Below, in pieces: positions 1-64,000 of a stretch of DNA of 64,000 nucleotides. Numbering within the stretch: position 1 is the first letter of the stretch; every line of letters starts with the position of its first letter. The notes under the pieces are model-generated. The model had not been told where the DNA came from. It worked only from the letters and a program-made list of their open reading frames with translations, and did no database searches. A program made the position numbers and the translations under genes. Source of the DNA: Arthrobacter koreensis (GTDB taxonomy: Bacteria; Actinomycetota; Actinomycetes; Actinomycetales; Micrococcaceae); assembly GCF_009193255.1 (NCBI RefSeq), contig NZ_WACG01000001.1, forward strand, positions 744,001 to 808,000. The letters are read 5' to 3'.

Positions 1-294
1 CTTCTTGCAGATCATGGCCCGGCCGGCCACTTCGGCGGGCACGCCCTCGTCAGCGGAAAGCACATGGTTCGGAACGCTGCCCAGCTGCTCGAACCACCAC
101 AGGCTCAGCTGCGTCAGGATGCGGCCCTTGTCCGGGATGATGCTGGAGAGCACGTGGTCGTAGGCGCTGATCCGGTCGCTGGCCACAACCAGCACCCGGT
201 CCTGCGCGGCGTCCGGTCCGGCGGGCACGTACAGGTCCCGCACCTTCCCGGAGTAGATGTGGTTCCAGCCGTCCAGCTGCGGTGCGGTGCTCAT
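1..294 (-). CDS. purC: Phosphoribosylaminoimidazole-succinocarboxamide synthase (SAICAR synthetase), N-terminal part
   Basis: This enzyme joins aspartate to CAIR with ATP in purine synthesis. The frame opens at ATG 294 with MSTAPQLDGWNHIYSGK and runs off the left edge, so only 98 residues are visible. The KVRDLY and SDRISAYDH motifs are typical of SAICAR synthetase. The start codon overlaps the purD stop in an ATGA, so the two genes are translationally coupled and share a leftward operon. The rest of the enzyme, including the C-terminal half, lies outside the window. Confidence 0.93.
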   Translation of the reverse strand, partial: MSTAPQLDGWNHIYSGKVRDLYVPAGPDAAQDRVLVVASDRISAYDHVLSSIIPDKGRILTQLSLWWFEQLGSVPNHVLSADEGVPAEVAGRAMICKK

Positions 295-1601
295 GCCAGG
301 TCCTCTTCGATGTCAGCGCCTGCGCTGCCGGCAGGGACCACGATGTCGCCGCGCTCGGCTTTCAGCGCGATGTCACCGCGGTGCTGGGAACCCTCAAGGT
401 CAATGGCGTCCACGCCCTGGTAGGCGAGTTCCCTTGCCTGCGCCAGGTTCTCCCCCAGTGCGACGACGGCCAGGACCCGTCCGCCCGCGCTCACGATCTC
501 GTTGGCTTCCATGGCGGTGCCGGCATGCAGCACGTGAACGCCCTCGATCGCCTCGGCTTCCACGAGTCCCAGGATCGGGTCGCCGGTGCGCGGAGTGTCA
601 GGGTAGTTTTCGGACGCGACGACGACGGCGACTGCCGTGCGGGCATCCCACTTCAACTGTTCCATGGCATCCAGTTCACCCTTGGCGGCAGCCAGCAGCA
701 GTCCGCCGAGCGGGGTCTTCAGCCGGGCCAGCACCGCCTGGGTTTCCGGATCGCCGAAGCGCGCGTTGAACTCGATGACCCGCAGTCCGCGGGAGGTCAG
801 GGCCAGGCCGCAGTACAGCACTCCGACAAACGGGGTGCCGCGGGAGGCCATCTCATCCACGGTGGGCTGCGCCACCCGGGCAATGACATCGTCCACCAGG
901 TTGGCCGGGGCCCACTCCAGCGGGGAGTAGGCGCCCATGCCGCCGGTATTGGGGCCTTCGTCGTTGTCGAAGATGCGCTTGAAGTCCTGGGCCGGGGCCA
1001 GCGGCACCACGTGCCGCCCGTCGGAGAGGACAAACAGGGAGACCTCGGGGCCGTCCAGGAACTCCTCGATGACCACCGTTCCGCCGGCGTCGAAGCAGGC
1101 CTGCGCGTGGGCCAGCGCTTCGTCCCGGTCCGATGTCACAACAACGCCCTTGCCGGCGGCCAGCCCGTCATCCTTGACCACGTAGGGAGCACCGAAGGTG
1201 TCCAGCGCGTCGGCGGCTTCGTCCGGTGTCGCAGCGACCCGGGCCATCGCCGTGGGCACGTTCGCCTCGGCCATGACCTGCTTCGCGAAAGCCTTGGAGG
1301 CTTCCAGCTGGGCTGCTGCCCTGGAAGGACCGAAAACCGGAATGCCGGCCTCCGCGAGGGCGTCTGCAACACCGGCTGCCAGCGGCGCTTCCGGGCCGAC
1401 GACGACGAGGTCGGAACCGAGCTCACGGGCCAGGGCTGTCACGGCTTCCGGATCGCTGGCCTTGATGGAATGGACTGGCACTACCTGCGCGATGCCCGCG
1501 TTGCCGGGAGCCGCGTGGACTTCCGAAACGTAGGGGTCGGCCAGCAGGGCCCGGACAATGGCATGTTCGCGGCCGCCGGGGCCAACAACGAGAACCTTCA
1601 C
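291..1601 (-). CDS. purD: Phosphoribosylamine-glycine ligase (GAR synthetase)
   Basis: PurD catalyses the ATP-dependent joining of glycine to phosphoribosylamine, the second step of purine synthesis. The 436-residue length is normal. The N-terminus MKVLVVGPGGREHAI is the family signature, the ATP-grasp core carries KDDGLAAGKGV, and EFNARFGDPE near residue 290 is the conserved metal/ATP segment. The start is GTG at 1601 without a clear Shine-Dalgarno. A TAGTCT box ends eight bases before it, which would suit a leaderless or near-leaderless message. It is followed by purC with a 4-base overlap. Confidence 0.96.
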   Translation of the reverse strand: MKVLVVGPGGREHAIVRALLADPYVSEVHAAPGNAGIAQVVPVHSIKASDPEAVTALARELGSDLVVVGPEAPLAAGVADALAEAGIPVFGPSRAAAQLEASKAFAKQVMAEANVPTAMARVAATPDEAADALDTFGAPYVVKDDGLAAGKGVVVTSDRDEALAHAQACFDAGGTVVIEEFLDGPEVSLFVLSDGRHVVPLAPAQDFKRIFDNDEGPNTGGMGAYSPLEWAPANLVDDVIARVAQPTVDEMASRGTPFVGVLYCGLALTSRGLRVIEFNARFGDPETQAVLARLKTPLGGLLLAAAKGELDAMEQLKWDARTAVAVVVASENYPDTPRTGDPILGLVEAEAIEGVHVLHAGTAMEANEIVSAGGRVLAVVALGENLAQARELAYQGVDAIDLEGSQHRGDIALKAERGDIVVPAGSAGADIEEDLA

Positions 1602-1609
1602 AAGAGTTC

Positions 1610-1615
1610 AGACTA
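1610..1615 (-). promoter_or_regulatory. -10-like box for purD
   Basis: On the minus strand TAGTCT lies eight bases before the purD GTG. The spacing suits a leaderless or very short leader. No clear -35 element was identified, so this is inferred from the pattern shared with other genes in the window. Confidence 0.4.
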
Positions 1616-1897
1616 CTGGCTGGGATGCACGCCCCGAAAGCCGCCGCTGGTCCGTGACGCGGCCCGCGCAGGGGTGGATTTCCCGCCGACCCGTTGCCCG
1701 GCGGCGCCTGCCGCCGGATAGTGAATCACGGCGGGGCTTTGGCCCCGCCGGGCCGGGCAGCGAGGGAGGCTGCCTCGATGGCGGTGCTGGGGCGGTCATC
1801 GCTCCCCTGCTTCGCTGCCCGCGCCCTCTCCCGTGCTGCCGGGGCGGAGCCTTTCCGCCGGGCTTTTCCGGCGTCCCGGACGGGTGCCGGACTTCCG

Positions 1898-1903
1898 TAC
1901 ACT
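1898..1903 (+). promoter_or_regulatory. -10 box, leaderless spacing, asparaginase gene
   Basis: TACACT is followed by exactly six bases and then ATG 1910, the geometry of leaderless actinobacterial transcripts. No Shine-Dalgarno precedes the ATG. Confidence 0.55.
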
Positions 1904-1909
1904 GGCAGT

Positions 1910-2914
1910 ATGTCTGCCACCTTTGCTGCCTCCGATGCCGTTGAACTCGCTGTCCTGGAGCGCAACGGCTTCATTGAATCCCGCCACGTGGGTTCCGCCG
2001 TCGTGCTTTCCGGTGACGGGTCGGTGGTCACAGCCCTGGGCGACATCACCACCCCGGTGTTCCCGCGTTCGTCGCTCAAGCCGTTCCAGGCCGTTGCCAC
2101 GATGCAGGCCGGCGTACCGCTGCGGGGTCCGCAGGTAGCGCTGGCCGCTGCCAGCCACATCGGCGCGAAGGAACACACCGATGTGGTCCGCGGAATGCTC
2201 CAGGCTGCGGGCGTCACCGAAGAGGACCTGCAGTGCCCGGCGGACTGGCCGCAGGACGAACAGGCACGGACCGAGCTGATCCGTGCCGGCAAGGGCAAGC
2301 AGCGGATTGCCTTCAACTGCTCCGGTAAGCACGCGGCATTCCTGTGGGCCTGCACCGAGAACGGCTGGGACACCCGGACGTACCTTGATCCGTCCCATCC
2401 GCTGCAGCAGGGAATCGCCCGGGTCTTCGAGGACTTCTGCGAGGAAAAGCCCGCGCACTGGGCCATTGACGGCTGCGGGGCTCCGCTGGCTGCGGTATCC
2501 CTGACCGGGCTGGCACGCGGGATCGGCAAGCTGGCCAAGGCGCCGTCAGACAAGCTGGGCGATGCGCGCGCAGCCACCGTGGCAACAGCAATGCTGGACT
2601 ACCCCTGGGCCGTTCACGGCGCAGGCAAGGAGAACTCCGTGGTCATGGAAGACCTCGGCATCATCGCCAAGAGCGGCGCCGAAGGCGTCCTGGTACTGGG
2701 TACGGACACCGGGGTTTCCGTGGCACTGAAAATGCTCGACGGCAACGGCCGCGCCGCCACCCTCGTGGGCCTGACGCTGCTCGCCGCCAGCGGTGCCATT
2801 GACCCGGAGGGCGTCTTCAAGGTCCTGGCCAAAACCGTTCCGCCGGTACTCGGCGGCGGCGAACCCGTCGGCAGCCTGCGCCTCGCCGCGCCGGTCACCG
2901 CACTGCTGGACTAG
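1910..2914 (+). CDS. L-asparaginase II family protein
   Basis: A protein of 334 residues from the asparaginase-II family (distinct from AnsA/AnsB folds), presumed to hydrolyse L-asparagine to aspartate and ammonia. The family pattern is visible in the N-terminal [16 protein letters not shown], the SSLKPFQA segment, [10 protein letters not shown] and DGCGAPL. The open frame extends further upstream, but ATG 1910 fits the leaderless -10 box and the family N-terminus. No signal peptide is seen, so it is cytoplasmic. It is followed two bases later by the SCP-like gene and is probably co-transcribed with it. Substrate assignment rests on family only. Confidence 0.85.
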
Positions 2915-2916
2915 CC

Positions 2917-3297
2917 ATGGCACGGCGCAGGATTTCTTCGGCAGACGGCACGGCCGCCCTCGCCGCAGCGGCGGCCGGACCGTCAGACCGGAACACCACC
3001 GCAATGGCGGTCCGCTACGCCCTCGAGGAACTCGCTGAACGGGTGCCCGGCAACTCTGTAGAGGTGCGGGTTCCGCCCTTCGGCGTCACCCAGTGCATTC
3101 CCGGCCCCCGGCACACCCGGGGTACTCCCCCGAATGTCGTAGAGACCGACGCCGCCACCTGGCTGGGGCTGGTGACAGGTGCCCTGGCATGGGCTGACGC
3201 GGTGGCTGCCGGAAAGGTTTCCGCCTCCGGGCTGCGTGCGGACCTGTCCGAATGCCTGCCACTGTTTCCGCGGCTTGCCGGCGGCGGGACAGCCTAA
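2917..3297 (+). CDS. Sterol-carrier-family (bacterial SCP orthologue) protein
   Basis: A 126-residue protein resembling the small actinobacterial SCP-like proteins commonly found near purF. After a basic, alanine-rich N-terminus comes the segment [22 protein letters not shown] and a central [22 protein letters not shown], followed by an amphipathic [15 protein letters not shown] helix. The start lies two bases after the asparaginase stop, so translation is likely coupled. No catalytic residues are known for the family. Its ligand is unknown and the link to purine synthesis is only positional. Confidence 0.7.
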
Positions 3298-3310
3298 TCT
3301 CTACTGCCGG

Positions 3311-3316
3311 TAGAAT
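3311..3316 (+). promoter_or_regulatory. -10 box, leaderless spacing
   Basis: TAGAAT followed by six bases (TTGGGC) and ATG 3323. The box supports ATG 3323 over an in-frame TTG at 3317. Confidence 0.55.
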
Positions 3317-3322
3317 TTGGGC

Positions 3323-3643
3323 ATGACTTCCGAGCAGCACAGCCCTGAACGCCGCGAGATCACCATCCGCCGAGCTCCCCGCTTTGTACCTTTTATGGCG
3401 CTGGGCGTGGTCGCTGCCTTTATTACCGCCCTGATCATGGCGTACACCGGAGACGAGAACCCGCAGTACACCCGGGAAGCCGTCCTGGGATTCTTCACCG
3501 TGATGTTCGCTCTCCCCGGTGTGGCTTTGGGTTCCATCGCCGCATTGATCCTGGACCGGATCAGCATCCGCCGCTCCGAGCACGCAGTGGTTGAGGCGGC
3601 AGACGACGAGCCCGATAGCACAGGCACTTCCCCCACCGCGTAA
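3323..3643 (+). CDS. Small two-helix membrane protein, function unknown
   Basis: A 106-residue protein with a basic N-terminus (ERREITIRRAPR), then a hydrophobic helix at about residues 19-40 (FVPFMALGVVAAFITALIMAY) and another at about 56-77 (GFFTVMFALPGVALGSIAALIL), and a short acidic cytoplasmic tail. A two-pass inner-membrane protein with the charged ends inside is the simplest reading. I do not recognise a function. It precedes purF but probably has its own leaderless promoter. Confidence 0.75.
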   Translation: MTSEQHSPERREITIRRAPRFVPFMALGVVAAFITALIMAYTGDENPQYTREAVLGFFTVMFALPGVALGSIAALILDRISIRRSEHAVVEAADDEPDSTGTSPTA

Positions 3644-3694
3644 CGCTCTGCCCCGGAGCCGTTCGTACCCGGCGGGCGTGAGAGAATAACTTCC

Positions 3695-5248
3695 ATGGCA
3701 CGCGGTGACGGAATGCTTTCCCACGATCTCATGCCCGGCGAAAAAGGACCGCAGGATGCCTGCGGAGTCTTCGGCGTCTGGGCCCCCGGCGAAGAGGTAG
3801 CGAAGCTTACCTATTACGGTCTGTACGCGCTGCAGCACCGCGGACAGGAATCCGCGGGCATCGCTACAAGCGACGGCAGCCGGATCAGCGTCTACAAGGA
3901 CATGGGACTGGTCTCCCAGGTCTTCGACGAAACCACCCTGAACACTCTTCTGGGCCACATTGCGATTGGGCACTGCCGGTACTCCACCACCGGTGCCTCG
4001 CACTGGGCGAACGCCCAGCCCACCCTCGGCGCGACGGCCGCCGGCACCGTGGCGCTGGCCCACAATGGCAACCTGACCAACTCCGCCGAACTCTACGAAA
4101 TGATCCTGGCCCGCCAGGGACGCCCCCGCTCGGGCGAAATTGCCCAGGGCAACACCTCGGACACCGCCCTTGTCACCGCCCTGCTGAACGGGACTGACGG
4201 CCGCTCCCTGGAAGAAACCGCACTTGAACTGCTGCCCAAGCTGCGCGGCGCGTTCTCCTTCGTCTTCATGGACGAAGGAACCCTGTATGCGGCCCGCGAC
4301 ACCTACGGCGTGCGCCCGCTGGTACTCGGCCGGCTGAACCGCGGCTGGGTTGTGGCCTCCGAGGGTTCTGCCCTGGCCACCGTCGGCGCAAGCTTCATCC
4401 GTGAGATCAAGCCCGGCGAGTTCATCGCCATCGACGAGAACGGCATCCGTTCCCAGATGTTCGGGGAGCCGACGCCGGCGGGCTGCGTCTTCGAGTACGT
4501 CTACCTTGCGCGCCCGGACGCTTCGATCAACGGCCGTTCGGTCTACGAATCCCGGGTTGAGATGGGCCGCCAGCTGGCCCGCGAAAACGGCGTCGAAGCG
4601 GACATTGTCATTCCGGTCCCCGAATCCGGCACACCCGCGGCCGTGGGCTACGCCGAGCAGTCCGGCATCCCCTTTGCGCACGGGTTCGTCAAGAACTCCT
4701 ACGTGGGGCGTACCTTCATCCAGCCGAGCCAGACCCTGCGCCAGCTAGGTATCAAGCTCAAGCTCAACGCCCTCGAGTCCGTCATCCGCGGCAAGCGCGT
4801 GGTGGTGGTGGACGACTCGATCGTCCGCGGCAACACCCAGCGTGCAATCGTGCGCATGCTCCGGGAAGTCGGGGCCAAGGAAGTCCACGTCAAGATTTCC
4901 TCTCCGCCGGTCCAGTGGCCCTGTTTCTACGGAATCGACTTCGCTTCCCGCGCCGAGTTGATCGCCAACGGCGCCAAAGTGGAGGAAATCTGCACGTCTA
5001 TCGGCGCTGATTCCCTCGCCTACATTTCCGAAGACGGCATGATTGGGGCCACCCAGCAGCCGCGCGAAAAGCTCTGCACAGCCTGCTTCACCGGCCGGTA
5101 CCCCATCGAGCTGCCCCCGGCAGACCGGCTGGGAAAGAACCTGCTGGAAAACCCGTCCGACGCGGACGGCTCCAACGGCTGTGATCCGGGACCGGACAGT
5201 GAGTTCGAGCCCCTCCTGACCCCAACAGACAAGAAAGAATCGGTATGA
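3695..5248 (+). CDS. purF: Amidophosphoribosyltransferase
   Basis: PurF makes phosphoribosylamine from PRPP and glutamine, the committed step of purine synthesis. The 517-residue chain has a 22-residue leader before Cys23 in DACGVFGVW, the glutaminase nucleophile that becomes N-terminal after processing. LYALQHRGQESAGIA and the RYSTTG segment belong to the Ntn glutaminase domain. VVVVDDSIVRGNT near residue 370 is the PRPP-binding loop. Cysteines in the C-terminal third (PCFYG, EKLCTACF) fit the Bacillus-type Fe-S enzyme. It overlaps purM by an ATGA and forms a two-gene unit with it. Confidence 0.97.
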   Translation: MARGDGMLSHDLMPGEKGPQDACGVFGVWAPGEEVAKLTYYGLYALQHRGQESAGIATSDGSRISVYKDMGLVSQVFDETTLNTLLGHIAIGHCRYSTTGASHWANAQPTLGATAAGTVALAHNGNLTNSAELYEMILARQGRPRSGEIAQGNTSDTALVTALLNGTDGRSLEETALELLPKLRGAFSFVFMDEGTLYAARDTYGVRPLVLGRLNRGWVVASEGSALATVGASFIREIKPGEFIAIDENGIRSQMFGEPTPAGCVFEYVYLARPDASINGRSVYESRVEMGRQLARENGVEADIVIPVPESGTPAAVGYAEQSGIPFAHGFVKNSYVGRTFIQPSQTLRQLGIKLKLNALESVIRGKRVVVVDDSIVRGNTQRAIVRMLREVGAKEVHVKISSPPVQWPCFYGIDFASRAELIANGAKVEEICTSIGADSLAYISEDGMIGATQQPREKLCTACFTGRYPIELPPADRLGKNLLENPSDADGSNGCDPGPDSEFEPLLTPTDKKESV

Positions 5249-6360
5249 GCGCGAGCGAAAACGCCATCACCTATGCCTCCGCAGGGGTGGACGTCGAGGC
5301 CGGTGACCGGGCCGTCGAGCTAATGAAGGCAGCGGTCAAGGCAACCCACAACGACTCGGTTCTTGGCGGGGTGGGCGGATTCGCCGGGCTCTATGACGTT
5401 TCCCGGCTGCTGACCTACAAGAAGCCGCTGCTGGCAAGCTCCACCGACGGCGTCGGCACCAAGGTCGCCATTGCCCAGGCACTGGATATCCACTCCACCA
5501 TCGGGTTCGACCTGGTTGGCATGGTGGTTGATGACATCGTCGTCGTCGGCGCGGAGCCGCTGTTCATGACCGACTACATCGCCTGCGGCAAGGTAGTGCC
5601 GGAGCGTATCGCGGACATTGTCCGCGGCATCGCGGCTGCCTGCGAAGTTGCCGGCACCGCCCTGGTGGGCGGCGAGACCGCTGAACACCCCGGCCTGCTG
5701 GGCGTGAACGAGTACGACGTCGCCGGTGCCGCCACCGGCGTCGTGGAAGCTGCGGACCTGCTGGGCCCGGAGCGCGTGCGGGAGGGCGACGTCGTTATTG
5801 GTATGGCGTCCTCCGGCATCCATTCCAACGGCTACTCCCTGGTGCGCCGCGTCATCAACCACGCCGGCTGGCAGCTTGAACGCCAGATCCCGGAGCTTGG
5901 GCGCACCCTCGGCGAAGAGCTGCTGGAGCCTACGCGCGTCTACGCTGCCGACTGCTTGGACCTGGCCCGCTACGCGCCCGCTGGAGTGCACGGTTTCAGC
6001 CATGTGACCGGCGGCGGGCTTGCCGCCAACTTGGCCCGGGTCCTGCCTAAGGGCCTGGAAGCCACCGTGGACCGTTCAACCTGGGAACTGCCGCCGGTCT
6101 TCAAGCTCGTCAGCGAGCTCGGCAATGTACCGCTGCCGGACCTGGAGCGCACTCTGAACCTCGGCGTCGGAATGGTGGCGATTGTCGACGCCGCCGGTGC
6201 GGACGCTGCGCTGGCCCGCCTGTGCGAACGCGGTGTTCCGGCCTGGACCATGGGTACCGTCGGAGCCGTCACGGATTCCGAGGCCGGCGATCCCAACTAC
6301 GTCCAGGGCGCCAAGGGCGTCGACGGCGGTGCCGTCCGCCTGGTGGGCAGTTACGCCTAG
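5245..6360 (+). CDS. purM: Phosphoribosylformylglycinamidine cyclo-ligase (AIR synthetase)
   Basis: PurM closes the imidazole ring, converting FGAM to AIR with ATP. The 371 residues match the family. The N-terminus contains TYASAGVDVEAGDRAVELMK, followed by LLASSTDGVGTKVAIA, DLVGMVVDDIVVVGAEPLF, and GETAEHPG, all AIR synthetase landmarks. HVTGGGLAANLARVLP near residue 252 is the C-terminal glycine-rich motif. The start overlaps the purF stop. The transcript ends into the paired palindromes just downstream. Confidence 0.97.
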   Translation: MSASENAITYASAGVDVEAGDRAVELMKAAVKATHNDSVLGGVGGFAGLYDVSRLLTYKKPLLASSTDGVGTKVAIAQALDIHSTIGFDLVGMVVDDIVVVGAEPLFMTDYIACGKVVPERIADIVRGIAAACEVAGTALVGGETAEHPGLLGVNEYDVAGAATGVVEAADLLGPERVREGDVVIGMASSGIHSNGYSLVRRVINHAGWQLERQIPELGRTLGEELLEPTRVYAADCLDLARYAPAGVHGFSHVTGGGLAANLARVLPKGLEATVDRSTWELPPVFKLVSELGNVPLPDLERTLNLGVGMVAIVDAAGADAALARLCERGVPAWTMGTVGAVTDSEAGDPNYVQGAKGVDGGAVRLVGSYA

Positions 6361-6368
6361 CCTTTCCG

Positions 6369-6414
6369 GAGGCTCTGCCCCCGCCTCATCGAGATGAGGC
6401 GGGGGCAGAGCCTC
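6369..6414. terminator. Perfect hairpin after purM (probable terminator)
   Basis: Two perfect 21-base arms (6369-6389 and 6394-6414) around a CGAG loop, starting eight bases after the purM stop. The arms are G/C rich and have no poly-T tail. Its centre, CCTCATCGAGATGA, is repeated at the start of the next palindrome, so the two elements are related in sequence. Confidence 0.65.
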
Positions 6415-6475
6415 ATCGAGATGACAGAAACTGCCCGTATCAGCCTTGATACGGGCAGTTTCTGTCATCTCGATG
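6414..6475. repeat. Palindromic intergenic repeat, copy 1 (convergent gene junction)
   Basis: Perfect 29-base inverted arms (6414-6442, 6447-6475) with loop GCCT. The core ACAGAAACTGCCCGTAT is shared exactly with copies at 44524-44587 and 63116-63171. It lies between purM (rightward) and the DUF3073 gene (leftward), so it could end transcription from both sides, but it lacks a T-tract. Sequence conservation beyond pairing suggests a repeat family rather than an ordinary terminator. Confidence 0.85.
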
Positions 6476-6510
6476 GAGGGGAAGCGAAGGGGAATTACCG
6501 CCTTTAACGC

Positions 6511-6548
6511 CCTTCAGCGGATCCACCGTGCTGGTGATCCGCTGAAGG
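6511..6548. terminator. Hairpin downstream of the DUF3073 gene
   Basis: CCTTCAGCGGATC pairs with GATCCGCTGAAGG, with the inner CACC/GGTG extending the stem past a one-base bulge. It sits about 40 bases beyond the stop of the leftward DUF3073 gene. There is no clear T-run on that strand, so termination is a guess from position. Confidence 0.5.
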
Positions 6549-6586
6549 AGGGCAATCAGTTTGCCGAAGAATGGGTTTGCCGGCAT

Positions 6587-6823
6587 CTATCCGATGCGGC
6601 GGGAACCCTCATCATCATCGTCTTCATCGCCAAATTGATCTGCGTACTTATCCTCGTACGCCGAGTAGTCCGGCTCGGCCGGTTCCTCGGGATATCGACT
6701 CGACGGACGGCTCGAGGGTCCTGACAGCTCACGCTGCAGGGCTGAGTAGTCCGTGGCAGGAGTGAAGTACTTCATCTCGCGTGCCTGCTTGGTTGCTTTT
6801 GCCTTTTGACGGCCGCGCCCCAT
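6587..6823 (-). CDS. DUF3073 family small protein
   Basis: A 78-residue protein with the highly basic start MGRGRQKAKATKQAREMKYF followed by TPATDYSALQREL and an acidic tail (EDKYADQFGDEDDDDE). This is the DUF3073 pattern of actinobacteria, which is often next to purM. Function is unknown; the charge split suggests nucleic-acid or ribosome contact but nothing in the sequence proves it. An AAGGGGG Shine-Dalgarno lies seven bases before the ATG. Convergent with purM. Confidence 0.88.
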   Translation of the reverse strand: MGRGRQKAKATKQAREMKYFTPATDYSALQRELSGPSSRPSSRYPEEPAEPDYSAYEDKYADQFGDEDDDDEGSRRIG

Positions 6824-7097
6824 GGCGTGACCCCCTTTTTGCGTCGATCCGGAGGTGGTCGCTCGGGCAGGAGAGCGAGGCCCCGGAATATTTGGTCAAT
6901 TTGTCGTAACTACAGGTTACATGTTTTCCCGCTGGGTTGTGCCCCTCAGGACCCGCAGGCGCACTCAACTTCCCAGTTTAGTCCTTCTCTCCCGCAGGTG
7001 CGTACTGCGCCGCGACCTGCAAATTCGCTAAAGTCAGGGAGGAACAGATGCCGCGGGACACTTTTGCGGCCATGGACAGGGAGGACCGGCGTTCACC

Positions 7098-9026
7098 ATG
7101 AGCGATCAAAAGAGGACACCGCGGCAGGGAACAGCCCAGCCGGGGAAGTCCCCGCGCCCTTCCACCCCGAACGGAAGTACCGCGCGCCCCAAGGGATCCA
7201 GTGCCAAGCCGCCCACACCGCGAACTGCACCCCCGGTCCGGAACAACCCTGCTACAAGGAGCATTCCAGTTATTAAGCCCCAGCTGTCCGCCTCCAACGG
7301 GCGCTCCGGCCCCACCGACCCGGAGCGGGGCGCCGGTTCAGCCAAGCCCGCCAAACCTGCCAAGTCCGGAAAATCAGGACGCGGCAAGGGTTCCGGAGCA
7401 CGGCGTCCGGCCGCCGCCAACCAGGGTGGCGTCCAGAAGGGCCTGCTGGGTTCAAAGGGCGGAGCCAAGCGTCCCGCTGTCCGCACCGGCCCCGGAGCCA
7501 AGAAGAATTCGAGTCCGGCGGACGAACCGTCATCGACTCCGACCGGGCCCGAGGCTGCCGGGACGAACGCCGCCCCCGGAACCGGCAAAAACGCCGCTGC
7601 TGCAACCGGCGACGGCCGAACTGCGCAGACCAGTGCCGCCGCACCCGCCCAGTCCCCGGAAACAGGTGCAGGCGCCGAAACGACCGCGGCTGCCGTTCCC
7701 GACCTGTCCGCCCACACCGACGCCCCGGCCTGGCTGTCCACCGACGGCGGGCACGACGCCGAGCTGTGGGACGGCGCTTTCGACGCCGAGTCGCAGGACG
7801 CGGCCCCGCCGGAGCCCAAAGTCATTCCCGCTGATGACGTTCACCTCGACGAACCGTCGCTGGAGACGCCGGCCATCAGCACCGATGCCGCCGAGGCGGC
7901 TTCCCTGCCGGAAACCGCCGCCGAGGTGCGGGCAGTCTCCGAGGAGGCTGCCGAAGCCGGTAAGCAGGCAGGAATCTCCGAGCCCGCCCCCGAAGGCACG
8001 GAAGTCGCCGTCGAGCCGGGGGCAGGGCTCACGGAGCTGGAACCCGCCGCAGCGGATGACACGCAGGGCGAACCGTCGAGCGAATCCGCCGTAGACGGCG
8101 ATTCGAACACTGACACGGCCGCCGGCCAGTCCAAGGACGGATCCGGCGATAAGCCATCAGACGAGTCGGCCGATGATGACGCCGAGGCCGCGGACGCTCC
8201 CGTGGAGGCTCGCCCTCAATCATCCCCGAAACCTGCCGAGGCACCTGCCGAGGACAACGGCTCGAACGAGGATGCCACGGAAGCCGGCAGTGCCAAGGAC
8301 AGCCCCCAGGATGAAGACGATGCTGCGTCCAAGGCGGCCGGTCCGCGGATCCATACATCGACTATCCAGGGCGGCAGCTCCGACGTCGCGGCTCCCGTCA
8401 CTGACTCCTTCGAGTCGCTGACGCTGAGCAAAAAGGATCCCGATGACACGGGCGTAGTCCACACGGTGAACCCTTCCGGTGCCAGTGCCGTCCCGGCGGA
8501 CTCTCGCCGTGCGCGGCGGACCCGTGAGGCCGAGGAAGCAGCCGCCCGCGGCAAGGGCCCGGGCAAGACCACCCGCACGCTGGTGCTGCTGGGGTCAATC
8601 CTCATTGTGGTGCTGCTGGGCATCTGGCTCGCCACGGTGATCGCGGACAGCAACCGGGGTGAGGGTGTCCTGGAGGATTCGGTATCTCCGGTCGATCTGG
8701 AGGCAGGCGCCTGCCTGCAGGACTTCCAGAGCGTGAATGCCGAGGTGACCGTTGTGACCTGCGAGACCGCCCACAATGCACAGCTGGTCGCCACCTCCAC
8801 CTACGCTGATTCCGACACCTTCCCCGGCACCGATGCGCTGGCCGCGAAGGCAGAAGAGGTGTGTTCGTCCGTCATCTACACGGATGCGGCGTCGAAATAC
8901 ACCGATCTTGAACTCAACCGCGCGGTTCCCACACAGAATTCATGGAACACCGGTGACCGGCGGGTTGACTGCTTTGTTGTGGCGCCAAGTGACGAGCTGA
9001 CCGAATCCCTCATTGTTCAGCCATGA
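7098..9026 (+). CDS. Septum-formation-domain membrane protein with long disordered N-terminus
   Basis: A 642-residue protein. Roughly the first 490 residues are low-complexity: a basic, proline/lysine-rich stretch (about 1-150), then acidic Ala/Glu/Asp/Ser-rich sequence. A single membrane helix follows at about 493-515 (TRTLVLLGSILIVVLLGIWL). The outer domain (about 530-642) contains GACLQDF, VVTCETAHNAQLVA, EEVCSS and RVDCFVV, with four cysteines spaced as in the Septum_form family. A type-II topology places the disordered part in the cytoplasm and the Cys domain outside. GGGAGG about 12 bases upstream supports ATG 7098. The role in division is inferred from the family name only. Confidence 0.8.
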   Translation: MSDQKRTPRQGTAQPGKSPRPSTPNGSTARPKGSSAKPPTPRTAPPVRNNPATRSIPVIKPQLSASNGRSGPTDPERGAGSAKPAKPAKSGKSGRGKGSGARRPAAANQGGVQKGLLGSKGGAKRPAVRTGPGAKKNSSPADEPSSTPTGPEAAGTNAAPGTGKNAAAATGDGRTAQTSAAAPAQSPETGAGAETTAAAVPDLSAHTDAPAWLSTDGGHDAELWDGAFDAESQDAAPPEPKVIPADDVHLDEPSLETPAISTDAAEAASLPETAAEVRAVSEEAAEAGKQAGISEPAPEGTEVAVEPGAGLTELEPAAADDTQGEPSSESAVDGDSNTDTAAGQSKDGSGDKPSDESADDDAEAADAPVEARPQSSPKPAEAPAEDNGSNEDATEAGSAKDSPQDEDDAASKAAGPRIHTSTIQGGSSDVAAPVTDSFESLTLSKKDPDDTGVVHTVNPSGASAVPADSRRARRTREAEEAAARGKGPGKTTRTLVLLGSILIVVLLGIWLATVIADSNRGEGVLEDSVSPVDLEAGACLQDFQSVNAEVTVVTCETAHNAQLVATSTYADSDTFPGTDALAAKAEEVCSSVIYTDAASKYTDLELNRAVPTQNSWNTGDRRVDCFVVAPSDELTESLIVQP

Positions 9027-9054
9027 CCTGGGAAACGCCCAGTAAAAAGCAATA

Positions 9055-9101
9055 GAGCAGTAAAAAGGGAGGCTCGCACTGAGCCTCCCTTTTTACTGCT
9101 C
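9055..9101. terminator. Bidirectional terminator between the septum protein and clpB
   Basis: Two perfect 21-base arms (9055-9075 and 9081-9101) around GCACT. The A-rich left arm and T-rich right arm (TAAAAAGGGAGG / CCTCCCTTTTTA) give a T-tract in both directions, the classic bidirectional Rho-independent design for convergent genes. Confidence 0.93.
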
Positions 9102-9122
9102 CGCGTCAGGCAGGGAACGGAA

Positions 9123-11747
9123 TTAGCGGACGGGTGCCGCCGCTTCGACGGTCAGGCCCGGGTCTGCCAGTTCGTCTCCCGCGACTTCCGGACGGTCCAC
9201 CAGCACGGTATCTCCGTCTGAGATACGTCCGGCAAGGATTCCCTTGGCCAGCTTGTCCCCAATCTCCCGCTGGACCAGCCGGCGAAGCGGACGGGCGCCG
9301 TAGGCCGGGTCGTATCCGGTCAGTGCCAGCCATTCGCGGGCGGCATCCGTGACCTCCAGGGTCAGGCGGCGATCCCGCAGCCGGGTAGCCAGTGCCTGGA
9401 CCTGCAGGTCCACGATCTCCGACAGCTCCTCCAGGTTCAGCGGATCGAAGAGAATTACGTCGTCCAGGCGGTTCAGGAATTCGGGCTTGAAGTTCGCGTT
9501 GACCATGTTCATGACCGATTCGCGCTTCTGTTCCTCCGTCAGCCCGGGGTCCACCAGGAACTGTGAACCCAGGTTCGAGGTGAGGATCAGGATCACGTTG
9601 CGGAAATCCACGGTGCGTCCCTGGCCGTCCGTGAGCCTGCCGTCGTCGAGGACCTGCAGCAGGATGTCGAAGACATCCGGGTGCGCCTTTTCAACCTCGT
9701 CCAGCAGGATCACCGAGTACGGGCGCCGACGGACCGCTTCCGTAAGCTGCCCGCCTTCCTCGTAGCCGACGTATCCGGGAGGGGCACCGACCAGCCGGGA
9801 AACCGTGTGCTTCTCGGCGTACTCGCTCATATCCAGCCGGACCATGGCACGCTCGTCGTCGAAAATGAACTCGGCGAGAGCCTTGGCAAGCTCGGTCTTG
9901 CCGACGCCGGTGGGGCCCAGGAAGAGGAAGGAACCGGTGGGGCGGTCCGGGTCGGCAACTCCGGCGCGGGAACGCCGGACGGCGTCCGAGACGGCGGCAA
10001 CTGCTTTGGTCTGGCCGATGAGCCGCGATCCGATGACCGACTCCATGTCCAGCAGTTTCTGCGATTCGCCCTGCAGCATCCGTCCCGCCGGAATACCCGT
10101 CCACGACGAGACCACTTCGGCGATATCGTCCGCGGTGACTTCCTCGGAGACCATCAGCTCACGGGCTCCGTCTCCGAACTTGTCTTCCTCGGCTTCCTGC
10201 GCGGCGTCGAGCTCCTTCTGCATCGCCGGGATCTCGCCGTACAGGATGCGGGAGGCTTCCGTGAGGTCGCCGTCGCGCTGTGCCTTTTCCGCCAGGGACC
10301 GGAGTTCGTCGATCCGGGCCTTGATGTCACCCACGCGGTTCAGTCCGGCTTTCTCAGCTTCCCAGCGGGCGTTCAGGGCAGCCAGCTGCTCCTTCTTGTT
10401 CGCCATGTCTTCGCGCAGGACTTCCAGGCGTTCCAGCGAGGCCTCGTCCGTTTCACCGCTGATGGCGAGCTCTTCCATGGTCAGGCGGTCGACGGCGCGG
10501 CGCAGTTCGTCGATCTCCTCCGGTGCGGAGTCGATCTCCATCCGCAGCCGGGATGCTGCCTCGTCCACCAGGTCGATGGCCTTGTCCGGCAGCTGGCGGC
10601 CCGTGATGTAGCGGTTGGACAGAGTGGCTGCGGCCACGAGGGCGGAGTCTGCAATGGCCACCTTGTGGTGGGCCTCGTAGCGCTCCTTGAGCCCGCGGAG
10701 AATACCGATGGTGTCCGGCACGCTGGGTTCGCCGACGAACACCTGCTGGAAGCGGCGCTCGAGGGCGGCATCCTTCTCGATATTCTCCCGGTACTCGTTG
10801 AGGGTGGTGGCGCCGATCAGGCGCAGTTCCCCGCGGGCCAGCATGGGCTTGAGCATGTTGCCCGCATCCATCGATCCTTCTGCGGCCCCGGCACCGACGA
10901 CGGTGTGGAGTTCATCAATGAAGGTGACTATCTGGCCCTCGGAGTTGGAGATTTCCTCCAGGACAGCCTTGAAGCGTTCCTCGAACTCGCCGCGGTACTT
11001 GGCGCCGGCAACCATGGACCCAAGGTCGAGCGAGAGCAGCGTCTTGCCGCTGAGGCTCTCCGGGACGTCCCCGGCCACGATGCGCTGGGCGAGTCCTTCC
11101 ACTACGGCCGTCTTACCCACGCCCGGCTCACCGATGAGGACGGGGTTGTTCTTGGTACGCCGGCTCAGCACCTGGATGACACGGCGGATTTCCGAGTCCC
11201 GCCCGATCACGGGATCCAGTTTTCCGGCCCGGGCCATTTCGGTGAGGTCGGTGCTGAACTTCTCCAGCGCCTGCAGGGTATTCTCCGGATCTGCATTGGT
11301 CACTTTGCGGTCTCCTCGCACACTGGGAAGGGCTCCGGCCAGGGCATCGTGGCCGGCATTATTGTCCCGCAGGGCCTTACCGGCGGGACTGTTGTCCACG
11401 GACAGCGCCAGCAGCAGGTGCTCGGTGGATACGTAGGCATCTCCAAGCTGGGCTGCCTCCTGCTGCGCGGTGTTGATTACCTGCAGCAGCGGCCGCGAGA
11501 ACTGCGGCTGCTGCACGGACGAGCCGGAGCTGGAGGGAAGGTCGTGGATGGCACTGCTGGCGGCGACGCTGACCGCGTCCGGATTGGCTCCTGCTGCCTT
11601 AAGAAGCGCGACAGCCACCCCCTGCCGCTGGTCCATGAGAGCCTTCAGCAGGTGCGCGGGCTCAATCTGGGGGTTACCGGCGGTGGAGGCGTTCATGGCT
11701 GCAGCCTGCAGCGCTTCCTGGCTCTTGGTGGTGAATTTGGTTTCCAC
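9123..11747 (-). CDS. clpB: ATP-dependent disaggregase chaperone ClpB
   Basis: ClpB is a hexameric AAA+ machine that extracts polypeptides from aggregates with DnaK. From GTG 11747 the protein has 874 residues. It begins [13 protein letters not shown] and has an N-domain (to about 150), NBD1 with Walker [14 protein letters not shown], a coiled-coil middle domain (about 400-520, rich in Leu/Glu/Arg) and NBD2 with [17 protein letters not shown]. An in-frame ATG lies 12 codons upstream, but AAGGAG sits six bases before the GTG and the family N-terminus begins there. A HAIR operator about 150 bases upstream puts it in the HspR regulon. Confidence 0.97.
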
Positions 11748-11892
11748 GGCGGGCTCCTTCTCAGGCTCGGATAAACCGTTCAAGCTCCCGGCAGATTCAG
11801 CACCATCCCGCTGGAACGGGCTGCGCGGCCCAGGTGCCGTTTCCTTTATGGAACGCCTGGCCCACTCGCTTCATCCAACCGTACTCAACTAA

Positions 11893-11913
11893 CTTGAGTG
11901 TACTTCACTCAAC
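11893..11913 (-). promoter_or_regulatory. HAIR operator (HspR site) upstream of clpB
   Basis: CTTGAGT, seven bases, then ACTCAAC matches the HspR-associated inverted repeat CTTGAGT-N7-ACTCAAG with one mismatch. A further ACTCAA half-site lies at 11883-11888. HspR is encoded in this window at 30057-30584. Confidence 0.88.
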
Positions 11914-11961
11914 CCCAGTCTGCAAAGTTATCCACAGGCTAGACTGAGCCCTGACCTGCGT

Positions 11962-12564
11962 TTATTCAGGTCCAGGCAGAGGTGCATGCTGCCGCTCAAA
12001 CTCCTCCCGGACGCGCTCCCACTCGGCATTGCGCGCGTGGTAAAGCTCCCGCTCCTCCGCCTCCATCTGGGCCCAGCTCACAAGGTTTGATGAGAGCTCC
12101 CGGCCCTGGACGTGCGCTTCCAGGCGGTCTATAAAGAATTCCCATCCTGGTCCGGCCGCCCATTCTCCTGCGTCTGGGTCGATGACTGCGAACTTTTTGC
12201 GAACCGAAGCATAGAGCAGCTCCAGGCGGGTTGAACCGTCAATATCCGCCAGATGGATCTCAAGTTCCCCTGGATTGCCGTGCGGCGGAATCCATGTCAC
12301 GGTCAGCATGCGCGGCGGATCGCACCGCAGAATGGTCCCCGTGGAGAAACCCGCCATTTCATAATCGCCCCCGCGCCTCAGTTCTCCGCTCGGCTGGGCA
12401 AAATAGGCCGCTATCCGGGCCGGATCAGACAGGGCGCTCCAGACCTCCCCGATGGGTTGGTGCAGATCCCGCCCGATGACCAGCATCCGGGCGTGTCCGG
12501 CCTGGATCTGGCGGAGACCAAAAGACCGCTCGGTTTCGGATAGCAACACGTCCAACTCGGACAT
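11962..12564 (-). CDS. SRPBCC (AHSA1/START-like) family protein
   Basis: A 200-residue protein with the START-like fold pattern of AHSA1-type proteins: GRDLHQPIGEVWSALSDPARIAAYF at about residues 30-55, then RRGGDYEM, PPRMLTVTWIPP and a C-terminal helix with WEFFIDRLEAHVQG. The family binds hydrophobic ligands or contacts chaperones; the ligand here is unknown. No ArsR regulator lies beside it, unlike many relatives. GAAGGAG five bases before the ATG supports the start. It lies upstream of clpB on the same strand, but the HAIR site between them indicates separate promoters. Confidence 0.78.
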   Translation of the reverse strand: MSELDVLLSETERSFGLRQIQAGHARMLVIGRDLHQPIGEVWSALSDPARIAAYFAQPSGELRRGGDYEMAGFSTGTILRCDPPRMLTVTWIPPHGNPGELEIHLADIDGSTRLELLYASVRKKFAVIDPDAGEWAAGPGWEFFIDRLEAHVQGRELSSNLVSWAQMEAEERELYHARNAEWERVREEFERQHAPLPGPE

Positions 12565-12887
12565 TCCCGCTCCTTCAGCTTGCCGTCAGCACGGTCCCAA
12601 AGGAGGCTTCCGGATCGATCCAGCGGTCCGGCCGGACGTCCCCGAAACCGGTCAATGTGAGGTGCGCCACGTGTTCCGCACTCTCTTGGAGGTTAGCAGG
12701 ACAGCGGCGGCCCGGACAGGGCCGGAGGGATAGCCGGCCCAACGGGACGATGAGCTTTCTCCCAGGCGGCCCCAGTGCCCGCAGTTGACCCAGGTCACAC
12801 AAATCCGCCTGCCATATGGGCTCTTGCTAGGCTAAAGCCCACGACTAAGGGACCTTACTTTTTATTCACACAGCCTTGAAGGATGTC
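12565..12887. other. Divergent intergenic region before the choline cluster
   Basis: About 320 bases between the SRPBCC gene (left) and the BCCT transporter (right). A TAGGCT at 12828-12833 is a plausible -10 for the transporter, giving a leader of about 45 bases; no convincing -35 was found. No BetI gene or clear BetI-type operator is visible. Small open frames here lack coding character. Confidence 0.4.
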
Positions 12888-14996
12888 ATGACCAAGACTG
12901 CAGAATCCGAAGCGCCGCCCGCGGCCGTGGAGAAAACCCGCACAAACAAGGTAGTTTTCACCGGCTCGGCAGTGGGAATCACGGCCATTGCCCTCTGGGC
13001 CATGATCTCCACCGAGTCCGCCGAGGAAGTCATCGGAGCCATGGTTGGCTGGGTCTCCACCAACATGGGCTGGTACTACTTCCTCGTGGTGACCATGGTC
13101 GTGGTTTTTGTCCTGGTCCTGGCCCTTTCCAACATCGGCAGGACCAAACTCGGACCAGACCACTCCAAGCCCCAATTCGGCATCTTCACCTGGGGTGCAA
13201 TGCTCTTCGCCGCAGGAATCGGCATCGACCTGATGTTCTTCTCGGTCTCGGAGCCGGTGACCCAGTACCTCGCCCCGCCCACCGGTGACGGCTCCACCGC
13301 AGAGGCCGCACGCCAGGCGCTGGTGTGGACACTGTTCCACTACGGCATCACCGGCTGGGCGCTCTACGCGCTCATGGGCCTGGCTCTCGGTTACTTCGCT
13401 TACCGCCACAACCTCCCGCTGAGTATCCGTTCAGCGCTCTATCCGATCTTCGGGAAGAAGATCGACGGCCCGCTCGGACACGGCGTGGACATTGCTGCCC
13501 TGCTGGGCACCATCTTCGGCATCGCCACTTCGCTGGGTATCGGCGTCGTCCAGCTCAACTACGGCCTGAGCTTTATGTTCGGCCTGCCCGAGAACCTCAC
13601 CGTGCAGATAGCGCTGATTGCCCTGTCCGTGCTCATGGCAACCGTCTCCGTGGTGTCCGGCGTCGAGAAGGGTATCCGGCGGCTCTCCGAGCTCAATGTC
13701 ATCCTGGCCCTGGGCCTGATGGTTTTTATCCTCATCGCGGGCAAAACCAGCTTCCTGCTCGACGGGATCGTGCAGAACATCGGCGACGTGCTGAGCCGTT
13801 TCCCGGCGATGACCCTGGACACCATGGCCTATGACCGCCCGGATGAATGGCTCTCCGGCTGGACCCTGTTCTTCTGGGCCTGGTGGATCGCCTGGGCGCC
13901 GTTCGTGGGCCTGTTCCTGGCCCGCATCTCCCGCGGCCGCACCATCCGCCAGTTCGTGCTCGGCGTCATGATCGTGCCGTTCGCCTTCATCCTGCTGTGG
14001 ATCTCCATCTTCGGCAACAGCGCCCTGGACCTGGTCATGGGCGGCAACGCCGCCTTCGGCGAGGTGGCCATGAACCAGCCGGAACGGGCCTTCTACGGAC
14101 TGCTGGAGCAGTTCCCCTGGCTGCCGGCCACCGCAGCGATCGCAACCTTCACCGGGCTGCTGTTCTACGTCACCTCGGCGGACTCCGGCGCTCTGGTGAT
14201 GGCCAACTTCACGTCCCATCTGAAGGACGCCGACTCTGATGCCCCGAAGTGGATGCGCGTCTTCTGGGCCGTCATCACCGGCCTGCTGACCCTCGCCATG
14301 CTGATGGTGGGCGGTGTGACCACACTGCAGAACGCCACGATCATCATGGGGCTGCCGCTCTCGATCCTGCTGCTGTTCATCATGCTCGGGGTGTACAAGG
14401 CGCTGAGGGTTGAGCACTCGCTGGCGGCAAGCTTCCGTGCGTCGCTGCCGAGCATGATCGCGGGCCGCAGTCCGGATCCGCGCGGCGGCCGCACCTGGCG
14501 CCAGCGGCTCACCCGCGCCATGTCCTATCCCGGACGCCGGCAGGCAGCCCGCTTCGTGGAGGTCGTGGCCTGCCCGGCCCTGGCCGAAGTTCATGACGAG
14601 CTCGAGTCCAAGGGTGCGGAAGTTTCCCTCAGCCAGACCGAGGCGGGGAACGGCATCCTGACCGCAGACCTAACCGTGGGCCTTGGCGACGAGCGCCCCT
14701 TCAAGTACCAGGTCTACCCCGTGGAGTATGAGACCCCCTCCTACGCCCTGCGCAGCGCCTCGGCTGAGACGAAGTACTTCCGCATGGAGGTCTTCTCGCT
14801 GGAGGGCAGCCATGGCTATGACGTCATGGGCTACACCAAGGACCAGCTCATCACCGACGTCCTTGACCACTACGAACGCCACCTCGAATTCCTGCACCTC
14901 AACCGTGAGGTGCCTGGAAACACCGCAATCACCGAAGACCCCGTTGTCAAAGACAACTGGGACGCCGACTTTGTCGGCGGGGAGGAGAAACGATGA
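12888..14996 (+). CDS. betT: BCCT-family choline/glycine betaine transporter
   Basis: A 702-residue secondary transporter of the betaine/carnitine/choline family with about 12 membrane helices over residues 25-510. The BCCT tryptophan segment reads LFFWAWWIAWAPFVGLFLAR, followed by ISRGRTIRQF. After the last helix a hydrophilic domain of roughly 190 residues extends to the C-terminus, as in BetT-type high-affinity choline carriers, where it is involved in osmotic control. GAAGGA just before ATG 12888 supports this start over a TTG at 12876. The stop overlaps the start of betB. Choline is the most likely substrate given the two oxidising enzymes downstream. Confidence 0.9.
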   Translation: MTKTAESEAPPAAVEKTRTNKVVFTGSAVGITAIALWAMISTESAEEVIGAMVGWVSTNMGWYYFLVVTMVVVFVLVLALSNIGRTKLGPDHSKPQFGIFTWGAMLFAAGIGIDLMFFSVSEPVTQYLAPPTGDGSTAEAARQALVWTLFHYGITGWALYALMGLALGYFAYRHNLPLSIRSALYPIFGKKIDGPLGHGVDIAALLGTIFGIATSLGIGVVQLNYGLSFMFGLPENLTVQIALIALSVLMATVSVVSGVEKGIRRLSELNVILALGLMVFILIAGKTSFLLDGIVQNIGDVLSRFPAMTLDTMAYDRPDEWLSGWTLFFWAWWIAWAPFVGLFLARISRGRTIRQFVLGVMIVPFAFILLWISIFGNSALDLVMGGNAAFGEVAMNQPERAFYGLLEQFPWLPATAAIATFTGLLFYVTSADSGALVMANFTSHLKDADSDAPKWMRVFWAVITGLLTLAMLMVGGVTTLQNATIIMGLPLSILLLFIMLGVYKALRVEHSLAASFRASLPSMIAGRSPDPRGGRTWRQRLTRAMSYPGRRQAARFVEVVACPALAEVHDELESKGAEVSLSQTEAGNGILTADLTVGLGDERPFKYQVYPVEYETPSYALRSASAETKYFRMEVFSLEGSHGYDVMGYTKDQLITDVLDHYERHLEFLHLNREVPGNTAITEDPVVKDNWDADFVGGEEKR

Positions 14997-16483
14997 CCAC
15001 GCCCGCAACCCTTTTCATCGACGGAGCCTGGGTACCCGCGTCCGACGGCGGCACCCGTGAAATCCGCAACCCCGCCGACGGCGAGCTGGTTGCCGTCGTC
15101 TCCGAGGCCACGGCGCAGGACACCGGCAAGGCCATTGCCGCCGCCCGCTCCGCATTCGACCGCGGGGAATGGGCCGCGGTTCCCGCCCCCGAGCGCGGCG
15201 ATTTCCTGCTCCGTGTCGCCGCCGAACTGAAGGCCCGCAAGGCCGACTTCGCCCGCGCCGAGACCCTGGACACCGGCAAGCGGCTGGTCGAGAGCGAAAT
15301 CGACATGGACGACATCGCTGCGTGCTTCACCTACTTCGGAAAGATCGCAGGCCAGAACGCCGGCCGGATCGTTGACGCGGGGAACCCCGAGGTCGTCTCC
15401 CGCATTGAGTACGAGCCGGTGGGCGTGTGCGGGCTGATCGCGCCGTGGAACTATCCGCTGCTGCAGGCGGCCTGGAAGATCGCCCCGGCCCTGGCCGCCG
15501 GCTGCACCTTCGTGCTCAAGCCCTCGGAGCTAACCCCGTCCACGTCCATCCTGATGATGAAGGTCCTTGAGGACCTGGGCCTGCCCCGCGGCACGGCCAA
15601 CCTGGTGCTCGGCGCCGGTGCCGTGGCGGGAGCGCCGCTGGCGGAATCGCCCGACGTCGACTTGGTTTCCTTCACCGGCGGCGTCGCCACCGGCAAGACC
15701 ATTGCCGCGGCCGCAGCAGGAACGGTCAAGAAGGTCGCGCTCGAACTCGGCGGCAAGAACCCCAACGTTGTCTTCGCCGACGCGGATTTCGACGCCGCCC
15801 TGGACAATGCCCTGAACGCTGCATTCGTCCACTCGGGACAGGTCTGCTCCGCCGGCGCCCGCCTGATCGTCGAGGAGCCGATTGCCGAGCGCTTCACCGC
15901 CGAACTCGTCCGCCGGGCAGAGCAGATCCGGATGGGCGGGCCCTTCGATGAAACCGCTGAGACCGGGCCGCTGATTTCCGAGGCGCACCGGGACAAGGTC
16001 ACTGCCTACGTGAAGAAGGCACAGGAAGAAGGCGCCCGGCTCCGCTGCGGCGGAACCTGGGGCACGGGCGAACTCGAGAAGGGCTACTACTACGCGCCCA
16101 CCGTGCTGGACAACGTGAAGCGCGGCAGCTCGGCCCTCCTGGACGAAGCCTTCGGCCCGGTAGTCACCGTGGAAACGTTCAACGGCGAAGACGAAGCCGT
16201 TGCCCTGGCCAATGACACTTCCTACGGCCTGGCCGGCGCCGTCTGGTCCTCCGACGCCGGAAAAACCCAGCGCGTCGCCCGCCGGCTGCGCCACGGCACC
16301 ATCTGGATCAACGACTTCCACCCCTACCTGCCGCAGGCGGAATGGGGAGGCTTCGGCATCTCCGGCGTCGGCCGGGAACTCGGACCCACCGGCCTCGGTG
16401 AGTACCAGGAAGCCAAGCACATCTACCAGAACATCAATCCCCAGGTGACCGGCTGGTTCACCGACCACGGAAAGGTCAACTAA
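14993..16483 (+). CDS. betB: Betaine aldehyde dehydrogenase
   Basis: NAD(P)-dependent aldehyde dehydrogenase, 496 residues, predicted to oxidise betaine aldehyde to glycine betaine. Visible landmarks are the GLIAPWNYPLLQAAWKIAPA cofactor segment, KPSELTP, ELGGKNPNVVF with the general-base Glu, and GQVCSAGARL with the catalytic Cys. The start overlaps the betT stop (ATGA) and the gene is followed by the GMC dehydrogenase, a complete choline-to-betaine set. ALDH paralogues are numerous, so the substrate call leans on the neighbours. Confidence 0.92.
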   Translation: MTTPATLFIDGAWVPASDGGTREIRNPADGELVAVVSEATAQDTGKAIAAARSAFDRGEWAAVPAPERGDFLLRVAAELKARKADFARAETLDTGKRLVESEIDMDDIAACFTYFGKIAGQNAGRIVDAGNPEVVSRIEYEPVGVCGLIAPWNYPLLQAAWKIAPALAAGCTFVLKPSELTPSTSILMMKVLEDLGLPRGTANLVLGAGAVAGAPLAESPDVDLVSFTGGVATGKTIAAAAAGTVKKVALELGGKNPNVVFADADFDAALDNALNAAFVHSGQVCSAGARLIVEEPIAERFTAELVRRAEQIRMGGPFDETAETGPLISEAHRDKVTAYVKKAQEEGARLRCGGTWGTGELEKGYYYAPTVLDNVKRGSSALLDEAFGPVVTVETFNGEDEAVALANDTSYGLAGAVWSSDAGKTQRVARRLRHGTIWINDFHPYLPQAEWGGFGISGVGRELGPTGLGEYQEAKHIYQNINPQVTGWFTDHGKVN

Positions 16484-16488
16484 GTTCC

Positions 16489-18102
16489 ATGACTGATCTG
16501 CAGAAGACCGAATTCGACTACATCGTCATCGGCGGAGGCTCCGCCGGGGCGGCGGTCGCCTCCCGGCTCAGCGAGGACACGTCCGTCGAGGTCGCCCTGA
16601 TAGAGGCCGGGCCGGATGACCGCGGGCTGGATGAAATCCTCCAGCTGGACCGCTGGATGGAGCTGCTCGAATCCGGCTACGACTGGGACTACCCGATCGA
16701 GCCGCAGGAAAACGGCAACTCGTTCATGCGCCACGCACGTGCCAAGGTCATGGGCGGCTGCTCAAGCCACAACTCCTGCATCGCTTTCTGGGCCCCGCGC
16801 GAGGACATTGATGAATGGGAATCACGGTTCGGCGCCGAGGGCTGGAACTCGGAAATGGCCTTCCGCCTGTTCAAGCAGCTGGAAAAGAACGAGGACGCCG
16901 GTCCTGACGCCCCGCACCACGGGGACAGCGGCCCGGTTCACCTCATGAACATTCCGCCGAGCGACCCCTGCGGCGTGGCCCTGCTGGATGCCTGCGAGCA
17001 GGCCGGCATTCCCCGCGTGAAGTTCAACACCGGTGAAACCGTCATCAACGGCGCGAACTTCTTCCAGATCAACCGCCGCGCGGACGGAACACGTTCGTCG
17101 TCGTCGGTTTCCTACATCCACCCGGTCATGGACCGGCCCAACTTCACCCTTCTGACGGACCTCCGTGCCCGTGAGCTGAAGTTCGACCAGGACAACCGCT
17201 GCACCGGCGTCGACGTGGTGGACGGGCAGTTCGCCCGCACCCACACACTCACGGCCCGGACGGAAGTGATCCTCTCCGCCGGCGCCATCGATTCCCCCAA
17301 GCTGCTGATGCTTTCGGGCATTGGCCCCGCGGCGCACCTGGCCGAACATGGGATCGACGTGCGCGTCGACTCCCCCGGCGTCGGAGAAAACCTGCAGGAC
17401 CACCCCGAGGGCGTCATCCAGTGGGAAGCGAAGCAGCCCATGCGCGAGTCCTCCACGCAATGGTGGGAAATCGGCATCTTCACGCCCACCGAAGACGGCC
17501 TGGACCGCCCGGACCTGATGTTCCACTATGGCTCCGTCCCCTTCGACATGCACACCCTGCGCCAGGGCTACCCCACCACGGAGAACGGCTTCTGCCTGAC
17601 TCCGAACGTGACCCACGCCCGTTCCCGCGGCACCGTGCGGCTGCGCAGCCGGGACTTCCGCGACAAGCCCATGGTGGACCCGCGGTACTTCACCGACCCG
17701 CATGACATGCGCGTGATGGTCTACGGCATCAGGAAGGCCCGCGAGATTGTGGCCTCGCCGGCCATGGCAGACTGGGCCGGCCGGGAACTCTACCCCGGGC
17801 CCGAGGTACAGACTGACGAGGAAATCACCGACTACATTCGGAAGACCCACAACACCGTCTACCACCCGGCTGGCACCGTCCGGATGGGAGCACCCGACGA
17901 CGCGTTGTCGCCGCTGGATCCGCAGCTGCGGGTCAAGGGCGTTACCGGACTGCGCGTAGCGGACGCTTCGGTCATGCCGGAGCTGACCACGGTCAATCCG
18001 AACATCACCACCATGATGATCGGCGAGCGCTGTGCCGAACTGGTCCGCGAAGCCCGCAGCGAATCTGTTTCGGCCACGGGGGCCGGGACCGCCGCACGCT
18101 AG
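16489..18102 (+). CDS. betA: Choline dehydrogenase, GMC oxidoreductase family
   Basis: FAD-dependent GMC oxidoreductase of 537 residues that would oxidise choline to betaine aldehyde. The Rossmann motif IVIGGGSAGAAVASRLSED lies at about residues 12-30. The second GMC signature appears as LSAGAIDSPKLLMLSGIGP. HNTVYHPAGTVRMG near residue 460 holds a conserved active-site His, and the C-terminus has DASVMPELTTVNPN. It starts five bases after betB and ends in a strong terminator. Glucose-methanol-choline relatives share these motifs; the operon makes choline the best substrate. Confidence 0.9.
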   Translation: MTDLQKTEFDYIVIGGGSAGAAVASRLSEDTSVEVALIEAGPDDRGLDEILQLDRWMELLESGYDWDYPIEPQENGNSFMRHARAKVMGGCSSHNSCIAFWAPREDIDEWESRFGAEGWNSEMAFRLFKQLEKNEDAGPDAPHHGDSGPVHLMNIPPSDPCGVALLDACEQAGIPRVKFNTGETVINGANFFQINRRADGTRSSSSVSYIHPVMDRPNFTLLTDLRARELKFDQDNRCTGVDVVDGQFARTHTLTARTEVILSAGAIDSPKLLMLSGIGPAAHLAEHGIDVRVDSPGVGENLQDHPEGVIQWEAKQPMRESSTQWWEIGIFTPTEDGLDRPDLMFHYGSVPFDMHTLRQGYPTTENGFCLTPNVTHARSRGTVRLRSRDFRDKPMVDPRYFTDPHDMRVMVYGIRKAREIVASPAMADWAGRELYPGPEVQTDEEITDYIRKTHNTVYHPAGTVRMGAPDDALSPLDPQLRVKGVTGLRVADASVMPELTTVNPNITTMMIGERCAELVREARSESVSATGAGTAAR

Positions 18103-18117
18103 CGGTCCTGCCAGCGA

Positions 18118-18155
18118 AGCGGACACGGGCGCCCGGCGCCTGTGTCCGCTTTTTT
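18118..18155 (+). terminator. Rho-independent terminator after betTBA
   Basis: AGCGGACACgGGCG pairs with CGCCtGTGTCCGCT and is followed directly by a run of T (about 18150-18155). It closes the choline operon. Confidence 0.9.
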
Positions 18156-18166
18156 GGCTCCGCCGG

Positions 18167-18172
18167 TACTCT
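18167..18172 (+). promoter_or_regulatory. -10 box, leaderless spacing, first PBP
   Basis: TACTCT, six bases, then ATG 18179. The same arrangement precedes the paralogue at 20193, which favours ATG 18179 over ATG 18173. Confidence 0.55.
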
Positions 18173-18178
18173 ATGCGG

Positions 18179-20125
18179 ATGGGGAAAAACCGCTGGCTTG
18201 CGTCCGTCCTGTCCGTCGCCGTATTGGGGATGACCCTTACGGCCTGCTCGGAGGAGGCCCCGTCCCCGGAGGAAGCAGCGAACACACTCGCTGAAGGCCT
18301 GGCGGAACTGGACGTCTCGGACAGCGTCTTTGTTGAATCCACGGCCGAGGAGGCCAATACCCGGCTTGCGGACTGGACCTCGGGAATGGACCCGCTGAAG
18401 CCGTCAGTCAGCGTGGCCTCGGTGGAAGAAACCGGCGACGGCGAGGCGGTTGCCACCCTGTCCTACGTCTGGGACGTCAATGCCTCAGACAATGACTACC
18501 GCTATGACACCACCGTCGCGCTGCAGCGCGGGACCGAAGACGAGTGGCAGGTCCGTTTCACTTCCACCGCAGTCCACCCGGACCTGGCGCCGGAGGACCA
18601 CCTGGTACGCGAGGTGTCGCCGGCTCCGCGCGGGAACATCCTCGGCGCCGACGGCGAGGTGCTGGTCACCGAACGTCCCGTGTGGCGGGTGGGGATCGAC
18701 AAGACCCGCATCACGGAGGCGGAGCTCGAACCCTCCGCCGCGGCGCTGGCCGAGTTCCTGGAACTGGACCCGGCACCGTTCACGGAGCAGGTCCTCGCAG
18801 CCGGACCCGAAGCCTTCGTGGAAGCCATTACACTCCGCCAGGACTCCGTCAGCCCCCCACCTGTTTTCCAGGCCGACGTCGCTGAAATCCCGGGTGCCGC
18901 CGCCCTGAACTCCACCCTGTCCCTCGCCCCCACCCGCACCTTCGCCCGTGCCCTGCTCGGTTCAGCCGGGGAAGCCACCGCCGAGCTCATCGAGAATTCC
19001 GACGGCGCGCTCTCCGCCGGTGACATCACAGGCCTTTCAGGCCTCCAGCGCGAATACGACGACCTGCTGCGCGGCACGGATTCAGTGACCATCGCAACCG
19101 CGACCCCTGACGACGTCCGCTCCGCTCCCCTCTTCCAGGACGCCGGCTCGAGCGGTGAGCTTCACACCACGCTGGACCCGGCGGTTCAAACACTCGCGGA
19201 ATCGGTACTGGAAGACGAACCCTCCGCCTCCGCGCTGGTTGCCATCCAGCCCTCTACGGGCAACGTCCTTGCCGTTGCCAACGGACCCGGCAGCCAGGGC
19301 CAGCAGACTGCCCTGCTTGGACAGTACGCCCCGGGATCCACGTTCAAACTGGCCACCACCCTGGCAATGCTTCGCTCCGGATCCACTCCCCAGGCCACGG
19401 TTGGCTGCCCGGCCGAGCTGAACGTGGACGGACGGAAGTTCAATAACGCCAGCACCTATCCCGCGCAGTTCCTAGGCGAAATCCCCCTGATCCAGGCCTT
19501 CGCCCAGTCCTGCAATACCGCGTTCATCAATGCGCGCGGCGATGTTTCCCAGGCCTCCCTTGCGGAGGCCGCCGGGAGCCTGGGCATTGGAATCGATTCC
19601 CCGATCGGCACGGGTGCCTACTTTGGTTCTGTCCCGGACAGTGCGGAGGGCACGGCACACGCTGCCTCAATGATCGGGCAGGGTCAGGTGCTCGTTTCCC
19701 CGTTCGCGCTGGCAGTAGCGGCCGCATCGATCGGCAACGGCAGCCGGGTCTCACCGGTGCTGGTCCAGGAATCGCCGACGCCGGAGACTGCATCGCCGTC
19801 GGCCTCCGCTTCACCGTCCGCAACCCAGCCCGGTGCAGCTCCGCTGACGGCTGAGGAGGCCGCGACGCTGCGCGAAATGATGCGTGCCGTGGTGACCGAC
19901 GGCGGTGTGCAGCTGCTGGGCTCCGTACTCGGAGAGCCGGTGCTCGCCAAGACCGGTACTGCCGAGTTCGGCAGCGACGTTCCGCCGCGCACGCACGCGT
20001 GGGTAGTGGCACTGCAGGGGGACCTCGCCGTCGCGCTGTTCATCGAAGAAGGCGAACTGGGCTCCACGTCCGGCGGACCGGTGATGAAGGCGTTCCTGGA
20101 CGGGCTGGCCGCAAGCGTCCAATAG
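18179..20125 (+). CDS. Lipoprotein penicillin-binding protein (transpeptidase), MecA-N/NTF2-like type
   Basis: A 648-residue class-B-type peptidoglycan transpeptidase. The N-terminus MGKNRWLASVLSVAVLGMT ends in the lipobox LTAC, so it is a lipoprotein rather than membrane-spanning. An NTF2-like domain (about 30-140) and dimerisation region (about 145-330) precede the transpeptidase domain. Active-site motifs are complete: STFK with Ser387 and Lys390, SCN at 444-446, and KTG starting at Lys591. It should cross-link murein outside the membrane and bind beta-lactams. The next gene is a diverged tandem copy. Confidence 0.9.
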   Translation: MGKNRWLASVLSVAVLGMTLTACSEEAPSPEEAANTLAEGLAELDVSDSVFVESTAEEANTRLADWTSGMDPLKPSVSVASVEETGDGEAVATLSYVWDVNASDNDYRYDTTVALQRGTEDEWQVRFTSTAVHPDLAPEDHLVREVSPAPRGNILGADGEVLVTERPVWRVGIDKTRITEAELEPSAAALAEFLELDPAPFTEQVLAAGPEAFVEAITLRQDSVSPPPVFQADVAEIPGAAALNSTLSLAPTRTFARALLGSAGEATAELIENSDGALSAGDITGLSGLQREYDDLLRGTDSVTIATATPDDVRSAPLFQDAGSSGELHTTLDPAVQTLAESVLEDEPSASALVAIQPSTGNVLAVANGPGSQGQQTALLGQYAPGSTFKLATTLAMLRSGSTPQATVGCPAELNVDGRKFNNASTYPAQFLGEIPLIQAFAQSCNTAFINARGDVSQASLAEAAGSLGIGIDSPIGTGAYFGSVPDSAEGTAHAASMIGQGQVLVSPFALAVAAASIGNGSRVSPVLVQESPTPETASPSASASPSATQPGAAPLTAEEAATLREMMRAVVTDGGVQLLGSVLGEPVLAKTGTAEFGSDVPPRTHAWVVALQGDLAVALFIEEGELGSTSGGPVMKAFLDGLAASVQ

Positions 20126-20180
20126 CTCTTCGGGCACCCGGTTTTCGGCCTTTCCAGTGCCATTTCCGCAGGCGCACGGC

Positions 20181-20186
20181 TAGCCT
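20181..20186 (+). promoter_or_regulatory. -10 box, leaderless spacing, PBP paralogue
   Basis: TAGCCT followed by six bases and ATG 20193, mirroring the promoter of the upstream paralogue. Confidence 0.55.
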
Positions 20187-20192
20187 TCCGGC

Positions 20193-21953
20193 ATGGGGAA
20201 GAACCGCCTTGCTGCTGCCGCCGCAGCCTTCTCAGTACTCGGCCTCGCGCTGGCCGGATGTTCTCCTGAAGAACGCCCTGGTCCGGAACAGTCCGTCGCC
20301 TCGCTGGCCGAGGGACTGTCCCGCCTGGACGTCACCGGAAACGAGTTCGCCGGGTCCACCGTCGAGGCGGTGAACGGGATGCTCGAGTACGAAGTCGCCG
20401 GCATGAACATCAACCCTTCCGTAACGGTCGCCAAGATCGACGAGGTTTCCTCCAATGAGGCCGTAGCCACCCTGAAGTATGTGTGGGACGTCAACGCGTC
20501 GCCGGAGGACTTCAGCTACGAAACCACGGTGACGCTAGAACGCGGCCCTGACACCGGGTGGCAGACGCGTTTCCGGTCCACCACCGTGCACCCGGATCTC
20601 CTACCCGGACAGCGGCTGGTCCGCAAGGCCAGCCCGCCGCCGCGTGCGGATATTCTCGGAGCGGGCGGATCAGTGCTGATGCGGCACTGGCCGGTGTGGC
20701 GTGTGGGCCTGGACAAATCGGTACTCGGCGCCCATGAGTACGCCTCCTCTGTCTTCTATCTATCCCTCTACCTGGGACTGGACGCGGACGCGCTTGCCGC
20801 AAAGGTCCAGGCGGCGGGACCTGATGCGTTCGTTGACGTTGTGACAGTGCGGCAGGACAAGGTTTCCCCGGCATTCGAAACGGACATCGCCACCATTCCG
20901 GGAGCCGCCGCCCTTGCCGAACGACGGGTGCTGGCCCCAAGCCCCGGTTTTGCGGCCGCACTGCTGGGAAGCGTGGGACCGGCAACCGAGGAAATGGCGG
21001 CTGACGGACCGCTGGCCAAGGGGGACTTGGCCGGGCTTTCCGGCCTCCAGGGTGAATACGACTCGCAGCTGCGTGGTTCGGACGCCGTCACGGTCCGCAT
21101 CCTGGACTCGGACAACTCCGCTTCGGCTCCGCTCTTCGAAGCCCCCTCAGAACCCGGCACAGCCCTTCAAACCACCCTTGACCCGGGAATCCAGTCCCGT
21201 GCGGATGCCGTCCTGGCTGACTCCCCCGGTGCATCGCTCGTGGCAGTCCAGCCGTCCACCGGCAACGTCCTGGCCGTCGCCGGCGGAACAGGGACGGACG
21301 GAACGCAACCCGCCCTGATGGGTGAGTATTCCCTCGGGACCGGGTTCGAACCCGTAAACGCCCTGGCCCGCCTGCGCTCGGGAGGATCCGGGGCGGCCGA
21401 CGCCGCTGCGCTCAGCGCTGCCGCCCAGTCGCTGGGACTGGGCATTACCTCGGGCCTGGGAACGCAGGCCTTCTACGGGGCAGTGCAGAACGGCTCCGAC
21501 GGAGCACAGCAGGCGGGTGCCCTCGCGGGCGGCGAAGTCCTGGCCTCTCCCCTTGCCGCAGCGGTTGCCGCGGCAACCGTTGCCCGTGGCGAACTGGTTT
21601 CACCGGTCCTGGTCCTCAACACGGAGGAGCCCGGAGGCGAAGGGGCAGGAACGCCGCCGTCGGGCACCGACGCAGCTCCCGCCATCAGCTCGAAGGAAGC
21701 CACATCACTGCGCAGCGCGCTGCGCGCCAATGTGGCCGATGCAGTTGACGGGGACGCGGTGGGAGCCCTGCAGTCTGTTTCCGGCGGGCCGGTCCTGGCA
21801 GCAGCAGGCACCGCCGAAACGGACGGTGAGAAGGCCGGCTTTGGCTGGGTGACGGCGGTCCAGGGAGACGTTGCACTGGCCGTGTTCGTCCAGGGCAGCA
21901 GCACGGATTCGGCAGCTTTGGCGGCTGCTTTCCTGGAGGGCCTGGCGGGCTAG
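20193..21953 (+). CDS. Catalytically inactive PBP-like lipoprotein, tandem paralogue
   Basis: A 586-residue paralogue of the preceding gene. It shares the MGKNR start, a lipobox (LAGC), and collinear NTF2-like and dimerisation regions (for example YVWDVNAS in both). The transpeptidase domain is degenerate. The STFK position reads TGFE (Thr383 to Glu386), the stretch of about 60-70 residues that holds SCN in the sister gene is missing, and KTG reads AAG near residue 537. The frame is intact and the C-terminal GTAE and VTAVQGDVALAVF parts are kept, so it looks like a maintained pseudoenzyme rather than a pseudogene. It may act as a scaffold or partner of the active copy. Confidence 0.85.
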   Translation: MGKNRLAAAAAAFSVLGLALAGCSPEERPGPEQSVASLAEGLSRLDVTGNEFAGSTVEAVNGMLEYEVAGMNINPSVTVAKIDEVSSNEAVATLKYVWDVNASPEDFSYETTVTLERGPDTGWQTRFRSTTVHPDLLPGQRLVRKASPPPRADILGAGGSVLMRHWPVWRVGLDKSVLGAHEYASSVFYLSLYLGLDADALAAKVQAAGPDAFVDVVTVRQDKVSPAFETDIATIPGAAALAERRVLAPSPGFAAALLGSVGPATEEMAADGPLAKGDLAGLSGLQGEYDSQLRGSDAVTVRILDSDNSASAPLFEAPSEPGTALQTTLDPGIQSRADAVLADSPGASLVAVQPSTGNVLAVAGGTGTDGTQPALMGEYSLGTGFEPVNALARLRSGGSGAADAAALSAAAQSLGLGITSGLGTQAFYGAVQNGSDGAQQAGALAGGEVLASPLAAAVAAATVARGELVSPVLVLNTEEPGGEGAGTPPSGTDAAPAISSKEATSLRSALRANVADAVDGDAVGALQSVSGGPVLAAAGTAETDGEKAGFGWVTAVQGDVALAVFVQGSSTDSAALAAAFLEGLAG

Positions 21954-22393
21954 CGGTAATACGGTCCCGGGTACGTACCGTAGGGAGCGTTGCGGTTGTA
22001 GGGCACCAGTCCGGAACCGGACGTAGGCACAATCCGCTTGCCCAGGGGCGTGAGGGAAATAGGGATCATCTTCAGGTTCGCGATGCCCAGCGGAATGCCG
22101 ATGATGCTGACGAACATGGGAATGGCGGTCAGCACATGGCCGATGGCAATCCAAATGCCGGCAAAAACCACCCAGATGACATTTCCTACGGTGGCCAGCA
22201 CTCCCGTTCCGCGGCCGCTGTCCACAACCGTGCGGCCGAAGGGCCACAGGGCATAGGACGCAATCCGGAATGAGGCTATGCCAAACGGGATGGTCACGAT
22301 GAGCAGGCAGCAGAGAATTCCGGCCAGGACATACCCCAGCGCCAGCCAGATGCCGCCGAACAGGAGCCAGATGACGTTCAGGATTGCCTTCAT
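21950..22393 (-). CDS. YccF-domain inner membrane protein
   Basis: A 147-residue membrane protein with two similar YccF halves: MKAILNVIWLLFGGIWLALG then IPFGIASFRIASYALWPFGR, and a second NVIWVVFAGIWIAIGH with IPLGIANLKMIPISLTPLG. About four hydrophobic segments. The C-terminal tail is rich in Tyr/Pro/Gly. Start chosen at the family N-terminus (ATG 22393); an in-frame ATG at 22411 adds six residues. The stop codon shares the tetranucleotide CTAG with the stop of the convergent PBP-like gene. Function unknown. Confidence 0.85.
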   Translation of the reverse strand: MKAILNVIWLLFGGIWLALGYVLAGILCCLLIVTIPFGIASFRIASYALWPFGRTVVDSGRGTGVLATVGNVIWVVFAGIWIAIGHVLTAIPMFVSIIGIPLGIANLKMIPISLTPLGKRIVPTSGSGLVPYNRNAPYGTYPGPYYR

Positions 22394-22464
22394 GGATCCA
22401 TTGTTCTCCATTTGGCCTGCGGAGTCACGGGCGGGGTGCTTACCTGCTCCGCCGTGCTTGTGCC

Positions 22465-22470
22465 TAGACT
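22465..22470 (+). promoter_or_regulatory. -10 box, leaderless spacing, PNPOx-like gene
   Basis: TAGACT, six bases, then ATG 22477; no Shine-Dalgarno. Confidence 0.55.
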
Positions 22471-22476
22471 GGGGAC

Positions 22477-22947
22477 ATGCCGCCAACCAAAGATGCAGGT
22501 GTACCCGTCGAACTCGGATCCAGCGACTGCTGGGACTACATCCGCCAGGCGTCCGTGGGGCGGCTGGCCGTGGTGGTCGAAGGACACCCGGATATTTTCC
22601 CCATCAACTTTGCCGTGGACCACGGAACCCTGGTTTTCCGTACCGCTGAGGGCACCAAGCTCGCCGCGGCACTGAACGGGTCCGCCGTTGCCTTCGAGGT
22701 CGACGGCTACGACGACCGGCTGGGCTACGCGTGGAGCGTCGTTGCCAAGGGCACGGCATCCCGGCTCGAGTCCATCGAGGATGTCCTGGATTCCGCCGAC
22801 CTTGAGCTTTTCCCCTGGCAGGCCGGGGAAAAGAACAACTTCATCCGGATTGTCCCGGCCGAGACCACCGGCCGGCGGTTCCTGATCAGCAACGCGGCAC
22901 GGCGGCACGTCCTCGAAGCCCGCCGCCGCCAGGCTCTCATCGAGTAG
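22477..22947 (+). CDS. Pyridoxamine 5'-phosphate oxidase-family protein
   Basis: A 156-residue split-barrel flavin-binding protein of the PNPOx_2 type: CWDYIRQASVGRLAVVVEGHPDIFPINFAVDHGTLVFRT and GSAVAFEVDGYD, then a GWSV-like YAWSVVAKGTA strand. Such proteins bind FMN or F420, but the substrate is unknown and a true PdxH role is unlikely because the C-terminal pyridoxal-binding part is absent. It is followed two bases later by the HutD-like gene. Confidence 0.82.
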   Translation: MPPTKDAGVPVELGSSDCWDYIRQASVGRLAVVVEGHPDIFPINFAVDHGTLVFRTAEGTKLAAALNGSAVAFEVDGYDDRLGYAWSVVAKGTASRLESIEDVLDSADLELFPWQAGEKNNFIRIVPAETTGRRFLISNAARRHVLEARRRQALIE

Positions 22948-22949
22948 GC

Positions 22950-23519
22950 ATGACGAATTCCCTGGTGCGGTTCGCATCCCTTCCTTCCCGCTCCTGGGGG
23001 TCGAATTCCGGCCGCGCCAAGGACCTGGCATTCGGACCGAAGGATTCAACCGGCGCTCCCCGATGGCGCCTGTCCGCTGCGACCGTAGAAAAGTCCGGGC
23101 CGTTCACCACGTTCCCCGGCGTCGACCGGATCACGGTCCCGGTGGAAGGCGAACTGCTGGTCCTGGACGTTGAGGGTACCGAGCACGCCATGGAACGTCT
23201 CCGGCCCCTGCGCTACCCGGGCGACGTCCCGGTTCAGGCGTCCCTGCCTACCGGCGAAGTTACCGTGCTTAACACCCTCGTTAACCGGGACAGCTTCGGT
23301 GCTGCGGTCATGGTGGTGGAACTGTCCAAGAAGAATTCTCCGTCCCTGGGGGCGGACCAGTTCCTGGTACTGCTGCAGGGCTCCGCCAAGGCTTTTTTAC
23401 CCGGCGAAGATGCTCCCGAAGACCTCGAGCTGCTGGACACAGTCGCCGGCGGCGCAGACCAGCCCAAGGTGTTTGGCCGCGGCTTTGCCGCCGTCGTCAG
23501 TTTCTATCCCCTCGGCTGA
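22950..23519 (+). CDS. HutD/Ves family cupin protein
   Basis: A 189-residue protein with the HutD/Ves pattern: WRLSAATVEKSGPFTTFPGVDRI, a LLVLDVEG strand, then RYPGDVPVQASLPTGEVTVLN. HutD is linked to histidine use in other bacteria, but no hut genes are present here, so the role is open. It immediately follows the PNPOx-like gene and is probably co-transcribed with it. Confidence 0.78.
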   Translation: MTNSLVRFASLPSRSWGSNSGRAKDLAFGPKDSTGAPRWRLSAATVEKSGPFTTFPGVDRITVPVEGELLVLDVEGTEHAMERLRPLRYPGDVPVQASLPTGEVTVLNTLVNRDSFGAAVMVVELSKKNSPSLGADQFLVLLQGSAKAFLPGEDAPEDLELLDTVAGGADQPKVFGRGFAAVVSFYPLG

Positions 23520-23577
23520 AGGCCCGTTCGCCGGGCGGGTAACGCCGGCACGTCTGGGCCGCGGAGCCCCGGCTGGC

Positions 23578-23583
23578 TAGTCT
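23578..23583 (+). promoter_or_regulatory. -10 box, leaderless spacing, HhH gene
   Basis: TAGTCT, six bases, then ATG 23590. Confidence 0.5.
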
Positions 23584-23589
23584 CGAACC

Positions 23590-23793
23590 ATGGGTAAATC
23601 CCCGACGTCGCTGGATGAGCTGCCGAGAATCGGCGCCCCTGCCTCGCGGGGCCTGGGAGCAGCCGGATTCACCGCCCTCCGGCAGCTCGCCGGAATGCGG
23701 CGGCAGGAACTGGCCCGCCTGCACGGTGTGGGCCCCAAGGCGCTGGATCTCATTGAAGCGGCCTTGAACGAGCACGGCCTCAAACTCGGATAG
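23590..23793 (+). CDS. Small helix-hairpin-helix protein
   Basis: A 67-residue protein made almost entirely of one helix-hairpin-helix unit: LPRIGAPASRGLGAAGFTALRQLAGMRRQELARLHGVGPKALDLIEAAL. The pattern resembles the RNA polymerase alpha C-terminal domain and other non-specific DNA-binding HhH folds. No catalytic domain is attached. It has its own -10 box and a terminator just after it. Binding of DNA is inferred from the fold. Confidence 0.75.
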   Translation: MGKSPTSLDELPRIGAPASRGLGAAGFTALRQLAGMRRQELARLHGVGPKALDLIEAALNEHGLKLG

Positions 23794-23826
23794 GCCCATG
23801 CCCTGACCGAAGCCGCCCCGTTAAAC

Positions 23827-23869
23827 AGGAAAGGCCCAGCAACCGAAAAACGGATGCAGGGCCTTTCCT
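23827..23869. terminator. Bidirectional hairpin between HhH gene and DEAD-box helicase
   Basis: AGGAAAGGCCC (23827-23837) pairs with GGGCCTTTCCT (23859-23869), loop of 21 bases, located between convergent genes. Confidence 0.75.
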
Positions 23870-23879
23870 AGCGTGCTTG

Positions 23880-25472
23880 TTAGCGTCCGCGGCGTTCGTT
23901 CGACGCCGGTGCCGATGCCCGGCGGGGACCGGCGGAGCGGGCGGGACGGCCGCTGCCTGACGGCGCAGCTGAGCGGGTGCCCGAACGGTGCGTGCCGGTT
24001 GCGGCGACGTCACCGGCGCGCTGCCCGGTGGCGGGACGGCGGTTGCGGCCCTGCGACGTTGCTGCCGCGGCCGCGCCGCGGCGTCCTTCTGGGCTGCGCT
24101 GGGCGCGGGGCGCATCGGAGGAAGCCGTGCGCTCAGCGGAGACGCGTCCGCGTCCACCTGCACCGCCGCGGCCACCGGCTCGGGTTCCGGAGCCTGAACG
24201 GGCCGCGCGCTTGCGCTGGGCGTTCGCCCCAGTGGACCGGCCGCCGCCCTGCTGCGGGGACTTTGCTGCCAGCTGGGCTGCACGGACGTGCGGTTCCACG
24301 ACGGCAGCACGTTCGCCCACGAGCTTGGCAATGGACGGTGAGTTGTGGGAGACCTTCTCCATCGAGACGTCGACGCCGGCAGCCTTCATCAGCTTGGACA
24401 CCTCGCCCTTCTGCTCGGGCAGGGTCACCGTAACCACGGTTCCGTCCGAGCCGGCACGCGCGGTGCGGCCGGAACGGTGCAGGTACGCCTTGTGCTCCGT
24501 GGGGGGATCGATGTGGACAACCAGCTCGACGTCGTTCACGTGGACGCCGCGGGCGGCGACGTCGGTGGCGACCAGGACGCGGACATCACCGGAGGCGAAC
24601 TCGGCCAGGTTCCGGTCACGGGCGTTCTGCGAAAGGTTGCCGTGCAGGTCCACGGCGGGGATGCCGCTGTCCGTGAGGAACTTGGCCATCTTGCGGGCGT
24701 GGTGCTTGGTGCGCATGAACATGATGCGGCGGCCCTGGCCGGAGGCCAGTTCCTTGACCAGCAGCTTCTTCGCCGTCTGGTCCTGGACCAGCAGCACGTG
24801 GTGTTCCATGGTGCTGACCGCGGCCTGCGGCTCGTCGACGGAGTGGGTCAGCGGGTTGGAGAGGTAGCGGCGCACCAGCTTGTCCACGCCGTTGTCCAGG
24901 GTGGCGGAGAACAGCAGGCGCTGGCCCTTTTCCGGAGTGCGGTCCAGCAGGCGCTGGACGACCGGAAGGAAGCCGAGGTCAGCCATGTGGTCTGCCTCGT
25001 CCAGGATGGTGATTTCAACGGATTCAAGGCTGATGATCTTCTGCTTCATCAGGTCCTCGAGGCGGCCCGGGCAGGCAATGACAATGTCTACGCCGGTGGC
25101 CAGTGCCTTTTCCTGGCGCTGCTGGGAAACGCCGCCGTAGATCACGGTGGTATTGAGGCCGAGCTCGGCTGCCAGGGGCTCAATCACGTTGTTGATCTGC
25201 GTGGCGAGTTCGCGGGTCGGTGCCAGCACCAGGCCCAGCGGGCGGTTCGGCCGGCGGCGGTAGGCGGCCTCGCCCTCAGCCAGGCGGGCAACGAGCGGAA
25301 GCGAGAAAGCAAGGGTCTTGCCGGAACCGGTGCGTCCGCGTCCCAGGACGTCCCGGCCCTTGAGGGTGTCCGGCAGGGTTTGCACCTGGATGGGGAACGG
25401 CTCGGCAATTCCCTGGGCAGAGAGAACAGAAACAAGCGCCTTGGGTACGCCAAGGGCAGCAAAAGTAGTCAT
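23880..25472 (-). CDS. DEAD-box RNA helicase
   Basis: A 530-residue ATP-dependent RNA helicase. Motifs in order: EPFPIQVQTLP (Q motif region), GRTGSGKT (I), PTRELATQI (Ia), DEADHMADLGF (II), SATLD (III), then DVAARGVHV and HRSGRTARAG (V-VI). The last 150 residues are Arg/Gly/Ala/Ser rich, an RNA-contacting tail. RhlE/DeaD-type enzymes act in ribosome assembly and cold growth. About 180 bases separate the start from a plausible promoter, so the mRNA may carry a long leader. Confidence 0.92.
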   Translation of the reverse strand: MTTFAALGVPKALVSVLSAQGIAEPFPIQVQTLPDTLKGRDVLGRGRTGSGKTLAFSLPLVARLAEGEAAYRRRPNRPLGLVLAPTRELATQINNVIEPLAAELGLNTTVIYGGVSQQRQEKALATGVDIVIACPGRLEDLMKQKIISLESVEITILDEADHMADLGFLPVVQRLLDRTPEKGQRLLFSATLDNGVDKLVRRYLSNPLTHSVDEPQAAVSTMEHHVLLVQDQTAKKLLVKELASGQGRRIMFMRTKHHARKMAKFLTDSGIPAVDLHGNLSQNARDRNLAEFASGDVRVLVATDVAARGVHVNDVELVVHIDPPTEHKAYLHRSGRTARAGSDGTVVTVTLPEQKGEVSKLMKAAGVDVSMEKVSHNSPSIAKLVGERAAVVEPHVRAAQLAAKSPQQGGGRSTGANAQRKRAARSGSGTRAGGRGGAGGRGRVSAERTASSDAPRAQRSPEGRRGAAAAATSQGRNRRPATGQRAGDVAATGTHRSGTRSAAPSGSGRPARSAGPRRASAPASNERRGR

Positions 25473-25744
25473 AAAAAGACAGGCAACTTTCGGTAAATGG
25501 CCCCCTAGGCCATCTGGCGCAGAGGGTTCGCCGAAGAAAAGTCAGACAGTGTCCACCGCACGTACCGAACGGGCGGGACAAAAGAAAGCGTTCATCGACG
25601 CAGGTTGCGCTGCTTACACACGCGGCTTTTAGGCGCGGCAGTCGCAACAACTTCCCCTAGTTTACCGGATCGCCTCCAGTTACCTAATTAGGGGTGCTTA
25701 CATGCAGACCCGGCCCTGGCTGCCCCCGGGTAGCATTAACACCG
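25473..25744. other. Divergent intergenic region, helicase / trmB
   Basis: About 270 bases. On the minus strand TAAACT (25659-25664) with TTAGGT 17 bases upstream (25682-25687) could drive the helicase, leaving a leader of about 180 bases. The palindrome CCTAATTAGG at 25683-25692 overlaps that -35 region. On the plus strand TAGCAT at 25731 serves trmB. Confidence 0.4.
25731..25736 (+). promoter_or_regulatory. -10 box for trmB, near-leaderless
   Basis: TAGCAT lies eight bases before ATG 25745, slightly longer than the six-base spacing seen elsewhere. Confidence 0.45.
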
Positions 25745-26599
25745 ATGACTACTGACCCAGCCCTGCCCGTTTCCGACGCAGCCGACGGGCCTGAAAACCC
25801 CGATTCCGTGCATTTCCGGGCCCCGGTGTCCTTCGTCCGCAGGGGATCCCGCCTGCAGGGCCGTCGCCAGCAGGCCTGGGATGAACTCTCGGATGTCTTC
25901 GTCATCGACGTTCCACGCGTGCACTCGGACACTTCGGTGGACCCGGAGTACGTGTTCGACGCCGAGGCGGCTTTTGGGCGCAAGGCTCCCCTCGTCGTCG
26001 AAATAGGTTCCGGCCTCGGCGAAGCCATCACCCATGCCGCGGAGCAGAATCCGGACAAGAACTTCCTGGCAGTCGAGGTATACCTGCCAGGTCTCGCCCA
26101 GACGCTGCAGCGCATCGGGCAGAAGAACCTGACCAATGTGCGCGTTGTGCAGGCCAACGCACCCGAAGTCCTCACCACCATGCTTCCGGCCGGTTCCGTT
26201 GACGAACTGTGGGTCTTCTTCCCCGATCCCTGGCACAAGACCCGGCACCACAAGCGGCGCATGGTCAAGGACAGCTTCGCCGAACTGGCTGCCCGGGCAC
26301 TGGCCCCCGGCGGCCTGTGGCGGCTGGCCACCGACTGGTCCGACTACGCCGTCCAGATGCGTGAGGTGCTGGATGCCTCCGCGCAGTTCGAAAGCCTGCA
26401 CCCGGGCGAGCGTTCCGGCGCCGGGAGCCCGCTGACCCAGGTCCGTGCACAGGGGCTCGAAGGCAAGGAGGCGTCCGACGACGTCGATACCCTGGGCGGG
26501 TGGGCCCCGCGTTTCGAGGGCCGGATCCTCACCAGCTTCGAGAACAAGGCCCACCAGGCAGGCCGGCTTATTTTCGATCTGACCTACCGCCGCATCTAG
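25745..26599 (+). CDS. trmB: tRNA (guanine-N7-)-methyltransferase
   Basis: TrmB methylates G46 of tRNA with SAM. The 284-residue protein has motif I VEIGSGLGEAITHAA, the acidic loop FLAVEVYLPGL, and the diagnostic LWVFFPDPWHKTRHHKRRMV. The first 45 residues are a variable extension. The frame is open further upstream (to a GTG at 25694), but ATG 25745 follows the -10 box and fits family starts. Confidence 0.95.
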   Translation: MTTDPALPVSDAADGPENPDSVHFRAPVSFVRRGSRLQGRRQQAWDELSDVFVIDVPRVHSDTSVDPEYVFDAEAAFGRKAPLVVEIGSGLGEAITHAAEQNPDKNFLAVEVYLPGLAQTLQRIGQKNLTNVRVVQANAPEVLTTMLPAGSVDELWVFFPDPWHKTRHHKRRMVKDSFAELAARALAPGGLWRLATDWSDYAVQMREVLDASAQFESLHPGERSGAGSPLTQVRAQGLEGKEASDDVDTLGGWAPRFEGRILTSFENKAHQAGRLIFDLTYRRI

Positions 26600-26692
26600 C
26601 TGCACGGCAGCATCCGGACGCACGGCACCGCCCCATCATCCCCGGACAGCCGGTGTCATTCCGGACCGGGAACTATCGCGAAGGAACAGACG

Positions 26693-27154
26693 ATGACCTT
26701 GAAAGAACAGCTCCAGGCCGACGTAACCGCTCACATGAAGGCCGGCCGAAAGCTCGAGCTGACCACGGTCCGCAACGTTCTTGGCGAAATCGGCACCCGC
26801 GAGAAGTCCGGCAAGACCCCCGTGGACCTGACGGACCAGGAAGTCATCTCGCTGCTGCAGAAGGAAGCTGCCAAGCGCCGTGACACCGCCCGGATCTACG
26901 TGGAGGCCGGCCAGCAGGACCGCGCTGACGCTGAAATCGCCGAGGCCGAGGTCATCGAGGCGTACCTGCCCGAGGCACTCAGCGAGGAGGACGTCACGGC
27001 GATCGTGGACAGTGTCATCGCGGAACTCAAGGCCAGCGGCACCGAGCTGGGCATGCGCTCGATGGGCCAGGTCATGAAGCCGGTTACCGCGAAGGTTGCC
27101 GGGCGGTACGACGGCAAGGCCGTCAGCGACATCGTCCGCTCGCGGCTGGCCTAG
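26693..27154 (+). CDS. GatB/YqeY domain protein
   Basis: A 153-residue protein covering the YqeY domain: LKEQLQADVTAHMKAGRKLELTTVRNVLGEI, then ARIYVEAGQQDRADAE, EAYLPEALSEEDV and MGQVMKPVTAKVAGRYDGK. The domain resembles the tRNA-binding tail of GatB, and a tRNA-related role is assumed but unproven. GAAGGA upstream of the ATG is a good ribosome site. Confidence 0.9.
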   Translation: MTLKEQLQADVTAHMKAGRKLELTTVRNVLGEIGTREKSGKTPVDLTDQEVISLLQKEAAKRRDTARIYVEAGQQDRADAEIAEAEVIEAYLPEALSEEDVTAIVDSVIAELKASGTELGMRSMGQVMKPVTAKVAGRYDGKAVSDIVRSRLA

Positions 27155-27231
27155 CCGTCCCGGACCGGCGTTTCCCCGGCCGCCGAATCCGCTAACGGAA
27201 CCACAGACCTTCTACGCCTTGTGCTGGCGAG

Positions 27232-27253
27232 GTTTGTAGTGCAAACTACTTTG
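27232..27253 (+). promoter_or_regulatory. Overlapping palindromes before the membrane protein/regulator/ABC unit
   Basis: Three nested inverted repeats are visible: GTTTG-N5-CAAAC (27232-27246), GTAGT-N4-ACTAC (27236-27249) and GCAAA-N4-TTTGC (27241-27254). They end at the start codon at 27255. This looks like an operator, probably for the winged-helix regulator encoded two genes on. Binding is an inference. Confidence 0.55.
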
Positions 27254-27254
27254 C

Positions 27255-27950
27255 ATGAGCAAAAACGAAACCGGACCGCACCTACCGGCCGCACCGAAAC
27301 AGTCCACCGCCCACCCGGACTCCTCGGCCGAAGAACTGCCCCTTGACCTGCACTCAGCACTTCGCACCGTGCAGGAGGCAGAGCGTTCCGCCCGCCGAAA
27401 CCTCGGTGGCAACACCGCCCTGGTCTACCTTCTATGGGGCACCACCTGGATTATCGGCTACGGGTCCCTCTGGGGAACGCAGCAGGGACTCCTTGAACTG
27501 GACCCCCCGGCGGCCCTCGGTGTTCTGGGAGTGGCCCTCGCGGCAGCAACCCTGACCACCATCGTCCTGTTTGCCCGCAGCAGCCGCGGCGTCCGCGGGC
27601 AGTCCGCTTTCCAGGGCGGCATGTACGGCCTGGCCTGGGCACTGGGCTTCACCGTCATGGCAGCCATGAGCGCCGTGATCGGCAATTCGGTGGACGAATT
27701 CTGGCTGCGCGGCCTGTTGGTCAACTCCATCGCTGTTCTGGTCGTAGGCCTGCTCTACATCACCGGCGGAATCATCTTCAATGACAAGGCCCAGTCACTG
27801 CTGGGCATCTGGCTGCTGCTGGTCACCATTGCGGCACTGGTGTCCGGTCCGGACTTTTTCCTGGCCGTGTTCCTCTTCCTGGGCGCGACCGGCCTGCTGG
27901 CCGGATCCGCCGTCGAATACCTGCGCACGCGCCGGCAGCGGAACGGCTGA
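27255..27950 (+). CDS. Six-helix membrane protein of a regulator/ABC gene unit, function unknown
   Basis: A 231-residue protein. The first 55 residues are hydrophilic (SALRTVQEAERSARRNLGGN). About six hydrophobic helices then fill residues 56-220, for example ALVYLLWGTTWIIGYGSLWG and LGVLGVALAAATLTTIVLF. It ends in a basic RTRRQRNG tail. No family is recognised with confidence. It sits in front of, and probably shares an operon with, a winged-helix regulator and an ABC-2 exporter. Confidence 0.75.
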   Translation: MSKNETGPHLPAAPKQSTAHPDSSAEELPLDLHSALRTVQEAERSARRNLGGNTALVYLLWGTTWIIGYGSLWGTQQGLLELDPPAALGVLGVALAAATLTTIVLFARSSRGVRGQSAFQGGMYGLAWALGFTVMAAMSAVIGNSVDEFWLRGLLVNSIAVLVVGLLYITGGIIFNDKAQSLLGIWLLLVTIAALVSGPDFFLAVFLFLGATGLLAGSAVEYLRTRRQRNG

Positions 27951-27953
27951 GCG

Positions 27954-28250
27954 ATGCCCGAACTCGATCCCGTAATCCACGCCGAATCCCGCCTGCGAGC
28001 CCTCACTACGCTCAATGAAGTGGGCGAAAACAACCAGATTGCCTTCACCAAGCTGCAGAAGATGCTGGACATGACGGCCGGCAATCTCTCCACCCACCTG
28101 CGGAAGCTCGAAACCGCCGGCTACGTGGAAGTCACCAAAACCATCGAAGGACGTACGCCCGCCACCTACGTGGGCATCACCCCCGAGGGAAAAGCCGCCT
28201 ACGCCCGTTACCGCAAGAACCTCCACGATCTGCTCTCAGGCCTGGCCTAA
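27954..28250 (+). CDS. Winged-helix transcriptional regulator
   Basis: A 98-residue single-domain winged helix. The helix-turn-helix is in IAFTKLQKMLDMTAGNLSTHLRKLETAGYVEVTK, followed by wing residues TIEGRTPATYVGITPEGKAAY. This is the short MarR/ArsR-like type (HTH_34) that often controls the genes beside it. It starts four bases after the membrane protein. The palindromes at 27232-27253 are the obvious candidate operator. Confidence 0.88.
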   Translation: MPELDPVIHAESRLRALTTLNEVGENNQIAFTKLQKMLDMTAGNLSTHLRKLETAGYVEVTKTIEGRTPATYVGITPEGKAAYARYRKNLHDLLSGLA

Positions 28251-28284
28251 CCGCCGCGCCGACCCCTCTCAGGAGCTTTGAACC

Positions 28285-29235
28285 ATGACCATTCCTTCCC
28301 CTCGCGGCGAAGTCCTCTCCGGCGCCTACGGCGTCCGCAAAAGCTACGGCCCGGTGTCCGCCCTGGACGGTATCGATTTCACCGTCACCGCCGGAGAGAC
28401 CGTTGGCCTGTTGGGACCCAACGGCGCCGGCAAGTCCACACTGCTGAACCTGCTCAGCGGACTCCGCCAGCCGGACTCCGGCCGGGTTGAGCTCTTCGGC
28501 CGGGAACCGCGGAACCCGCAGGCGCGCCAGCAGCTGGGCACCACACCGCAGGCCACCTCGGTGCCCGCTACCCTGCGGGTGCGGGAAACGGTGGACTTCG
28601 TCGGGTCGCACTACGCCAACCCCATACCCACAGCCGAACTGCTGGACGGATTCGGACTGGGCCCGGCGGCAGGCAAGCAGTGCGGCGGACTCTCCGGCGG
28701 CCAGCAGCGCCGCCTGCTGGTAGCCCTGGCCCTGGTGGGCCGGCCCCGGCTGGTGATCCTTGATGAACCCACCACCGGCCTGGACGTGGAAGCACGGGAG
28801 AACCTCTGGGAACGGCTGGCCGACTACCGCGCAGCAGGCGGAACACTCCTGATCACCAGCCACTACCTGGACGAGATCCAGAACCTGGCCAGCCGCGTGG
28901 TGGTCATCAACAGCGGAACCGTGGTGGCGGACGGCCAGGTGGATGAAATCCGCAGCCGGGTCAGCGTCAGCCGCGTTTCCTTCCACACTGCCCTGCCGCC
29001 GTCGTTCTTCGACTCCCTGCCGGACACAGTGTCAGCCAGCCTGGCACCGTCCGGCGCCACCACCATCCTCACGCACGACGCCGATGCAACAGTTCGGACG
29101 CTGGTCCGGGACGAGGTGGATTTCCGCGGACTCGAGGTCCACGCCGCGAGCCTGGAGGAAGCATTCATTTCGCTCACCCACTCCCCCGCAGGAGCCGGGC
29201 AGGGCCGCACCATGGACAGGAAGGCAGCCGGATGA
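28285..29235 (+). CDS. ABC transporter ATP-binding protein
   Basis: A 316-residue ATPase of an ABC-2 export system. Walker A is GPNGAGKSTLLNLLSG, the signature is CGGLSGGQQRRLLVALAL, and Walker B is LVILDEPTTGLD. The switch His lies in ITSHYLDE. About 80 extra C-terminal residues follow the ATPase core. AGGAG precedes the ATG, and the stop overlaps the permease start. The exported substrate cannot be read from the sequence. Confidence 0.92.
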   Translation: MTIPSPRGEVLSGAYGVRKSYGPVSALDGIDFTVTAGETVGLLGPNGAGKSTLLNLLSGLRQPDSGRVELFGREPRNPQARQQLGTTPQATSVPATLRVRETVDFVGSHYANPIPTAELLDGFGLGPAAGKQCGGLSGGQQRRLLVALALVGRPRLVILDEPTTGLDVEARENLWERLADYRAAGGTLLITSHYLDEIQNLASRVVVINSGTVVADGQVDEIRSRVSVSRVSFHTALPPSFFDSLPDTVSASLAPSGATTILTHDADATVRTLVRDEVDFRGLEVHAASLEEAFISLTHSPAGAGQGRTMDRKAAG

Positions 29236-30050
29236 GCACCCCAGCAATTCCCGGAAACATGAAACTCCCCGCCAATAAGCCGCTCTTCACACTGATCCGG
29301 ATCCACACCCGGGCGCAGGTGCTTGAACAGCTGCGAATCCCGGTGGCGGTGCTGTCCTCAACGGTTTTCCCCACCCTGGCGCTGGTCTTCTTTGTGCTGC
29401 CGCAGACGGCGGTGACGTCCAACCCGGAAGCCTCACTGATCTCGATCGCGCAGCTGGCCGTGTTCGGCGTGATGAGCGCATTCCTGTTCAACTACGGAAT
29501 CGGCGTGGCCGAGGAGCGGGCCAATCCCTGGAGCAGTTACGTGCGCACCCTGCCTGCCGGGGCTTTCCCCGCCACGGTGGCCCGGGCAGTAACCGCCATG
29601 ATGTTCGCCTTCTTCGCCCTCATACCGGTCCTGGCGGTTGGCGCCGCGACCACCGCCGGACTGCAGCTGTACACCGACGGCACCCTGTCCTGGTGGCGAA
29701 TTCCGGCGTCCGTGGCGGTCTGGCTGCTCTGCGGCCTGCCGTTCCTGTTCCTGGGGCTGCTGATCGGCTACCTGTGCACGTCAAAGGTGGCGATCGCACT
29801 CACCCAGGTGGTGTTCTTCCCGCTGGCCTTCGCGGGTGGAATGATGCTGCCGCCGGCAATCTTCTCCCCGGGGCTGAACACCTTTTCGCTCTTCCTGCCA
29901 TCGCGGGCTGCCCGGGACATCTCCGTGTCTGTCTTTTCCGGAACCGAGCTGGCGCCGTCGTCGGTCATTTGTTTCCTGGCGTGGACCATCCTGCTGTGCG
30001 CGGGGGCTGTGTGGGCCAACCGGCGGGACCAGGGCCGCCGCTTCCGCTGA
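29232..30050 (+). CDS. ABC-2 type permease
   Basis: A 272-residue protein with six hydrophobic segments and the ABC-2 layout: a cytoplasmic N-terminus (IRIHTRAQVLEQLRIP), then helices such as VLSSTVFPTLALVFFVLP and MMFAFFALIPVLAVGAATT, and a PLAFAGGMMLPP segment before the last pair. It partners the ATPase encoded just upstream. Convergent with hspR, with only six bases between the stop codons and no visible terminator. Confidence 0.88.
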   Translation: MSTPAIPGNMKLPANKPLFTLIRIHTRAQVLEQLRIPVAVLSSTVFPTLALVFFVLPQTAVTSNPEASLISIAQLAVFGVMSAFLFNYGIGVAEERANPWSSYVRTLPAGAFPATVARAVTAMMFAFFALIPVLAVGAATTAGLQLYTDGTLSWWRIPASVAVWLLCGLPFLFLGLLIGYLCTSKVAIALTQVVFFPLAFAGGMMLPPAIFSPGLNTFSLFLPSRAARDISVSVFSGTELAPSSVICFLAWTILLCAGAVWANRRDQGRRFR

Positions 30051-30056
30051 GCGCAG

Positions 30057-30584
30057 CTAGCTGGAGCGGAAGAAATCCCCGCGGTCGGCCGTGTAGCCCA
30101 GCTCGGTTTCGACGGCCGCCCCCTTGCCTGCCGGCAGCGCCATGACCCGGCGGCTGCGGGCAACCAGTGCTGCCAGTCCGCTGCGCGAGGCTGCCTTGGC
30201 GGCGGGCGGGCGCTGCCCGCGGGACAGCGTGACGACGTCCCCGGCCAGGCCGGCAGCGAAGACCCGGCCCATGTCGGAGCTGCGCTGCTGCACCTGGTCC
30301 AGCTCGGCGGAGAGCTGGTCCACGCGCTGGCGGAGTCCGTTCACCTGCTGCTGCAGCTGCATGATCCGTTTGATGCCTTCAAGCGAGACGCCTTCCTGGG
30401 ACAGGCGCTGGACCTCCCGCAGCATCTCGATGTCCCGCTGCGAGTACCGGCGGGACCGGCCGGGCGCCCGGCTGGGGCTGACGATGCCCAGCCGGTCGTA
30501 CTGGCGGAGCGTCTGCGGATGCATGTCCGCCAGTTCTGCGGCGACCGAGATCACGAAGATCGGCGCATTGACGTCGATGCCCAC
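30057..30584 (-). CDS. hspR: Heat-shock repressor HspR (MerR family)
   Basis: HspR represses dnaK and clpB by binding HAIR sites, with DnaK as co-repressor. The 175-residue protein has the MerR-type helix-turn-helix ISVAAELADMHPQTLRQYDRLGIVSP, then RRYSQRDIEMLREVQRLSQEGVSLEGIKRIM and a coiled coil (QLQQQVNGLRQRVDQL). It is longer than many HspR because of about 50 basic C-terminal residues. The start is GTG 30584 with a GGAGGAG site. It is the last gene of the operon; matching HAIR sites occur before dnaK and clpB. Confidence 0.95.
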   Translation of the reverse strand: MGIDVNAPIFVISVAAELADMHPQTLRQYDRLGIVSPSRAPGRSRRYSQRDIEMLREVQRLSQEGVSLEGIKRIMQLQQQVNGLRQRVDQLSAELDQVQQRSSDMGRVFAAGLAGDVVTLSRGQRPPAAKAASRSGLAALVARSRRVMALPAGKGAAVETELGYTADRGDFFRSS

Positions 30585-30653
30585 TGCCCTCTCCTCCGCT
30601 TCCCTGGTGTTCCCGTTATATTAGCTGCGCGCGCGGCGTATACGCCTGACGCG

Positions 30654-31643
30654 CTAGAGGCGTGCCTTGGCCGCGAGGCCCGCGCGCGGGTCCTCGCCCT
30701 TGGTCGCGTCCGCGAAAGCTTCAACGGCCGCCTTTGCATCCTTGTTCAGGTGCGAGGGAACCGCGACGTCGACCGTCACCAGCAGGTCGCCGTTGCCCTT
30801 GGATGTGTGGACGCCGCGGCCTTTTACCCGCAGCGTGCGTCCGGAGGGCGTGCCGGCCGGAATCTTAAGCTTGACCTTGTCCGCGGTCAGCGTGGGTACC
30901 TCAATGGTGGCGCCGAGGGCCGCTTCCGGGAACGTGATGGGGACGTGGATGCGGATGTTGTTCCCGTCCCGGACAAAGAAGTCGTGCGGGGTGACGTGCA
31001 CGGTGACCATGAGGTCCCCGTTGCCGGCAGCTCCCGGCATCCCCTTGCCCCGGACCCGGATGCGCTGGCCGTCCTTGACGCCGGCGGGTACACGGACTTC
31101 TACCACTTCGCCGCTGGGTTCACGCAGTCCAATGACGGTTCCGTTGATGGAGCCGGCGAAGGAGATGGTGGTGCTGGCCGTGCGGTCCGCACCCTTCTGG
31201 GGCGGCGCTGATCCAAAGCCTCCGCCGCCGAAACCGCCGCCTCCAAACAGGTCGGCGAACTCCGGCGGGATGTTGCTTCCGCCGGTGCTGTACGTGGTGC
31301 GGCGTGAGCGCCCGGAGGACTGGTTGAACAGTCCGCCGAAGATGTCCTCGAATCCGGCGCCGCCGCCGGCGGGTCCGCCTCCGCCGCCTGCGGAGAACCG
31401 GGCACCGCTGCCCATGGCCCGGATGGCGTCATACTGCTGGCGTTCCTCGGCGTCGGAAAGCACCGAGTAGGCCTCGGAAACATCCTTGAACATCTTCTCC
31501 GCGGACGGATCATTCTGGTTCTGGTCCGGGTGGTACTTACGGGCGAGCTTCCGGTACGACTTCTTGATGTCGGCGTCGGAAGCGTCCTTGGGAACACCCA
31601 GAATCTTGTAGAAATCCTTGTCGACCCAATCCTGGCTAGCCAA
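30654..31643 (-). CDS. dnaJ: DnaJ-family co-chaperone without zinc finger
   Basis: A 329-residue J-protein. The J domain (about 8-75) contains the HPD motif in [11 protein letters not shown] Gly/Phe-rich stretch (about 85-165) follows, then the C-terminal beta-sandwich substrate domains. The four CxxCxGxG zinc repeats of classical DnaJ are absent, so this is a class-B/CbpA-type protein. The start is TTG 31643, preceded by GGAAGGGG; the preceding in-frame codons lack a site and the family begins here. It lies between grpE and hspR. Confidence 0.93.
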
Positions 31644-31741
31644 TTGGTGTCCCCTTCCTGTGTCTTGCATAAACAACGCTTAGGCCTGCTCCGGTACGGA
31701 GCCGCCAGGGACCGCCTTTCGGCGGCCCCTGGCGCAAAGTG

Positions 31742-32353
31742 CTACTGCTCCGGAACGGAGACAATCACCTGTGCCGCGCGCAGCACCCGCTCGTTCGCCT
31801 TATAGCCGGTGCGCAGGATCTGCGTAACGGTGTCGAAGGTGACGTCCGGGCTCTGCTGCTGGATCAGTGCTTCATGGACGTTCGGGTCGAACTCCACTCC
31901 GGTCTCATCGATCCGGCTCAGGCCGTAGCCCTTGAGCGTGTTTTCCAGCTTCACGGAGATCGAAGCGAAAGGCCCCTCCGCCAGGTCGCCGTGCTTGCGG
32001 GCAGCCTCGATGTCGTCCAGGACCGGCAGCAGGGAATTGAGCATTCCCACCACTGCCATTTCCCGGGCGACGTCGCGGTCCCGCTCCACGCGGCGGCGGT
32101 AGTTCACGTACTCGGCCTGCAGCCTCAGCAGGTCATTGCGCAGTTCCGCGGCTTCCGGGGTTCCGGCAGCTGCGGGCGCTTCGGCACCGGCACTGTTCAG
32201 GATTTCCTCCGCCTGGGACAGGGCATCGCCCTCGGCGCCGCCCTCCGCGGCGGGCTGCTCGCCCGCGGATCCTGCCTGCTGTGACTGGGGGTCCAGGTTT
32301 TCCTCGGGTTCGTTGCCCGGGGTCTGGTTTCCGTTCGCGTCCTCAGCAGCCAT
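31742..32353 (-). CDS. grpE: Nucleotide exchange factor GrpE
   Basis: GrpE releases ADP from DnaK. The 203-residue protein has an acidic low-complexity N-terminus (about 1-60), a long coiled helix (LRNDLLRLQAEYVNYRRRVERDRDVAREMAVVGMLNSLLPVLDDIE) and the C-terminal beta domain (GVEFDPNVHEALIQQ, VTQILRTGYKANERVLRAAQVIV). The ATG lies two bases after the dnaK stop, so translation is coupled. Confidence 0.97.
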   Translation of the reverse strand: MAAEDANGNQTPGNEPEENLDPQSQQAGSAGEQPAAEGGAEGDALSQAEEILNSAGAEAPAAAGTPEAAELRNDLLRLQAEYVNYRRRVERDRDVAREMAVVGMLNSLLPVLDDIEAARKHGDLAEGPFASISVKLENTLKGYGLSRIDETGVEFDPNVHEALIQQQSPDVTFDTVTQILRTGYKANERVLRAAQVIVSVPEQ

Positions 32354-32355
32354 GG

Positions 32356-34358
<2,003 letters not shown>

Positions 34359-34388
34359 TTTACTCCGGGGTGGACATTTGTCAACAAA

Positions 34389-34409
34389 CTTGAGCGACAT
34401 CCACTCAAC
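34389..34409 (-). promoter_or_regulatory. HAIR operator, distal, dnaK operon
   Basis: CTTGAGC-N7-ACTCAAC, close to the HspR consensus, centred 51 bases from the proximal site. Confidence 0.88.
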
Positions 34410-34433
34410 CCTCCGGCCGTGGATCCATCGCCG

Positions 34434-34880
34434 TCAATCCCCGATCGCGTGAAGCAGGGAACGCCCCCAGAACTGGGCCTTCTCAACCTCTCCGGACAGG
34501 AGCGGACCTTCCGTTCCCTTCACGTAAAAGGGCTGGGGCGCCGCAACAATCTCCGCACCGCGGCGGCGAAGTTCCTCGGAAAGCTTCCCGGCGGCGTCAC
34601 CGTGGATGAACAGCCGAACCCGGGTGTCGAAGGCGGCCGCCCGCACCCCGTTGAGCTGGTCCGGACCCAGGGCCTCCAGGGCCGCCATGACAATCGGCGT
34701 GGGCCGCCAGCCGTTGATCGGGCTGCCCACCACCAGCAGGTCGCCCTCCTGAAGCGTTTCCGGACGGAACCCCGGCACCTGCGTCGCTTCAGCGTCTACG
34801 TCCCGGAGGGAACCGGCGATCGCTTCGGCGATGCGTCGGGTATTTCCGTAGGCAGAGTCGTAGAGCACAACGGCCTTCAT
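34434..34880 (-). CDS. Flavodoxin-family protein
   Basis: A 148-residue protein with the flavodoxin FMN phosphate loop near its start: VVLYDSAYGNTRRIAEAIA (TxxG-type loop SAYGNT). GDLLVVGSPINGWRPTP is the second FMN loop. It probably binds FMN and carries electrons in the cytoplasm. The reading frame is open far upstream, but ATG 34880 preceded by AAGGAA gives the family N-terminus. A specific redox partner cannot be named. Confidence 0.86.
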   Translation of the reverse strand: MKAVVLYDSAYGNTRRIAEAIAGSLRDVDAEATQVPGFRPETLQEGDLLVVGSPINGWRPTPIVMAALEALGPDQLNGVRAAAFDTRVRLFIHGDAAGKLSEELRRRGAEIVAAPQPFYVKGTEGPLLSGEVEKAQFWGRSLLHAIGD

Positions 34881-35039
34881 CCGGGTTCCTTTCCGGGCCC
34901 CCTGTTCTATGAAGGCACCGCGTCCACGGGGCGCACAAGGGGTAGCTGCTATCCGCGCACCGGACAGGGGAACTCCGCACGATATGACACAGCATGACCT
35001 GTTCCCCGGCTGCGGCGGGTTTTCGGGGCCGGGTCCGCG

Positions 35040-35045
35040 TATCGT
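35040..35045 (+). promoter_or_regulatory. -10 box, leaderless spacing, methyltransferase
   Basis: TATCGT, six bases, then ATG 35052. Confidence 0.5.
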
Positions 35046-35051
35046 CCTGCT

Positions 35052-35855
35052 ATGGCCCAGGACACGTACTCGCATGGACACCACCGCAGCGTTGTGAGCG
35101 CGCACGCCACCCGAAGCGCCGCCGATTCCGCTGCCTACCTCCTCCCGCACCTGCAGCCCGGCCTGCGGGTCCTCGACGTAGGCTGCGGCCCCGGCAGCAT
35201 CACCGTGGACCTCGCAGCGCTGACGGCACCGGGGCTGGTCACCGGGCTGGACCGTTCGGAGGACGTGCTGGTCCAGGCCCGCGCGCTGGCCACCGAGCGG
35301 GGCGCGGACAACGTTGAATTCCAGCCGGGAAACGTCTACGACCTCGATTTCCCGGATGACACGTTCGATGTGGTCCACGCCCACCAGGTTCTCCAGCACC
35401 TCACGGACCCGGTAGCGGCCCTGCACGAGATGCGCCGCGTCACGCGTCCCGGCGGCCTGGTAGCAGTGCGCGACGCCGACTACCGGGCCATGAGCTGGTA
35501 CCCGGAAGTCCCCGAGCTGCAGGAGTGGATGGAAACCTACCAGCAGATCGCCCGCGGCAACCGCGCCGAGCCGGATGCCGGCCGCCGCCTCGTGGCCTGG
35601 GCGCTCGAGGCGGGATTCACCGAACTTGAGCCGTCGTCGTCGAACTGGCTGTACGCAACCGAAGAACGCCGCCGCTGGCACGCGGGTGCCTGGGCTGACC
35701 GGGTGCTCCACTCCGCCTACGCCGAACAGGCCCTGGAACGCGGCCTTGCCACCGGGGAGGACCTGGCCAGGATCGCCGCCGGCTGGAAGCGCTGGGCGGA
35801 TTCGCCGGACGGCTGGTTCCTGATGCCGAACGGGGAGCTGCTGGCCCGGGCATGA
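35052..35855 (+). CDS. Class I SAM-dependent methyltransferase
   Basis: A 267-residue methyltransferase. Motif I is VLDVGCGPGSITVDLAAL at about residues 40-57, the acidic ribose-binding position is in TGLDRSED, and FDVVHAHQVLQHLTDP is motif III-like. RVTRPGGLVAVRDADY follows. The layout resembles UbiE/Methyltransf_11 proteins of broad substrate range; the substrate is unknown. Its own -10 box suggests separate transcription from the flavodoxin gene on the other strand. Confidence 0.88.
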   Translation: MAQDTYSHGHHRSVVSAHATRSAADSAAYLLPHLQPGLRVLDVGCGPGSITVDLAALTAPGLVTGLDRSEDVLVQARALATERGADNVEFQPGNVYDLDFPDDTFDVVHAHQVLQHLTDPVAALHEMRRVTRPGGLVAVRDADYRAMSWYPEVPELQEWMETYQQIARGNRAEPDAGRRLVAWALEAGFTELEPSSSNWLYATEERRRWHAGAWADRVLHSAYAEQALERGLATGEDLARIAAGWKRWADSPDGWFLMPNGELLARA

Positions 35856-35893
35856 CGGACCTGCACTGACGCAGCGCGGCATCCGGTGCTGGG

Positions 35894-35899
35894 TAGGCT
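35894..35899 (+). promoter_or_regulatory. -10 box, leaderless spacing, LMW-PTP
   Basis: TAGGCT, six bases, then ATG 35906. Confidence 0.55.
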
Positions 35900-35905
35900 G
35901 GAAAC

Positions 35906-36415
35906 ATGTACCGAATCATCACCGTGTGCACCGGCAATATCTGCCGCTCGCCCATGGCCCAGTTCAGCATTGAACGTGCCCTGGCCGAAGCCGGACTTGG
36001 ATCCCGGACGGAAGTCGACTCCGCTGGTGTGACGGGGTGGGAGGCGGGACGCCCTATGGACCCGCGGACTGCGGCCGAACTGCGTCAGCACGGTTACCGT
36101 GAGTCCGTCCTGGACGGTTTCCGGGCCCGCGCCTTCGAGGCGGCCTGGTACGGTTCCCGGGATCTGATCCTCGCCCTGGACCACGGACACCTGAGCCACC
36201 TGCGGGCCGAGGCTCCGGCGAAGGACCAGGACAAGATCCGCATGCTCCGCAGCTTTGATCCGGCTGCCGCGGACCTGCCGGCGAGCGCACAGGGCATAGC
36301 GGACCCCTGGTACGGGGACATGTCCGACTTCGATTCTTCGTATGCCCTGATTGAGGCTGCGGTGCCGGGCGTGGTGGAGTACGTCCGCGCTGCGCTGGCG
36401 GACGGCAGCAGATGA
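35906..36415 (+). CDS. Low-molecular-weight protein-tyrosine phosphatase
   Basis: A 169-residue phosphatase. The P-loop at the N-terminus is VCTGNICRS with the nucleophile Cys8 and Arg14 (CX5R). The general acid Asp lies in DPWYGD near residue 133. It should dephosphorylate phosphotyrosine on cytoplasmic or membrane-kinase proteins. Its stop overlaps the start of the kinase-PabB gene (ATGA), so the two are translated together, although no functional link is known. Confidence 0.93.
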   Translation: MYRIITVCTGNICRSPMAQFSIERALAEAGLGSRTEVDSAGVTGWEAGRPMDPRTAAELRQHGYRESVLDGFRARAFEAAWYGSRDLILALDHGHLSHLRAEAPAKDQDKIRMLRSFDPAAADLPASAQGIADPWYGDMSDFDSSYALIEAAVPGVVEYVRAALADGSR

Positions 36416-38544
36416 CTGCTGCCGCGGGGCGTCCGCTGCTGATCGGCGTCGACGGATTCTCCGGGGCCGGCAAGACCAGCCTTGCGCTGGAGCTGGCTGC
36501 CGCACTGCGGGCGCACCGTTCGGTTGCCGTGTTCCATTTGGAAGACGTATATCCGGGCTGGGACGGCCTGCAGGACGGCATGGAGTACTACCGGCGCGAA
36601 GTGCTGGCCCCGCTTGCCCTGGGCCGGGAAGCAAGCTGGCAGGCCTGGGACTGGGAAGCCGGGCACTATGACGAGCCGCGGCGGACCGAACCGGCGGAGA
36701 TCGTCATCTTCGAAGGTGTCGGTGCCGCACACCGCGCCGCCCGAGCCCTGCTCGATGCCGTGGTGTGGGTAGAGGCGCCCGAGGAGCTCCGCAGGGAACG
36801 CGCCCTGGCCCGCGACGGCGAAACGTACGCGCCGCACTGGGACCGCTGGGCCCGGCAGGAAGCCCGCTGGGCTGCCGCCGACCAGGTTGTTGAGGACGCG
36901 GACGTTGTACTCGCCAGCGGTGCCGCCGGCTTCCCCCTCCACCGGTATGTCCTGCGCGCACTGGACTCCCTGCCTCTTCCCGCTCCCGGTCTTGGCCTTC
37001 CCCAGCCGGGACCGGCAGTCTCCATCCGCACGGTGGCGGGCGCACCGGATCCGCAGGCGCTTTTCGGTGCACTGTTCGGCAACAGCTCCAACGCTGTGTG
37101 GCTGGACAGCTCCGACGCCGGTTCGGCCGGTGCGGGCGGCAGCCCGCCGGAGCGCAGCCGGTTCAGCATCATGGCGGACGACGGCGGGGCGCTGGGCCGC
37201 CATGCCGTCCATGCGTCCGGGAACACCCGGGTGGCCTGGGGCCCGGTGACCGTGAACATCCCCGGCCCGTTCTTCCGCTGGCTTGATCATGAGTGGGGCA
37301 GGCCGCCGGTGGAGGTCCCGGCGTCGTATCCCTGTCCGTTTGCCCTCGGCTGGGTGGGCGCGCTGGGCTATGGGTTGAAACGGGAAACAGGTGCTGCACC
37401 AGGCCGCCAGCCGGGTCCCGAAGCGGATGCCGCACTCATCTTCGCGGCCCGCGCCGTAGTGCTGGACCATGCACTGTCCCAGGTCCATATGCTGTGGCTG
37501 CACGATCCAGACCTGGAAGAGCCCGGGGCGACGGCCGGCCAGGAGGCCTCCGCTGCACGGGATCCAGCTGCACGCTGGTTCGAGGAGGCCCTGGACGCCG
37601 TGGGCCGCGCACGGAACAGTTCAGGAAAGGGTACCGGCACACCCGCCGACACCCTGCCGGACACCCACCCCGGTGGTCCGGCCTTCACCTTCCGCGACAG
37701 CCGCGCAGGCTACCTGGCCAAGGTCCGCCGGGCCCAGGACGAAATCCGGGAAGGCAACAGCTACGAGATCTGCCTGACCACGGCGCTGGAGGCTACCCTG
37801 CCGGCTCCCGTACCGCCCCGGCACATGAGGGAACTCTATGGCCTGATGCGGCGCCGGAGCCCGGCACCCTTCGCCTCGCTGCTGCACGTCAACGGCACCG
37901 CCCTGCCGGGCACCTCCCCGGAACGTTTCCTGCGGATCAGCGCCGGCGGGAACCTGCGAGCCGAGCCCATCAAAGGCACCCGGCCGCGCGGTGCCACCGA
38001 GGCCGAGGACGCCGCACTCCGCCGGGACCTCCTGGGAAGCATCAAGGACCGCGCGGAGAACATCATGATCGTCGACCTGATGCGCAATGACCTTTCCCGG
38101 CTGGCCATCCCGGGCACCGTTGCGGTTCCCAGGCTGTGCGTGGTGGAGAGCTACGCCACGGTCCACCAGCTGGTCAGCACTATCGACGCACAGCTCGCCC
38201 CCGGAGCCAGCCGGGCAGAAGCCGTGGCCGCCGCGTTTCCCGCCGGTTCTATGACGGGCGCACCCAAGGTCAGCACCATGGAGATCCTGGACCGCCTGGA
38301 GGCCGCTCCCCGGGGGTTCTATTCCGGGGTGCTTGGCTATTTTTCGCTGACCGGCGCCGCGGACCTTTCGGTGGTGATCCGCACACTCGAGCTGCATCCG
38401 GACGGCGCAGGGGGTACCTCGCTGCGCCTAGGCGTGGGCGGGGCTGTAACGTCGGGGTCCGACCCGGAAGCTGAATGGGAGGAAGTCCGGACCAAGTCCA
38501 GGGGCGTGCTCAGTGCGCTGGGCTCAGTGGTTCCGGCCGGGTAA
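36412..38544 (+). CDS. pabB: P-loop kinase fused to aminodeoxychorismate synthase component I (PabB)
   Basis: A 710-residue two-domain protein. Residues 1 to about 205 form a uridine-kinase-like P-loop domain with Walker A GFSGAGKTS (15-23) and EIVIFEGVGAAH. The rest is an anthranilate-synthase-type chorismate enzyme: PIKGTRPRG near 518, ENIMIVDLMRNDL near 550 and SMTGAPK near 613. The C-terminal domain should turn chorismate into aminodeoxychorismate for folate, with an amidotransferase partner (PabA) not encoded here. The kinase substrate is unknown. A PabC-like gene lies at 40099. Confidence 0.88.
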   Translation: MTAAAGRPLLIGVDGFSGAGKTSLALELAAALRAHRSVAVFHLEDVYPGWDGLQDGMEYYRREVLAPLALGREASWQAWDWEAGHYDEPRRTEPAEIVIFEGVGAAHRAARALLDAVVWVEAPEELRRERALARDGETYAPHWDRWARQEARWAAADQVVEDADVVLASGAAGFPLHRYVLRALDSLPLPAPGLGLPQPGPAVSIRTVAGAPDPQALFGALFGNSSNAVWLDSSDAGSAGAGGSPPERSRFSIMADDGGALGRHAVHASGNTRVAWGPVTVNIPGPFFRWLDHEWGRPPVEVPASYPCPFALGWVGALGYGLKRETGAAPGRQPGPEADAALIFAARAVVLDHALSQVHMLWLHDPDLEEPGATAGQEASAARDPAARWFEEALDAVGRARNSSGKGTGTPADTLPDTHPGGPAFTFRDSRAGYLAKVRRAQDEIREGNSYEICLTTALEATLPAPVPPRHMRELYGLMRRRSPAPFASLLHVNGTALPGTSPERFLRISAGGNLRAEPIKGTRPRGATEAEDAALRRDLLGSIKDRAENIMIVDLMRNDLSRLAIPGTVAVPRLCVVESYATVHQLVSTIDAQLAPGASRAEAVAAAFPAGSMTGAPKVSTMEILDRLEAAPRGFYSGVLGYFSLTGAADLSVVIRTLELHPDGAGGTSLRLGVGGAVTSGSDPEAEWEEVRTKSRGVLSALGSVVPAG

Positions 38545-38550
38545 GCAGGC

Positions 38551-40017
38551 CTACTGCAGCGTGGCGGTCAGGCGCGCAACGTTGTCCACGTAGCGCTGCC
38601 ACACGGGGCGGTTGCCCCACTCGTCGAGGATGAGCTCCTTCGACAGGCTCCGGTACGTGTCCTCGATCTGGCGCATCTTTTCCACGATGTCCCCGCCGAA
38701 CATCATCATGGAGACCTCCAGGTTCAGGGAGAGAGAGCGCATGTCCATGTTGGAGGAACCCAGGACAGCGACGTCGTTGTCCACGGTGAAGTGCTTGGCG
38801 TGCAGCACCAGCGGTGCCGGGTACTGCCAGATCCGGATTCCGGCTTCCATCAGCGCCTCGTAGTAGGAACGCTGGGCATGGTCCACCAGGAACTGGTCAC
38901 CGCGTTCGGAGACGAAAAGCTCTACCTGCACTCCGCGCTGTGCCGCCGTCGTAATGGCGTAGAGCAGTGAATCATCCGGGACGAAGTAGGGGCTGGTGAT
39001 CGAGATGCGTTCAGAGGCGGAGTACAGCAGCGAGGTAAACAGGCGCAGGTTGTTCTCGGTCGTGAAGCCGGGGCCGGAGGGGACCACCTGGCAGGTGACT
39101 TCACCCGGCTTGGAGGTCCACTCGTAGAGGCTCAGTTCCTGTTCGAGGTTCTCGTCCGTCTCCATGTTCCAGTCGGTAGCGAACACCACGTTGATTTCAT
39201 CAACCACGGGGCCCTCGAGCCGGCTCATGAGCTCCACCCACTTGCGGCCCATCTTGTGGTTGCCGGGTTTGCGGTAGCCGGGCTCCACCAGGTTCTGCGA
39301 ACCGGTGAAACCCAGCACGCCGTCCACAACGAGGATCTTGCGGTGGTTGCGCAGGTCCGGGCGCCGCCAGTGGCCCCGGAGCGGCTGGATGGGCAGCATG
39401 GGATGCCACTGGATCCGGCTGCTCTTGAGTTCCCTGAGCAGCTGCCGGTAGCCCTTCACGCGCAGCGTGCCAATGTGGTCGAACAGCAGGCGCACGGCTA
39501 CGCCGCGTTCGGCGGCATCGCGCAGCGCGGTGAAGAACTCCCGGGTAACGGCGTCGTAGCTCATGATGTAGAACTCGACGTGCACGTACTTGGTGGCACC
39601 GCGGACCGCGTCGGTCATCTGCCGGATGGATTCCTCGTAGTCGCGCTGGAGCTCCACCTTGTTGCCGTCAAGGCTGGGCAGTGAGCCCAGCCGCCGGTTG
39701 AGTTCCACGGCTGAGAGCACCCACTCCGGTCCGGAGTAGGAGGAAGACTCGGCCTCCAGCTCGCGTGTGTTCTCACGGACCCTTTTGTTGATCTGTGTCT
39801 GGCGCTCAACCCGCTGCTCGGAGAGGCGGTGGTTGCCAAAAAGGGCGAACAGGATAATTCCGGGCACCGGAAGGAAGAAGATCGCCAGCAGCCAGGCCAT
39901 GGCCGTGGTGGGGCGCCGGTTTCCGGGCACAATGCCCAGGGCAATGATCCGGATTGCGAAGTCCAGGATTGTCAGGCTCGTCGCCAGCCAATTTGGAGCA
40001 GTAACCGTCCACCACAC
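38551..40017 (-). CDS. cls: Cardiolipin synthase (phospholipase D family)
   Basis: A 488-residue membrane enzyme that condenses phosphatidylglycerol. Two N-terminal helices (about 10-30 and 40-62) are followed by two HKD motifs: NHRKILVVDGVLGFTGSQN and HAKHFTVDNDVAVLGSSNMD. The start is GTG 40017, with GGAGGG upstream. Convergent with pabB, six bases between the stop codons. Confidence 0.94.
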   Translation of the reverse strand: MWWTVTAPNWLATSLTILDFAIRIIALGIVPGNRRPTTAMAWLLAIFFLPVPGIILFALFGNHRLSEQRVERQTQINKRVRENTRELEAESSSYSGPEWVLSAVELNRRLGSLPSLDGNKVELQRDYEESIRQMTDAVRGATKYVHVEFYIMSYDAVTREFFTALRDAAERGVAVRLLFDHIGTLRVKGYRQLLRELKSSRIQWHPMLPIQPLRGHWRRPDLRNHRKILVVDGVLGFTGSQNLVEPGYRKPGNHKMGRKWVELMSRLEGPVVDEINVVFATDWNMETDENLEQELSLYEWTSKPGEVTCQVVPSGPGFTTENNLRLFTSLLYSASERISITSPYFVPDDSLLYAITTAAQRGVQVELFVSERGDQFLVDHAQRSYYEALMEAGIRIWQYPAPLVLHAKHFTVDNDVAVLGSSNMDMRSLSLNLEVSMMMFGGDIVEKMRQIEDTYRSLSKELILDEWGNRPVWQRYVDNVARLTATLQ

Positions 40018-40086
40018 GTGCGCTTTTCCCTCCGACCACCCAACCTTCCCTTCAGCCTAGCGCCCGGAATGGGGCTCCGCGGCCAC

Positions 40087-40092
40087 TAGGCT
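40087..40092 (+). promoter_or_regulatory. -10 box, leaderless spacing, aminotransferase IV gene
   Basis: TAGGCT, six bases, then ATG 40099. Confidence 0.55.
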
Positions 40093-40098
40093 TGCTGC

Positions 40099-40974
40099 AT
40101 GACTGTTTTGGTTTTCCTGGACCCCGCATATCCCGCCGGCCGCATCGCGGATGCGTCCAAGCCGCAGCTGATGGCAACGGACCTCGGGGCCACCCGCGGT
40201 GACGGAGTCTTCGAGTCGATGCTGGCCGTTGACGGGCATGCCCGGAAGGTGGGCATGCACCTGGAGCGGATGGCATCCTCCGCGGCTGCGCTGCAGCTGG
40301 ACTTCCCCGCGCCGCAGGTCTGGGAACCGGCCATCGCGACGGCGCTGGCCGAGTTTGCCCGCGTACACGGGAATGCGCCCGCCGTCGTGAAGCTGATGCT
40401 GACCCGCGGACCCGAGGGCGCCGGCTCACCGACAGCATGGGTGGCGGCCTCCCCCGTGCCCGAATCCACCGGCCGCCAGCGGGAGGAAGGCCTGGACGTG
40501 CTCCTGCTGGACCGCGGCTACGACTCCTCCGTGGCAGAGCGCGCTCCGTGGCTGCTGCTGGGTTCCAAGACGCTGTCCTACGCGGTGAACATGGCTGCGC
40601 TCAGGTTCGCAAAACAGCACGGCGCCGATGACGTCATCTTCACGTCATCCGACGGAAAGGTCCTGGAAGGCCCCACTTCCACCGTGGTGCTGGCCGTGGT
40701 GGAGGACGGAGTCAAGACGCTGCTTACCCCGGAGCTTGAAAGCGGAATCCTGCCCGGTACCACGCAGAGCGCCCTGTTCGCAGCGGCAGAGAAGGAAGGC
40801 TGGCAGCTCGGCTACGGTCCGCTGGAGCCCACCCACCTGATGCAGGCCGACGGCGTGTGGCTGATTTCAAGCATCCGCCTGCTCGCACCCGTGAAGTCGA
40901 TCGACGGCAGCCCGGTACCGGTTTCCCGTGAGCTCACCGATGAGCTGGCAGCCCTGGTGGAAACCGTCCTGTAG
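40099..40974 (+). CDS. pabC: Aminotransferase class IV, probable aminodeoxychorismate lyase
   Basis: A 291-residue PLP enzyme of fold type IV. RGDGVFESML near residue 34 and the catalytic-lysine segment GSKTLSYAVNMAALR, then DDVIFTSSDGKVLEGPTSTVV, match the PabC/Dat/IlvE family. Because pabB is encoded 1.5 kb upstream, 4-amino-4-deoxychorismate lyase activity (p-aminobenzoate formation) is the best guess, but the family also includes D-amino-acid and branched-chain transaminases. Confidence 0.82.
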   Translation: MTVLVFLDPAYPAGRIADASKPQLMATDLGATRGDGVFESMLAVDGHARKVGMHLERMASSAAALQLDFPAPQVWEPAIATALAEFARVHGNAPAVVKLMLTRGPEGAGSPTAWVAASPVPESTGRQREEGLDVLLLDRGYDSSVAERAPWLLLGSKTLSYAVNMAALRFAKQHGADDVIFTSSDGKVLEGPTSTVVLAVVEDGVKTLLTPELESGILPGTTQSALFAAAEKEGWQLGYGPLEPTHLMQADGVWLISSIRLLAPVKSIDGSPVPVSRELTDELAALVETVL

Positions 40975-40995
40975 CCCCGGCCACCAGCCGGAATC

Positions 40996-41030
40996 CGGAC
41001 GGGCGCAGCCATGGCGGCTGCGCCCGTCCG
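40996..41030. terminator. Hairpin between pabC and ykoC (convergent)
   Basis: Perfect 15-base arms (40996-41010, 41016-41030) around ATGGC, all G/C rich, between two convergent genes. A short T-rich tail exists only on the plus strand (CGTTTC). Confidence 0.75.
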
Positions 41031-41034
41031 CGTT

Positions 41035-41853
41035 TCAGGACAGGATGAAGTTGAACGTTCCGGCCGCCGCGGCGGCCCACACCGCCGCCGCCGCCAGCCC
41101 CACGCCGTAGGCAAGGACCCACAGGTCAATCCGGCTGAACGTGGACGAACGCGCCCACGTCCGTTCGCTGCTGCCGAAGCCGCGGGCCTCCATGGCAACG
41201 GCCAGCCGCGTGGCGCGCCGAATCGCCTGGATCAGCAGGGCAAGCCCCTGGCCCAGGAAATTGCGGAACCGTCCCAGCGGCGACGCGGCGGCGTCGGCCC
41301 CGCGCGCATGCCTCGCCAGCCCAAGCGTGCGCCATTCCTCGACGAGCAGTCCCACCAGCCGCATCGCGGCCAGCGCCCCGAGAACAAACCGGGACGGCAA
41401 CCGGAGCCGCTGGGCGAGCGCGTCTGCCAGGTCCGTCGCGTCCACGGTGACCAGGAGGAAAATGCCGGGCAGCGCTATCGCCAGGCCGCGCAGCCCAATG
41501 GCGATGCCGGCGCCCACCGAGTCCGTGGTGAACAGCAGGGGCCCGGCGTCCAGCAGCACGTCTCCGGTTTTCTCCGCCAGCAGGGCTGTCCCGTACGCAC
41601 CCACGGCCGCGGCGATGAGCAGCGGCCAGATCCGTTTTGCCAGCGTCCACGGGTTGATCCGGAGCAGCGGGAGCAGCGCCAGCTCCCCTGCCAGCACCAC
41701 GGTGGCGCTGACCCAGTCCACCGTCAGCAGCACGGCAACAGTGACTGCGACGGCGGCGCCGAGGGTGGAGAGCGGATTCGCGGCGCTGAGCCGGGAACGC
41801 TGAGTGCCGGGAAGTGTTCCTGCGGCGGCCGGCCGCACGGCCTGGGCGCTCAT
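41035..41853 (-). CDS. ykoC: ECF transporter transmembrane (T) component
   Basis: A 272-residue EcfT-type permease with about five or six hydrophobic helices and the conserved cytoplasmic segment VLGALAAMRLVGLLVEEWRTLGLARHARG, the Ala-Arg-Gly coupling helix that contacts the ATPases. Its start overlaps the ykoD stop. Third gene of the riboswitch-controlled ykoEDC unit. Confidence 0.9.
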   Translation of the reverse strand: MSAQAVRPAAAGTLPGTQRSRLSAANPLSTLGAAVAVTVAVLLTVDWVSATVVLAGELALLPLLRINPWTLAKRIWPLLIAAAVGAYGTALLAEKTGDVLLDAGPLLFTTDSVGAGIAIGLRGLAIALPGIFLLVTVDATDLADALAQRLRLPSRFVLGALAAMRLVGLLVEEWRTLGLARHARGADAAASPLGRFRNFLGQGLALLIQAIRRATRLAVAMEARGFGSSERTWARSSTFSRIDLWVLAYGVGLAAAAVWAAAAAGTFNFILS

Positions 41854-43361
41854 GCTGCCGCTCCGGCTGCGGGTCCGGCCGGCTGCAGGCGGGCACAGCC
41901 CTCCTGCACCTGGAGGATGCGCCCTCCCAGCGCCTCAGTGAACTCGCGGTCGTGCGTCACCGAGACGACGGCGCAGCCCGCGTCCCGGCGCTGCCGCGCG
42001 AGCAGCGAGACCAGCTCCCGCCAGGTGTTGGCGTCCTGGCCGAAGGTGGGCTCGTCCAGGAGCAGGATGTCCGGCGAGGTGGCGAGCATGGTGGCCACGG
42101 AGAGCCTGCGTTTTTCCCCGCCGGAGAGCGTGAACGGGTTTGCCTGGGTCAGCCCGGACAGCTTCAGCCGGTGCGCCAGTTCTTCCACAGTGTCCCGGAC
42201 TTCGGATTCGCTGCGGCCGGCACGGAGCGGCCCAAAAGCCAGCTCGTCCCGGACCGAGCCGGTGAGGAACTGGTGCTCAGGTTCCTGGAACACGGTTCCT
42301 ATCCGGGTTACCAGCTGGGCCGACTTCCATTTGGACGGGGTACTGCCCGCTTCCCTGGCCAGCGCCGGTGAAGCAGTGAGCTGTCCGCCGCGGGGACGCA
42401 GCAGTCCGCCCAGTGTCAGCGCCAGCGTGGACTTCCCGGCACCGTTGGGCCCGGTGATTCCCAGTGCGTCCCCGGCCTTGAGGGTTAGGTCGACGCCGGT
42501 GAGCACAGCACGGCCGCGCGGCGTTCGGGCAACCTCGAGACCGTCGGCGGTCAGCAGGTCCTCGGCGGACCGCAGGGCGGGCAGCGGCGGAGGCATGTCC
42601 ACCGCTGCACCGGGCAGCCAGACACCGGCTTCCGCCAGCCGGGAACGCGTTCGCTCAGCGGTGAGGACCTCCTGGGGCGGGCCGTCCGCCAGCAGTCCCC
42701 CGCCGGCGTCGAGCACTATCACCCGGTCCACCAGCTGCGCCCACGCGGCTACGCGGTGTTCCACCACAATCAGCGTGGCACCGGTCCGGTCCAGGACGCG
42801 TTCCACCGAGTCCCGGATTTCCAGCACGCCGTCCGGATCCAGGTTGGCGGTCGGCTCGTCCAGCAGCAGCAGTCCCGGGGCCATGGCAAGGATGGATGCC
42901 AGTGCCAGGCGCTGCTTCTGGCCGCCGGAAAGGGCGGCAGTTGAATGTCCGAGCGGCACCCGGAGTCCGACGTCGTCCAGGGCCGCGTGCACCCGTTCCC
43001 AGATCTCGGCGCGGGGAACGCCGAGGTTCTCGGCACCGAAAGCCACCTCGTCGCCCACCCGGGACAGCACGATTTGCGAGTCGGGATCCTGCAGCAGCAG
43101 TCCCGCGCGCCCCCTGGCGGCCTGGGGGTGCGCCCCGTCCAGCCGCAGCGTTCCTGTTTCTGTTCCGCCGGTGTCCTCCCCCAGGACTCCGGCCAGGGCA
43201 TGCAGCAGCGTCGACTTGCCTGCTCCGGAGGCCCCCAGGAGAAGCACCCGCTCCCCCGGGCTAATGTCAAAGGAAACGCCGGCAACCGCCTGGGCTTTGC
43301 GCCCGGCGTGCCGCCATCCCCAGTCCCGGGCAGCAACTGCCACGGGATTGGCTGCGGACAT
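41850..43361 (-). CDS. ykoD: ECF transporter double ATPase (fused A1-A2)
   Basis: A 503-residue protein with two complete ABC ATPase domains in one chain. The first has Walker A GASGAGKSTLLHALAG, LSGGQKQRLALASIL and LLLLDEPTANLD. The second has GPNGAGKSTLALTLGGLL, LSGGEKRRLSVATML and LLLLDEPTFGQD. It energises the YkoE/YkoC membrane subunits. It lies three bases after ykoE and overlaps ykoC. Confidence 0.93.
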   Translation of the reverse strand: MSAANPVAVAARDWGWRHAGRKAQAVAGVSFDISPGERVLLLGASGAGKSTLLHALAGVLGEDTGGTETGTLRLDGAHPQAARGRAGLLLQDPDSQIVLSRVGDEVAFGAENLGVPRAEIWERVHAALDDVGLRVPLGHSTAALSGGQKQRLALASILAMAPGLLLLDEPTANLDPDGVLEIRDSVERVLDRTGATLIVVEHRVAAWAQLVDRVIVLDAGGGLLADGPPQEVLTAERTRSRLAEAGVWLPGAAVDMPPPLPALRSAEDLLTADGLEVARTPRGRAVLTGVDLTLKAGDALGITGPNGAGKSTLALTLGGLLRPRGGQLTASPALAREAGSTPSKWKSAQLVTRIGTVFQEPEHQFLTGSVRDELAFGPLRAGRSESEVRDTVEELAHRLKLSGLTQANPFTLSGGEKRRLSVATMLATSPDILLLDEPTFGQDANTWRELVSLLARQRRDAGCAVVSVTHDREFTEALGGRILQVQEGCARLQPAGPAAGAAA

Positions 43362-43364
43362 CGC

Positions 43365-43964
43365 CTACACGTCCGCCGTGCGTCCGGACGCGAAGGCCGA
43401 GAGCACCCCGGTCTTCGCCAGTGCCCGCACCGCCAGCCAGGACAGCAGCCCTGCCAGCAGCAGCCCGGAAACCATCGCGAAGACGGTGTACAGCACCTGC
43501 CACTGGAAGGCCCATTCCGGCATGTACAGGATTGATTCGCTCACTCCGAGGAAGAGGCCGGAACCGAGGCCTGCGAGCAGCGCCACGGGAAGGGTGAATT
43601 TCCGGTACAGGAAGAGTAGGAACACAAGTTCGGCGCCCAGGCCCTGGATGGCTCCGGAGAGCAGGACGGAAAGGCCAAACTGGGTTCCCAGCACGCCGGA
43701 GACGGCGGCAGCGAGGACTTCGCAGTACAGCGCGGCTCCGGGCTTGCGGATGATCAGGGCGCCCAGGACACCGGCGATCAGCCAGCCGCCGGTGTAGAGC
43801 CCGCCCAGCGGCGGGAAGGCCACGAACGCGGCGGCAACTCCGCCGTAGGCCAGTGACCAGGCCCAGAAAACTACCCCGATGGCCACGCCCAGTACGGATG
43901 CTACGACGATGTCCACCACCCGCCACGAAGAGCGTACGGGCTGGACTGTTTGGGTTTGCTGCAT
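43365..43964 (-). CDS. ykoE: ECF transporter substrate-binding (S) component, thiamine/HMP type
   Basis: A 199-residue membrane protein of the YkoE family, with about five or six helices. The typical segment is GTQFGLSVLLSGAIQGLGAELVFLLFLYRKF. YkoE-type S-components import thiamine or its hydroxymethylpyrimidine part; the TPP riboswitch just upstream supports this. AGGAGGAA lies five bases before ATG 43964. Confidence 0.92.
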   Translation of the reverse strand: MQQTQTVQPVRSSWRVVDIVVASVLGVAIGVVFWAWSLAYGGVAAAFVAFPPLGGLYTGGWLIAGVLGALIIRKPGAALYCEVLAAAVSGVLGTQFGLSVLLSGAIQGLGAELVFLLFLYRKFTLPVALLAGLGSGLFLGVSESILYMPEWAFQWQVLYTVFAMVSGLLLAGLLSWLAVRALAKTGVLSAFASGRTADV

Positions 43965-43996
43965 TGAATGTTCCTCCTGGAATCAGGAGGGGAGGG

Positions 43997-44014
43997 AAAA
44001 CCGCCGGCGGCGGT
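43997..44014 (-). terminator. Expression-platform hairpin of the TPP riboswitch
   Basis: On the minus strand ACCGCC-GCC-GGCGGT is followed by TTT, between the aptamer and ykoE. It could act as the ligand-induced terminator. Position fits; no alternate antiterminator was worked out. Confidence 0.55.
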
Positions 44015-44024
44015 GCACCCCTGA

Positions 44025-44150
44025 GATCTCGACTCCCTTCGCCGGTACTAACCGGAGCAGGTTCGAGGGTCTGCGGCTTGGTCCGCACTCTCAGCGCCCG
44101 AAAACCGGCGTCCGGAATGCTCCGGAGCCGGGAAGCGGCGCTCCCCTGTC
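44025..44150 (-). ncRNA. TPP riboswitch (THI element)
   Basis: On the minus strand the conserved aptamer blocks appear in order: GGGGAGC, GGGCGCTGAGAG, GACCCTCGAACCTG, then CCGGTTAGTACCGGCGAAGG and GGAG. These are the TPP-binding segments. The element lies upstream of ykoE and would turn off thiamine/HMP uptake when TPP is plentiful. Confidence 0.95.
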
Positions 44151-44250
44151 GTGTGTATGCGTGGTCCACTGTACACGCAGTGACGCGTGTAATCCGGGCG
44201 CGGCAGGTAGCGTAGGGGGAAACACCAACGCACTAGACCAAGGAGCACTT

Positions 44251-44514
44251 ATGAACCTGATCCTGAAACTGCTGGGTACCGGTGTCAGCGTGGGCGCCGG
44301 ACTGGCCTCGGCAAAGATCCTGGACTTCATCTGGACCAAGGCCACGGGCAACGAGCCGCCCAAGGATAAGGACGGTGCACTGGAAGCGAGCCTGCGCTCG
44401 GCCGTCATCTTCGCGCTGGTTTCCGGCGCGGTGAGCCAGGCTATCCGGGTGCTGACCAACCGCGGCACGCAGCGCGCCATCGCCCGTTACAACCGCACTC
44501 CCGAGGTCGTTTAG
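44251..44514 (+). CDS. DUF4235 family membrane protein
   Basis: An 87-residue protein with MNLILKLLGTGVSVGAGLAS, the KILDFIWTKATG segment and a second hydrophobic helix SAVIFALVSGAVSQAIRVL, ending TNRGTQRAIARYNRTPEVV. This is the DUF4235 pattern of actinobacteria, an uncharacterised two-helix membrane family. AAGGAG before ATG 44251 sets the start. Convergent with the Mrp operon, with repeat copy 2 between them. Confidence 0.88.
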   Translation: MNLILKLLGTGVSVGAGLASAKILDFIWTKATGNEPPKDKDGALEASLRSAVIFALVSGAVSQAIRVLTNRGTQRAIARYNRTPEVV

Positions 44515-44523
44515 CCTCCCCCT

Positions 44524-44587
44524 CCATCGAGATCACAGAAACTGCCCGTATGAGCGTTCATACGGGCAGTTTCTGTCATCTCGATGG
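44524..44587. repeat. Palindromic intergenic repeat, copy 2 (convergent gene junction)
   Basis: Arms of 30 bases (44524-44553, 44558-44587) around GCGT, with one mismatched pair in the CATCGAGATCACAG / CTGTCATCTCGATG part. The core ACAGAAACTGCCCGTAT is identical to copies 1 and 3. It lies between the DUF4235 gene and mnhG, which face each other. Confidence 0.87.
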
Positions 44588-44601
44588 ATTTGCGAGGGGG
44601 G

Positions 44602-45138
44602 TCAGCCTTCGCGGCTGCGCCCCGGCGGCAGCTTCCCGGTTTCGGCTTCGGCACGGGTCCGGGCCAGTTCATCATCGCTGAGTTCACCGGTGTAGTAGCT
44701 GCCGTCCGGTTCCTGGCCTGGATCGTCATCCACCTTCGGATCCGCGTCCGTGCTCCCGGCGGCCTGTTCCTCGGAGGCCTCGAACATCAGCTGCTGGGCA
44801 CGCTCAACGACGTCGTCCAGTTCATCGATGGTCAGCAGCTCGGGACGCAGGTGCTTGGTGCGGTACCCGGCCCGGCCAACCATGTGGGCGGACACCGGCG
44901 CGGTGAGCAGCATGAAGATCCAGCACAGCGCCAGGACCGGCAGCAGGACCCAGCTGCGGAACTCGACGGCCATGGCCAGCAGGAAGAGCAGCAGGCCAAG
45001 CACCTGCGGCTTGGAGGCGGCGTGCATCCGGCTCATCAGGTCAGGGAAGCGGGTCAAGCCAATCGCCGCGGCGAGGGACATGGTGGCACCGCCCAGCAGG
45101 AGGGCCGCCACAATAACGTCAATCACAGTCTCGTTCAT
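44602..45138 (-). CDS. mnhG: Mrp antiporter subunit G
   Basis: A 178-residue membrane subunit with three helices: VIDVIVAALLLGGATMSLAA, then the G-type LTRFPDLMSRMHAASKPQ, then VLGLLLFLLAMAVEFRSWVL. About 60 hydrophilic C-terminal residues are extra. Last gene of the Mrp Na+/H+ antiporter operon, two bases after mnhF. Confidence 0.93.
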   Translation of the reverse strand: MNETVIDVIVAALLLGGATMSLAAAIGLTRFPDLMSRMHAASKPQVLGLLLFLLAMAVEFRSWVLLPVLALCWIFMLLTAPVSAHMVGRAGYRTKHLRPELLTIDELDDVVERAQQLMFEASEEQAAGSTDADPKVDDDPGQEPDGSYYTGELSDDELARTRAEAETGKLPPGRSREG

Positions 45139-45140
45139 GG

Positions 45141-45398
45141 CTACCTCCGGTCCGTCACGAAGCGGGCAACCGTCACAGAGCCGATGAAGCCGATCAGCGA
45201 GATCGCGATCAGCAGGGCCATGTAGTCCAGATGCCGGTGCACGACCATGTCCACCACCAGGGCGCCGCCCACAATCGCCAGGAGGACGTCTGCGGCGAGC
45301 ACGCGGTCAAGGATGGATGGTCCGCGGACAATGCGGAAGATGGCACCGGCGGCAGAAACGGCCAGCATGATGGACACGATGATGACGGCAACAGTCAT
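45141..45398 (-). CDS. mnhF: Mrp antiporter subunit F
   Basis: An 85-residue, three-helix protein with the F-type IVRGPSILDRVLAADVL in the first loop. Overlaps mnhE by an ATGA. Part of the Mrp complex in the inner membrane. Confidence 0.93.
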   Translation of the reverse strand: MTVAVIIVSIMLAVSAAGAIFRIVRGPSILDRVLAADVLLAIVGGALVVDMVVHRHLDYMALLIAISLIGFIGSVTVARFVTDRR

Positions 45399-45994
45399 CG
45401 GCTGACCTCCCTTTCGCGCAGTTCCCTGAGGTCCTTCTGCTCCGCCCGGACAAGCGCGAGCTCCTCCTTGGTACCCATCACACGGATCAGCCAGGATTCC
45501 GTGGCACGCACGTCGCTGCGGACCTTTTCGGCTGCCTCCTGGGTGTCCACACCCAGGCAGTGCAGGTACAGGGTGGACGTGGAACGGTCCACCTCCACCA
45601 CCAGGGAGCCCGGGATCAGCGAGAGCGCGTGGCCTGTGGCCGTCACCAGCAGGTCCGAGTGGCTGCGCAGCTTCACCGCGACAACCGCATTCTTGATCCG
45701 TGGTCCCTGGACGGTGGCCAGCCAGAGCACGTGGACGCTGGCGACCACCAGTTTCCAGAGGAACCGGATGCCGAAGCCCGCGGCATAGAAGATGTTGAAC
45801 CTCCCGGAGAGGTCAACCGGAGGCAGGTAGAAGATGTTCGTGACGACGAACGCGATGATGGCGCCGAACACCAGGTTGCCCAGGCTGAAATCCTGCCAGA
45901 GCGCTCCCCAGAGCAGCACCAGCCAAATGATCAGCGGCAGTTCCTTGAGCAGCGGAATGCGCGGGTGCTTGCGCATGAGTGCCTTTTTGGTCAC
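45395..45994 (-). CDS. mnhE: Mrp antiporter subunit E
   Basis: A 199-residue subunit with two or three helices near the N-terminus (LIIWLVLLWGALWQDFSLGNLVFGAIIAFVV) and the cytoplasmic segment VTATGHALSLIPGSLVVEVD, then LYLHCLGVDTQEAAEK. The start is GTG 45994, overlapping the mnhD stop. Confidence 0.93.
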   Translation of the reverse strand: MTKKALMRKHPRIPLLKELPLIIWLVLLWGALWQDFSLGNLVFGAIIAFVVTNIFYLPPVDLSGRFNIFYAAGFGIRFLWKLVVASVHVLWLATVQGPRIKNAVVAVKLRSHSDLLVTATGHALSLIPGSLVVEVDRSTSTLYLHCLGVDTQEAAEKVRSDVRATESWLIRVMGTKEELALVRAEQKDLRELREREVSR

Positions 45995-47601
45995 GGTGCG
46001 CTCCCTTCGCCGAGCACGGCCTCAATGTACGGCGTGCGGTCCAGCAGGTCCTGGGCGGCGTCGTCGCTCAGTGAGAACAGCGGTCCGGCCAGGATGGTGA
46101 GGGAGACACCCAGGGCTACCAGTCCCACCGTGGGGTAAACCATGGTCTTGGGCAGCAGGTCCACCGTGGAGCGGCCGCCGAAGCGTCCGCTGTTGTTCCC
46201 GCTCACGTTGCCGGAGTCCCGCACAACGCTGCCGTCCGTGGTGGTGGCCAGCAGGATCGGGTCCGGATGGACCGCGTCTTCCGGAGTGCGCCAGAACGCG
46301 CGGTTCCAGACCCTCGCCATCACCAGCAGGGTCAGCAGCGACGTCAGGACGGACGCGGCCACCAGAATGTAGGCCAGCGGCGTTCCCAGTTCCACGCCGG
46401 CCTGCATCAGTCCAAGCTTGCCCAGGAAGCCGGAGAACGGCGGGATGCCGGCGAGGTTGATCGCGGGGATGAAGTACAGGACTGCCAGCAGCGGTGAGAG
46501 CTTTGCCAGTCCACCCAGGCGGTCCATGTTTGCTGTTCCGCCGCGCCGTTCGATCAGCCCGGTCACGAGGAAGAGGCTGGTCTGGACGGTGATGTGGTGG
46601 ACCACGTAGAACACTGCTGCGCCAATGCCAACGATCGAGGCGACAGCCAGCCCAAACACCATGTAGCCGATGTGGCTGACCAGCGTGAAGGACAGCATTC
46701 GCTTGATGTCCGTCTGCGCCAGCGCACCCAGGATGCCCACGAGCATGGTCAGGCCGGCCACCACCATCAACAGGGTGTTGATCCGGTCCCCCGGGAACAG
46801 CAGGGTCTCGGTCCGGACCATGGCGTATACGCCCACCTTGGTCAGCAGGCCGGCGAACACCGCGGTAACGGGTGCCGGGGCCGTGGGGTAGGAGTCAGGC
46901 AGCCAGAAGGAGAGCGGGAAGACGGCAGCCTTGATGCCGAAGGCGACCAGCAGCATCAGGTGCAGCATCATCTGCGTGCCCGGGTCCAGTTCGCCGAGCT
47001 TGATGGCCAGGTCCGCCATGTTCACGGTGCCCGTCGCGGCGTAGATCATGCCGATGGCGGTGAGGAACAGGACGGAGGAAATGACACTGACGACGACGTA
47101 GGTCACGCCGGCGCGGATGCGCGGTGTGGTGCCGCCCAGGGTCATCAGCACGTAGCTGGCGGTCAGCAGGATCTCGAAGCCGACGTAGAGGTTGAAGAGA
47201 TCACCGGCGAGGAAGGCGTTGGAAACACCGGCCACGAGGATCAGGTACGTCGGATGGAAGATTGAAATGGGGCCGTCTTCATCGCCGTCGGCCATGCCCT
47301 GGCCGGTGGCGTAGATGAGGACCGCAAGGCTGATGGCAGTGGAGACCACGAGCATCAGGGCGGAGAACTGGTCCACCACCATGGTGATCCCGAAAGGCGG
47401 CATCCAGCCGCCCAGGTTCACGGCCTGTGCTCCGGTCTCCCAGACTGCTGCGAGCAGGAAGCACTCAAGCGCCAAAGTCAGGGCCAGCACGCTGATCGAG
47501 ACGATCCGCTGGGAGCGCTGGTGCCGGATGAGCAGGAAGGCCAGCGCCGCGCCGAGGAACGGCAGAACGACGGCGAGCGGGGCAAAACTGGAAGCGTTCA
47601 T
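45991..47601 (-). CDS. mnhD: Mrp antiporter subunit D (NuoN/NuoL-like)
   Basis: A 536-residue polytopic subunit related to complex I proton channels. PTYLILVAGVSNAFLAGDLFNLYVGFEILLTASYVL carries the conserved functional Glu helix, and AVFPLSFWLPDSYPTAPAPVTAVFAGLLTKVGVYA the Lys helices. Overlaps mnhC (ATGA) and mnhE. Confidence 0.95.
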   Translation of the reverse strand: MNASSFAPLAVVLPFLGAALAFLLIRHQRSQRIVSISVLALTLALECFLLAAVWETGAQAVNLGGWMPPFGITMVVDQFSALMLVVSTAISLAVLIYATGQGMADGDEDGPISIFHPTYLILVAGVSNAFLAGDLFNLYVGFEILLTASYVLMTLGGTTPRIRAGVTYVVVSVISSVLFLTAIGMIYAATGTVNMADLAIKLGELDPGTQMMLHLMLLVAFGIKAAVFPLSFWLPDSYPTAPAPVTAVFAGLLTKVGVYAMVRTETLLFPGDRINTLLMVVAGLTMLVGILGALAQTDIKRMLSFTLVSHIGYMVFGLAVASIVGIGAAVFYVVHHITVQTSLFLVTGLIERRGGTANMDRLGGLAKLSPLLAVLYFIPAINLAGIPPFSGFLGKLGLMQAGVELGTPLAYILVAASVLTSLLTLLVMARVWNRAFWRTPEDAVHPDPILLATTTDGSVVRDSGNVSGNNSGRFGGRSTVDLLPKTMVYPTVGLVALGVSLTILAGPLFSLSDDAAQDLLDRTPYIEAVLGEGSAP

Positions 47602-48086
47602 CGTTTTGCCTCTCCTGTTGATCCGTTGCCCGCGCCGCGCTGCGAACCGGGTGCTTCTTCGGCTTCCTCAGCCGGCGTGAACTCCGTGGTGTCCTCGGGG
47701 ACATCGGCGTCGTCTTCCGCGTCGTAGCTGCTCTGGCTGGCCACGCGGCGGTCTTCGATGTCGTCCTGGACCTCGTCCTGACGTCCAAGTACCCATGACC
47801 GGTAAATGATGCCGAGCATAAAGGCGGTCACGGAGAAGGAGATGACGATCGAGGTGAGGATAAACGCCTGCGGGAGCGGATCGTTATAGTCCTCCGGCGG
47901 AATCTCGGAGTTGAACAGCGGAGCCAGTCCTGCGAACCCGCCGGTGGCGAGCAGCAGCAGGTTGGTGGCGTTGGTCATCATGGCTAGGCCGAGCACAACC
48001 CGGGTGAGGCTGCGTTCAAGCACCAGGTAGATCCCGGCGGCGTAGAGGGCGCCCATGATGAGCAGCAGCGTGATGTTGACGCTCAT
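47598..48086 (-). CDS. mnhC: Mrp antiporter subunit C (NuoK-like)
   Basis: A 162-residue, three-helix NuoK-like subunit: ITLLLIMGALYAAGIYLVLE, GLAMMTNATNLLLLATGG and LPQAFILTSIVISFSVTAF. The last 55 residues are hydrophilic and acidic and lie beyond the usual family length. It overlaps both neighbours. Confidence 0.93.
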   Translation of the reverse strand: MSVNITLLLIMGALYAAGIYLVLERSLTRVVLGLAMMTNATNLLLLATGGFAGLAPLFNSEIPPEDYNDPLPQAFILTSIVISFSVTAFMLGIIYRSWVLGRQDEVQDDIEDRRVASQSSYDAEDDADVPEDTTEFTPAEEAEEAPGSQRGAGNGSTGEAKR

Positions 48087-51000
48087 CGGGACACTCCTTC
48101 CGTTTCAAGCATTTCGGGTTCGGGTTCCACCATGTCCTCGTCGTCGTCATCGGAGCCGCCCTCGGAGCGTTCATCGATCTCCGAGCCGAGGCTGCGCAGG
48201 ACGTCGAGCACCAGGCCAACCACCACCAGGTACACGCCGATGTCGAAGATGGTCGAGGTGACGAACTTGATGTCGCCGAAGACCGGCCAGGTGAACTCGA
48301 TGATGGCGCTCTGCAGTACCTGCCCGCCGAAGAACAGCGGGGCTGCGGCGGACAGTGCGGCCAGACCCAGGCCGCCGCCGAGCAGCGCCCCGGCGCTGAC
48401 GGGCGTGGCCTCGGCGAGTTCGAACCGTCCGCCAGCGAGGTAGCGGATGGTCAGTGCCAGGCCGGCCATCAGGCCGCCGGCGAAGCCGCCGCCCGGTGAA
48501 TTGTGGCCGGCGAGCAGCAGGTAGATGGAGAAGATGATCACCGAGTGGAAGAGCAGCCGGGTGACCACTTCGAAGATGATGGACCTGCGCTCCGGCGCCA
48601 GGGTGCGGCCGGCTACGAGCCAGGCTTCCCGGGCCACGGAGGAGAACTTCCGGGCCAGGGCCAGCGTGGCGGCTTCCCGTTCGGAGGAGGCGAAGTGCTC
48701 GCGCCCGCGGTCCACGGAGCCGGTAGCCACCTCGTTCGCTCGGCGTCGCTTGTCGCCTCGTCCGCGGATGAAGATCAGGGACGCCACGCCGGTGGCAGCC
48801 ATGGCCAGCACGGAGATTTCACCGAAGGTATCCCAGGCTCGGATGTCCACCAGGGTTACATTGACGATGTTCAGTCCGCCGCCGCCCTTGTACGCAAGTT
48901 CCGGGTAGGAAAGCGAAATGGGCTCGGCCACCCGGGACGCCATTGCCGTCATCGCGAACAGCACCATGGCGGCGCCGAAGGCGATGCCGAGACCAGCCCG
49001 AAGGAGCCGCTGGCCGGTAGGCTCGCGCTTCCATAGCCGGGCCGGCAGCGAACGCAACGCCAGCACGAAGGCAACCAGGACGATGGTCTCCACCAGCATC
49101 TGGGTCAGGGCAAGGTCCGGCGCGCCCTGCAGCGCGAAGATCAGGGCGAGCCCGTAGCCGCTGACGCTGACCATCAGGACGGCAAGGAAACGCTTGTTGG
49201 CGCGGGCTGCTCCGACGGCGCCGATGACGACGGCAGCGCCGATCACCGCCTGCAGCGGGGAATCGAACCAGTGGAACTGTTCGGGCAGGGGCGCACTGCG
49301 AAGCAGGACGGCGCTCAGCGGCGTCACGATGGCCATGGTCAGGATGACGAACAGGTAGAAGGTCAGCGAACCGCGCTGGGTGCGGCCGGTCACCCACACG
49401 GCTACGTCATCGAGGATGCCGATCAGCCCGCGGTAAGAACGCTCGGCGTCGAGCGGGCTGGCCATGCTGGCCTGGATCTTCTCCACCCGGGTGCGCTGGA
49501 AGAACAGCAGGGTCCCGGCGGCGATCGTCAGGGCGGTCAGGCCCAGGGCGAGGGTGAATCCGTGCCAGAGCGCCAGGTGGGTGGCCTCGCCTTCCAGCGG
49601 GTACAGGTCCGCGTACGGGCTGATGATCGTATCCAGCGGTTTCGGCCAGAGGCCGAAGAAGACGGTAACGGCGGCCAGGATGGCGGGGGGCGCCAGGAAT
49701 GGCCATGGAATGGCCTTGAAGGCCGTCGGCTTGCAGGATTCCTTGGTGGCGAAGCCGCCCCAGACGAACCGGCAGCTGTACGCGAAGGTCAGGATGGCGC
49801 CGGCCACAACGCCCACCAGCAGGACGATGGCCGTGGGGGTGCCCTGATCCTCGGCGAAGTGGACGTACGTCTCGTAGACGGATTCCTTGGCCACGAACCC
49901 CAGCAGCGGAGGCAGGCCGGCCATGGAGGCGGCGCCGATCGCAGCGACCACGGCCAGGACGGGAGCTGAACGTCCCACGCCGGAAAGCTTGCGGATGTCA
50001 CGGGTCCCGGCCTGGTGGTCAATGATGCCCACCACCAGGAACAGTGTGGCCTTGAAGAAGCCGTGGGCAACGAGCAGGCCCAGGCCTGCCAGCGCTGCCT
50101 CGCGGTTGCCCAGCCCCACCACCAGCGTGAGGAACCCGAGCTGGCTGACAGTACCGTAGGCGAGCATCAGCTTCAGGTCATGCTGGCGCAGGGCCCGCCA
50201 GCCGCCGAGCAGCAGGGTAGCCAGGCCCAGCACGGTGACGACCGGGGTCCAGTAGGTGGTTTCCCAGAAACCGGGGGCCAGCCGGGCCACCAGGTAGATG
50301 CCGGCCTTCACCATCGCCGCAGCATGCAGGTAGGCGCTCACCGGGGTGGGGGCCGCCATCGCTGCGGGCAGCCAGAAGTGGAACGGGAACAGCGCCGACT
50401 TGGACACCGCGCCGAGCAGCAGCAGGACCACAGCGACGTCGACGATGACGCCGCTGGCCGCGAGCTCCGGCGCCATGGCCATGATCTCGGAGATACGGTA
50501 GGTGCCGGCTGCCGAGCCAAGCATGATCATGCCCACCAGCATTGCCAGGCCGCCGAAGGTGGTGACGATCAGCGCCTGCAGTGCCGCACGGCGGGCTGAG
50601 AGCCGGTGCGCCGCGTAGCCGATGAGCAGGTAGGACAGGATTGTTGTCAGTTCCCAGAAGATGAACAGCAGGATCAGGTCATCGGCTGTCACCAGACCGA
50701 ACATTGCTGCTGCGAACGCCAGCAGCTGCGCGCCAAAGCTGCCCATCTTGGGATCTTCGGGACGGAAGTAGCGGGCGCAGTAGAACAGGACCAGGGAGCC
50801 GACGCCCAGGATGAGGATCGCGAGGACTGCGGAGAGCGCATCCATGCGGAAGGCCAGTTCGACCCGCAGGTCCGGGATCCAGTTGATAATGACCGACGGC
50901 GGCGCATTGGGAGCGCCGGAAGCCAGGGACTGGTCCGAGTCGATGTACCGGGGGTACGTTGCCATGAGCCAGATGAACGCTCCGGCGGGAACAGCTGCCA

Positions 51001-51088
51001 GCAGGTAGAACGCTGACCTTCCCATCCGGCGGAAGAATAAGGGCGCCACAAGTGCCACCGCAAATAGAACGGTTAGCACAAGCAGCAC
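48083..51088 (-). CDS. mnhA: Mrp antiporter fused subunits A and B
   Basis: A 1001-residue protein. Residues 1 to about 500 are the NuoL-like MrpA core (LLFIFWELTTILSYLLIGY; FHFWLPAAMAAPTPVSAYLHAAAMVKAGIYL). The MrpA C-terminal part follows (FVLALRSLPARLWKR). From about residue 810 the chain is MnhB-like: LLFHSVIIFSIYLLLAGHNSPGGGFAGGLMAGLA. Subunits A and B are usually separate in Bacillus. The start is GTG 51088 with GGGAG upstream. First gene of the six-gene operon. Confidence 0.94.
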   Translation of the reverse strand: MLLVLTVLFAVALVAPLFFRRMGRSAFYLLAAVPAGAFIWLMATYPRYIDSDQSLASGAPNAPPSVIINWIPDLRVELAFRMDALSAVLAILILGVGSLVLFYCARYFRPEDPKMGSFGAQLLAFAAAMFGLVTADDLILLFIFWELTTILSYLLIGYAAHRLSARRAALQALIVTTFGGLAMLVGMIMLGSAAGTYRISEIMAMAPELAASGVIVDVAVVLLLLGAVSKSALFPFHFWLPAAMAAPTPVSAYLHAAAMVKAGIYLVARLAPGFWETTYWTPVVTVLGLATLLLGGWRALRQHDLKLMLAYGTVSQLGFLTLVVGLGNREAALAGLGLLVAHGFFKATLFLVVGIIDHQAGTRDIRKLSGVGRSAPVLAVVAAIGAASMAGLPPLLGFVAKESVYETYVHFAEDQGTPTAIVLLVGVVAGAILTFAYSCRFVWGGFATKESCKPTAFKAIPWPFLAPPAILAAVTVFFGLWPKPLDTIISPYADLYPLEGEATHLALWHGFTLALGLTALTIAAGTLLFFQRTRVEKIQASMASPLDAERSYRGLIGILDDVAVWVTGRTQRGSLTFYLFVILTMAIVTPLSAVLLRSAPLPEQFHWFDSPLQAVIGAAVVIGAVGAARANKRFLAVLMVSVSGYGLALIFALQGAPDLALTQMLVETIVLVAFVLALRSLPARLWKREPTGQRLLRAGLGIAFGAAMVLFAMTAMASRVAEPISLSYPELAYKGGGGLNIVNVTLVDIRAWDTFGEISVLAMAATGVASLIFIRGRGDKRRRANEVATGSVDRGREHFASSEREAATLALARKFSSVAREAWLVAGRTLAPERRSIIFEVVTRLLFHSVIIFSIYLLLAGHNSPGGGFAGGLMAGLALTIRYLAGGRFELAEATPVSAGALLGGGLGLAALSAAAPLFFGGQVLQSAIIEFTWPVFGDIKFVTSTIFDIGVYLVVVGLVLDVLRSLGSEIDERSEGGSDDDDEDMVEPEPEMLETEGVSR

Positions 51089-51259
51089 GTAGATCTCCCG
51101 GGTTCTCTCAATGGGCCTTACAGGTCAGGAACACAGCTTTAGTTGTCAACGTCGGGTCGAGGGGCTTTGTTTATTCTAACGGAGGCATACGCGCCGGTCA
51201 CATTCGGTCCATGAACAAACCGGGCCGCGTCCGTTCACCTCCCGGACGCATTTGCCCAT

Positions 51260-51265
51260 TAGCAT
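51260..51265 (+). promoter_or_regulatory. -10 box, near-leaderless, MFS transporter
   Basis: TAGCAT with seven bases before ATG 51273, which decides among TTG 51252, ATG 51273 and ATG 51282. Confidence 0.5.
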
Positions 51266-51272
51266 CTGGAAT

Positions 51273-52637
51273 ATGGCTTCGATGACGCACGCAACCCCCG
51301 GGCACCCAGGCGCCCCTGCACAGGCGCGCCGGCGGGAGGTTTGGGCGTGGGCCTCCTGGGACTGGGGATCGGCTGCCTTCAACGCCGTCATGACCACGTT
51401 CGTCTTTACGGTGTACCTGACTTCCGACGCCTTTGGTGGCGAAGATCACGCTTCCGCGGTGCTCGGAACGGGCCTGGCTCTCGCCGGCATTCTGGTGGCC
51501 GTACTGGCTCCGGTGGCCGGCCAGCGGTCCGACGCCGGCGGGCGCCGGAAACTCTGGCTGGGCATCAACACCGTGGCCGTCTGTGTTGCCACCGGGCTCT
51601 GCTTCTTCGTGTACCCCAGCGAGAACTTCCTGCTGCTTGGCGTTGCGCTCATTGCCCTGGCCAATGTGTTCTTCGAATTCGCCAACGTGAACTACTTCGC
51701 CATGCTCAAGCAGGTCTCCACGCCCGGCACCATCGGCAAGGTCAGCGGCTTCGGCTGGGCCATGGGCTATGTTGGCGGAATTGCCGCCCTGGCACTGGTC
51801 CTGGTGGGATTCATCAACCCGGATGTCGGCTGGTTCGGAGTCACGTCGGAGAACGGGCAGAACATTCGGGCGGTGGCCGTCTTCTCCGCGGTATGGTTCC
51901 TGGTCTTTTCGCTGCCCATCTTCTTTACCGTTCCCGAGGTTCCGCGGACCCGCGCGGCAAAGATCGGTTTCTTCGCGTCCTACGGCCTGCTGTTCCGCCG
52001 CATCAGGGCGATCTATAAGACCAGCCCGCACACCATCTTCTTCCTGCTGGCCAGCGCCGTGTTCCGGGACGGCCTTGCCGCCGTGTTCACGTTCGGCGGG
52101 GTCATTGCGGCCGGTACGTTCGGCTGGGAGCTTTCCCAGGTGATCATGTTCGCCATCTTCGGAAACATCGTGGCAGCCGCGGGCTCCTTCGCGGGAGGAT
52201 TCCTCGATGACCGGATTGGCCCCAAACCCGTGATCGTCGGCTCCCTGACCGGCCTGCTGCTGGCAGGCTCCGCCATTGCCATCCTGGGCGCCGGAGACGT
52301 CAGCCTGTTCGGGCTCAAGTGGACCGGGGACACCACCTTCTGGATCTTCGGCCTGTCCCTGTGCCTCTTCGTCGGACCTGCCCAGTCCGCCTCGCGTGCC
52401 TTCCTTGCCCGGCTCGCGCCGGACGGCGAGGAGTCGGAACTGTTCGGGCTCTACGCCACCACCGGACGCGCGGTCAGCTTCCTGGCGCCGTCGCTGTTCG
52501 CCCTCTTCATCACCATCTTCGGGGCGCAGCGGTACGGCATCATCGGCATCCTGCTGGTGCTGCTGCTGGGCCTGCTGGCCCTGCTGCCCGTGCGGGCACC
52601 GGACCGTACGCCCAAGGCCGTAGTTCCGGAGATCTAG
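51273..52637 (+). CDS. MFS transporter, UMF1/Atg22-like
   Basis: A 454-residue transporter with about 12 helices. The N-terminal EVWAWASWDWGSAAFNAVMTTFVFTVYL is typical of the UMF1 (Atg22-like) branch, followed by APVAGQRSDAGGRRK, the inter-helix MFS loop. The substrate is unknown; relatives are linked to amino-acid or sugar efflux. Its stop lies three bases from the end of the convergent DUF1801 gene. Confidence 0.85.
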   Translation: MASMTHATPGHPGAPAQARRREVWAWASWDWGSAAFNAVMTTFVFTVYLTSDAFGGEDHASAVLGTGLALAGILVAVLAPVAGQRSDAGGRRKLWLGINTVAVCVATGLCFFVYPSENFLLLGVALIALANVFFEFANVNYFAMLKQVSTPGTIGKVSGFGWAMGYVGGIAALALVLVGFINPDVGWFGVTSENGQNIRAVAVFSAVWFLVFSLPIFFTVPEVPRTRAAKIGFFASYGLLFRRIRAIYKTSPHTIFFLLASAVFRDGLAAVFTFGGVIAAGTFGWELSQVIMFAIFGNIVAAAGSFAGGFLDDRIGPKPVIVGSLTGLLLAGSAIAILGAGDVSLFGLKWTGDTTFWIFGLSLCLFVGPAQSASRAFLARLAPDGEESELFGLYATTGRAVSFLAPSLFALFITIFGAQRYGIIGILLVLLLGLLALLPVRAPDRTPKAVVPEI

Positions 52638-52640
52638 CAG

Positions 52641-53030
52641 CTACTCCAGCTGGGCCACCCACTGGCGGACGACGTCGGTGAAGTCGTCCATCGCCGCTTC
52701 GGCTGCCGCCCGGCTGGAAAAGGTCACCACTCCCCTGTTGCGCCCCGCCATGCGCAGCACTTTGCGCGGGTCGGTGAGGGAGATTTCGCGGTGGTCGGGC
52801 TTCGGCCTGGCACCGGTATGCAGGACAACCTGGATATTCTCCGGGCGGCGCAGGCTGAAGGTGGCAAAGTCATCACGCAGGGCAAAATTCGGAGCGCCCC
52901 ATTTGATGTTTTCGTGGATCCGGGGATCCACGGAGAGAATGGCCGCACGAAGGTGCCGCACCACGGAGGACATCGGGTGGTCCAGGGCTGCCAGGTAATC
53001 CGTCAGCTCTTCTGGTTCTGCGGGTTCCAT
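52641..53030 (-). CDS. DUF1801 family protein
   Basis: A 129-residue protein with the DUF1801/YdhG pattern: ELTDYLAALDHPMSSVVRHLRAAILSVDPRIHENIKWGAPNF, then DDFATFSLRRPENIQVVLH and a C-terminal WVAQLE. Function is unknown. A GTG 12 codons upstream is in frame. ATG 53030 was chosen because CAGATT, a -10-like box, lies six bases before it; this is weak evidence. Confidence 0.78.
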   Translation of the reverse strand: MEPAEPEELTDYLAALDHPMSSVVRHLRAAILSVDPRIHENIKWGAPNFALRDDFATFSLRRPENIQVVLHTGARPKPDHREISLTDPRKVLRMAGRNRGVVTFSSRAAAEAAMDDFTDVVRQWVAQLE

Positions 53031-53096
53031 GCGGACAATCTGGCACCGCGCCGCGCCGGTGTCCACAGTAAGGGGCCACCGGCGGCGCCCCGGGAG

Positions 53097-53672
53097 CTAG
53101 ATGCTGGTGCGGTGGAAGTTCTGGTAGCTGCGCGACGCCGTCGGGCCCCGCTGTCCCTGGTAGCGGTTTCCGTAAGCTCCGGAGCCGTAGGCGTGCTCAG
53201 CCGGTGAAGACAGCCGGAAGAAGCACAGCTGGCCGATCTTCGAGCCGGGCCACAGCTTAATCGGCAGGGTAGCCATGTTGGAGAGTTCAAGGGTCACGTG
53301 GCCGGAGAAACCGGGGTCGATAAACCCTGCGGTCGAGTGCGTGAGCAGTCCAAGACGGCCCAGCGAAGATTTACCCTCGAGCCGGGCGGCGATGTCATCG
53401 GGGAGGGTGACCTGCTCGTACGTCGAGCCGAGGACGAACTCGCCCGGATGTAGGATGAAGGGCTCATCCGGAGCCACCTCAACCAGCCGGGTGAGGTCCG
53501 GCTGGTCCAGGGACGGGTCGATGTGCGCGTACTTGTGGTTGTCGAAAAGACGGAAGTAGCGGTCAATCCGTACGTCAACGCTGGAGGGCTGGACCATCGC
53601 CGGGTCGTAGGGATCGAGGACAATCCGTTCGTCGGCAATTTCGGCTCGAATGTCGCGGTCAGATATCAGCAC
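53097..53672 (-). CDS. dcd: dCTP deaminase
   Basis: A 191-residue enzyme that converts dCTP to dUTP, or directly to dUMP in the bifunctional type. Conserved blocks are [39 protein letters not shown] with the active-site Ser/Arg, and [18 protein letters not shown]. Bifunctional dUMP-forming enzymes occur in other actinobacteria; the sequence alone does not settle this here. The start is GTG 53672. Confidence 0.95.
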
Positions 53673-53678
53673 CTTCTA

Positions 53679-53684
53679 AAAATA
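53679..53684 (-). promoter_or_regulatory. -10 box, leaderless spacing, dcd
   Basis: On the minus strand TATTTT, six bases, then GTG 53672. Confidence 0.5.
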
Positions 53685-53692
53685 GCGCATCC

Positions 53693-54544
53693 TCATCCCT
53701 GCTTGATTTCCGTCCGGACGGCGTAGAGCTCAGGGAAAAACGTCAGGTCCAGGGCACTGCGCAGGAAGTGCGCACCCGAGGATCCACCGGTGCCCCGCTT
53801 CATGCCGATGGTGCGCTGCACGGTGAGCAGGTGGCGGAAGCGCCACAGCTGGAAATTGTCCTCCAGGTCCACCAGCTCCTCGCAGGCCTCGTAAATGTCC
53901 CAGTTCTCTGCCGGGTGCTCATACACGTGGCGGAATATGTCCATCAGCGCCGCGTTGAAGACGTGCGCCTGCGTGACGTCCCGTTCCAGCAGCTCCTGCG
54001 GCACCTCGTAGCCGCGGCGCGCCAAAGCCGCGATGAACTCGTCGTACACGCTGGTGGCCGAGAGCAGCTCCGCAAGCAGTGCCTGCGCCTCCCGGTCTGA
54101 ACGGAACACCTCCAGCATGGCCGCGTTCTTGTTGCCGAGCAGGAACTCCACGGCACGGTACTGGTAGGACTGGAAACCGGAGGAAGCACCAAGTTCGCCG
54201 CGGAACCCGGCGTACTCCGACGGCGTCAGCGTTGCCAGCACGGACCACTGCTCGGTCAGCGAGCGCTGGATGTGCTTGATGCGGGCAATGCCTTTCATGG
54301 CCGAGCGCAGGTCATCGGCCATGAGCCGCGTCCGCACGCCCCTGAGTTCGTGCAGCACCAGTTTGAGCCACAGTTCCGAGGTCTGGTGCTGGATGATGAA
54401 CAGCATCTCGTCATGGTGGCTGCTGACCGGATGCTGGGCGGAGAGCAGCTCGTCCAGGCCCAGGTAGGATCCGTAGCTCATTTTCCGGCTGAAATCGCGC
54501 TCGATTCCCGGTTCCAGGTCCCTTGTATTCCGGTCTACGCTCAT
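53693..54544 (-). CDS. kynA: Tryptophan 2,3-dioxygenase
   Basis: A 283-residue haem enzyme that opens the indole ring of tryptophan to N-formylkynurenine. [40 protein letters not shown] carries the substrate-binding His, and [21 protein letters not shown] and [20 protein letters not shown] are further conserved blocks. The frame runs far upstream, but GGAG before ATG 54544 and the family start decide. No kynB or kynU lies nearby, so it may supply an isolated first step. Confidence 0.93.
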
Positions 54545-54700
54545 CGGTGCTCCATGTGTGGCTGGTGATTGGGCCCATGCCCTGAGTACTGCGGTGCTGG
54601 CATTCACGGTAGCCGCAGCACCGTGGCAACGGCTTCTGCGCCACGGCAGGGCTGTGGAAGACTGGCGGTTTATGCATCCGACCCTCCAGAGGAGGTCCCC

Positions 54701-55201
54701 TTGGACAACGGCACCGAGAACAGCAACACCGGCATGGACGGCACCGCAGAGGAAACCGGCACTGCAGCTTCCCGGCCAAGCGCCCCTGAGCCCGCCACGG
54801 CGCTGGAAGAAGCCATCGTTTCCGGCCAGTCCGGTGCAATCAGCAACCAGGATGTCATCACAGCCATCTGGAATTCTGAACTGCTCAGCGTCGGCCGGCT
54901 GACTGTGGAGGATGACCCGGCAAGCTTCCAGGCGCTGGTGCTTAAGTCCCCAGAGGGCGCGGCTCCTGTCGCTGCAACCTTTACCGATGCTCAGCGGATC
55001 CCGCAGCGGATCCGCGACACTGCTCCGATCATGGTCAAGGCATCCGGCGAGGCTACGCTGCGCAGCATCGCCCCGGGCTACGGCCTGGCCATCAATCCCG
55101 GAAATTCGCTGGGTCTGGAGCTTGGCCCGGAAGGTGTCCAGGCCGTCGTCGCCGCCTTCGGGGGCGTGGCCGGTGAGGAGACGGACTCCTCCGAGGCCTA
55201 G
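54701..55201 (+). CDS. SseB-domain protein
   Basis: A 166-residue protein beginning at TTG 54701, preceded by GAGGAGG; the longer open frame upstream has no site and looks non-coding. After an acidic, Ser/Thr-rich stretch (to about residue 35) comes [48 protein letters not shown], and [24 protein letters not shown], the SseB N-terminal domain pattern. Its function in actinobacteria is unknown. Confidence 0.78.
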
Positions 55202-55334
55202 CCCCGGGCAGCCGGCGGAAGCCTCCGTACAGGTTGCCCTTTGGCCAAGACGGCCCCGTTTTCCGGCCCCGGCCTTGCTGTGGGGGTGGCGGCGTCTACT
55301 CTGAGGAAACTCACTACAGATGGAGGGCTGTAAC

Positions 55335-56399
55335 GTGACCTGTTTCCCGGCTTCCCCAACGAACTGCTCAATCGTTCCGCCGTTTCTGCTCTCCCGGATC
55401 GCGGAACGTCCCGACCGGCTCGCTGCTGCCGCCGAGGCTGCCCGGCGTACGCTCATGGAGTTCAGCTCTGTGGCAGAAACCAGGCAGCTCGGCCGCACTG
55501 CGAAGGCGCCGTCGTCCGGCACCGCCTTCAGCCCCAAGCTCCGCCGTACGGTCTACGACGCCATGCAGCGGCAGGAACTGCCCGGCAGGGAGGTGCGCGC
55601 GGAGGGCTCGGCTTCGACCGGGGATCCCGCCGTCGACGAAACCTATGACGGGCTGGGAGCCACCTATGCCCTGTATGAGGACGCTTACGGGCGGTCCTCG
55701 GTGGACGGGGCAGGGCAGCCGCTCCTGGCCACCGTCCACTACGGACGCGACTATGACAATGCGTTCTGGGACGGGGCGCAGATGGTCCTGGGGGATGGGG
55801 ATGGCGAAGTCTTCGAACGGTTCAGCAAATCGCTGACGGTGATCGGCCACGAACTGACTCACGGCGTCATCCAGTACACAGCCAAGCTGGTGTACCAGGA
55901 CCAGGCCGGCGCGCTGAACGAATCGGTAGCGGATGTCTTCGGCAGCCTGGTGGAGCAGAAGCTACTCGGACAAACCGCCGCGGACGCCTCCTGGCTGGTT
56001 GGCGAAGGCCTCTTCACGCCGGAGGTCAGCGGCTCCGCCCTCAGGTCCCTGGCCGCTCCGGGAACGGCGTACGACGACGACGTGCTGGGCAAGGATCCGC
56101 AGCCTGCGGACATGTCCGGTTACATAGAAACCACCTCGGACAACGGCGGCGTGCACCTGAACTCGGGAATCCCGAACCACGCCTTCTATCTCGCCTCCGT
56201 GCGGCTGGGCGGCTATGCCTGGGAACGCGCAGGCCAGATCTGGTACGACACAATCACGGAGCCCAATTTCCCGGCGGACTGCACCTTCCCGGTTTTCGCG
56301 GCTGCCACCATTACGGCCGCTGAAAAGCGCTATGGGGCCGGGAGCGAAGAAAGTTCCGCTGTGCAGGCTGCATGGCAAGAGGTTAATGTCATGGTATGA
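55335..56399 (+). CDS. M4 family metallopeptidase, protealysin-like
   Basis: A 354-residue zinc protease of the thermolysin family. HELTH (His172, Glu173, His176) and the third ligand Glu196 in NESVAD have the thermolysin spacing. FVVGR-like and [12 protein letters not shown] belong to the catalytic fold; [13 protein letters not shown] holds the C-terminal His. There is no signal peptide. The start [12 protein letters not shown] resembles the short propeptide of protealysin-like enzymes. The start is GTG 55335, with GGAGGG seven bases upstream. The stop overlaps the downstream inhibitor gene. Confidence 0.88.
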
Positions 56400-56659
56400 G
56401 ACTGGTTGTGGTGCGTACCGGAGGCATCGCTGGAATGCGGCGCACCTGGAGCAGCGAGGTGAGTTCCGAGGAGGCTGAGCAACGCTGGCTTCCCCTGCTC
56501 CAGGAGCCGCCCGAGGAACCTGCCGGCGGTCAGGACCGATTCACGTATGAGATCAGGGTTGGCCAGCAGGCCGTCACCATTCCCGAGACGTCCCTCACCG
56601 GGCAGTGGCGGGAACTGGTGGAGCGTGCTCGGGACGGCGGAGAGGCCCGCCGGGCCTAG
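56396..56659 (+). CDS. Probable protealysin inhibitor (emfourin-like)
   Basis: An 87-residue cytoplasmic protein overlapping the protease stop (ATGA). [50 protein letters not shown] resembles emfourin, the inhibitor encoded beside protealysins in Serratia. Pairing with the M4 gene is the strongest evidence. It probably keeps the leaderless protease inactive inside the cell. Confidence 0.72.
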   Translation: MRLVVVRTGGIAGMRRTWSSEVSSEEAEQRWLPLLQEPPEEPAGGQDRFTYEIRVGQQAVTIPETSLTGQWRELVERARDGGEARRA

Positions 56660-56727
56660 GATTGCCCGCCGCCGGTGGCCTCCCGGGACACCGCAAACAG
56701 CTTTGTGCTGCTGATGCGAAAGGCATG

Positions 56728-56733
56728 TAAAGT
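56728..56733 (+). promoter_or_regulatory. Possible -10 for tRNA-Gly
   Basis: TAAAGT 32 bases before the tRNA, with TTGTGC 19 bases further up. Spacing is slightly long; low confidence. Confidence 0.35.
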
Positions 56734-56765
56734 GGTTTCCTGTGCCGGTGCTTGTCCGGCGCCGT

Positions 56766-56839
56766 GCGGGCGTAGCTCAATGGTAGAGCGCTAGCTTCCC
56801 AAGCTCGATACGCGGGTTCGATTCCCGTCGCCCGCTCCA
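56766..56839 (+). tRNA. tRNA-Gly (anticodon CCC)
   Basis: A 74-base cloverleaf with encoded CCA: acceptor GCGGGCG/CGCCCGC, D stem GCTC/GAGC, anticodon loop TTCCCAA (CCC, decoding GGG) and T loop TTCGATT. The anticodon stem CTAGC/GCTCG has one T-C mismatch. Open frames on the opposite strand are shadows. Confidence 0.96.
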
Positions 56840-56850
56840 CCACAGGGAGA

Positions 56851-56885
56851 AAAGGCACCTCCGGCCCCAGGCCGGAGGTGCCTTT
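56851..56885 (+). terminator. Terminator after tRNA-Gly
   Basis: AAAGGCACCTCCGGC and its exact complement at 56871-56885 around CCCAG, followed by CTTTG. It lies 11 bases after the tRNA. Confidence 0.85.
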
Positions 56886-56932
56886 CTTTGCCGGATGGCA
56901 GACCACGTGCCGGGCGTACACTTGAACACGCT

Positions 56933-57352
56933 ATGAACCGCAAAATGTTTAAGTCCAAGATCCACCGTGCCACCGTCACCCATTCCAACCTCCACTACGT
57001 AGGCTCCGTGACCGTGGACGAGGACCTGCTCGACGCAGCAGACATCCTTCCCGGTGAGCTGGTCTCGATAGTTGACGTGGACAACGGATCCCGGCTTGAA
57101 ACCTACACAATCGCCGGCGAGCGCGGGTCCGGCGTTATCGGCATTAACGGCGCGGCCGCGCATCTGGTCAACATCGGGGACAAGGTCATCCTGATTACCT
57201 ATGCGGACATGAGCACCGAAGAGGCGCGTGCCTATGTTCCCGCCGTCGTCCATGTGGACGGCAGCAACCGCATTATCGAACTCGGCACCGATCCAGCCGA
57301 GGCGGTCACCCCGGGCACACAGCGCCCGCCGTTCGCAGCTTCCCGGCACTGA
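56933..57352 (+). CDS. panD: Aspartate 1-decarboxylase
   Basis: PanD makes beta-alanine for pantothenate. The 139-residue proenzyme contains [26 protein letters not shown] with the self-cleavage site Gly24-Ser25, which yields the pyruvoyl group. [18 protein letters not shown] is the conserved C-terminal block. An ATG four codons downstream is an alternative start. No panB or panC is in the window. Confidence 0.95.
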
Positions 57353-57593
57353 CCTACGGGTCCGCCACTTGGATTCCGGCGCCGGAGGAGGCGCCTGCAC
57401 GCCTCCTTCTACCCTCAGCGGACACGGTTAGATAACAGTTCGCTCCCCTGCCACCTGAGCTTTCACGGGTTTGCCCGCGGAACTGTGGCGTAATGCACCT
57501 TGTTGGGCATATGGTCGATCGAAAGGTTGCTGAGCTTCCTTTCGCGGAACATCACTGAAGTCCGTGCCTACGACGAGGTGGAGGCATATACCC
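57353..57593. other. Intergenic region before the sugar ABC operon
   Basis: About 240 bases without a gene. At 57520-57544 lies the inverted repeat CGAAAGG-N11-CCTTTCG, a candidate operator for the transporter operon. No regulator gene is adjacent, and no clear -35/-10 pair was found. Confidence 0.4.
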
Positions 57594-58916
57594 ATGCCAC
57601 AAGGTGCAAAACATCACGGCAGACACCGGATAAGGAAGTCTGCAGCTGCGGGGTTCGCCCTCGCCGTCGGCGCCACCCTGCTGGCGGGCTGCAGTTCGGA
57701 TTCCGGTTCCACGCCTACCCTGACGTGGTACATCAACCCGGATGACGGCGGACAGGCCGAACTGGCGAAGCGCTGCACTGACGCTTCGAACGGGGAGTAC
57801 ACCATCGAGACTTCCCTGCTTCCCAACGATGCCCCGTCGCAGCGGGAGCAGCTGGCGCGGCGGCTCGCCGCCGGTGACACCAGCATGGACATCATGAGCC
57901 TGGATCCGCCCAACGTGCCTGAATACGCGGAACCGGGCTATCTGGCTCCCATTCCCGATGATGTGCGCGAACGTACCACCGCCAACGTTCTTGAGGGCGC
58001 CCTTGCGGGCGCCACCTGGAAGGACGAGGTTGTCGCCGTACCGTTCTGGGCAAACACCCAGATCCTCTGGTACCGCAAGTCCGTAGCCGAGGCAGCGGGA
58101 CTGGACATGAGCCAGCCCGTCACCTGGGACCAGCTGATGGAAGCCGTAGCCAGCCAGGACAAGTACCTGAGCGTGCAGGGTGCCCGGGCCGAGTCGATGA
58201 CCGTCTGGGTGAATGCCCTGATCGAATCCGGTGGCGGGCAGATCGTGGAGAACCCGGACGCTTCCGCCGACGAGATCCGGCTGGGCATCGATTCCGATGC
58301 CGGCAAGAAGGCTGCGGAGATCGTCTCGAAGATTGGCAAGGACGGACTCGGCGGCCCGGGCCTGCCCACCCAGACCGAGAACTTCTCAATGATCCAGTTC
58401 CAGGGTGACAAGGGCGCCTTCATGGTCAACTACCCCTTCGTCTGGCCCGCCACCAATGCGGCCGTCGAGGAAGGGTCCCTGCCCGCTTCCCTGATCGACG
58501 ACATTGGGTGGGCCCTCTACCCGCAGGTCAACGAGGGAGAGGAAACCGCTCCCCCGCTGGGCGGCATCAACCTGGGCGTCGGTTCCAAGAGCAAGCACCC
58601 GGACCTGGCGTACAAGGCAATCGAGTGCATCGTCAGCCCCGAAAACCAGGCCTACTACTTCGCATCGAACGGTAACCCGCCGTCCAACCCGGACGCCTAC
58701 AACGATCCGGAAGTCGTTGACACCTTCCCCATGGCCGGAACCATCCGTGAATCGCTGGACCTGGCAAAACCCCGCCCGCAGACTCCGTACTACAACGAAA
58801 TCTCCACCGGCATCCAGCAGACCTGGACGCCGCCGCAGGACGTCAATCCGGACACCACACCGGGAACCAGCCAGCAGTTCATTCTTGAGGTCCTAAAGGG
58901 AGAGAGGCTGCTATGA
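57594..58916 (+). CDS. ABC importer solute-binding lipoprotein (LpqY-like)
   Basis: A 440-residue binding protein with a basic start, a hydrophobic core and lipobox LLAGC, so it is anchored outside the membrane. The fold is of the maltose/trehalose type: LTWYINPDDGG, DIMSLDPPNVPEYAEPGYLAPI, WANTQILWYRKSV, and a C-terminal block TPYYNEISTGIQQTW. These features resemble LpqY, the trehalose receptor of mycobacteria, but the ligand cannot be fixed from sequence alone. GGAGG nine bases upstream sets the start. It overlaps the first permease. Confidence 0.88.
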   Translation: MPQGAKHHGRHRIRKSAAAGFALAVGATLLAGCSSDSGSTPTLTWYINPDDGGQAELAKRCTDASNGEYTIETSLLPNDAPSQREQLARRLAAGDTSMDIMSLDPPNVPEYAEPGYLAPIPDDVRERTTANVLEGALAGATWKDEVVAVPFWANTQILWYRKSVAEAAGLDMSQPVTWDQLMEAVASQDKYLSVQGARAESMTVWVNALIESGGGQIVENPDASADEIRLGIDSDAGKKAAEIVSKIGKDGLGGPGLPTQTENFSMIQFQGDKGAFMVNYPFVWPATNAAVEEGSLPASLIDDIGWALYPQVNEGEETAPPLGGINLGVGSKSKHPDLAYKAIECIVSPENQAYYFASNGNPPSNPDAYNDPEVVDTFPMAGTIRESLDLAKPRPQTPYYNEISTGIQQTWTPPQDVNPDTTPGTSQQFILEVLKGERLL

Positions 58917-59875
58917 GTACGTCAGTGGAAACACGTGCCGCCGCCGGCGGCAGCCCCAAAGGGCGCAAACCCGGGCTGAGCGACAGGGCCAGGGCTGAAC
59001 GGCGGCTTGGATTCTGGCTTGCCGGCCCCGCGTTCATCATCATGCTGGCCGTGACTGCCTACCCGATCCTGCTGGCTCTGTGGGACTCCCTCTTCAAGTA
59101 CCGCCTCACAGCGCCGGATGACAGGCAGTTCGTCTTCCTGAGCAACTACGCCACCATCCTCACGGACGAAGTGTTCTGGCGGGACCTGCTGGTGACCGTG
59201 CTCATCACGGTGGTCACCGTGATCATCGAGCTGATCCTCGGGTTCGCCCTGGCCATGGTCATGAACAGCGCGCTGAAAGCCGTCCGCGGCTGGCTGCGGA
59301 CGGCCATCCTGGTGCCCTACGGCATCATCACCGTGGTGTCGGCCTTCGCCTGGTTCTACGCCTTCGACATCAACTCCGGGTACGTGAACCACTGGTTCAG
59401 CTGGGTTCCGGGCATCAGCACGGACCTGAACTGGTTCGCGGACTTCGGCACCGCCATCACCGTGATCATGGCTTCGGAGATTTGGAAGACGACGCCGTTC
59501 ATCTCGCTGCTCCTGCTGGCCGGACTTGCCCAGGTTCCGGGGGAACTGACGGAAGCGGCGGAAGTCGACGGCGCCACCTGGTGGCAGCGCTTCACGCGGG
59601 TGATCGTGCCGAACATGAAGGCCGCCATCATGGTGGCAGTCCTGTTCCGCGCATTGGACGCTTTCCGCATCTTCGACAACGTTTACATCATGACCAAGGG
59701 AGCGTACGGCACTGAGACGCTGTCCCTCCTGGCCTACCGCACATCCATTACCCGGTTGGAGATCGGCATGGGTTCGGCGGTTTCCGTCCTGCTGTTCCTC
59801 TGCGTCATCCTGATTTGCTTCATCGCAATCAAACTCTTCAAGGTGGACCTGACCGGCGCACGAGGGGGCAACTAA
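58913..59875 (+). CDS. Carbohydrate ABC importer permease 1 (SugA/MalF-like)
   Basis: A 320-residue permease with six helices after an N-terminal cytoplasmic stretch, and the EAA loop EAAEVDGATWWQRFTRVIVP near residue 220. It pairs with the second permease and the ATPase. The stop is immediately followed by permease 2. Confidence 0.92.
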   Translation: MSTSVETRAAAGGSPKGRKPGLSDRARAERRLGFWLAGPAFIIMLAVTAYPILLALWDSLFKYRLTAPDDRQFVFLSNYATILTDEVFWRDLLVTVLITVVTVIIELILGFALAMVMNSALKAVRGWLRTAILVPYGIITVVSAFAWFYAFDINSGYVNHWFSWVPGISTDLNWFADFGTAITVIMASEIWKTTPFISLLLLAGLAQVPGELTEAAEVDGATWWQRFTRVIVPNMKAAIMVAVLFRALDAFRIFDNVYIMTKGAYGTETLSLLAYRTSITRLEIGMGSAVSVLLFLCVILICFIAIKLFKVDLTGARGGN

Positions 59876-60718
59876 ATGGAATCGTCACCGATACGCAGGC
59901 GCATCACCTGGACCATCATTTCCATCCTGGTGATCGTCTACGCACTGTTCCCCGTCGCATCCATCTTCGCGACGTCGTTCAAGCTCCCCAGCGATCTCAC
60001 CTCCGGCACGTTCCTGCCGACCACCTGGTCCACGGTGAACTACGAACAGATCCTGGTTGGAGACGCCCAGGAACTGTTCCTCTCCGCGCTGCGGAACTCG
60101 ATCGGCATTTCGCTGATCGCCACGTTCATCGCCGTCGTGCTGGCCACACTCTGTGCCTACGCCATTGCCCGGCTGGACTTCCCCGGCAAGAAGCTCGTGC
60201 TGACCACCGCACTCGGCGTCTCGATCTTCCCGGTCATCTCGATCGTGACCCCGCTGTTCAACCTCTGGCGGAACATTGGCCTCTATGACACATGGCTCGG
60301 GTTGATCATCCCCTACCTCTCCCTCACCCTGCCCATCTCCATCTGGACCCTGGCTGCGTTCTTCCGCCAGATTCCCTGGGAGCTGGAGCAGGCAGCGCAG
60401 GTCGACGGCGCCACCACCTGGCAGGCGTTCCGGAAGGCGATCGTTCCGCTCGCCGCCCCCGGCGTCTTTACGACGGCAATCATCGCGTTCTTCATTGCCT
60501 GGAATGACTTCGTGTACGGGATTTCGCTTACTTCAACCTCAGCTGCACGGCCGGTGCCTGCGGCTCTGGCCTTCTTCACCGGCGCTTCCCAGTTCGAAGC
60601 GCCAACCGGAGCAATTTCCGCAGCCGCGATCATTGTGACCATCCCGGTCGTTGTGCTTGTACTGCTGTTCCAGCGACAGATCGTTTCCGGACTAACCCAG
60701 GGCGCCGTCAAGGGCTAG
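59876..60718 (+). CDS. Carbohydrate ABC importer permease 2 (SugB/MalG-like)
   Basis: A 280-residue, six-helix permease with EAA loop EQAAQVDGATTWQAFRKAIVP near residue 172. It starts directly after permease 1 and precedes the ATPase by about 36 bases. Confidence 0.92.
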   Translation: MESSPIRRRITWTIISILVIVYALFPVASIFATSFKLPSDLTSGTFLPTTWSTVNYEQILVGDAQELFLSALRNSIGISLIATFIAVVLATLCAYAIARLDFPGKKLVLTTALGVSIFPVISIVTPLFNLWRNIGLYDTWLGLIIPYLSLTLPISIWTLAAFFRQIPWELEQAAQVDGATTWQAFRKAIVPLAAPGVFTTAIIAFFIAWNDFVYGISLTSTSAARPVPAALAFFTGASQFEAPTGAISAAAIIVTIPVVVLVLLFQRQIVSGLTQGAVKG

Positions 60719-60754
60719 CCCCAGACGCACGGTACTAGAAAAGGAGCCATGAGC

Positions 60755-62032
60755 ATGGCATCTATTACGCTCAACCATCTCGTCAAGAAGTACGGGGACG
60801 GCTTCCCGGCTGTCAACGACATCAGCCTGGACATTGCCGACGGTGAGTTCATCATCCTGGTGGGCCCCTCCGGCTGCGGCAAGTCGACCCTGCTTCGGAT
60901 GATCGTGGGCCTGGAGGACATCACCTCCGGTGACCTGCTGATCAACGGGGAGCGCGTCAATGACAAGGCTCCGCGTGACCGGAACCTTGCCATGGTGTTC
61001 CAGAACTATGCCCTGTACCCGCACCTCACGGTGTTCGAGAACATCGCGTTCCCCCTCCGGCTGAACAAGGGGAAGTACAGCGATGAGGAAGTGAAGAGGC
61101 TGGTCAACGACGCAGCCGCCACCCTCGAGCTGACCGAGCACCTGGACCGCAAGCCCGCCAACCTCTCCGGCGGGCAGCGGCAGCGTGTGGCCATGGGCCG
61201 CGCGATCGTCCGCCAGGCAGACGCGTTCCTGTTCGATGAACCGTTGTCCAACCTGGATGCCAAGCTCCGCGGGCAGATGCGTTCGGAGATCTCGCAGATG
61301 CAGCGCCGCCTGGGCGTCACCAGCATCTACGTCACCCACGACCAGACCGAAGCCATGACCCTGGGTGACCGGGTGGCCGTGCTGAAAAAGGGAATCCTGC
61401 AGCAGGTAGCTTCGCCGCGGGAACTCTACGAGCAGCCGGTCAACCTGTTCGTTGCCGGCTTCATCGGATCGCCGTCGATGAACTTCCTTCCGGCCACCAT
61501 CAAGGAGGGCAACGTCCTTGAAACTGCCGTGGGAGACATCCGGATCCCCGAAGACAAGGCCGCCAAGGCCGCGGGCAAGAAGGTAGTCCTGGTGGGTATC
61601 CGGCCGGAATTCTTCGAGGACGCGTCCCTTGTTGAGGGGGACAAGAAGGCCCACGGATCCACCTTTACCGCGCCGATCACCCATACCGAGTGGCTGGGCA
61701 ACGAACAGTACGGCTACATCCATTTCGACCCGACACCGGAAGTCCGCGAGCTGCTGGACAACCTGGCCCGGGACATGGACGCTGACGAGCTCCGTCCGCA
61801 GATTGTGGTGACGCTCGACGCCGCCAGCCGGGTACGCGGCGGACGCGAGGCAGAGCTCTGGCTGGACACCCGGAAGATCCATATCTTCGATCCGGAGACC
61901 GGTGAGAACCTGACCCGCGACCCCGAGGCGGGGGCGGAACTCACCGAGGAAGCCAACGAGCGTCGGGCCGAAGAGATCGCCATGGCACGCGAGGATGTTC
62001 GGGAAGCGGCAGGTACCGCCGCAGACTCCTAG
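60755..62032 (+). CDS. Sugar ABC importer ATPase (SugC/UgpC/MsmK-like)
   Basis: A 425-residue ATPase with Walker A GPSGCGKST, signature LSGGQRQRVAMGRA, Walker B-region DEPLSNLDAKLR, and a C-terminal TOBE-like regulatory domain (IRPEFFEDASLVEG, THTEWLGNEQYGYI). AAGGAG lies eight bases before ATG 60755; an ATG at 60749 is too close. It is the last gene of the importer operon. Confidence 0.93.
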   Translation: MASITLNHLVKKYGDGFPAVNDISLDIADGEFIILVGPSGCGKSTLLRMIVGLEDITSGDLLINGERVNDKAPRDRNLAMVFQNYALYPHLTVFENIAFPLRLNKGKYSDEEVKRLVNDAAATLELTEHLDRKPANLSGGQRQRVAMGRAIVRQADAFLFDEPLSNLDAKLRGQMRSEISQMQRRLGVTSIYVTHDQTEAMTLGDRVAVLKKGILQQVASPRELYEQPVNLFVAGFIGSPSMNFLPATIKEGNVLETAVGDIRIPEDKAAKAAGKKVVLVGIRPEFFEDASLVEGDKKAHGSTFTAPITHTEWLGNEQYGYIHFDPTPEVRELLDNLARDMDADELRPQIVVTLDAASRVRGGREAELWLDTRKIHIFDPETGENLTRDPEAGAELTEEANERRAEEIAMAREDVREAAGTAADS

Positions 62033-62102
62033 CCGTCCCGCAGCCGGCCGGAGGAACCGCAGCACGCGGGCCCTCCGGTCGGCTGCGCACGGAAACGGCA
62101 GG

Positions 62103-62108
62103 TAACGT
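62103..62108 (+). promoter_or_regulatory. -10 box, leaderless spacing
   Basis: TAACGT, six bases, then GTG 62115. Confidence 0.5.
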
Positions 62109-62114
62109 AAGAGC

Positions 62115-63098
62115 GTGCAGGCATCATCACCGGTAATCAAGGCAGTCACTATCTGGCTCACTGCCCTCATGCTCTCCATCGCGGCCGCCGTCGTCGTGAT
62201 CTGGCTCGTGAACGCCAAGGTCTACGGGCCGGCAAAGCAGGTGGAGAACTACTTCCAGGCGCTCCAGGACGGAGACGGCGCTCTGGCCCTTGGAATCCTC
62301 AACGCGGAGGTGCCGGAGGCAAACGCTGCCCTGCTGGACGCGGACGCACTGCGTGCCTCCACTGCAGGCCTTGAGGTGCTCGGCATGGAGGAGGTCTCCA
62401 CGTCCATGGACGGGCGCACCAACGTGGTGGTGAACTACCGGCTTGACGGAGCCGAGCAGCAGTCCACCTTCGAGCTGGAGCAGACCGGCACCCGGTGGAT
62501 GTTCTTCGACGAGTGGTCTTTCCGGCCGCAGGACCTGCCCACCGTGCGCGTCAACGCGCCCAACCAAAACGAGGCGCAGCTGAACGGAGCCCGGGTCCTG
62601 CTGCCCGAGGGCAGCAACACCTTCGCCGCGTTCTACCCCTCGCGGGTGGCGGCCTCCTACACCAGCGGGTACTTCGAGGCACCGGAGCAGTCCGCTGTCC
62701 TGGCCGGGCCGGGCGACTCAGTGGACCTGACGCTGCGCAGCCAGGCTACCGAGGAACTGGTCAAGACGGTTGATGCCCGGGTGCGCGAGTTCCTGGACAA
62801 CTGCGCCGGCGAGCAGAACCGCCTGGCACCTCCGGGCTGCCCGTTCTACCACCTCACGGACAACCGCGTGGAGCCCCCCATCACCTGGGAGATCCTGGAG
62901 TACCCCACGGTGGAGATTTCTCCGGCTGACGGCCACTGGGTACTGGCCCCGCTGCAGGGCAAGGCCCGCGTGAGCGCCACCCAGACCGATCTCTTCTCGG
63001 GCGCGCAGAGCCCGCTCATTGAGGAGAAGGACTTCACCTTCGGCGCCCGGCTCTCCGTGACCGACGCCGGAGTGTCGCTGACCGCCGTCATCGACTAG
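62115..63098 (+). CDS. Membrane-anchored protein of unknown function
   Basis: A 327-residue protein with one helix at about residues 11-32 (VTIWLTALMLSIAAAVVVIWLV) and the rest outside. The first outer segment (YGPAKQVENYFQALQDGDGALALGIL) has an NTF2-like/DUF4878 look and is followed by a beta-rich domain with two Cys (EFLDNCAGEQNRLAPPGCPFYHL). No family was recognised firmly. It begins with GTG and a leaderless -10 box, and ends just before repeat copy 3. Confidence 0.7.
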   Translation: MQASSPVIKAVTIWLTALMLSIAAAVVVIWLVNAKVYGPAKQVENYFQALQDGDGALALGILNAEVPEANAALLDADALRASTAGLEVLGMEEVSTSMDGRTNVVVNYRLDGAEQQSTFELEQTGTRWMFFDEWSFRPQDLPTVRVNAPNQNEAQLNGARVLLPEGSNTFAAFYPSRVAASYTSGYFEAPEQSAVLAGPGDSVDLTLRSQATEELVKTVDARVREFLDNCAGEQNRLAPPGCPFYHLTDNRVEPPITWEILEYPTVEISPADGHWVLAPLQGKARVSATQTDLFSGAQSPLIEEKDFTFGARLSVTDAGVSLTAVID

Positions 63099-63115
63099 CT
63101 CCCCCCACACACAAA

Positions 63116-63171
63116 CGAGATAACAGAAACTGCCCGTATCCGGCCGGATACGGGCAGTTTCTGTTATCTCG
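63116..63171. repeat. Palindromic intergenic repeat, copy 3 (convergent gene junction)
   Basis: Perfect arms of 26 bases (63116-63141, 63146-63171) with GGCC between them. Shared core ACAGAAACTGCCCGTAT. The arm reads GATAAC where copy 1 reads GATGAC, with the matching change on the other arm. It lies between the unknown membrane protein and the leftward NHL-repeat gene. Confidence 0.87.
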
Positions 63172-63178
63172 ATGGTGG

Positions 63179-64000
63179 TTAGTCGAGGCCGCGGAGGTCC
63201 AGGGTCAGTTCCGTTTCGCCGCCGGCCTGCATCACCACGGGGATCCCCCAGTCCTGCTGGTACAGGTGGCAGGCGGCGTGGTCCGGGATTTCTCCGCCGG
63301 GTTCACCGTCGCAGGCCGCAGCGCGGGCGGTGATGTGCAGGACTCCCTCGGCAACGGAATCGGAAAGCACCAGTTCACGGACCAATCCGACGGCGGTTCC
63401 CCCGCCCGAAACCAGCAGCTCCTCCGGGGAGGAAGAGATCTTCAGCTGAGTGGGGTCTCCCCACCGGTCATCAAGCTTCTGTCCCTTGGGCGCGGCGAAG
63501 CGGACGGTGAGGCCCAGGGCGCCAGGTGCCATGGGGGTCTTCGGCCGCTGGGTCTGCCGGGCCCCTTCATCCACGGACTGCGCTTCCTTGGGGATCGGCA
63601 GCCGGACCAGCTGGTGCTTGTTGGCCTCCACAACCACCAGGAGCGGCTCGTCGGACGTCGAGTCCACCAGGACTCCCGAGGGCTCTGCGAGGCCGCGGGT
63701 GAGGGTGGAAACGGTCTTCGTCGCCGGGTCATAGCGGCGCACGGCGCCGTTGTAGGTGTCGGCGATCGCCACGGAGCCGTCCGGAAGGACAGCGACTCCC
63801 AGCGGGTGCTGGAGCCGTGCCTCGGAAGCGTCGCCGTCGCGGAAGCCGAAGTCGAACAGCCCGGCGCCGACGGCGGTGTCCACCGTGACGGCGGGCTTGC
63901 CTGCGGCGGAGGTGTCGAAGCGGAGCCGGCGCAGTGCGGACGTCTCGGAGTCGGCGACCCAGATGCTGCCTTCAGCGTCCTGGGCGAAACCGGAGGACTG
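63179..64000 (-). CDS. NHL-repeat protein, C-terminal part
   Basis: The frame runs leftward to the stop at 63179 and is open past the right edge; 273 residues are visible. NHL-type beta-propeller repeats are seen in GFAQDAEGSIWVADSETSALRRL and HPLGVAVLPDGSVAIADTYNGAVRRYD. A C-terminal domain of about 130 residues ends in GETELTLDLRGLD. Related actinobacterial proteins carry a thioredoxin-like domain at the N-terminus (NHLRC2-like), which lies outside this window. Its substrate is unknown. Confidence 0.85.
   Translation of the reverse strand, partial: QSSGFAQDAEGSIWVADSETSALRRLRFDTSAAGKPAVTVDTAVGAGLFDFGFRDGDASEARLQHPLGVAVLPDGSVAIADTYNGAVRRYDPATKTVSTLTRGLAEPSGVLVDSTSDEPLLVVVEANKHQLVRLPIPKEAQSVDEGARQTQRPKTPMAPGALGLTVRFAAPKGQKLDDRWGDPTQLKISSSPEELLVSGGGTAVGLVRELVLSDSVAEGVLHITARAAACDGEPGGEIPDHAACHLYQQDWGIPVVMQAGGETELTLDLRGLD

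Follow-up and report, generated by a model that had tools for sequence, protein, structure and literature searches.

The window analysed here, a 64,000-nucleotide stretch of Arthrobacter koreensis DNA (positions 744001–808000 of contig C5 of genome G000, hereafter the home genome, 3.55 Mb), contains three palindromes that are its top inverted repeats (I1–I3), with arms that are 94–100% complementary. As located from the sequence, the predicted fold and the inverted-repeat list, with no strand assigned, copy 1 (6414–6475; arms 6414–6442 and 6447–6475) is a perfect palindrome, copy 2 (44523–44588; arms 44523–44553 and 44558–44588) has one mismatch, and copy 3 (63116–63171) is symmetric through its axis, with a central GGCC; all three belong to the sequence form termed dialect A below. 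A 17-base core is present without mismatch in each of the six arms, on the plus strand in the left arm (6424–6440, 44535–44551 and 63123–63139) and on the minus strand in the right arm (6449–6465, 44560–44576 and 63148–63164), giving six matches in the window where 0.09 would be expected by chance. The initial annotation had placed three palindromes here with a shared core on both arms and a single uncompensated pair in copy 2, and it holds on each of these points, the last being confirmed by both sequence and fold. Either strand of each copy is predicted to fold at −48.9 to −59.3 kcal/mol (z −12.2 to −14.5).

Each copy lies between convergent genes, as had been described. Copy 1 stands between a gene for an AIR synthase related protein (5245–6360, plus strand) and a DUF3073 gene encoding 78 aa (6587–6823, minus strand), on which the convergent assignment of this pair relies. 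Copy 2 is flanked by a DUF4235 gene (44251–44514, plus strand; longest reading from 43879) and the gene of a Na+/H+ antiporter subunit (PhaG_MnhG_YufB; 44602–45138, minus strand), and copy 3 by a gene without a Pfam match (62115–63098, plus strand; start called at 62169) and an NHL repeat gene (63179–63883, minus strand). The earlier statement that there is no T-tract is correct beyond the palindromes, where copies 1–3 have none, and does not extend to the arm itself, where TTTCTGT directly follows the GC-rich stem. A terminator scan made 0, 0 and 3 calls at copies 1, 2 and 3, respectively, those at copy 3 on the minus strand only, and an Rfam scan of the window returned only tRNA and a TPP riboswitch, all 62 weak matches in the copy 1 region falling under the gathering score. 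A hairpin at the copy-2 junction, GGTTTCCC, was considered as a separate family and rejected, as it occurs at one place in one of 29 genomes.

The home genome was searched for the 17-base core allowing up to 3 mismatches, with the reversed core as control. This gave 91 arm matches (44 forward and 47 reverse) versus 0 forward and 2 reverse for the control, and inspection of the 53 places concerned left 51 genuine ones, 49 with both arms and two halves adjoining an insertion sequence, the remaining two being chance-like matches within genes. Wherever both arms matched, their starts are exactly 25 bases apart. Some of the 49 two-armed places are imperfect, one being shifted by one base. The proposal of a genome-wide element is thus upheld, with 51 dialect A copies in the home genome and none wholly within a called gene; four copies extend 9–37 bp into the end of a called gene. 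With a looser family pattern, 87 places are found in the home genome, or about one site per 41 kb, and 67, 66, 52, 23 and 10 places in G006, G004, G014, G018 and G003, respectively.

Distribution beyond the home genome is narrow. The strict pattern is present in 10 of 29 genomes of the genus, and the looser pattern in 10 of 295 genomes and one of 32 genera in a sample of the family and in 3 of 396 genomes and one of 109 genera in a sample of the order, the reversed control giving no match in either sample. Carriers among the matches listed include A. gandavensis, A. citreus, A. sp. Edens01 and A. pullicola. Carriage on plasmids or phages was rejected, since copy 1 as query found no match at E 0.01 in the collections of either. 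In a midpoint-rooted tree of eight proteins from 14 genomes the carriers fall in two clades, and the element-poor genomes G005 and G012 adjoin the clade carrying dialects A and B. The single strict copy of G012 is identical in sequence to an A. pullicola copy and stands at a junction common to four other genomes, which points to loss in the G012 lineage rather than a recent gain. Two copies split by insertion sequences are interrupted close to the axis, next to a common IS-like end, with only one half of each seen. In one complete genome, G001, copies are enriched toward the origin (Rayleigh p 0.005; 50 positions, one weak match with 3 mismatches being omitted), the origin having been located visually by a DnaA-like gene at 261 and the DnaN- and GyrB-like genes that follow it.

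For placement and covariation, 165 distinct copies from seven genomes were pooled and grouped into 69 sites. The pool was built from 80 of the 84 listed stretches of the genome scan. Neither of the IS-split halves is included, nor is any copy matching the family pattern with more than 4 mismatches, and since the A pattern was used to fetch most loci, dialect A is over-represented. By site, 32 are convergent, 27 tandem, 7 divergent and 3 without a call; by copy, the corresponding figures are 88, 59 and 12, with a neighbour missing for 6. The excess of convergent over divergent sites (32 versus 7, p 7e-5) is set against background gaps that are equal in number (61 versus 61 in 400 kb). The view that the palindrome always lies between convergent genes does not survive genome-wide, as the 51 copies of the home genome comprise 25 convergent, 21 tandem, 4 divergent and 1 without a call, copy 1 being tallied as tandem because the gene caller, a simple codon model that misses small genes, missed the adjacent DUF3073 gene; for the same reason some other pairs labelled tandem or divergent may in fact be convergent. 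The whole-genome search and orientation table proposed with the initial annotation yielded many copies with a bias toward gene ends, and neither outcome named there as refuting it (few copies, or random placement inside genes) was seen. In dialect A the median distance from stop codon to palindrome is 14.5 bp, and in tandem gaps the median from palindrome to next start is 67.5 bp (44 copies), most tandem copies of the home genome adjoining the upstream stop. One of the 165 copies was placed within a called reading frame, unlike its counterpart in the home genome.

The family occurs in several sequence forms that differ in a box on each arm. Dialect A (CAGAAACTGC) and dialect B (CAGTTACGGC) occur in the same genomes; a third form, dialect C (CAGAAAGTGC), is found in G002, G003 and G018, and a small number of copies in the A/B genomes have it too. 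Dialect B has 28 places in the home genome, 31 in G001, 18 in G004, 16 in G014, 10 in G006 and 1 in G011, and thus occurs in 6 of 29 genomes; 10 of its 17 pooled copies are convergent, with a median stop distance of 23 bp. Both arms are of one dialect in 157 of 165 copies.

Many junctions are shared between species. Within the pool, 46 of 69 sites are found in at least two species, and alignment over 400 kb of 19 elements of the home genome gave 14 common, 1 empty and 4 unmapped junctions with G004, 9, 5 and 5 with G001, and 3, 8 and 8 with G018. At 14 of the 46 shared junctions the box differs between species, in 10 of these with arms agreeing in every copy, and at a single junction four genomes have A, A, B and C; two adjacent A. 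citreus copies were merged in one of the 14 groups, so that its A/B contrast is uncertain. The inner bases of box-switched orthologues are alike at 12.4 of 20 positions versus 10.9 at random (32 non-independent pairs, p 0.0004), compared with 18.5 of 20 for same-dialect orthologues (138 pairs), and this likeness leans toward a change of the box in place more than replacement of the element. A box switch with unchanged inner bases reached 17 of 20, which is within the null range (null maximum 17). The one clean presence/absence alignment spans 72 bp without a visible target duplication, and loss fits it equally well.

The covariation of the arms noted in the window is upheld in this larger set. 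Taking one copy from each of the 69 sites, 88.9% of stem cells are Watson–Crick pairs versus 77.2% in shuffles (maximum 78.9%), and 195 stem cells show double changes versus 76 (maximum 96). Within the box some pairs are near-invariant (C, A and G at −20 to −18; G and C at −12 and −11; 160–165 of 165 copies each), and at box positions −17, −16 and −13 orthologues show 56 double versus 2 single changes, whereas positions −22, −21 and −10 show 43 double versus 70 single changes, the comparisons being non-independent in both cases. Free linker positions covary too. This covariation is strong, and alone it is no demonstration of RNA. The central four bases are palindromic at an average of 32.5 of 69 sites, compared with 6.8% of intergenic 4-mers and with 9 of 122 control hairpins. 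When a single fixed copy stands for each site, 31 centres are palindromic, 18 of them GCGC, part of which may reflect shared ancestry; excluding the GCGC sites leaves 13 of 51 (GGCC 6, CGCG 3, AGCT 3 and ACGT 1). Mismatches in the sense RNA of 59 tandem copies comprise 26 G.U and 26 A.C (10:10 with one copy per site), whereas control hairpins have 55 G.U and 35 A.C (p 0.045); the difference between family and control is not significant (Fisher p 0.22). The best 7-base window on the 3′ side holds five T in 89 of 128 dialect A copies and four in the other 39; in the 17 dialect B copies it holds 2–4 T and never more than four. Comparisons for spacer inversion, which is reported as a template-switch signature (PMC8604942, in part), gave no clear signal, with 57 direct, 19 inverted, 12 tied and 82 symmetric cases, and no mini-hairpins inside one arm were seen by eye. 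The symmetry also takes in the axis, the place of the loop in an RNA hairpin, and the loop-centre, wobble and T-run tests together favour, though not decisively, a cause at the DNA level rather than a simple RNA terminator.

It is unlikely that the copies are simply ordinary bidirectional intrinsic terminators, sharing their sequence by descent and selected solely as RNA hairpins, although their location at 3′ ends and the dialect A succession of A-tract, GC stem and T-tract would suit this explanation. In addition, 22 of the 25 copy-bearing convergent gaps of the home genome measure at most 113 bp, with scant room for a second terminator, another hairpin occurs in 4 of 26 convergent gaps of the family versus 71 of 222 others (four non-independent genomes; Fisher p 0.11), and the copy-2 junction bears an unrelated hairpin in two species without the palindrome. 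However, dialect B is similarly placed without a T-run, the palindromic loop centre is not selectable by RNA pairing and is rare in control hairpins, and termination needs no fixed sequence at about 50 sites; the lack of a G.U preference in tandem sense RNA also argues against it, though not significantly unlike the controls. We likewise consider it doubtful, though possible, that the copies are binding sites, as one suggestion of the initial annotation had it, or cleavage sites of a putative symmetric DNA-binding protein of nucleoid, boundary or recombinase type, with lineage drift in its specificity producing the dialects. The near-invariant pairs inside the box, the joint change of the box on both arms, the dyad symmetry through the axis and the origin-ward enrichment in one complete genome are consistent with such a protein, but no candidate was found, the covariation of free linker positions is not predicted by independent reading of half-sites, and dialects A and B occur together in one genome.

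Two further explanations fare worse. A MITE reduced to the terminal repeats of some larger insertion sequence would account for palindromic ends, genus-limited spread and presence/absence differences; it is nevertheless very unlikely, as within 3 mismatches the home genome holds no A arm outside the family as an insertion-sequence end apart from the two chance-like gene matches, the clean empty site shows no target duplication, and the plasmid and phage collections gave no match to copy 1. Sequence-specific DNA uptake sequences are hardly credible. Neisseria and Haemophilus uptake sequences also form inverted pairs in terminators, and both this arrangement at gene ends and the lineage dialects are shared by the palindromes described here; yet known DNA uptake sequences are far denser than one per 41 kb, and within 3 mismatches no solitary A arms stand in genes save the 2 chance-like matches among 53 places. 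Uptake was rejected because the frequent single copies in coding DNA expected of such sequences were not seen.

Among known systems, the closest resemblance is to REP/REPIN elements, which are likewise short dispersed extragenic palindromes placed at gene ends, with several subfamilies per genome (PMC3733652 and PMC1525189, in part). As far as the account in PMC3733652 extends, GTAG and CGTC REPs are extragenic and lie mostly in convergent or tandem gaps near the upstream stop, and in part of PMC1525189 insertion sequences are described as entering REPs at the symmetry axis; the Arthrobacter palindromes are also hit by insertion sequences. Unlike REPs, they carry no GTAG or CGTC tag, the 165-copy consensus beginning with CGAGA on both arms (by eye, and for the consensus only), and the palindrome is long, nearly perfect and symmetric at its centre, while at fixed sites its dialects differ on both arms. 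Unlike GTAG REPs, they have no RAYT (Y1 transposase) gene in the genomes of the genus: the RAYT family PF01797 was found in 0 of 29 genomes, with controls positive in 5 of 14, and a RAYT transposase was accordingly rejected as mobility partner. CGTC REPs are said in part of PMC3733652 to have no dedicated transposase either, so the absence of RAYT is not in itself new. The REP-like reading offered earlier thus stands for placement and copy number and not for end tags or transposase, and the family would best be filed as REP-like without either. Bidirectional intrinsic terminators share with dialect A the 3′-end location, the GC stem with A- and T-tracts and the compensatory stem changes, which in Bacillus cereus terminators have G.U as the most frequent intermediate (PMC5381666, in part); the Arthrobacter palindromes differ in their fixed sequence family, their symmetric loop centre, the lack of a visible sense-strand G.U preference and a dialect without a T-run. 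Template switching has been proposed to create and maintain stems in RNA genes, where multibase changes likewise affect both arms (PMC8794818, in part), whereas the Arthrobacter element is dispersed and symmetric at its centre too.

On balance we favour the interpretation that the copies form a clade-specific REP-like family of 56–62 bp dyad-symmetric DNA elements, which settle behind stop codons and then stay there. Their arms would owe their identity chiefly to a process acting on DNA, whether template switching during replication, which copies one arm onto the other, or a symmetric protein that reads the palindrome as a whole, and the box CAGNNANNGC may be under sequence-specific constraint. 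In dialect A the order of A-tract, GC-rich stem, loop, stem and T-tract would end transcripts from both sides, and dialect A probably also terminates transcripts; the suggestion of a bidirectional terminator is therefore plausible for this dialect, judging from its sequence, and does not carry over to dialect B, with no T-run. More tentatively, the REP-like family could be a 3′-end DNA boundary element, read as a symmetric unit by a putative co-evolving factor and lacking a RAYT-like transposase, in which drift in the preference of the factor would rewrite both arms in place at fixed junctions and give rise to the lineage dialects. Neither a mechanism of mobility nor a protein recognising the palindromes was found, and the genes between three close copy pairs are, by eye, ordinary transport and metabolic genes.

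None of the titles among the literature matches listed describes a REP-like palindrome family of Arthrobacter, and in the available part of a REP survey one species of the genus is named only as a row of counts (PMC12306157). These palindromes would be a further REP-like family, from an actinobacterial genus in which RAYT was not found. Covariation is usually taken as proof of RNA structure; because the symmetry of the Arthrobacter palindromes continues through the loop, DNA copying or DNA reading probably maintains them, and they provide, across several species, scores of natural settings in which termination, recognition by a protein and template switching may be distinguished.

At the copy-2 junction, the gap that follows the DUF4235 gene, the family element is replaced in two other Arthrobacter genomes, G012 and G005, by a hairpin of the GGTTTCCC type that is unrelated to it and is followed by a T-run (near 10056–10099 in the fetched stretch L177; also in L178). 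In six more genomes the junction has neither the family element nor a GGTTTCCC-type hairpin. The DUF4235 gene itself probably starts later than its longest reading frame would allow, because a TPP riboswitch on the minus strand (44017–44157, above the gathering score) overlaps the upstream part of that frame. At copy 1, the adjoining DNA holds a second, perfect inverted repeat of 22 bases (6369–6414), which abuts the copy and is unrelated to it.

In two members of the family the palindrome is interrupted close to its axis, next to sequence with the common end GGTGTTGCAAC... (L078, 156–1274 with the junction near 1316; L067, near 431), and a single half of each was observed. The gene adjoining the split copy in L078 encodes HTH_38 and rve domains, a pair also present in IS30-type transposases.

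Another palindrome family, named D (CAGATAACGGG[CG]TTAT, with a 9-base centre), was found in G028 and other Arthrobacter genomes poor in dialects A, B and C (L276–L295 and L296–L305). A pattern search of 295 genomes of the taxonomic family matched it in 12, every one Arthrobacter, with a maximum of 17 places (G009), a single place in each of G007 and G018, and none in the window's genome. As for dialects A and B, their copies are enriched in the replication origin region of the G001 chromosome (n = 50; Rayleigh p 0.005; one genome).
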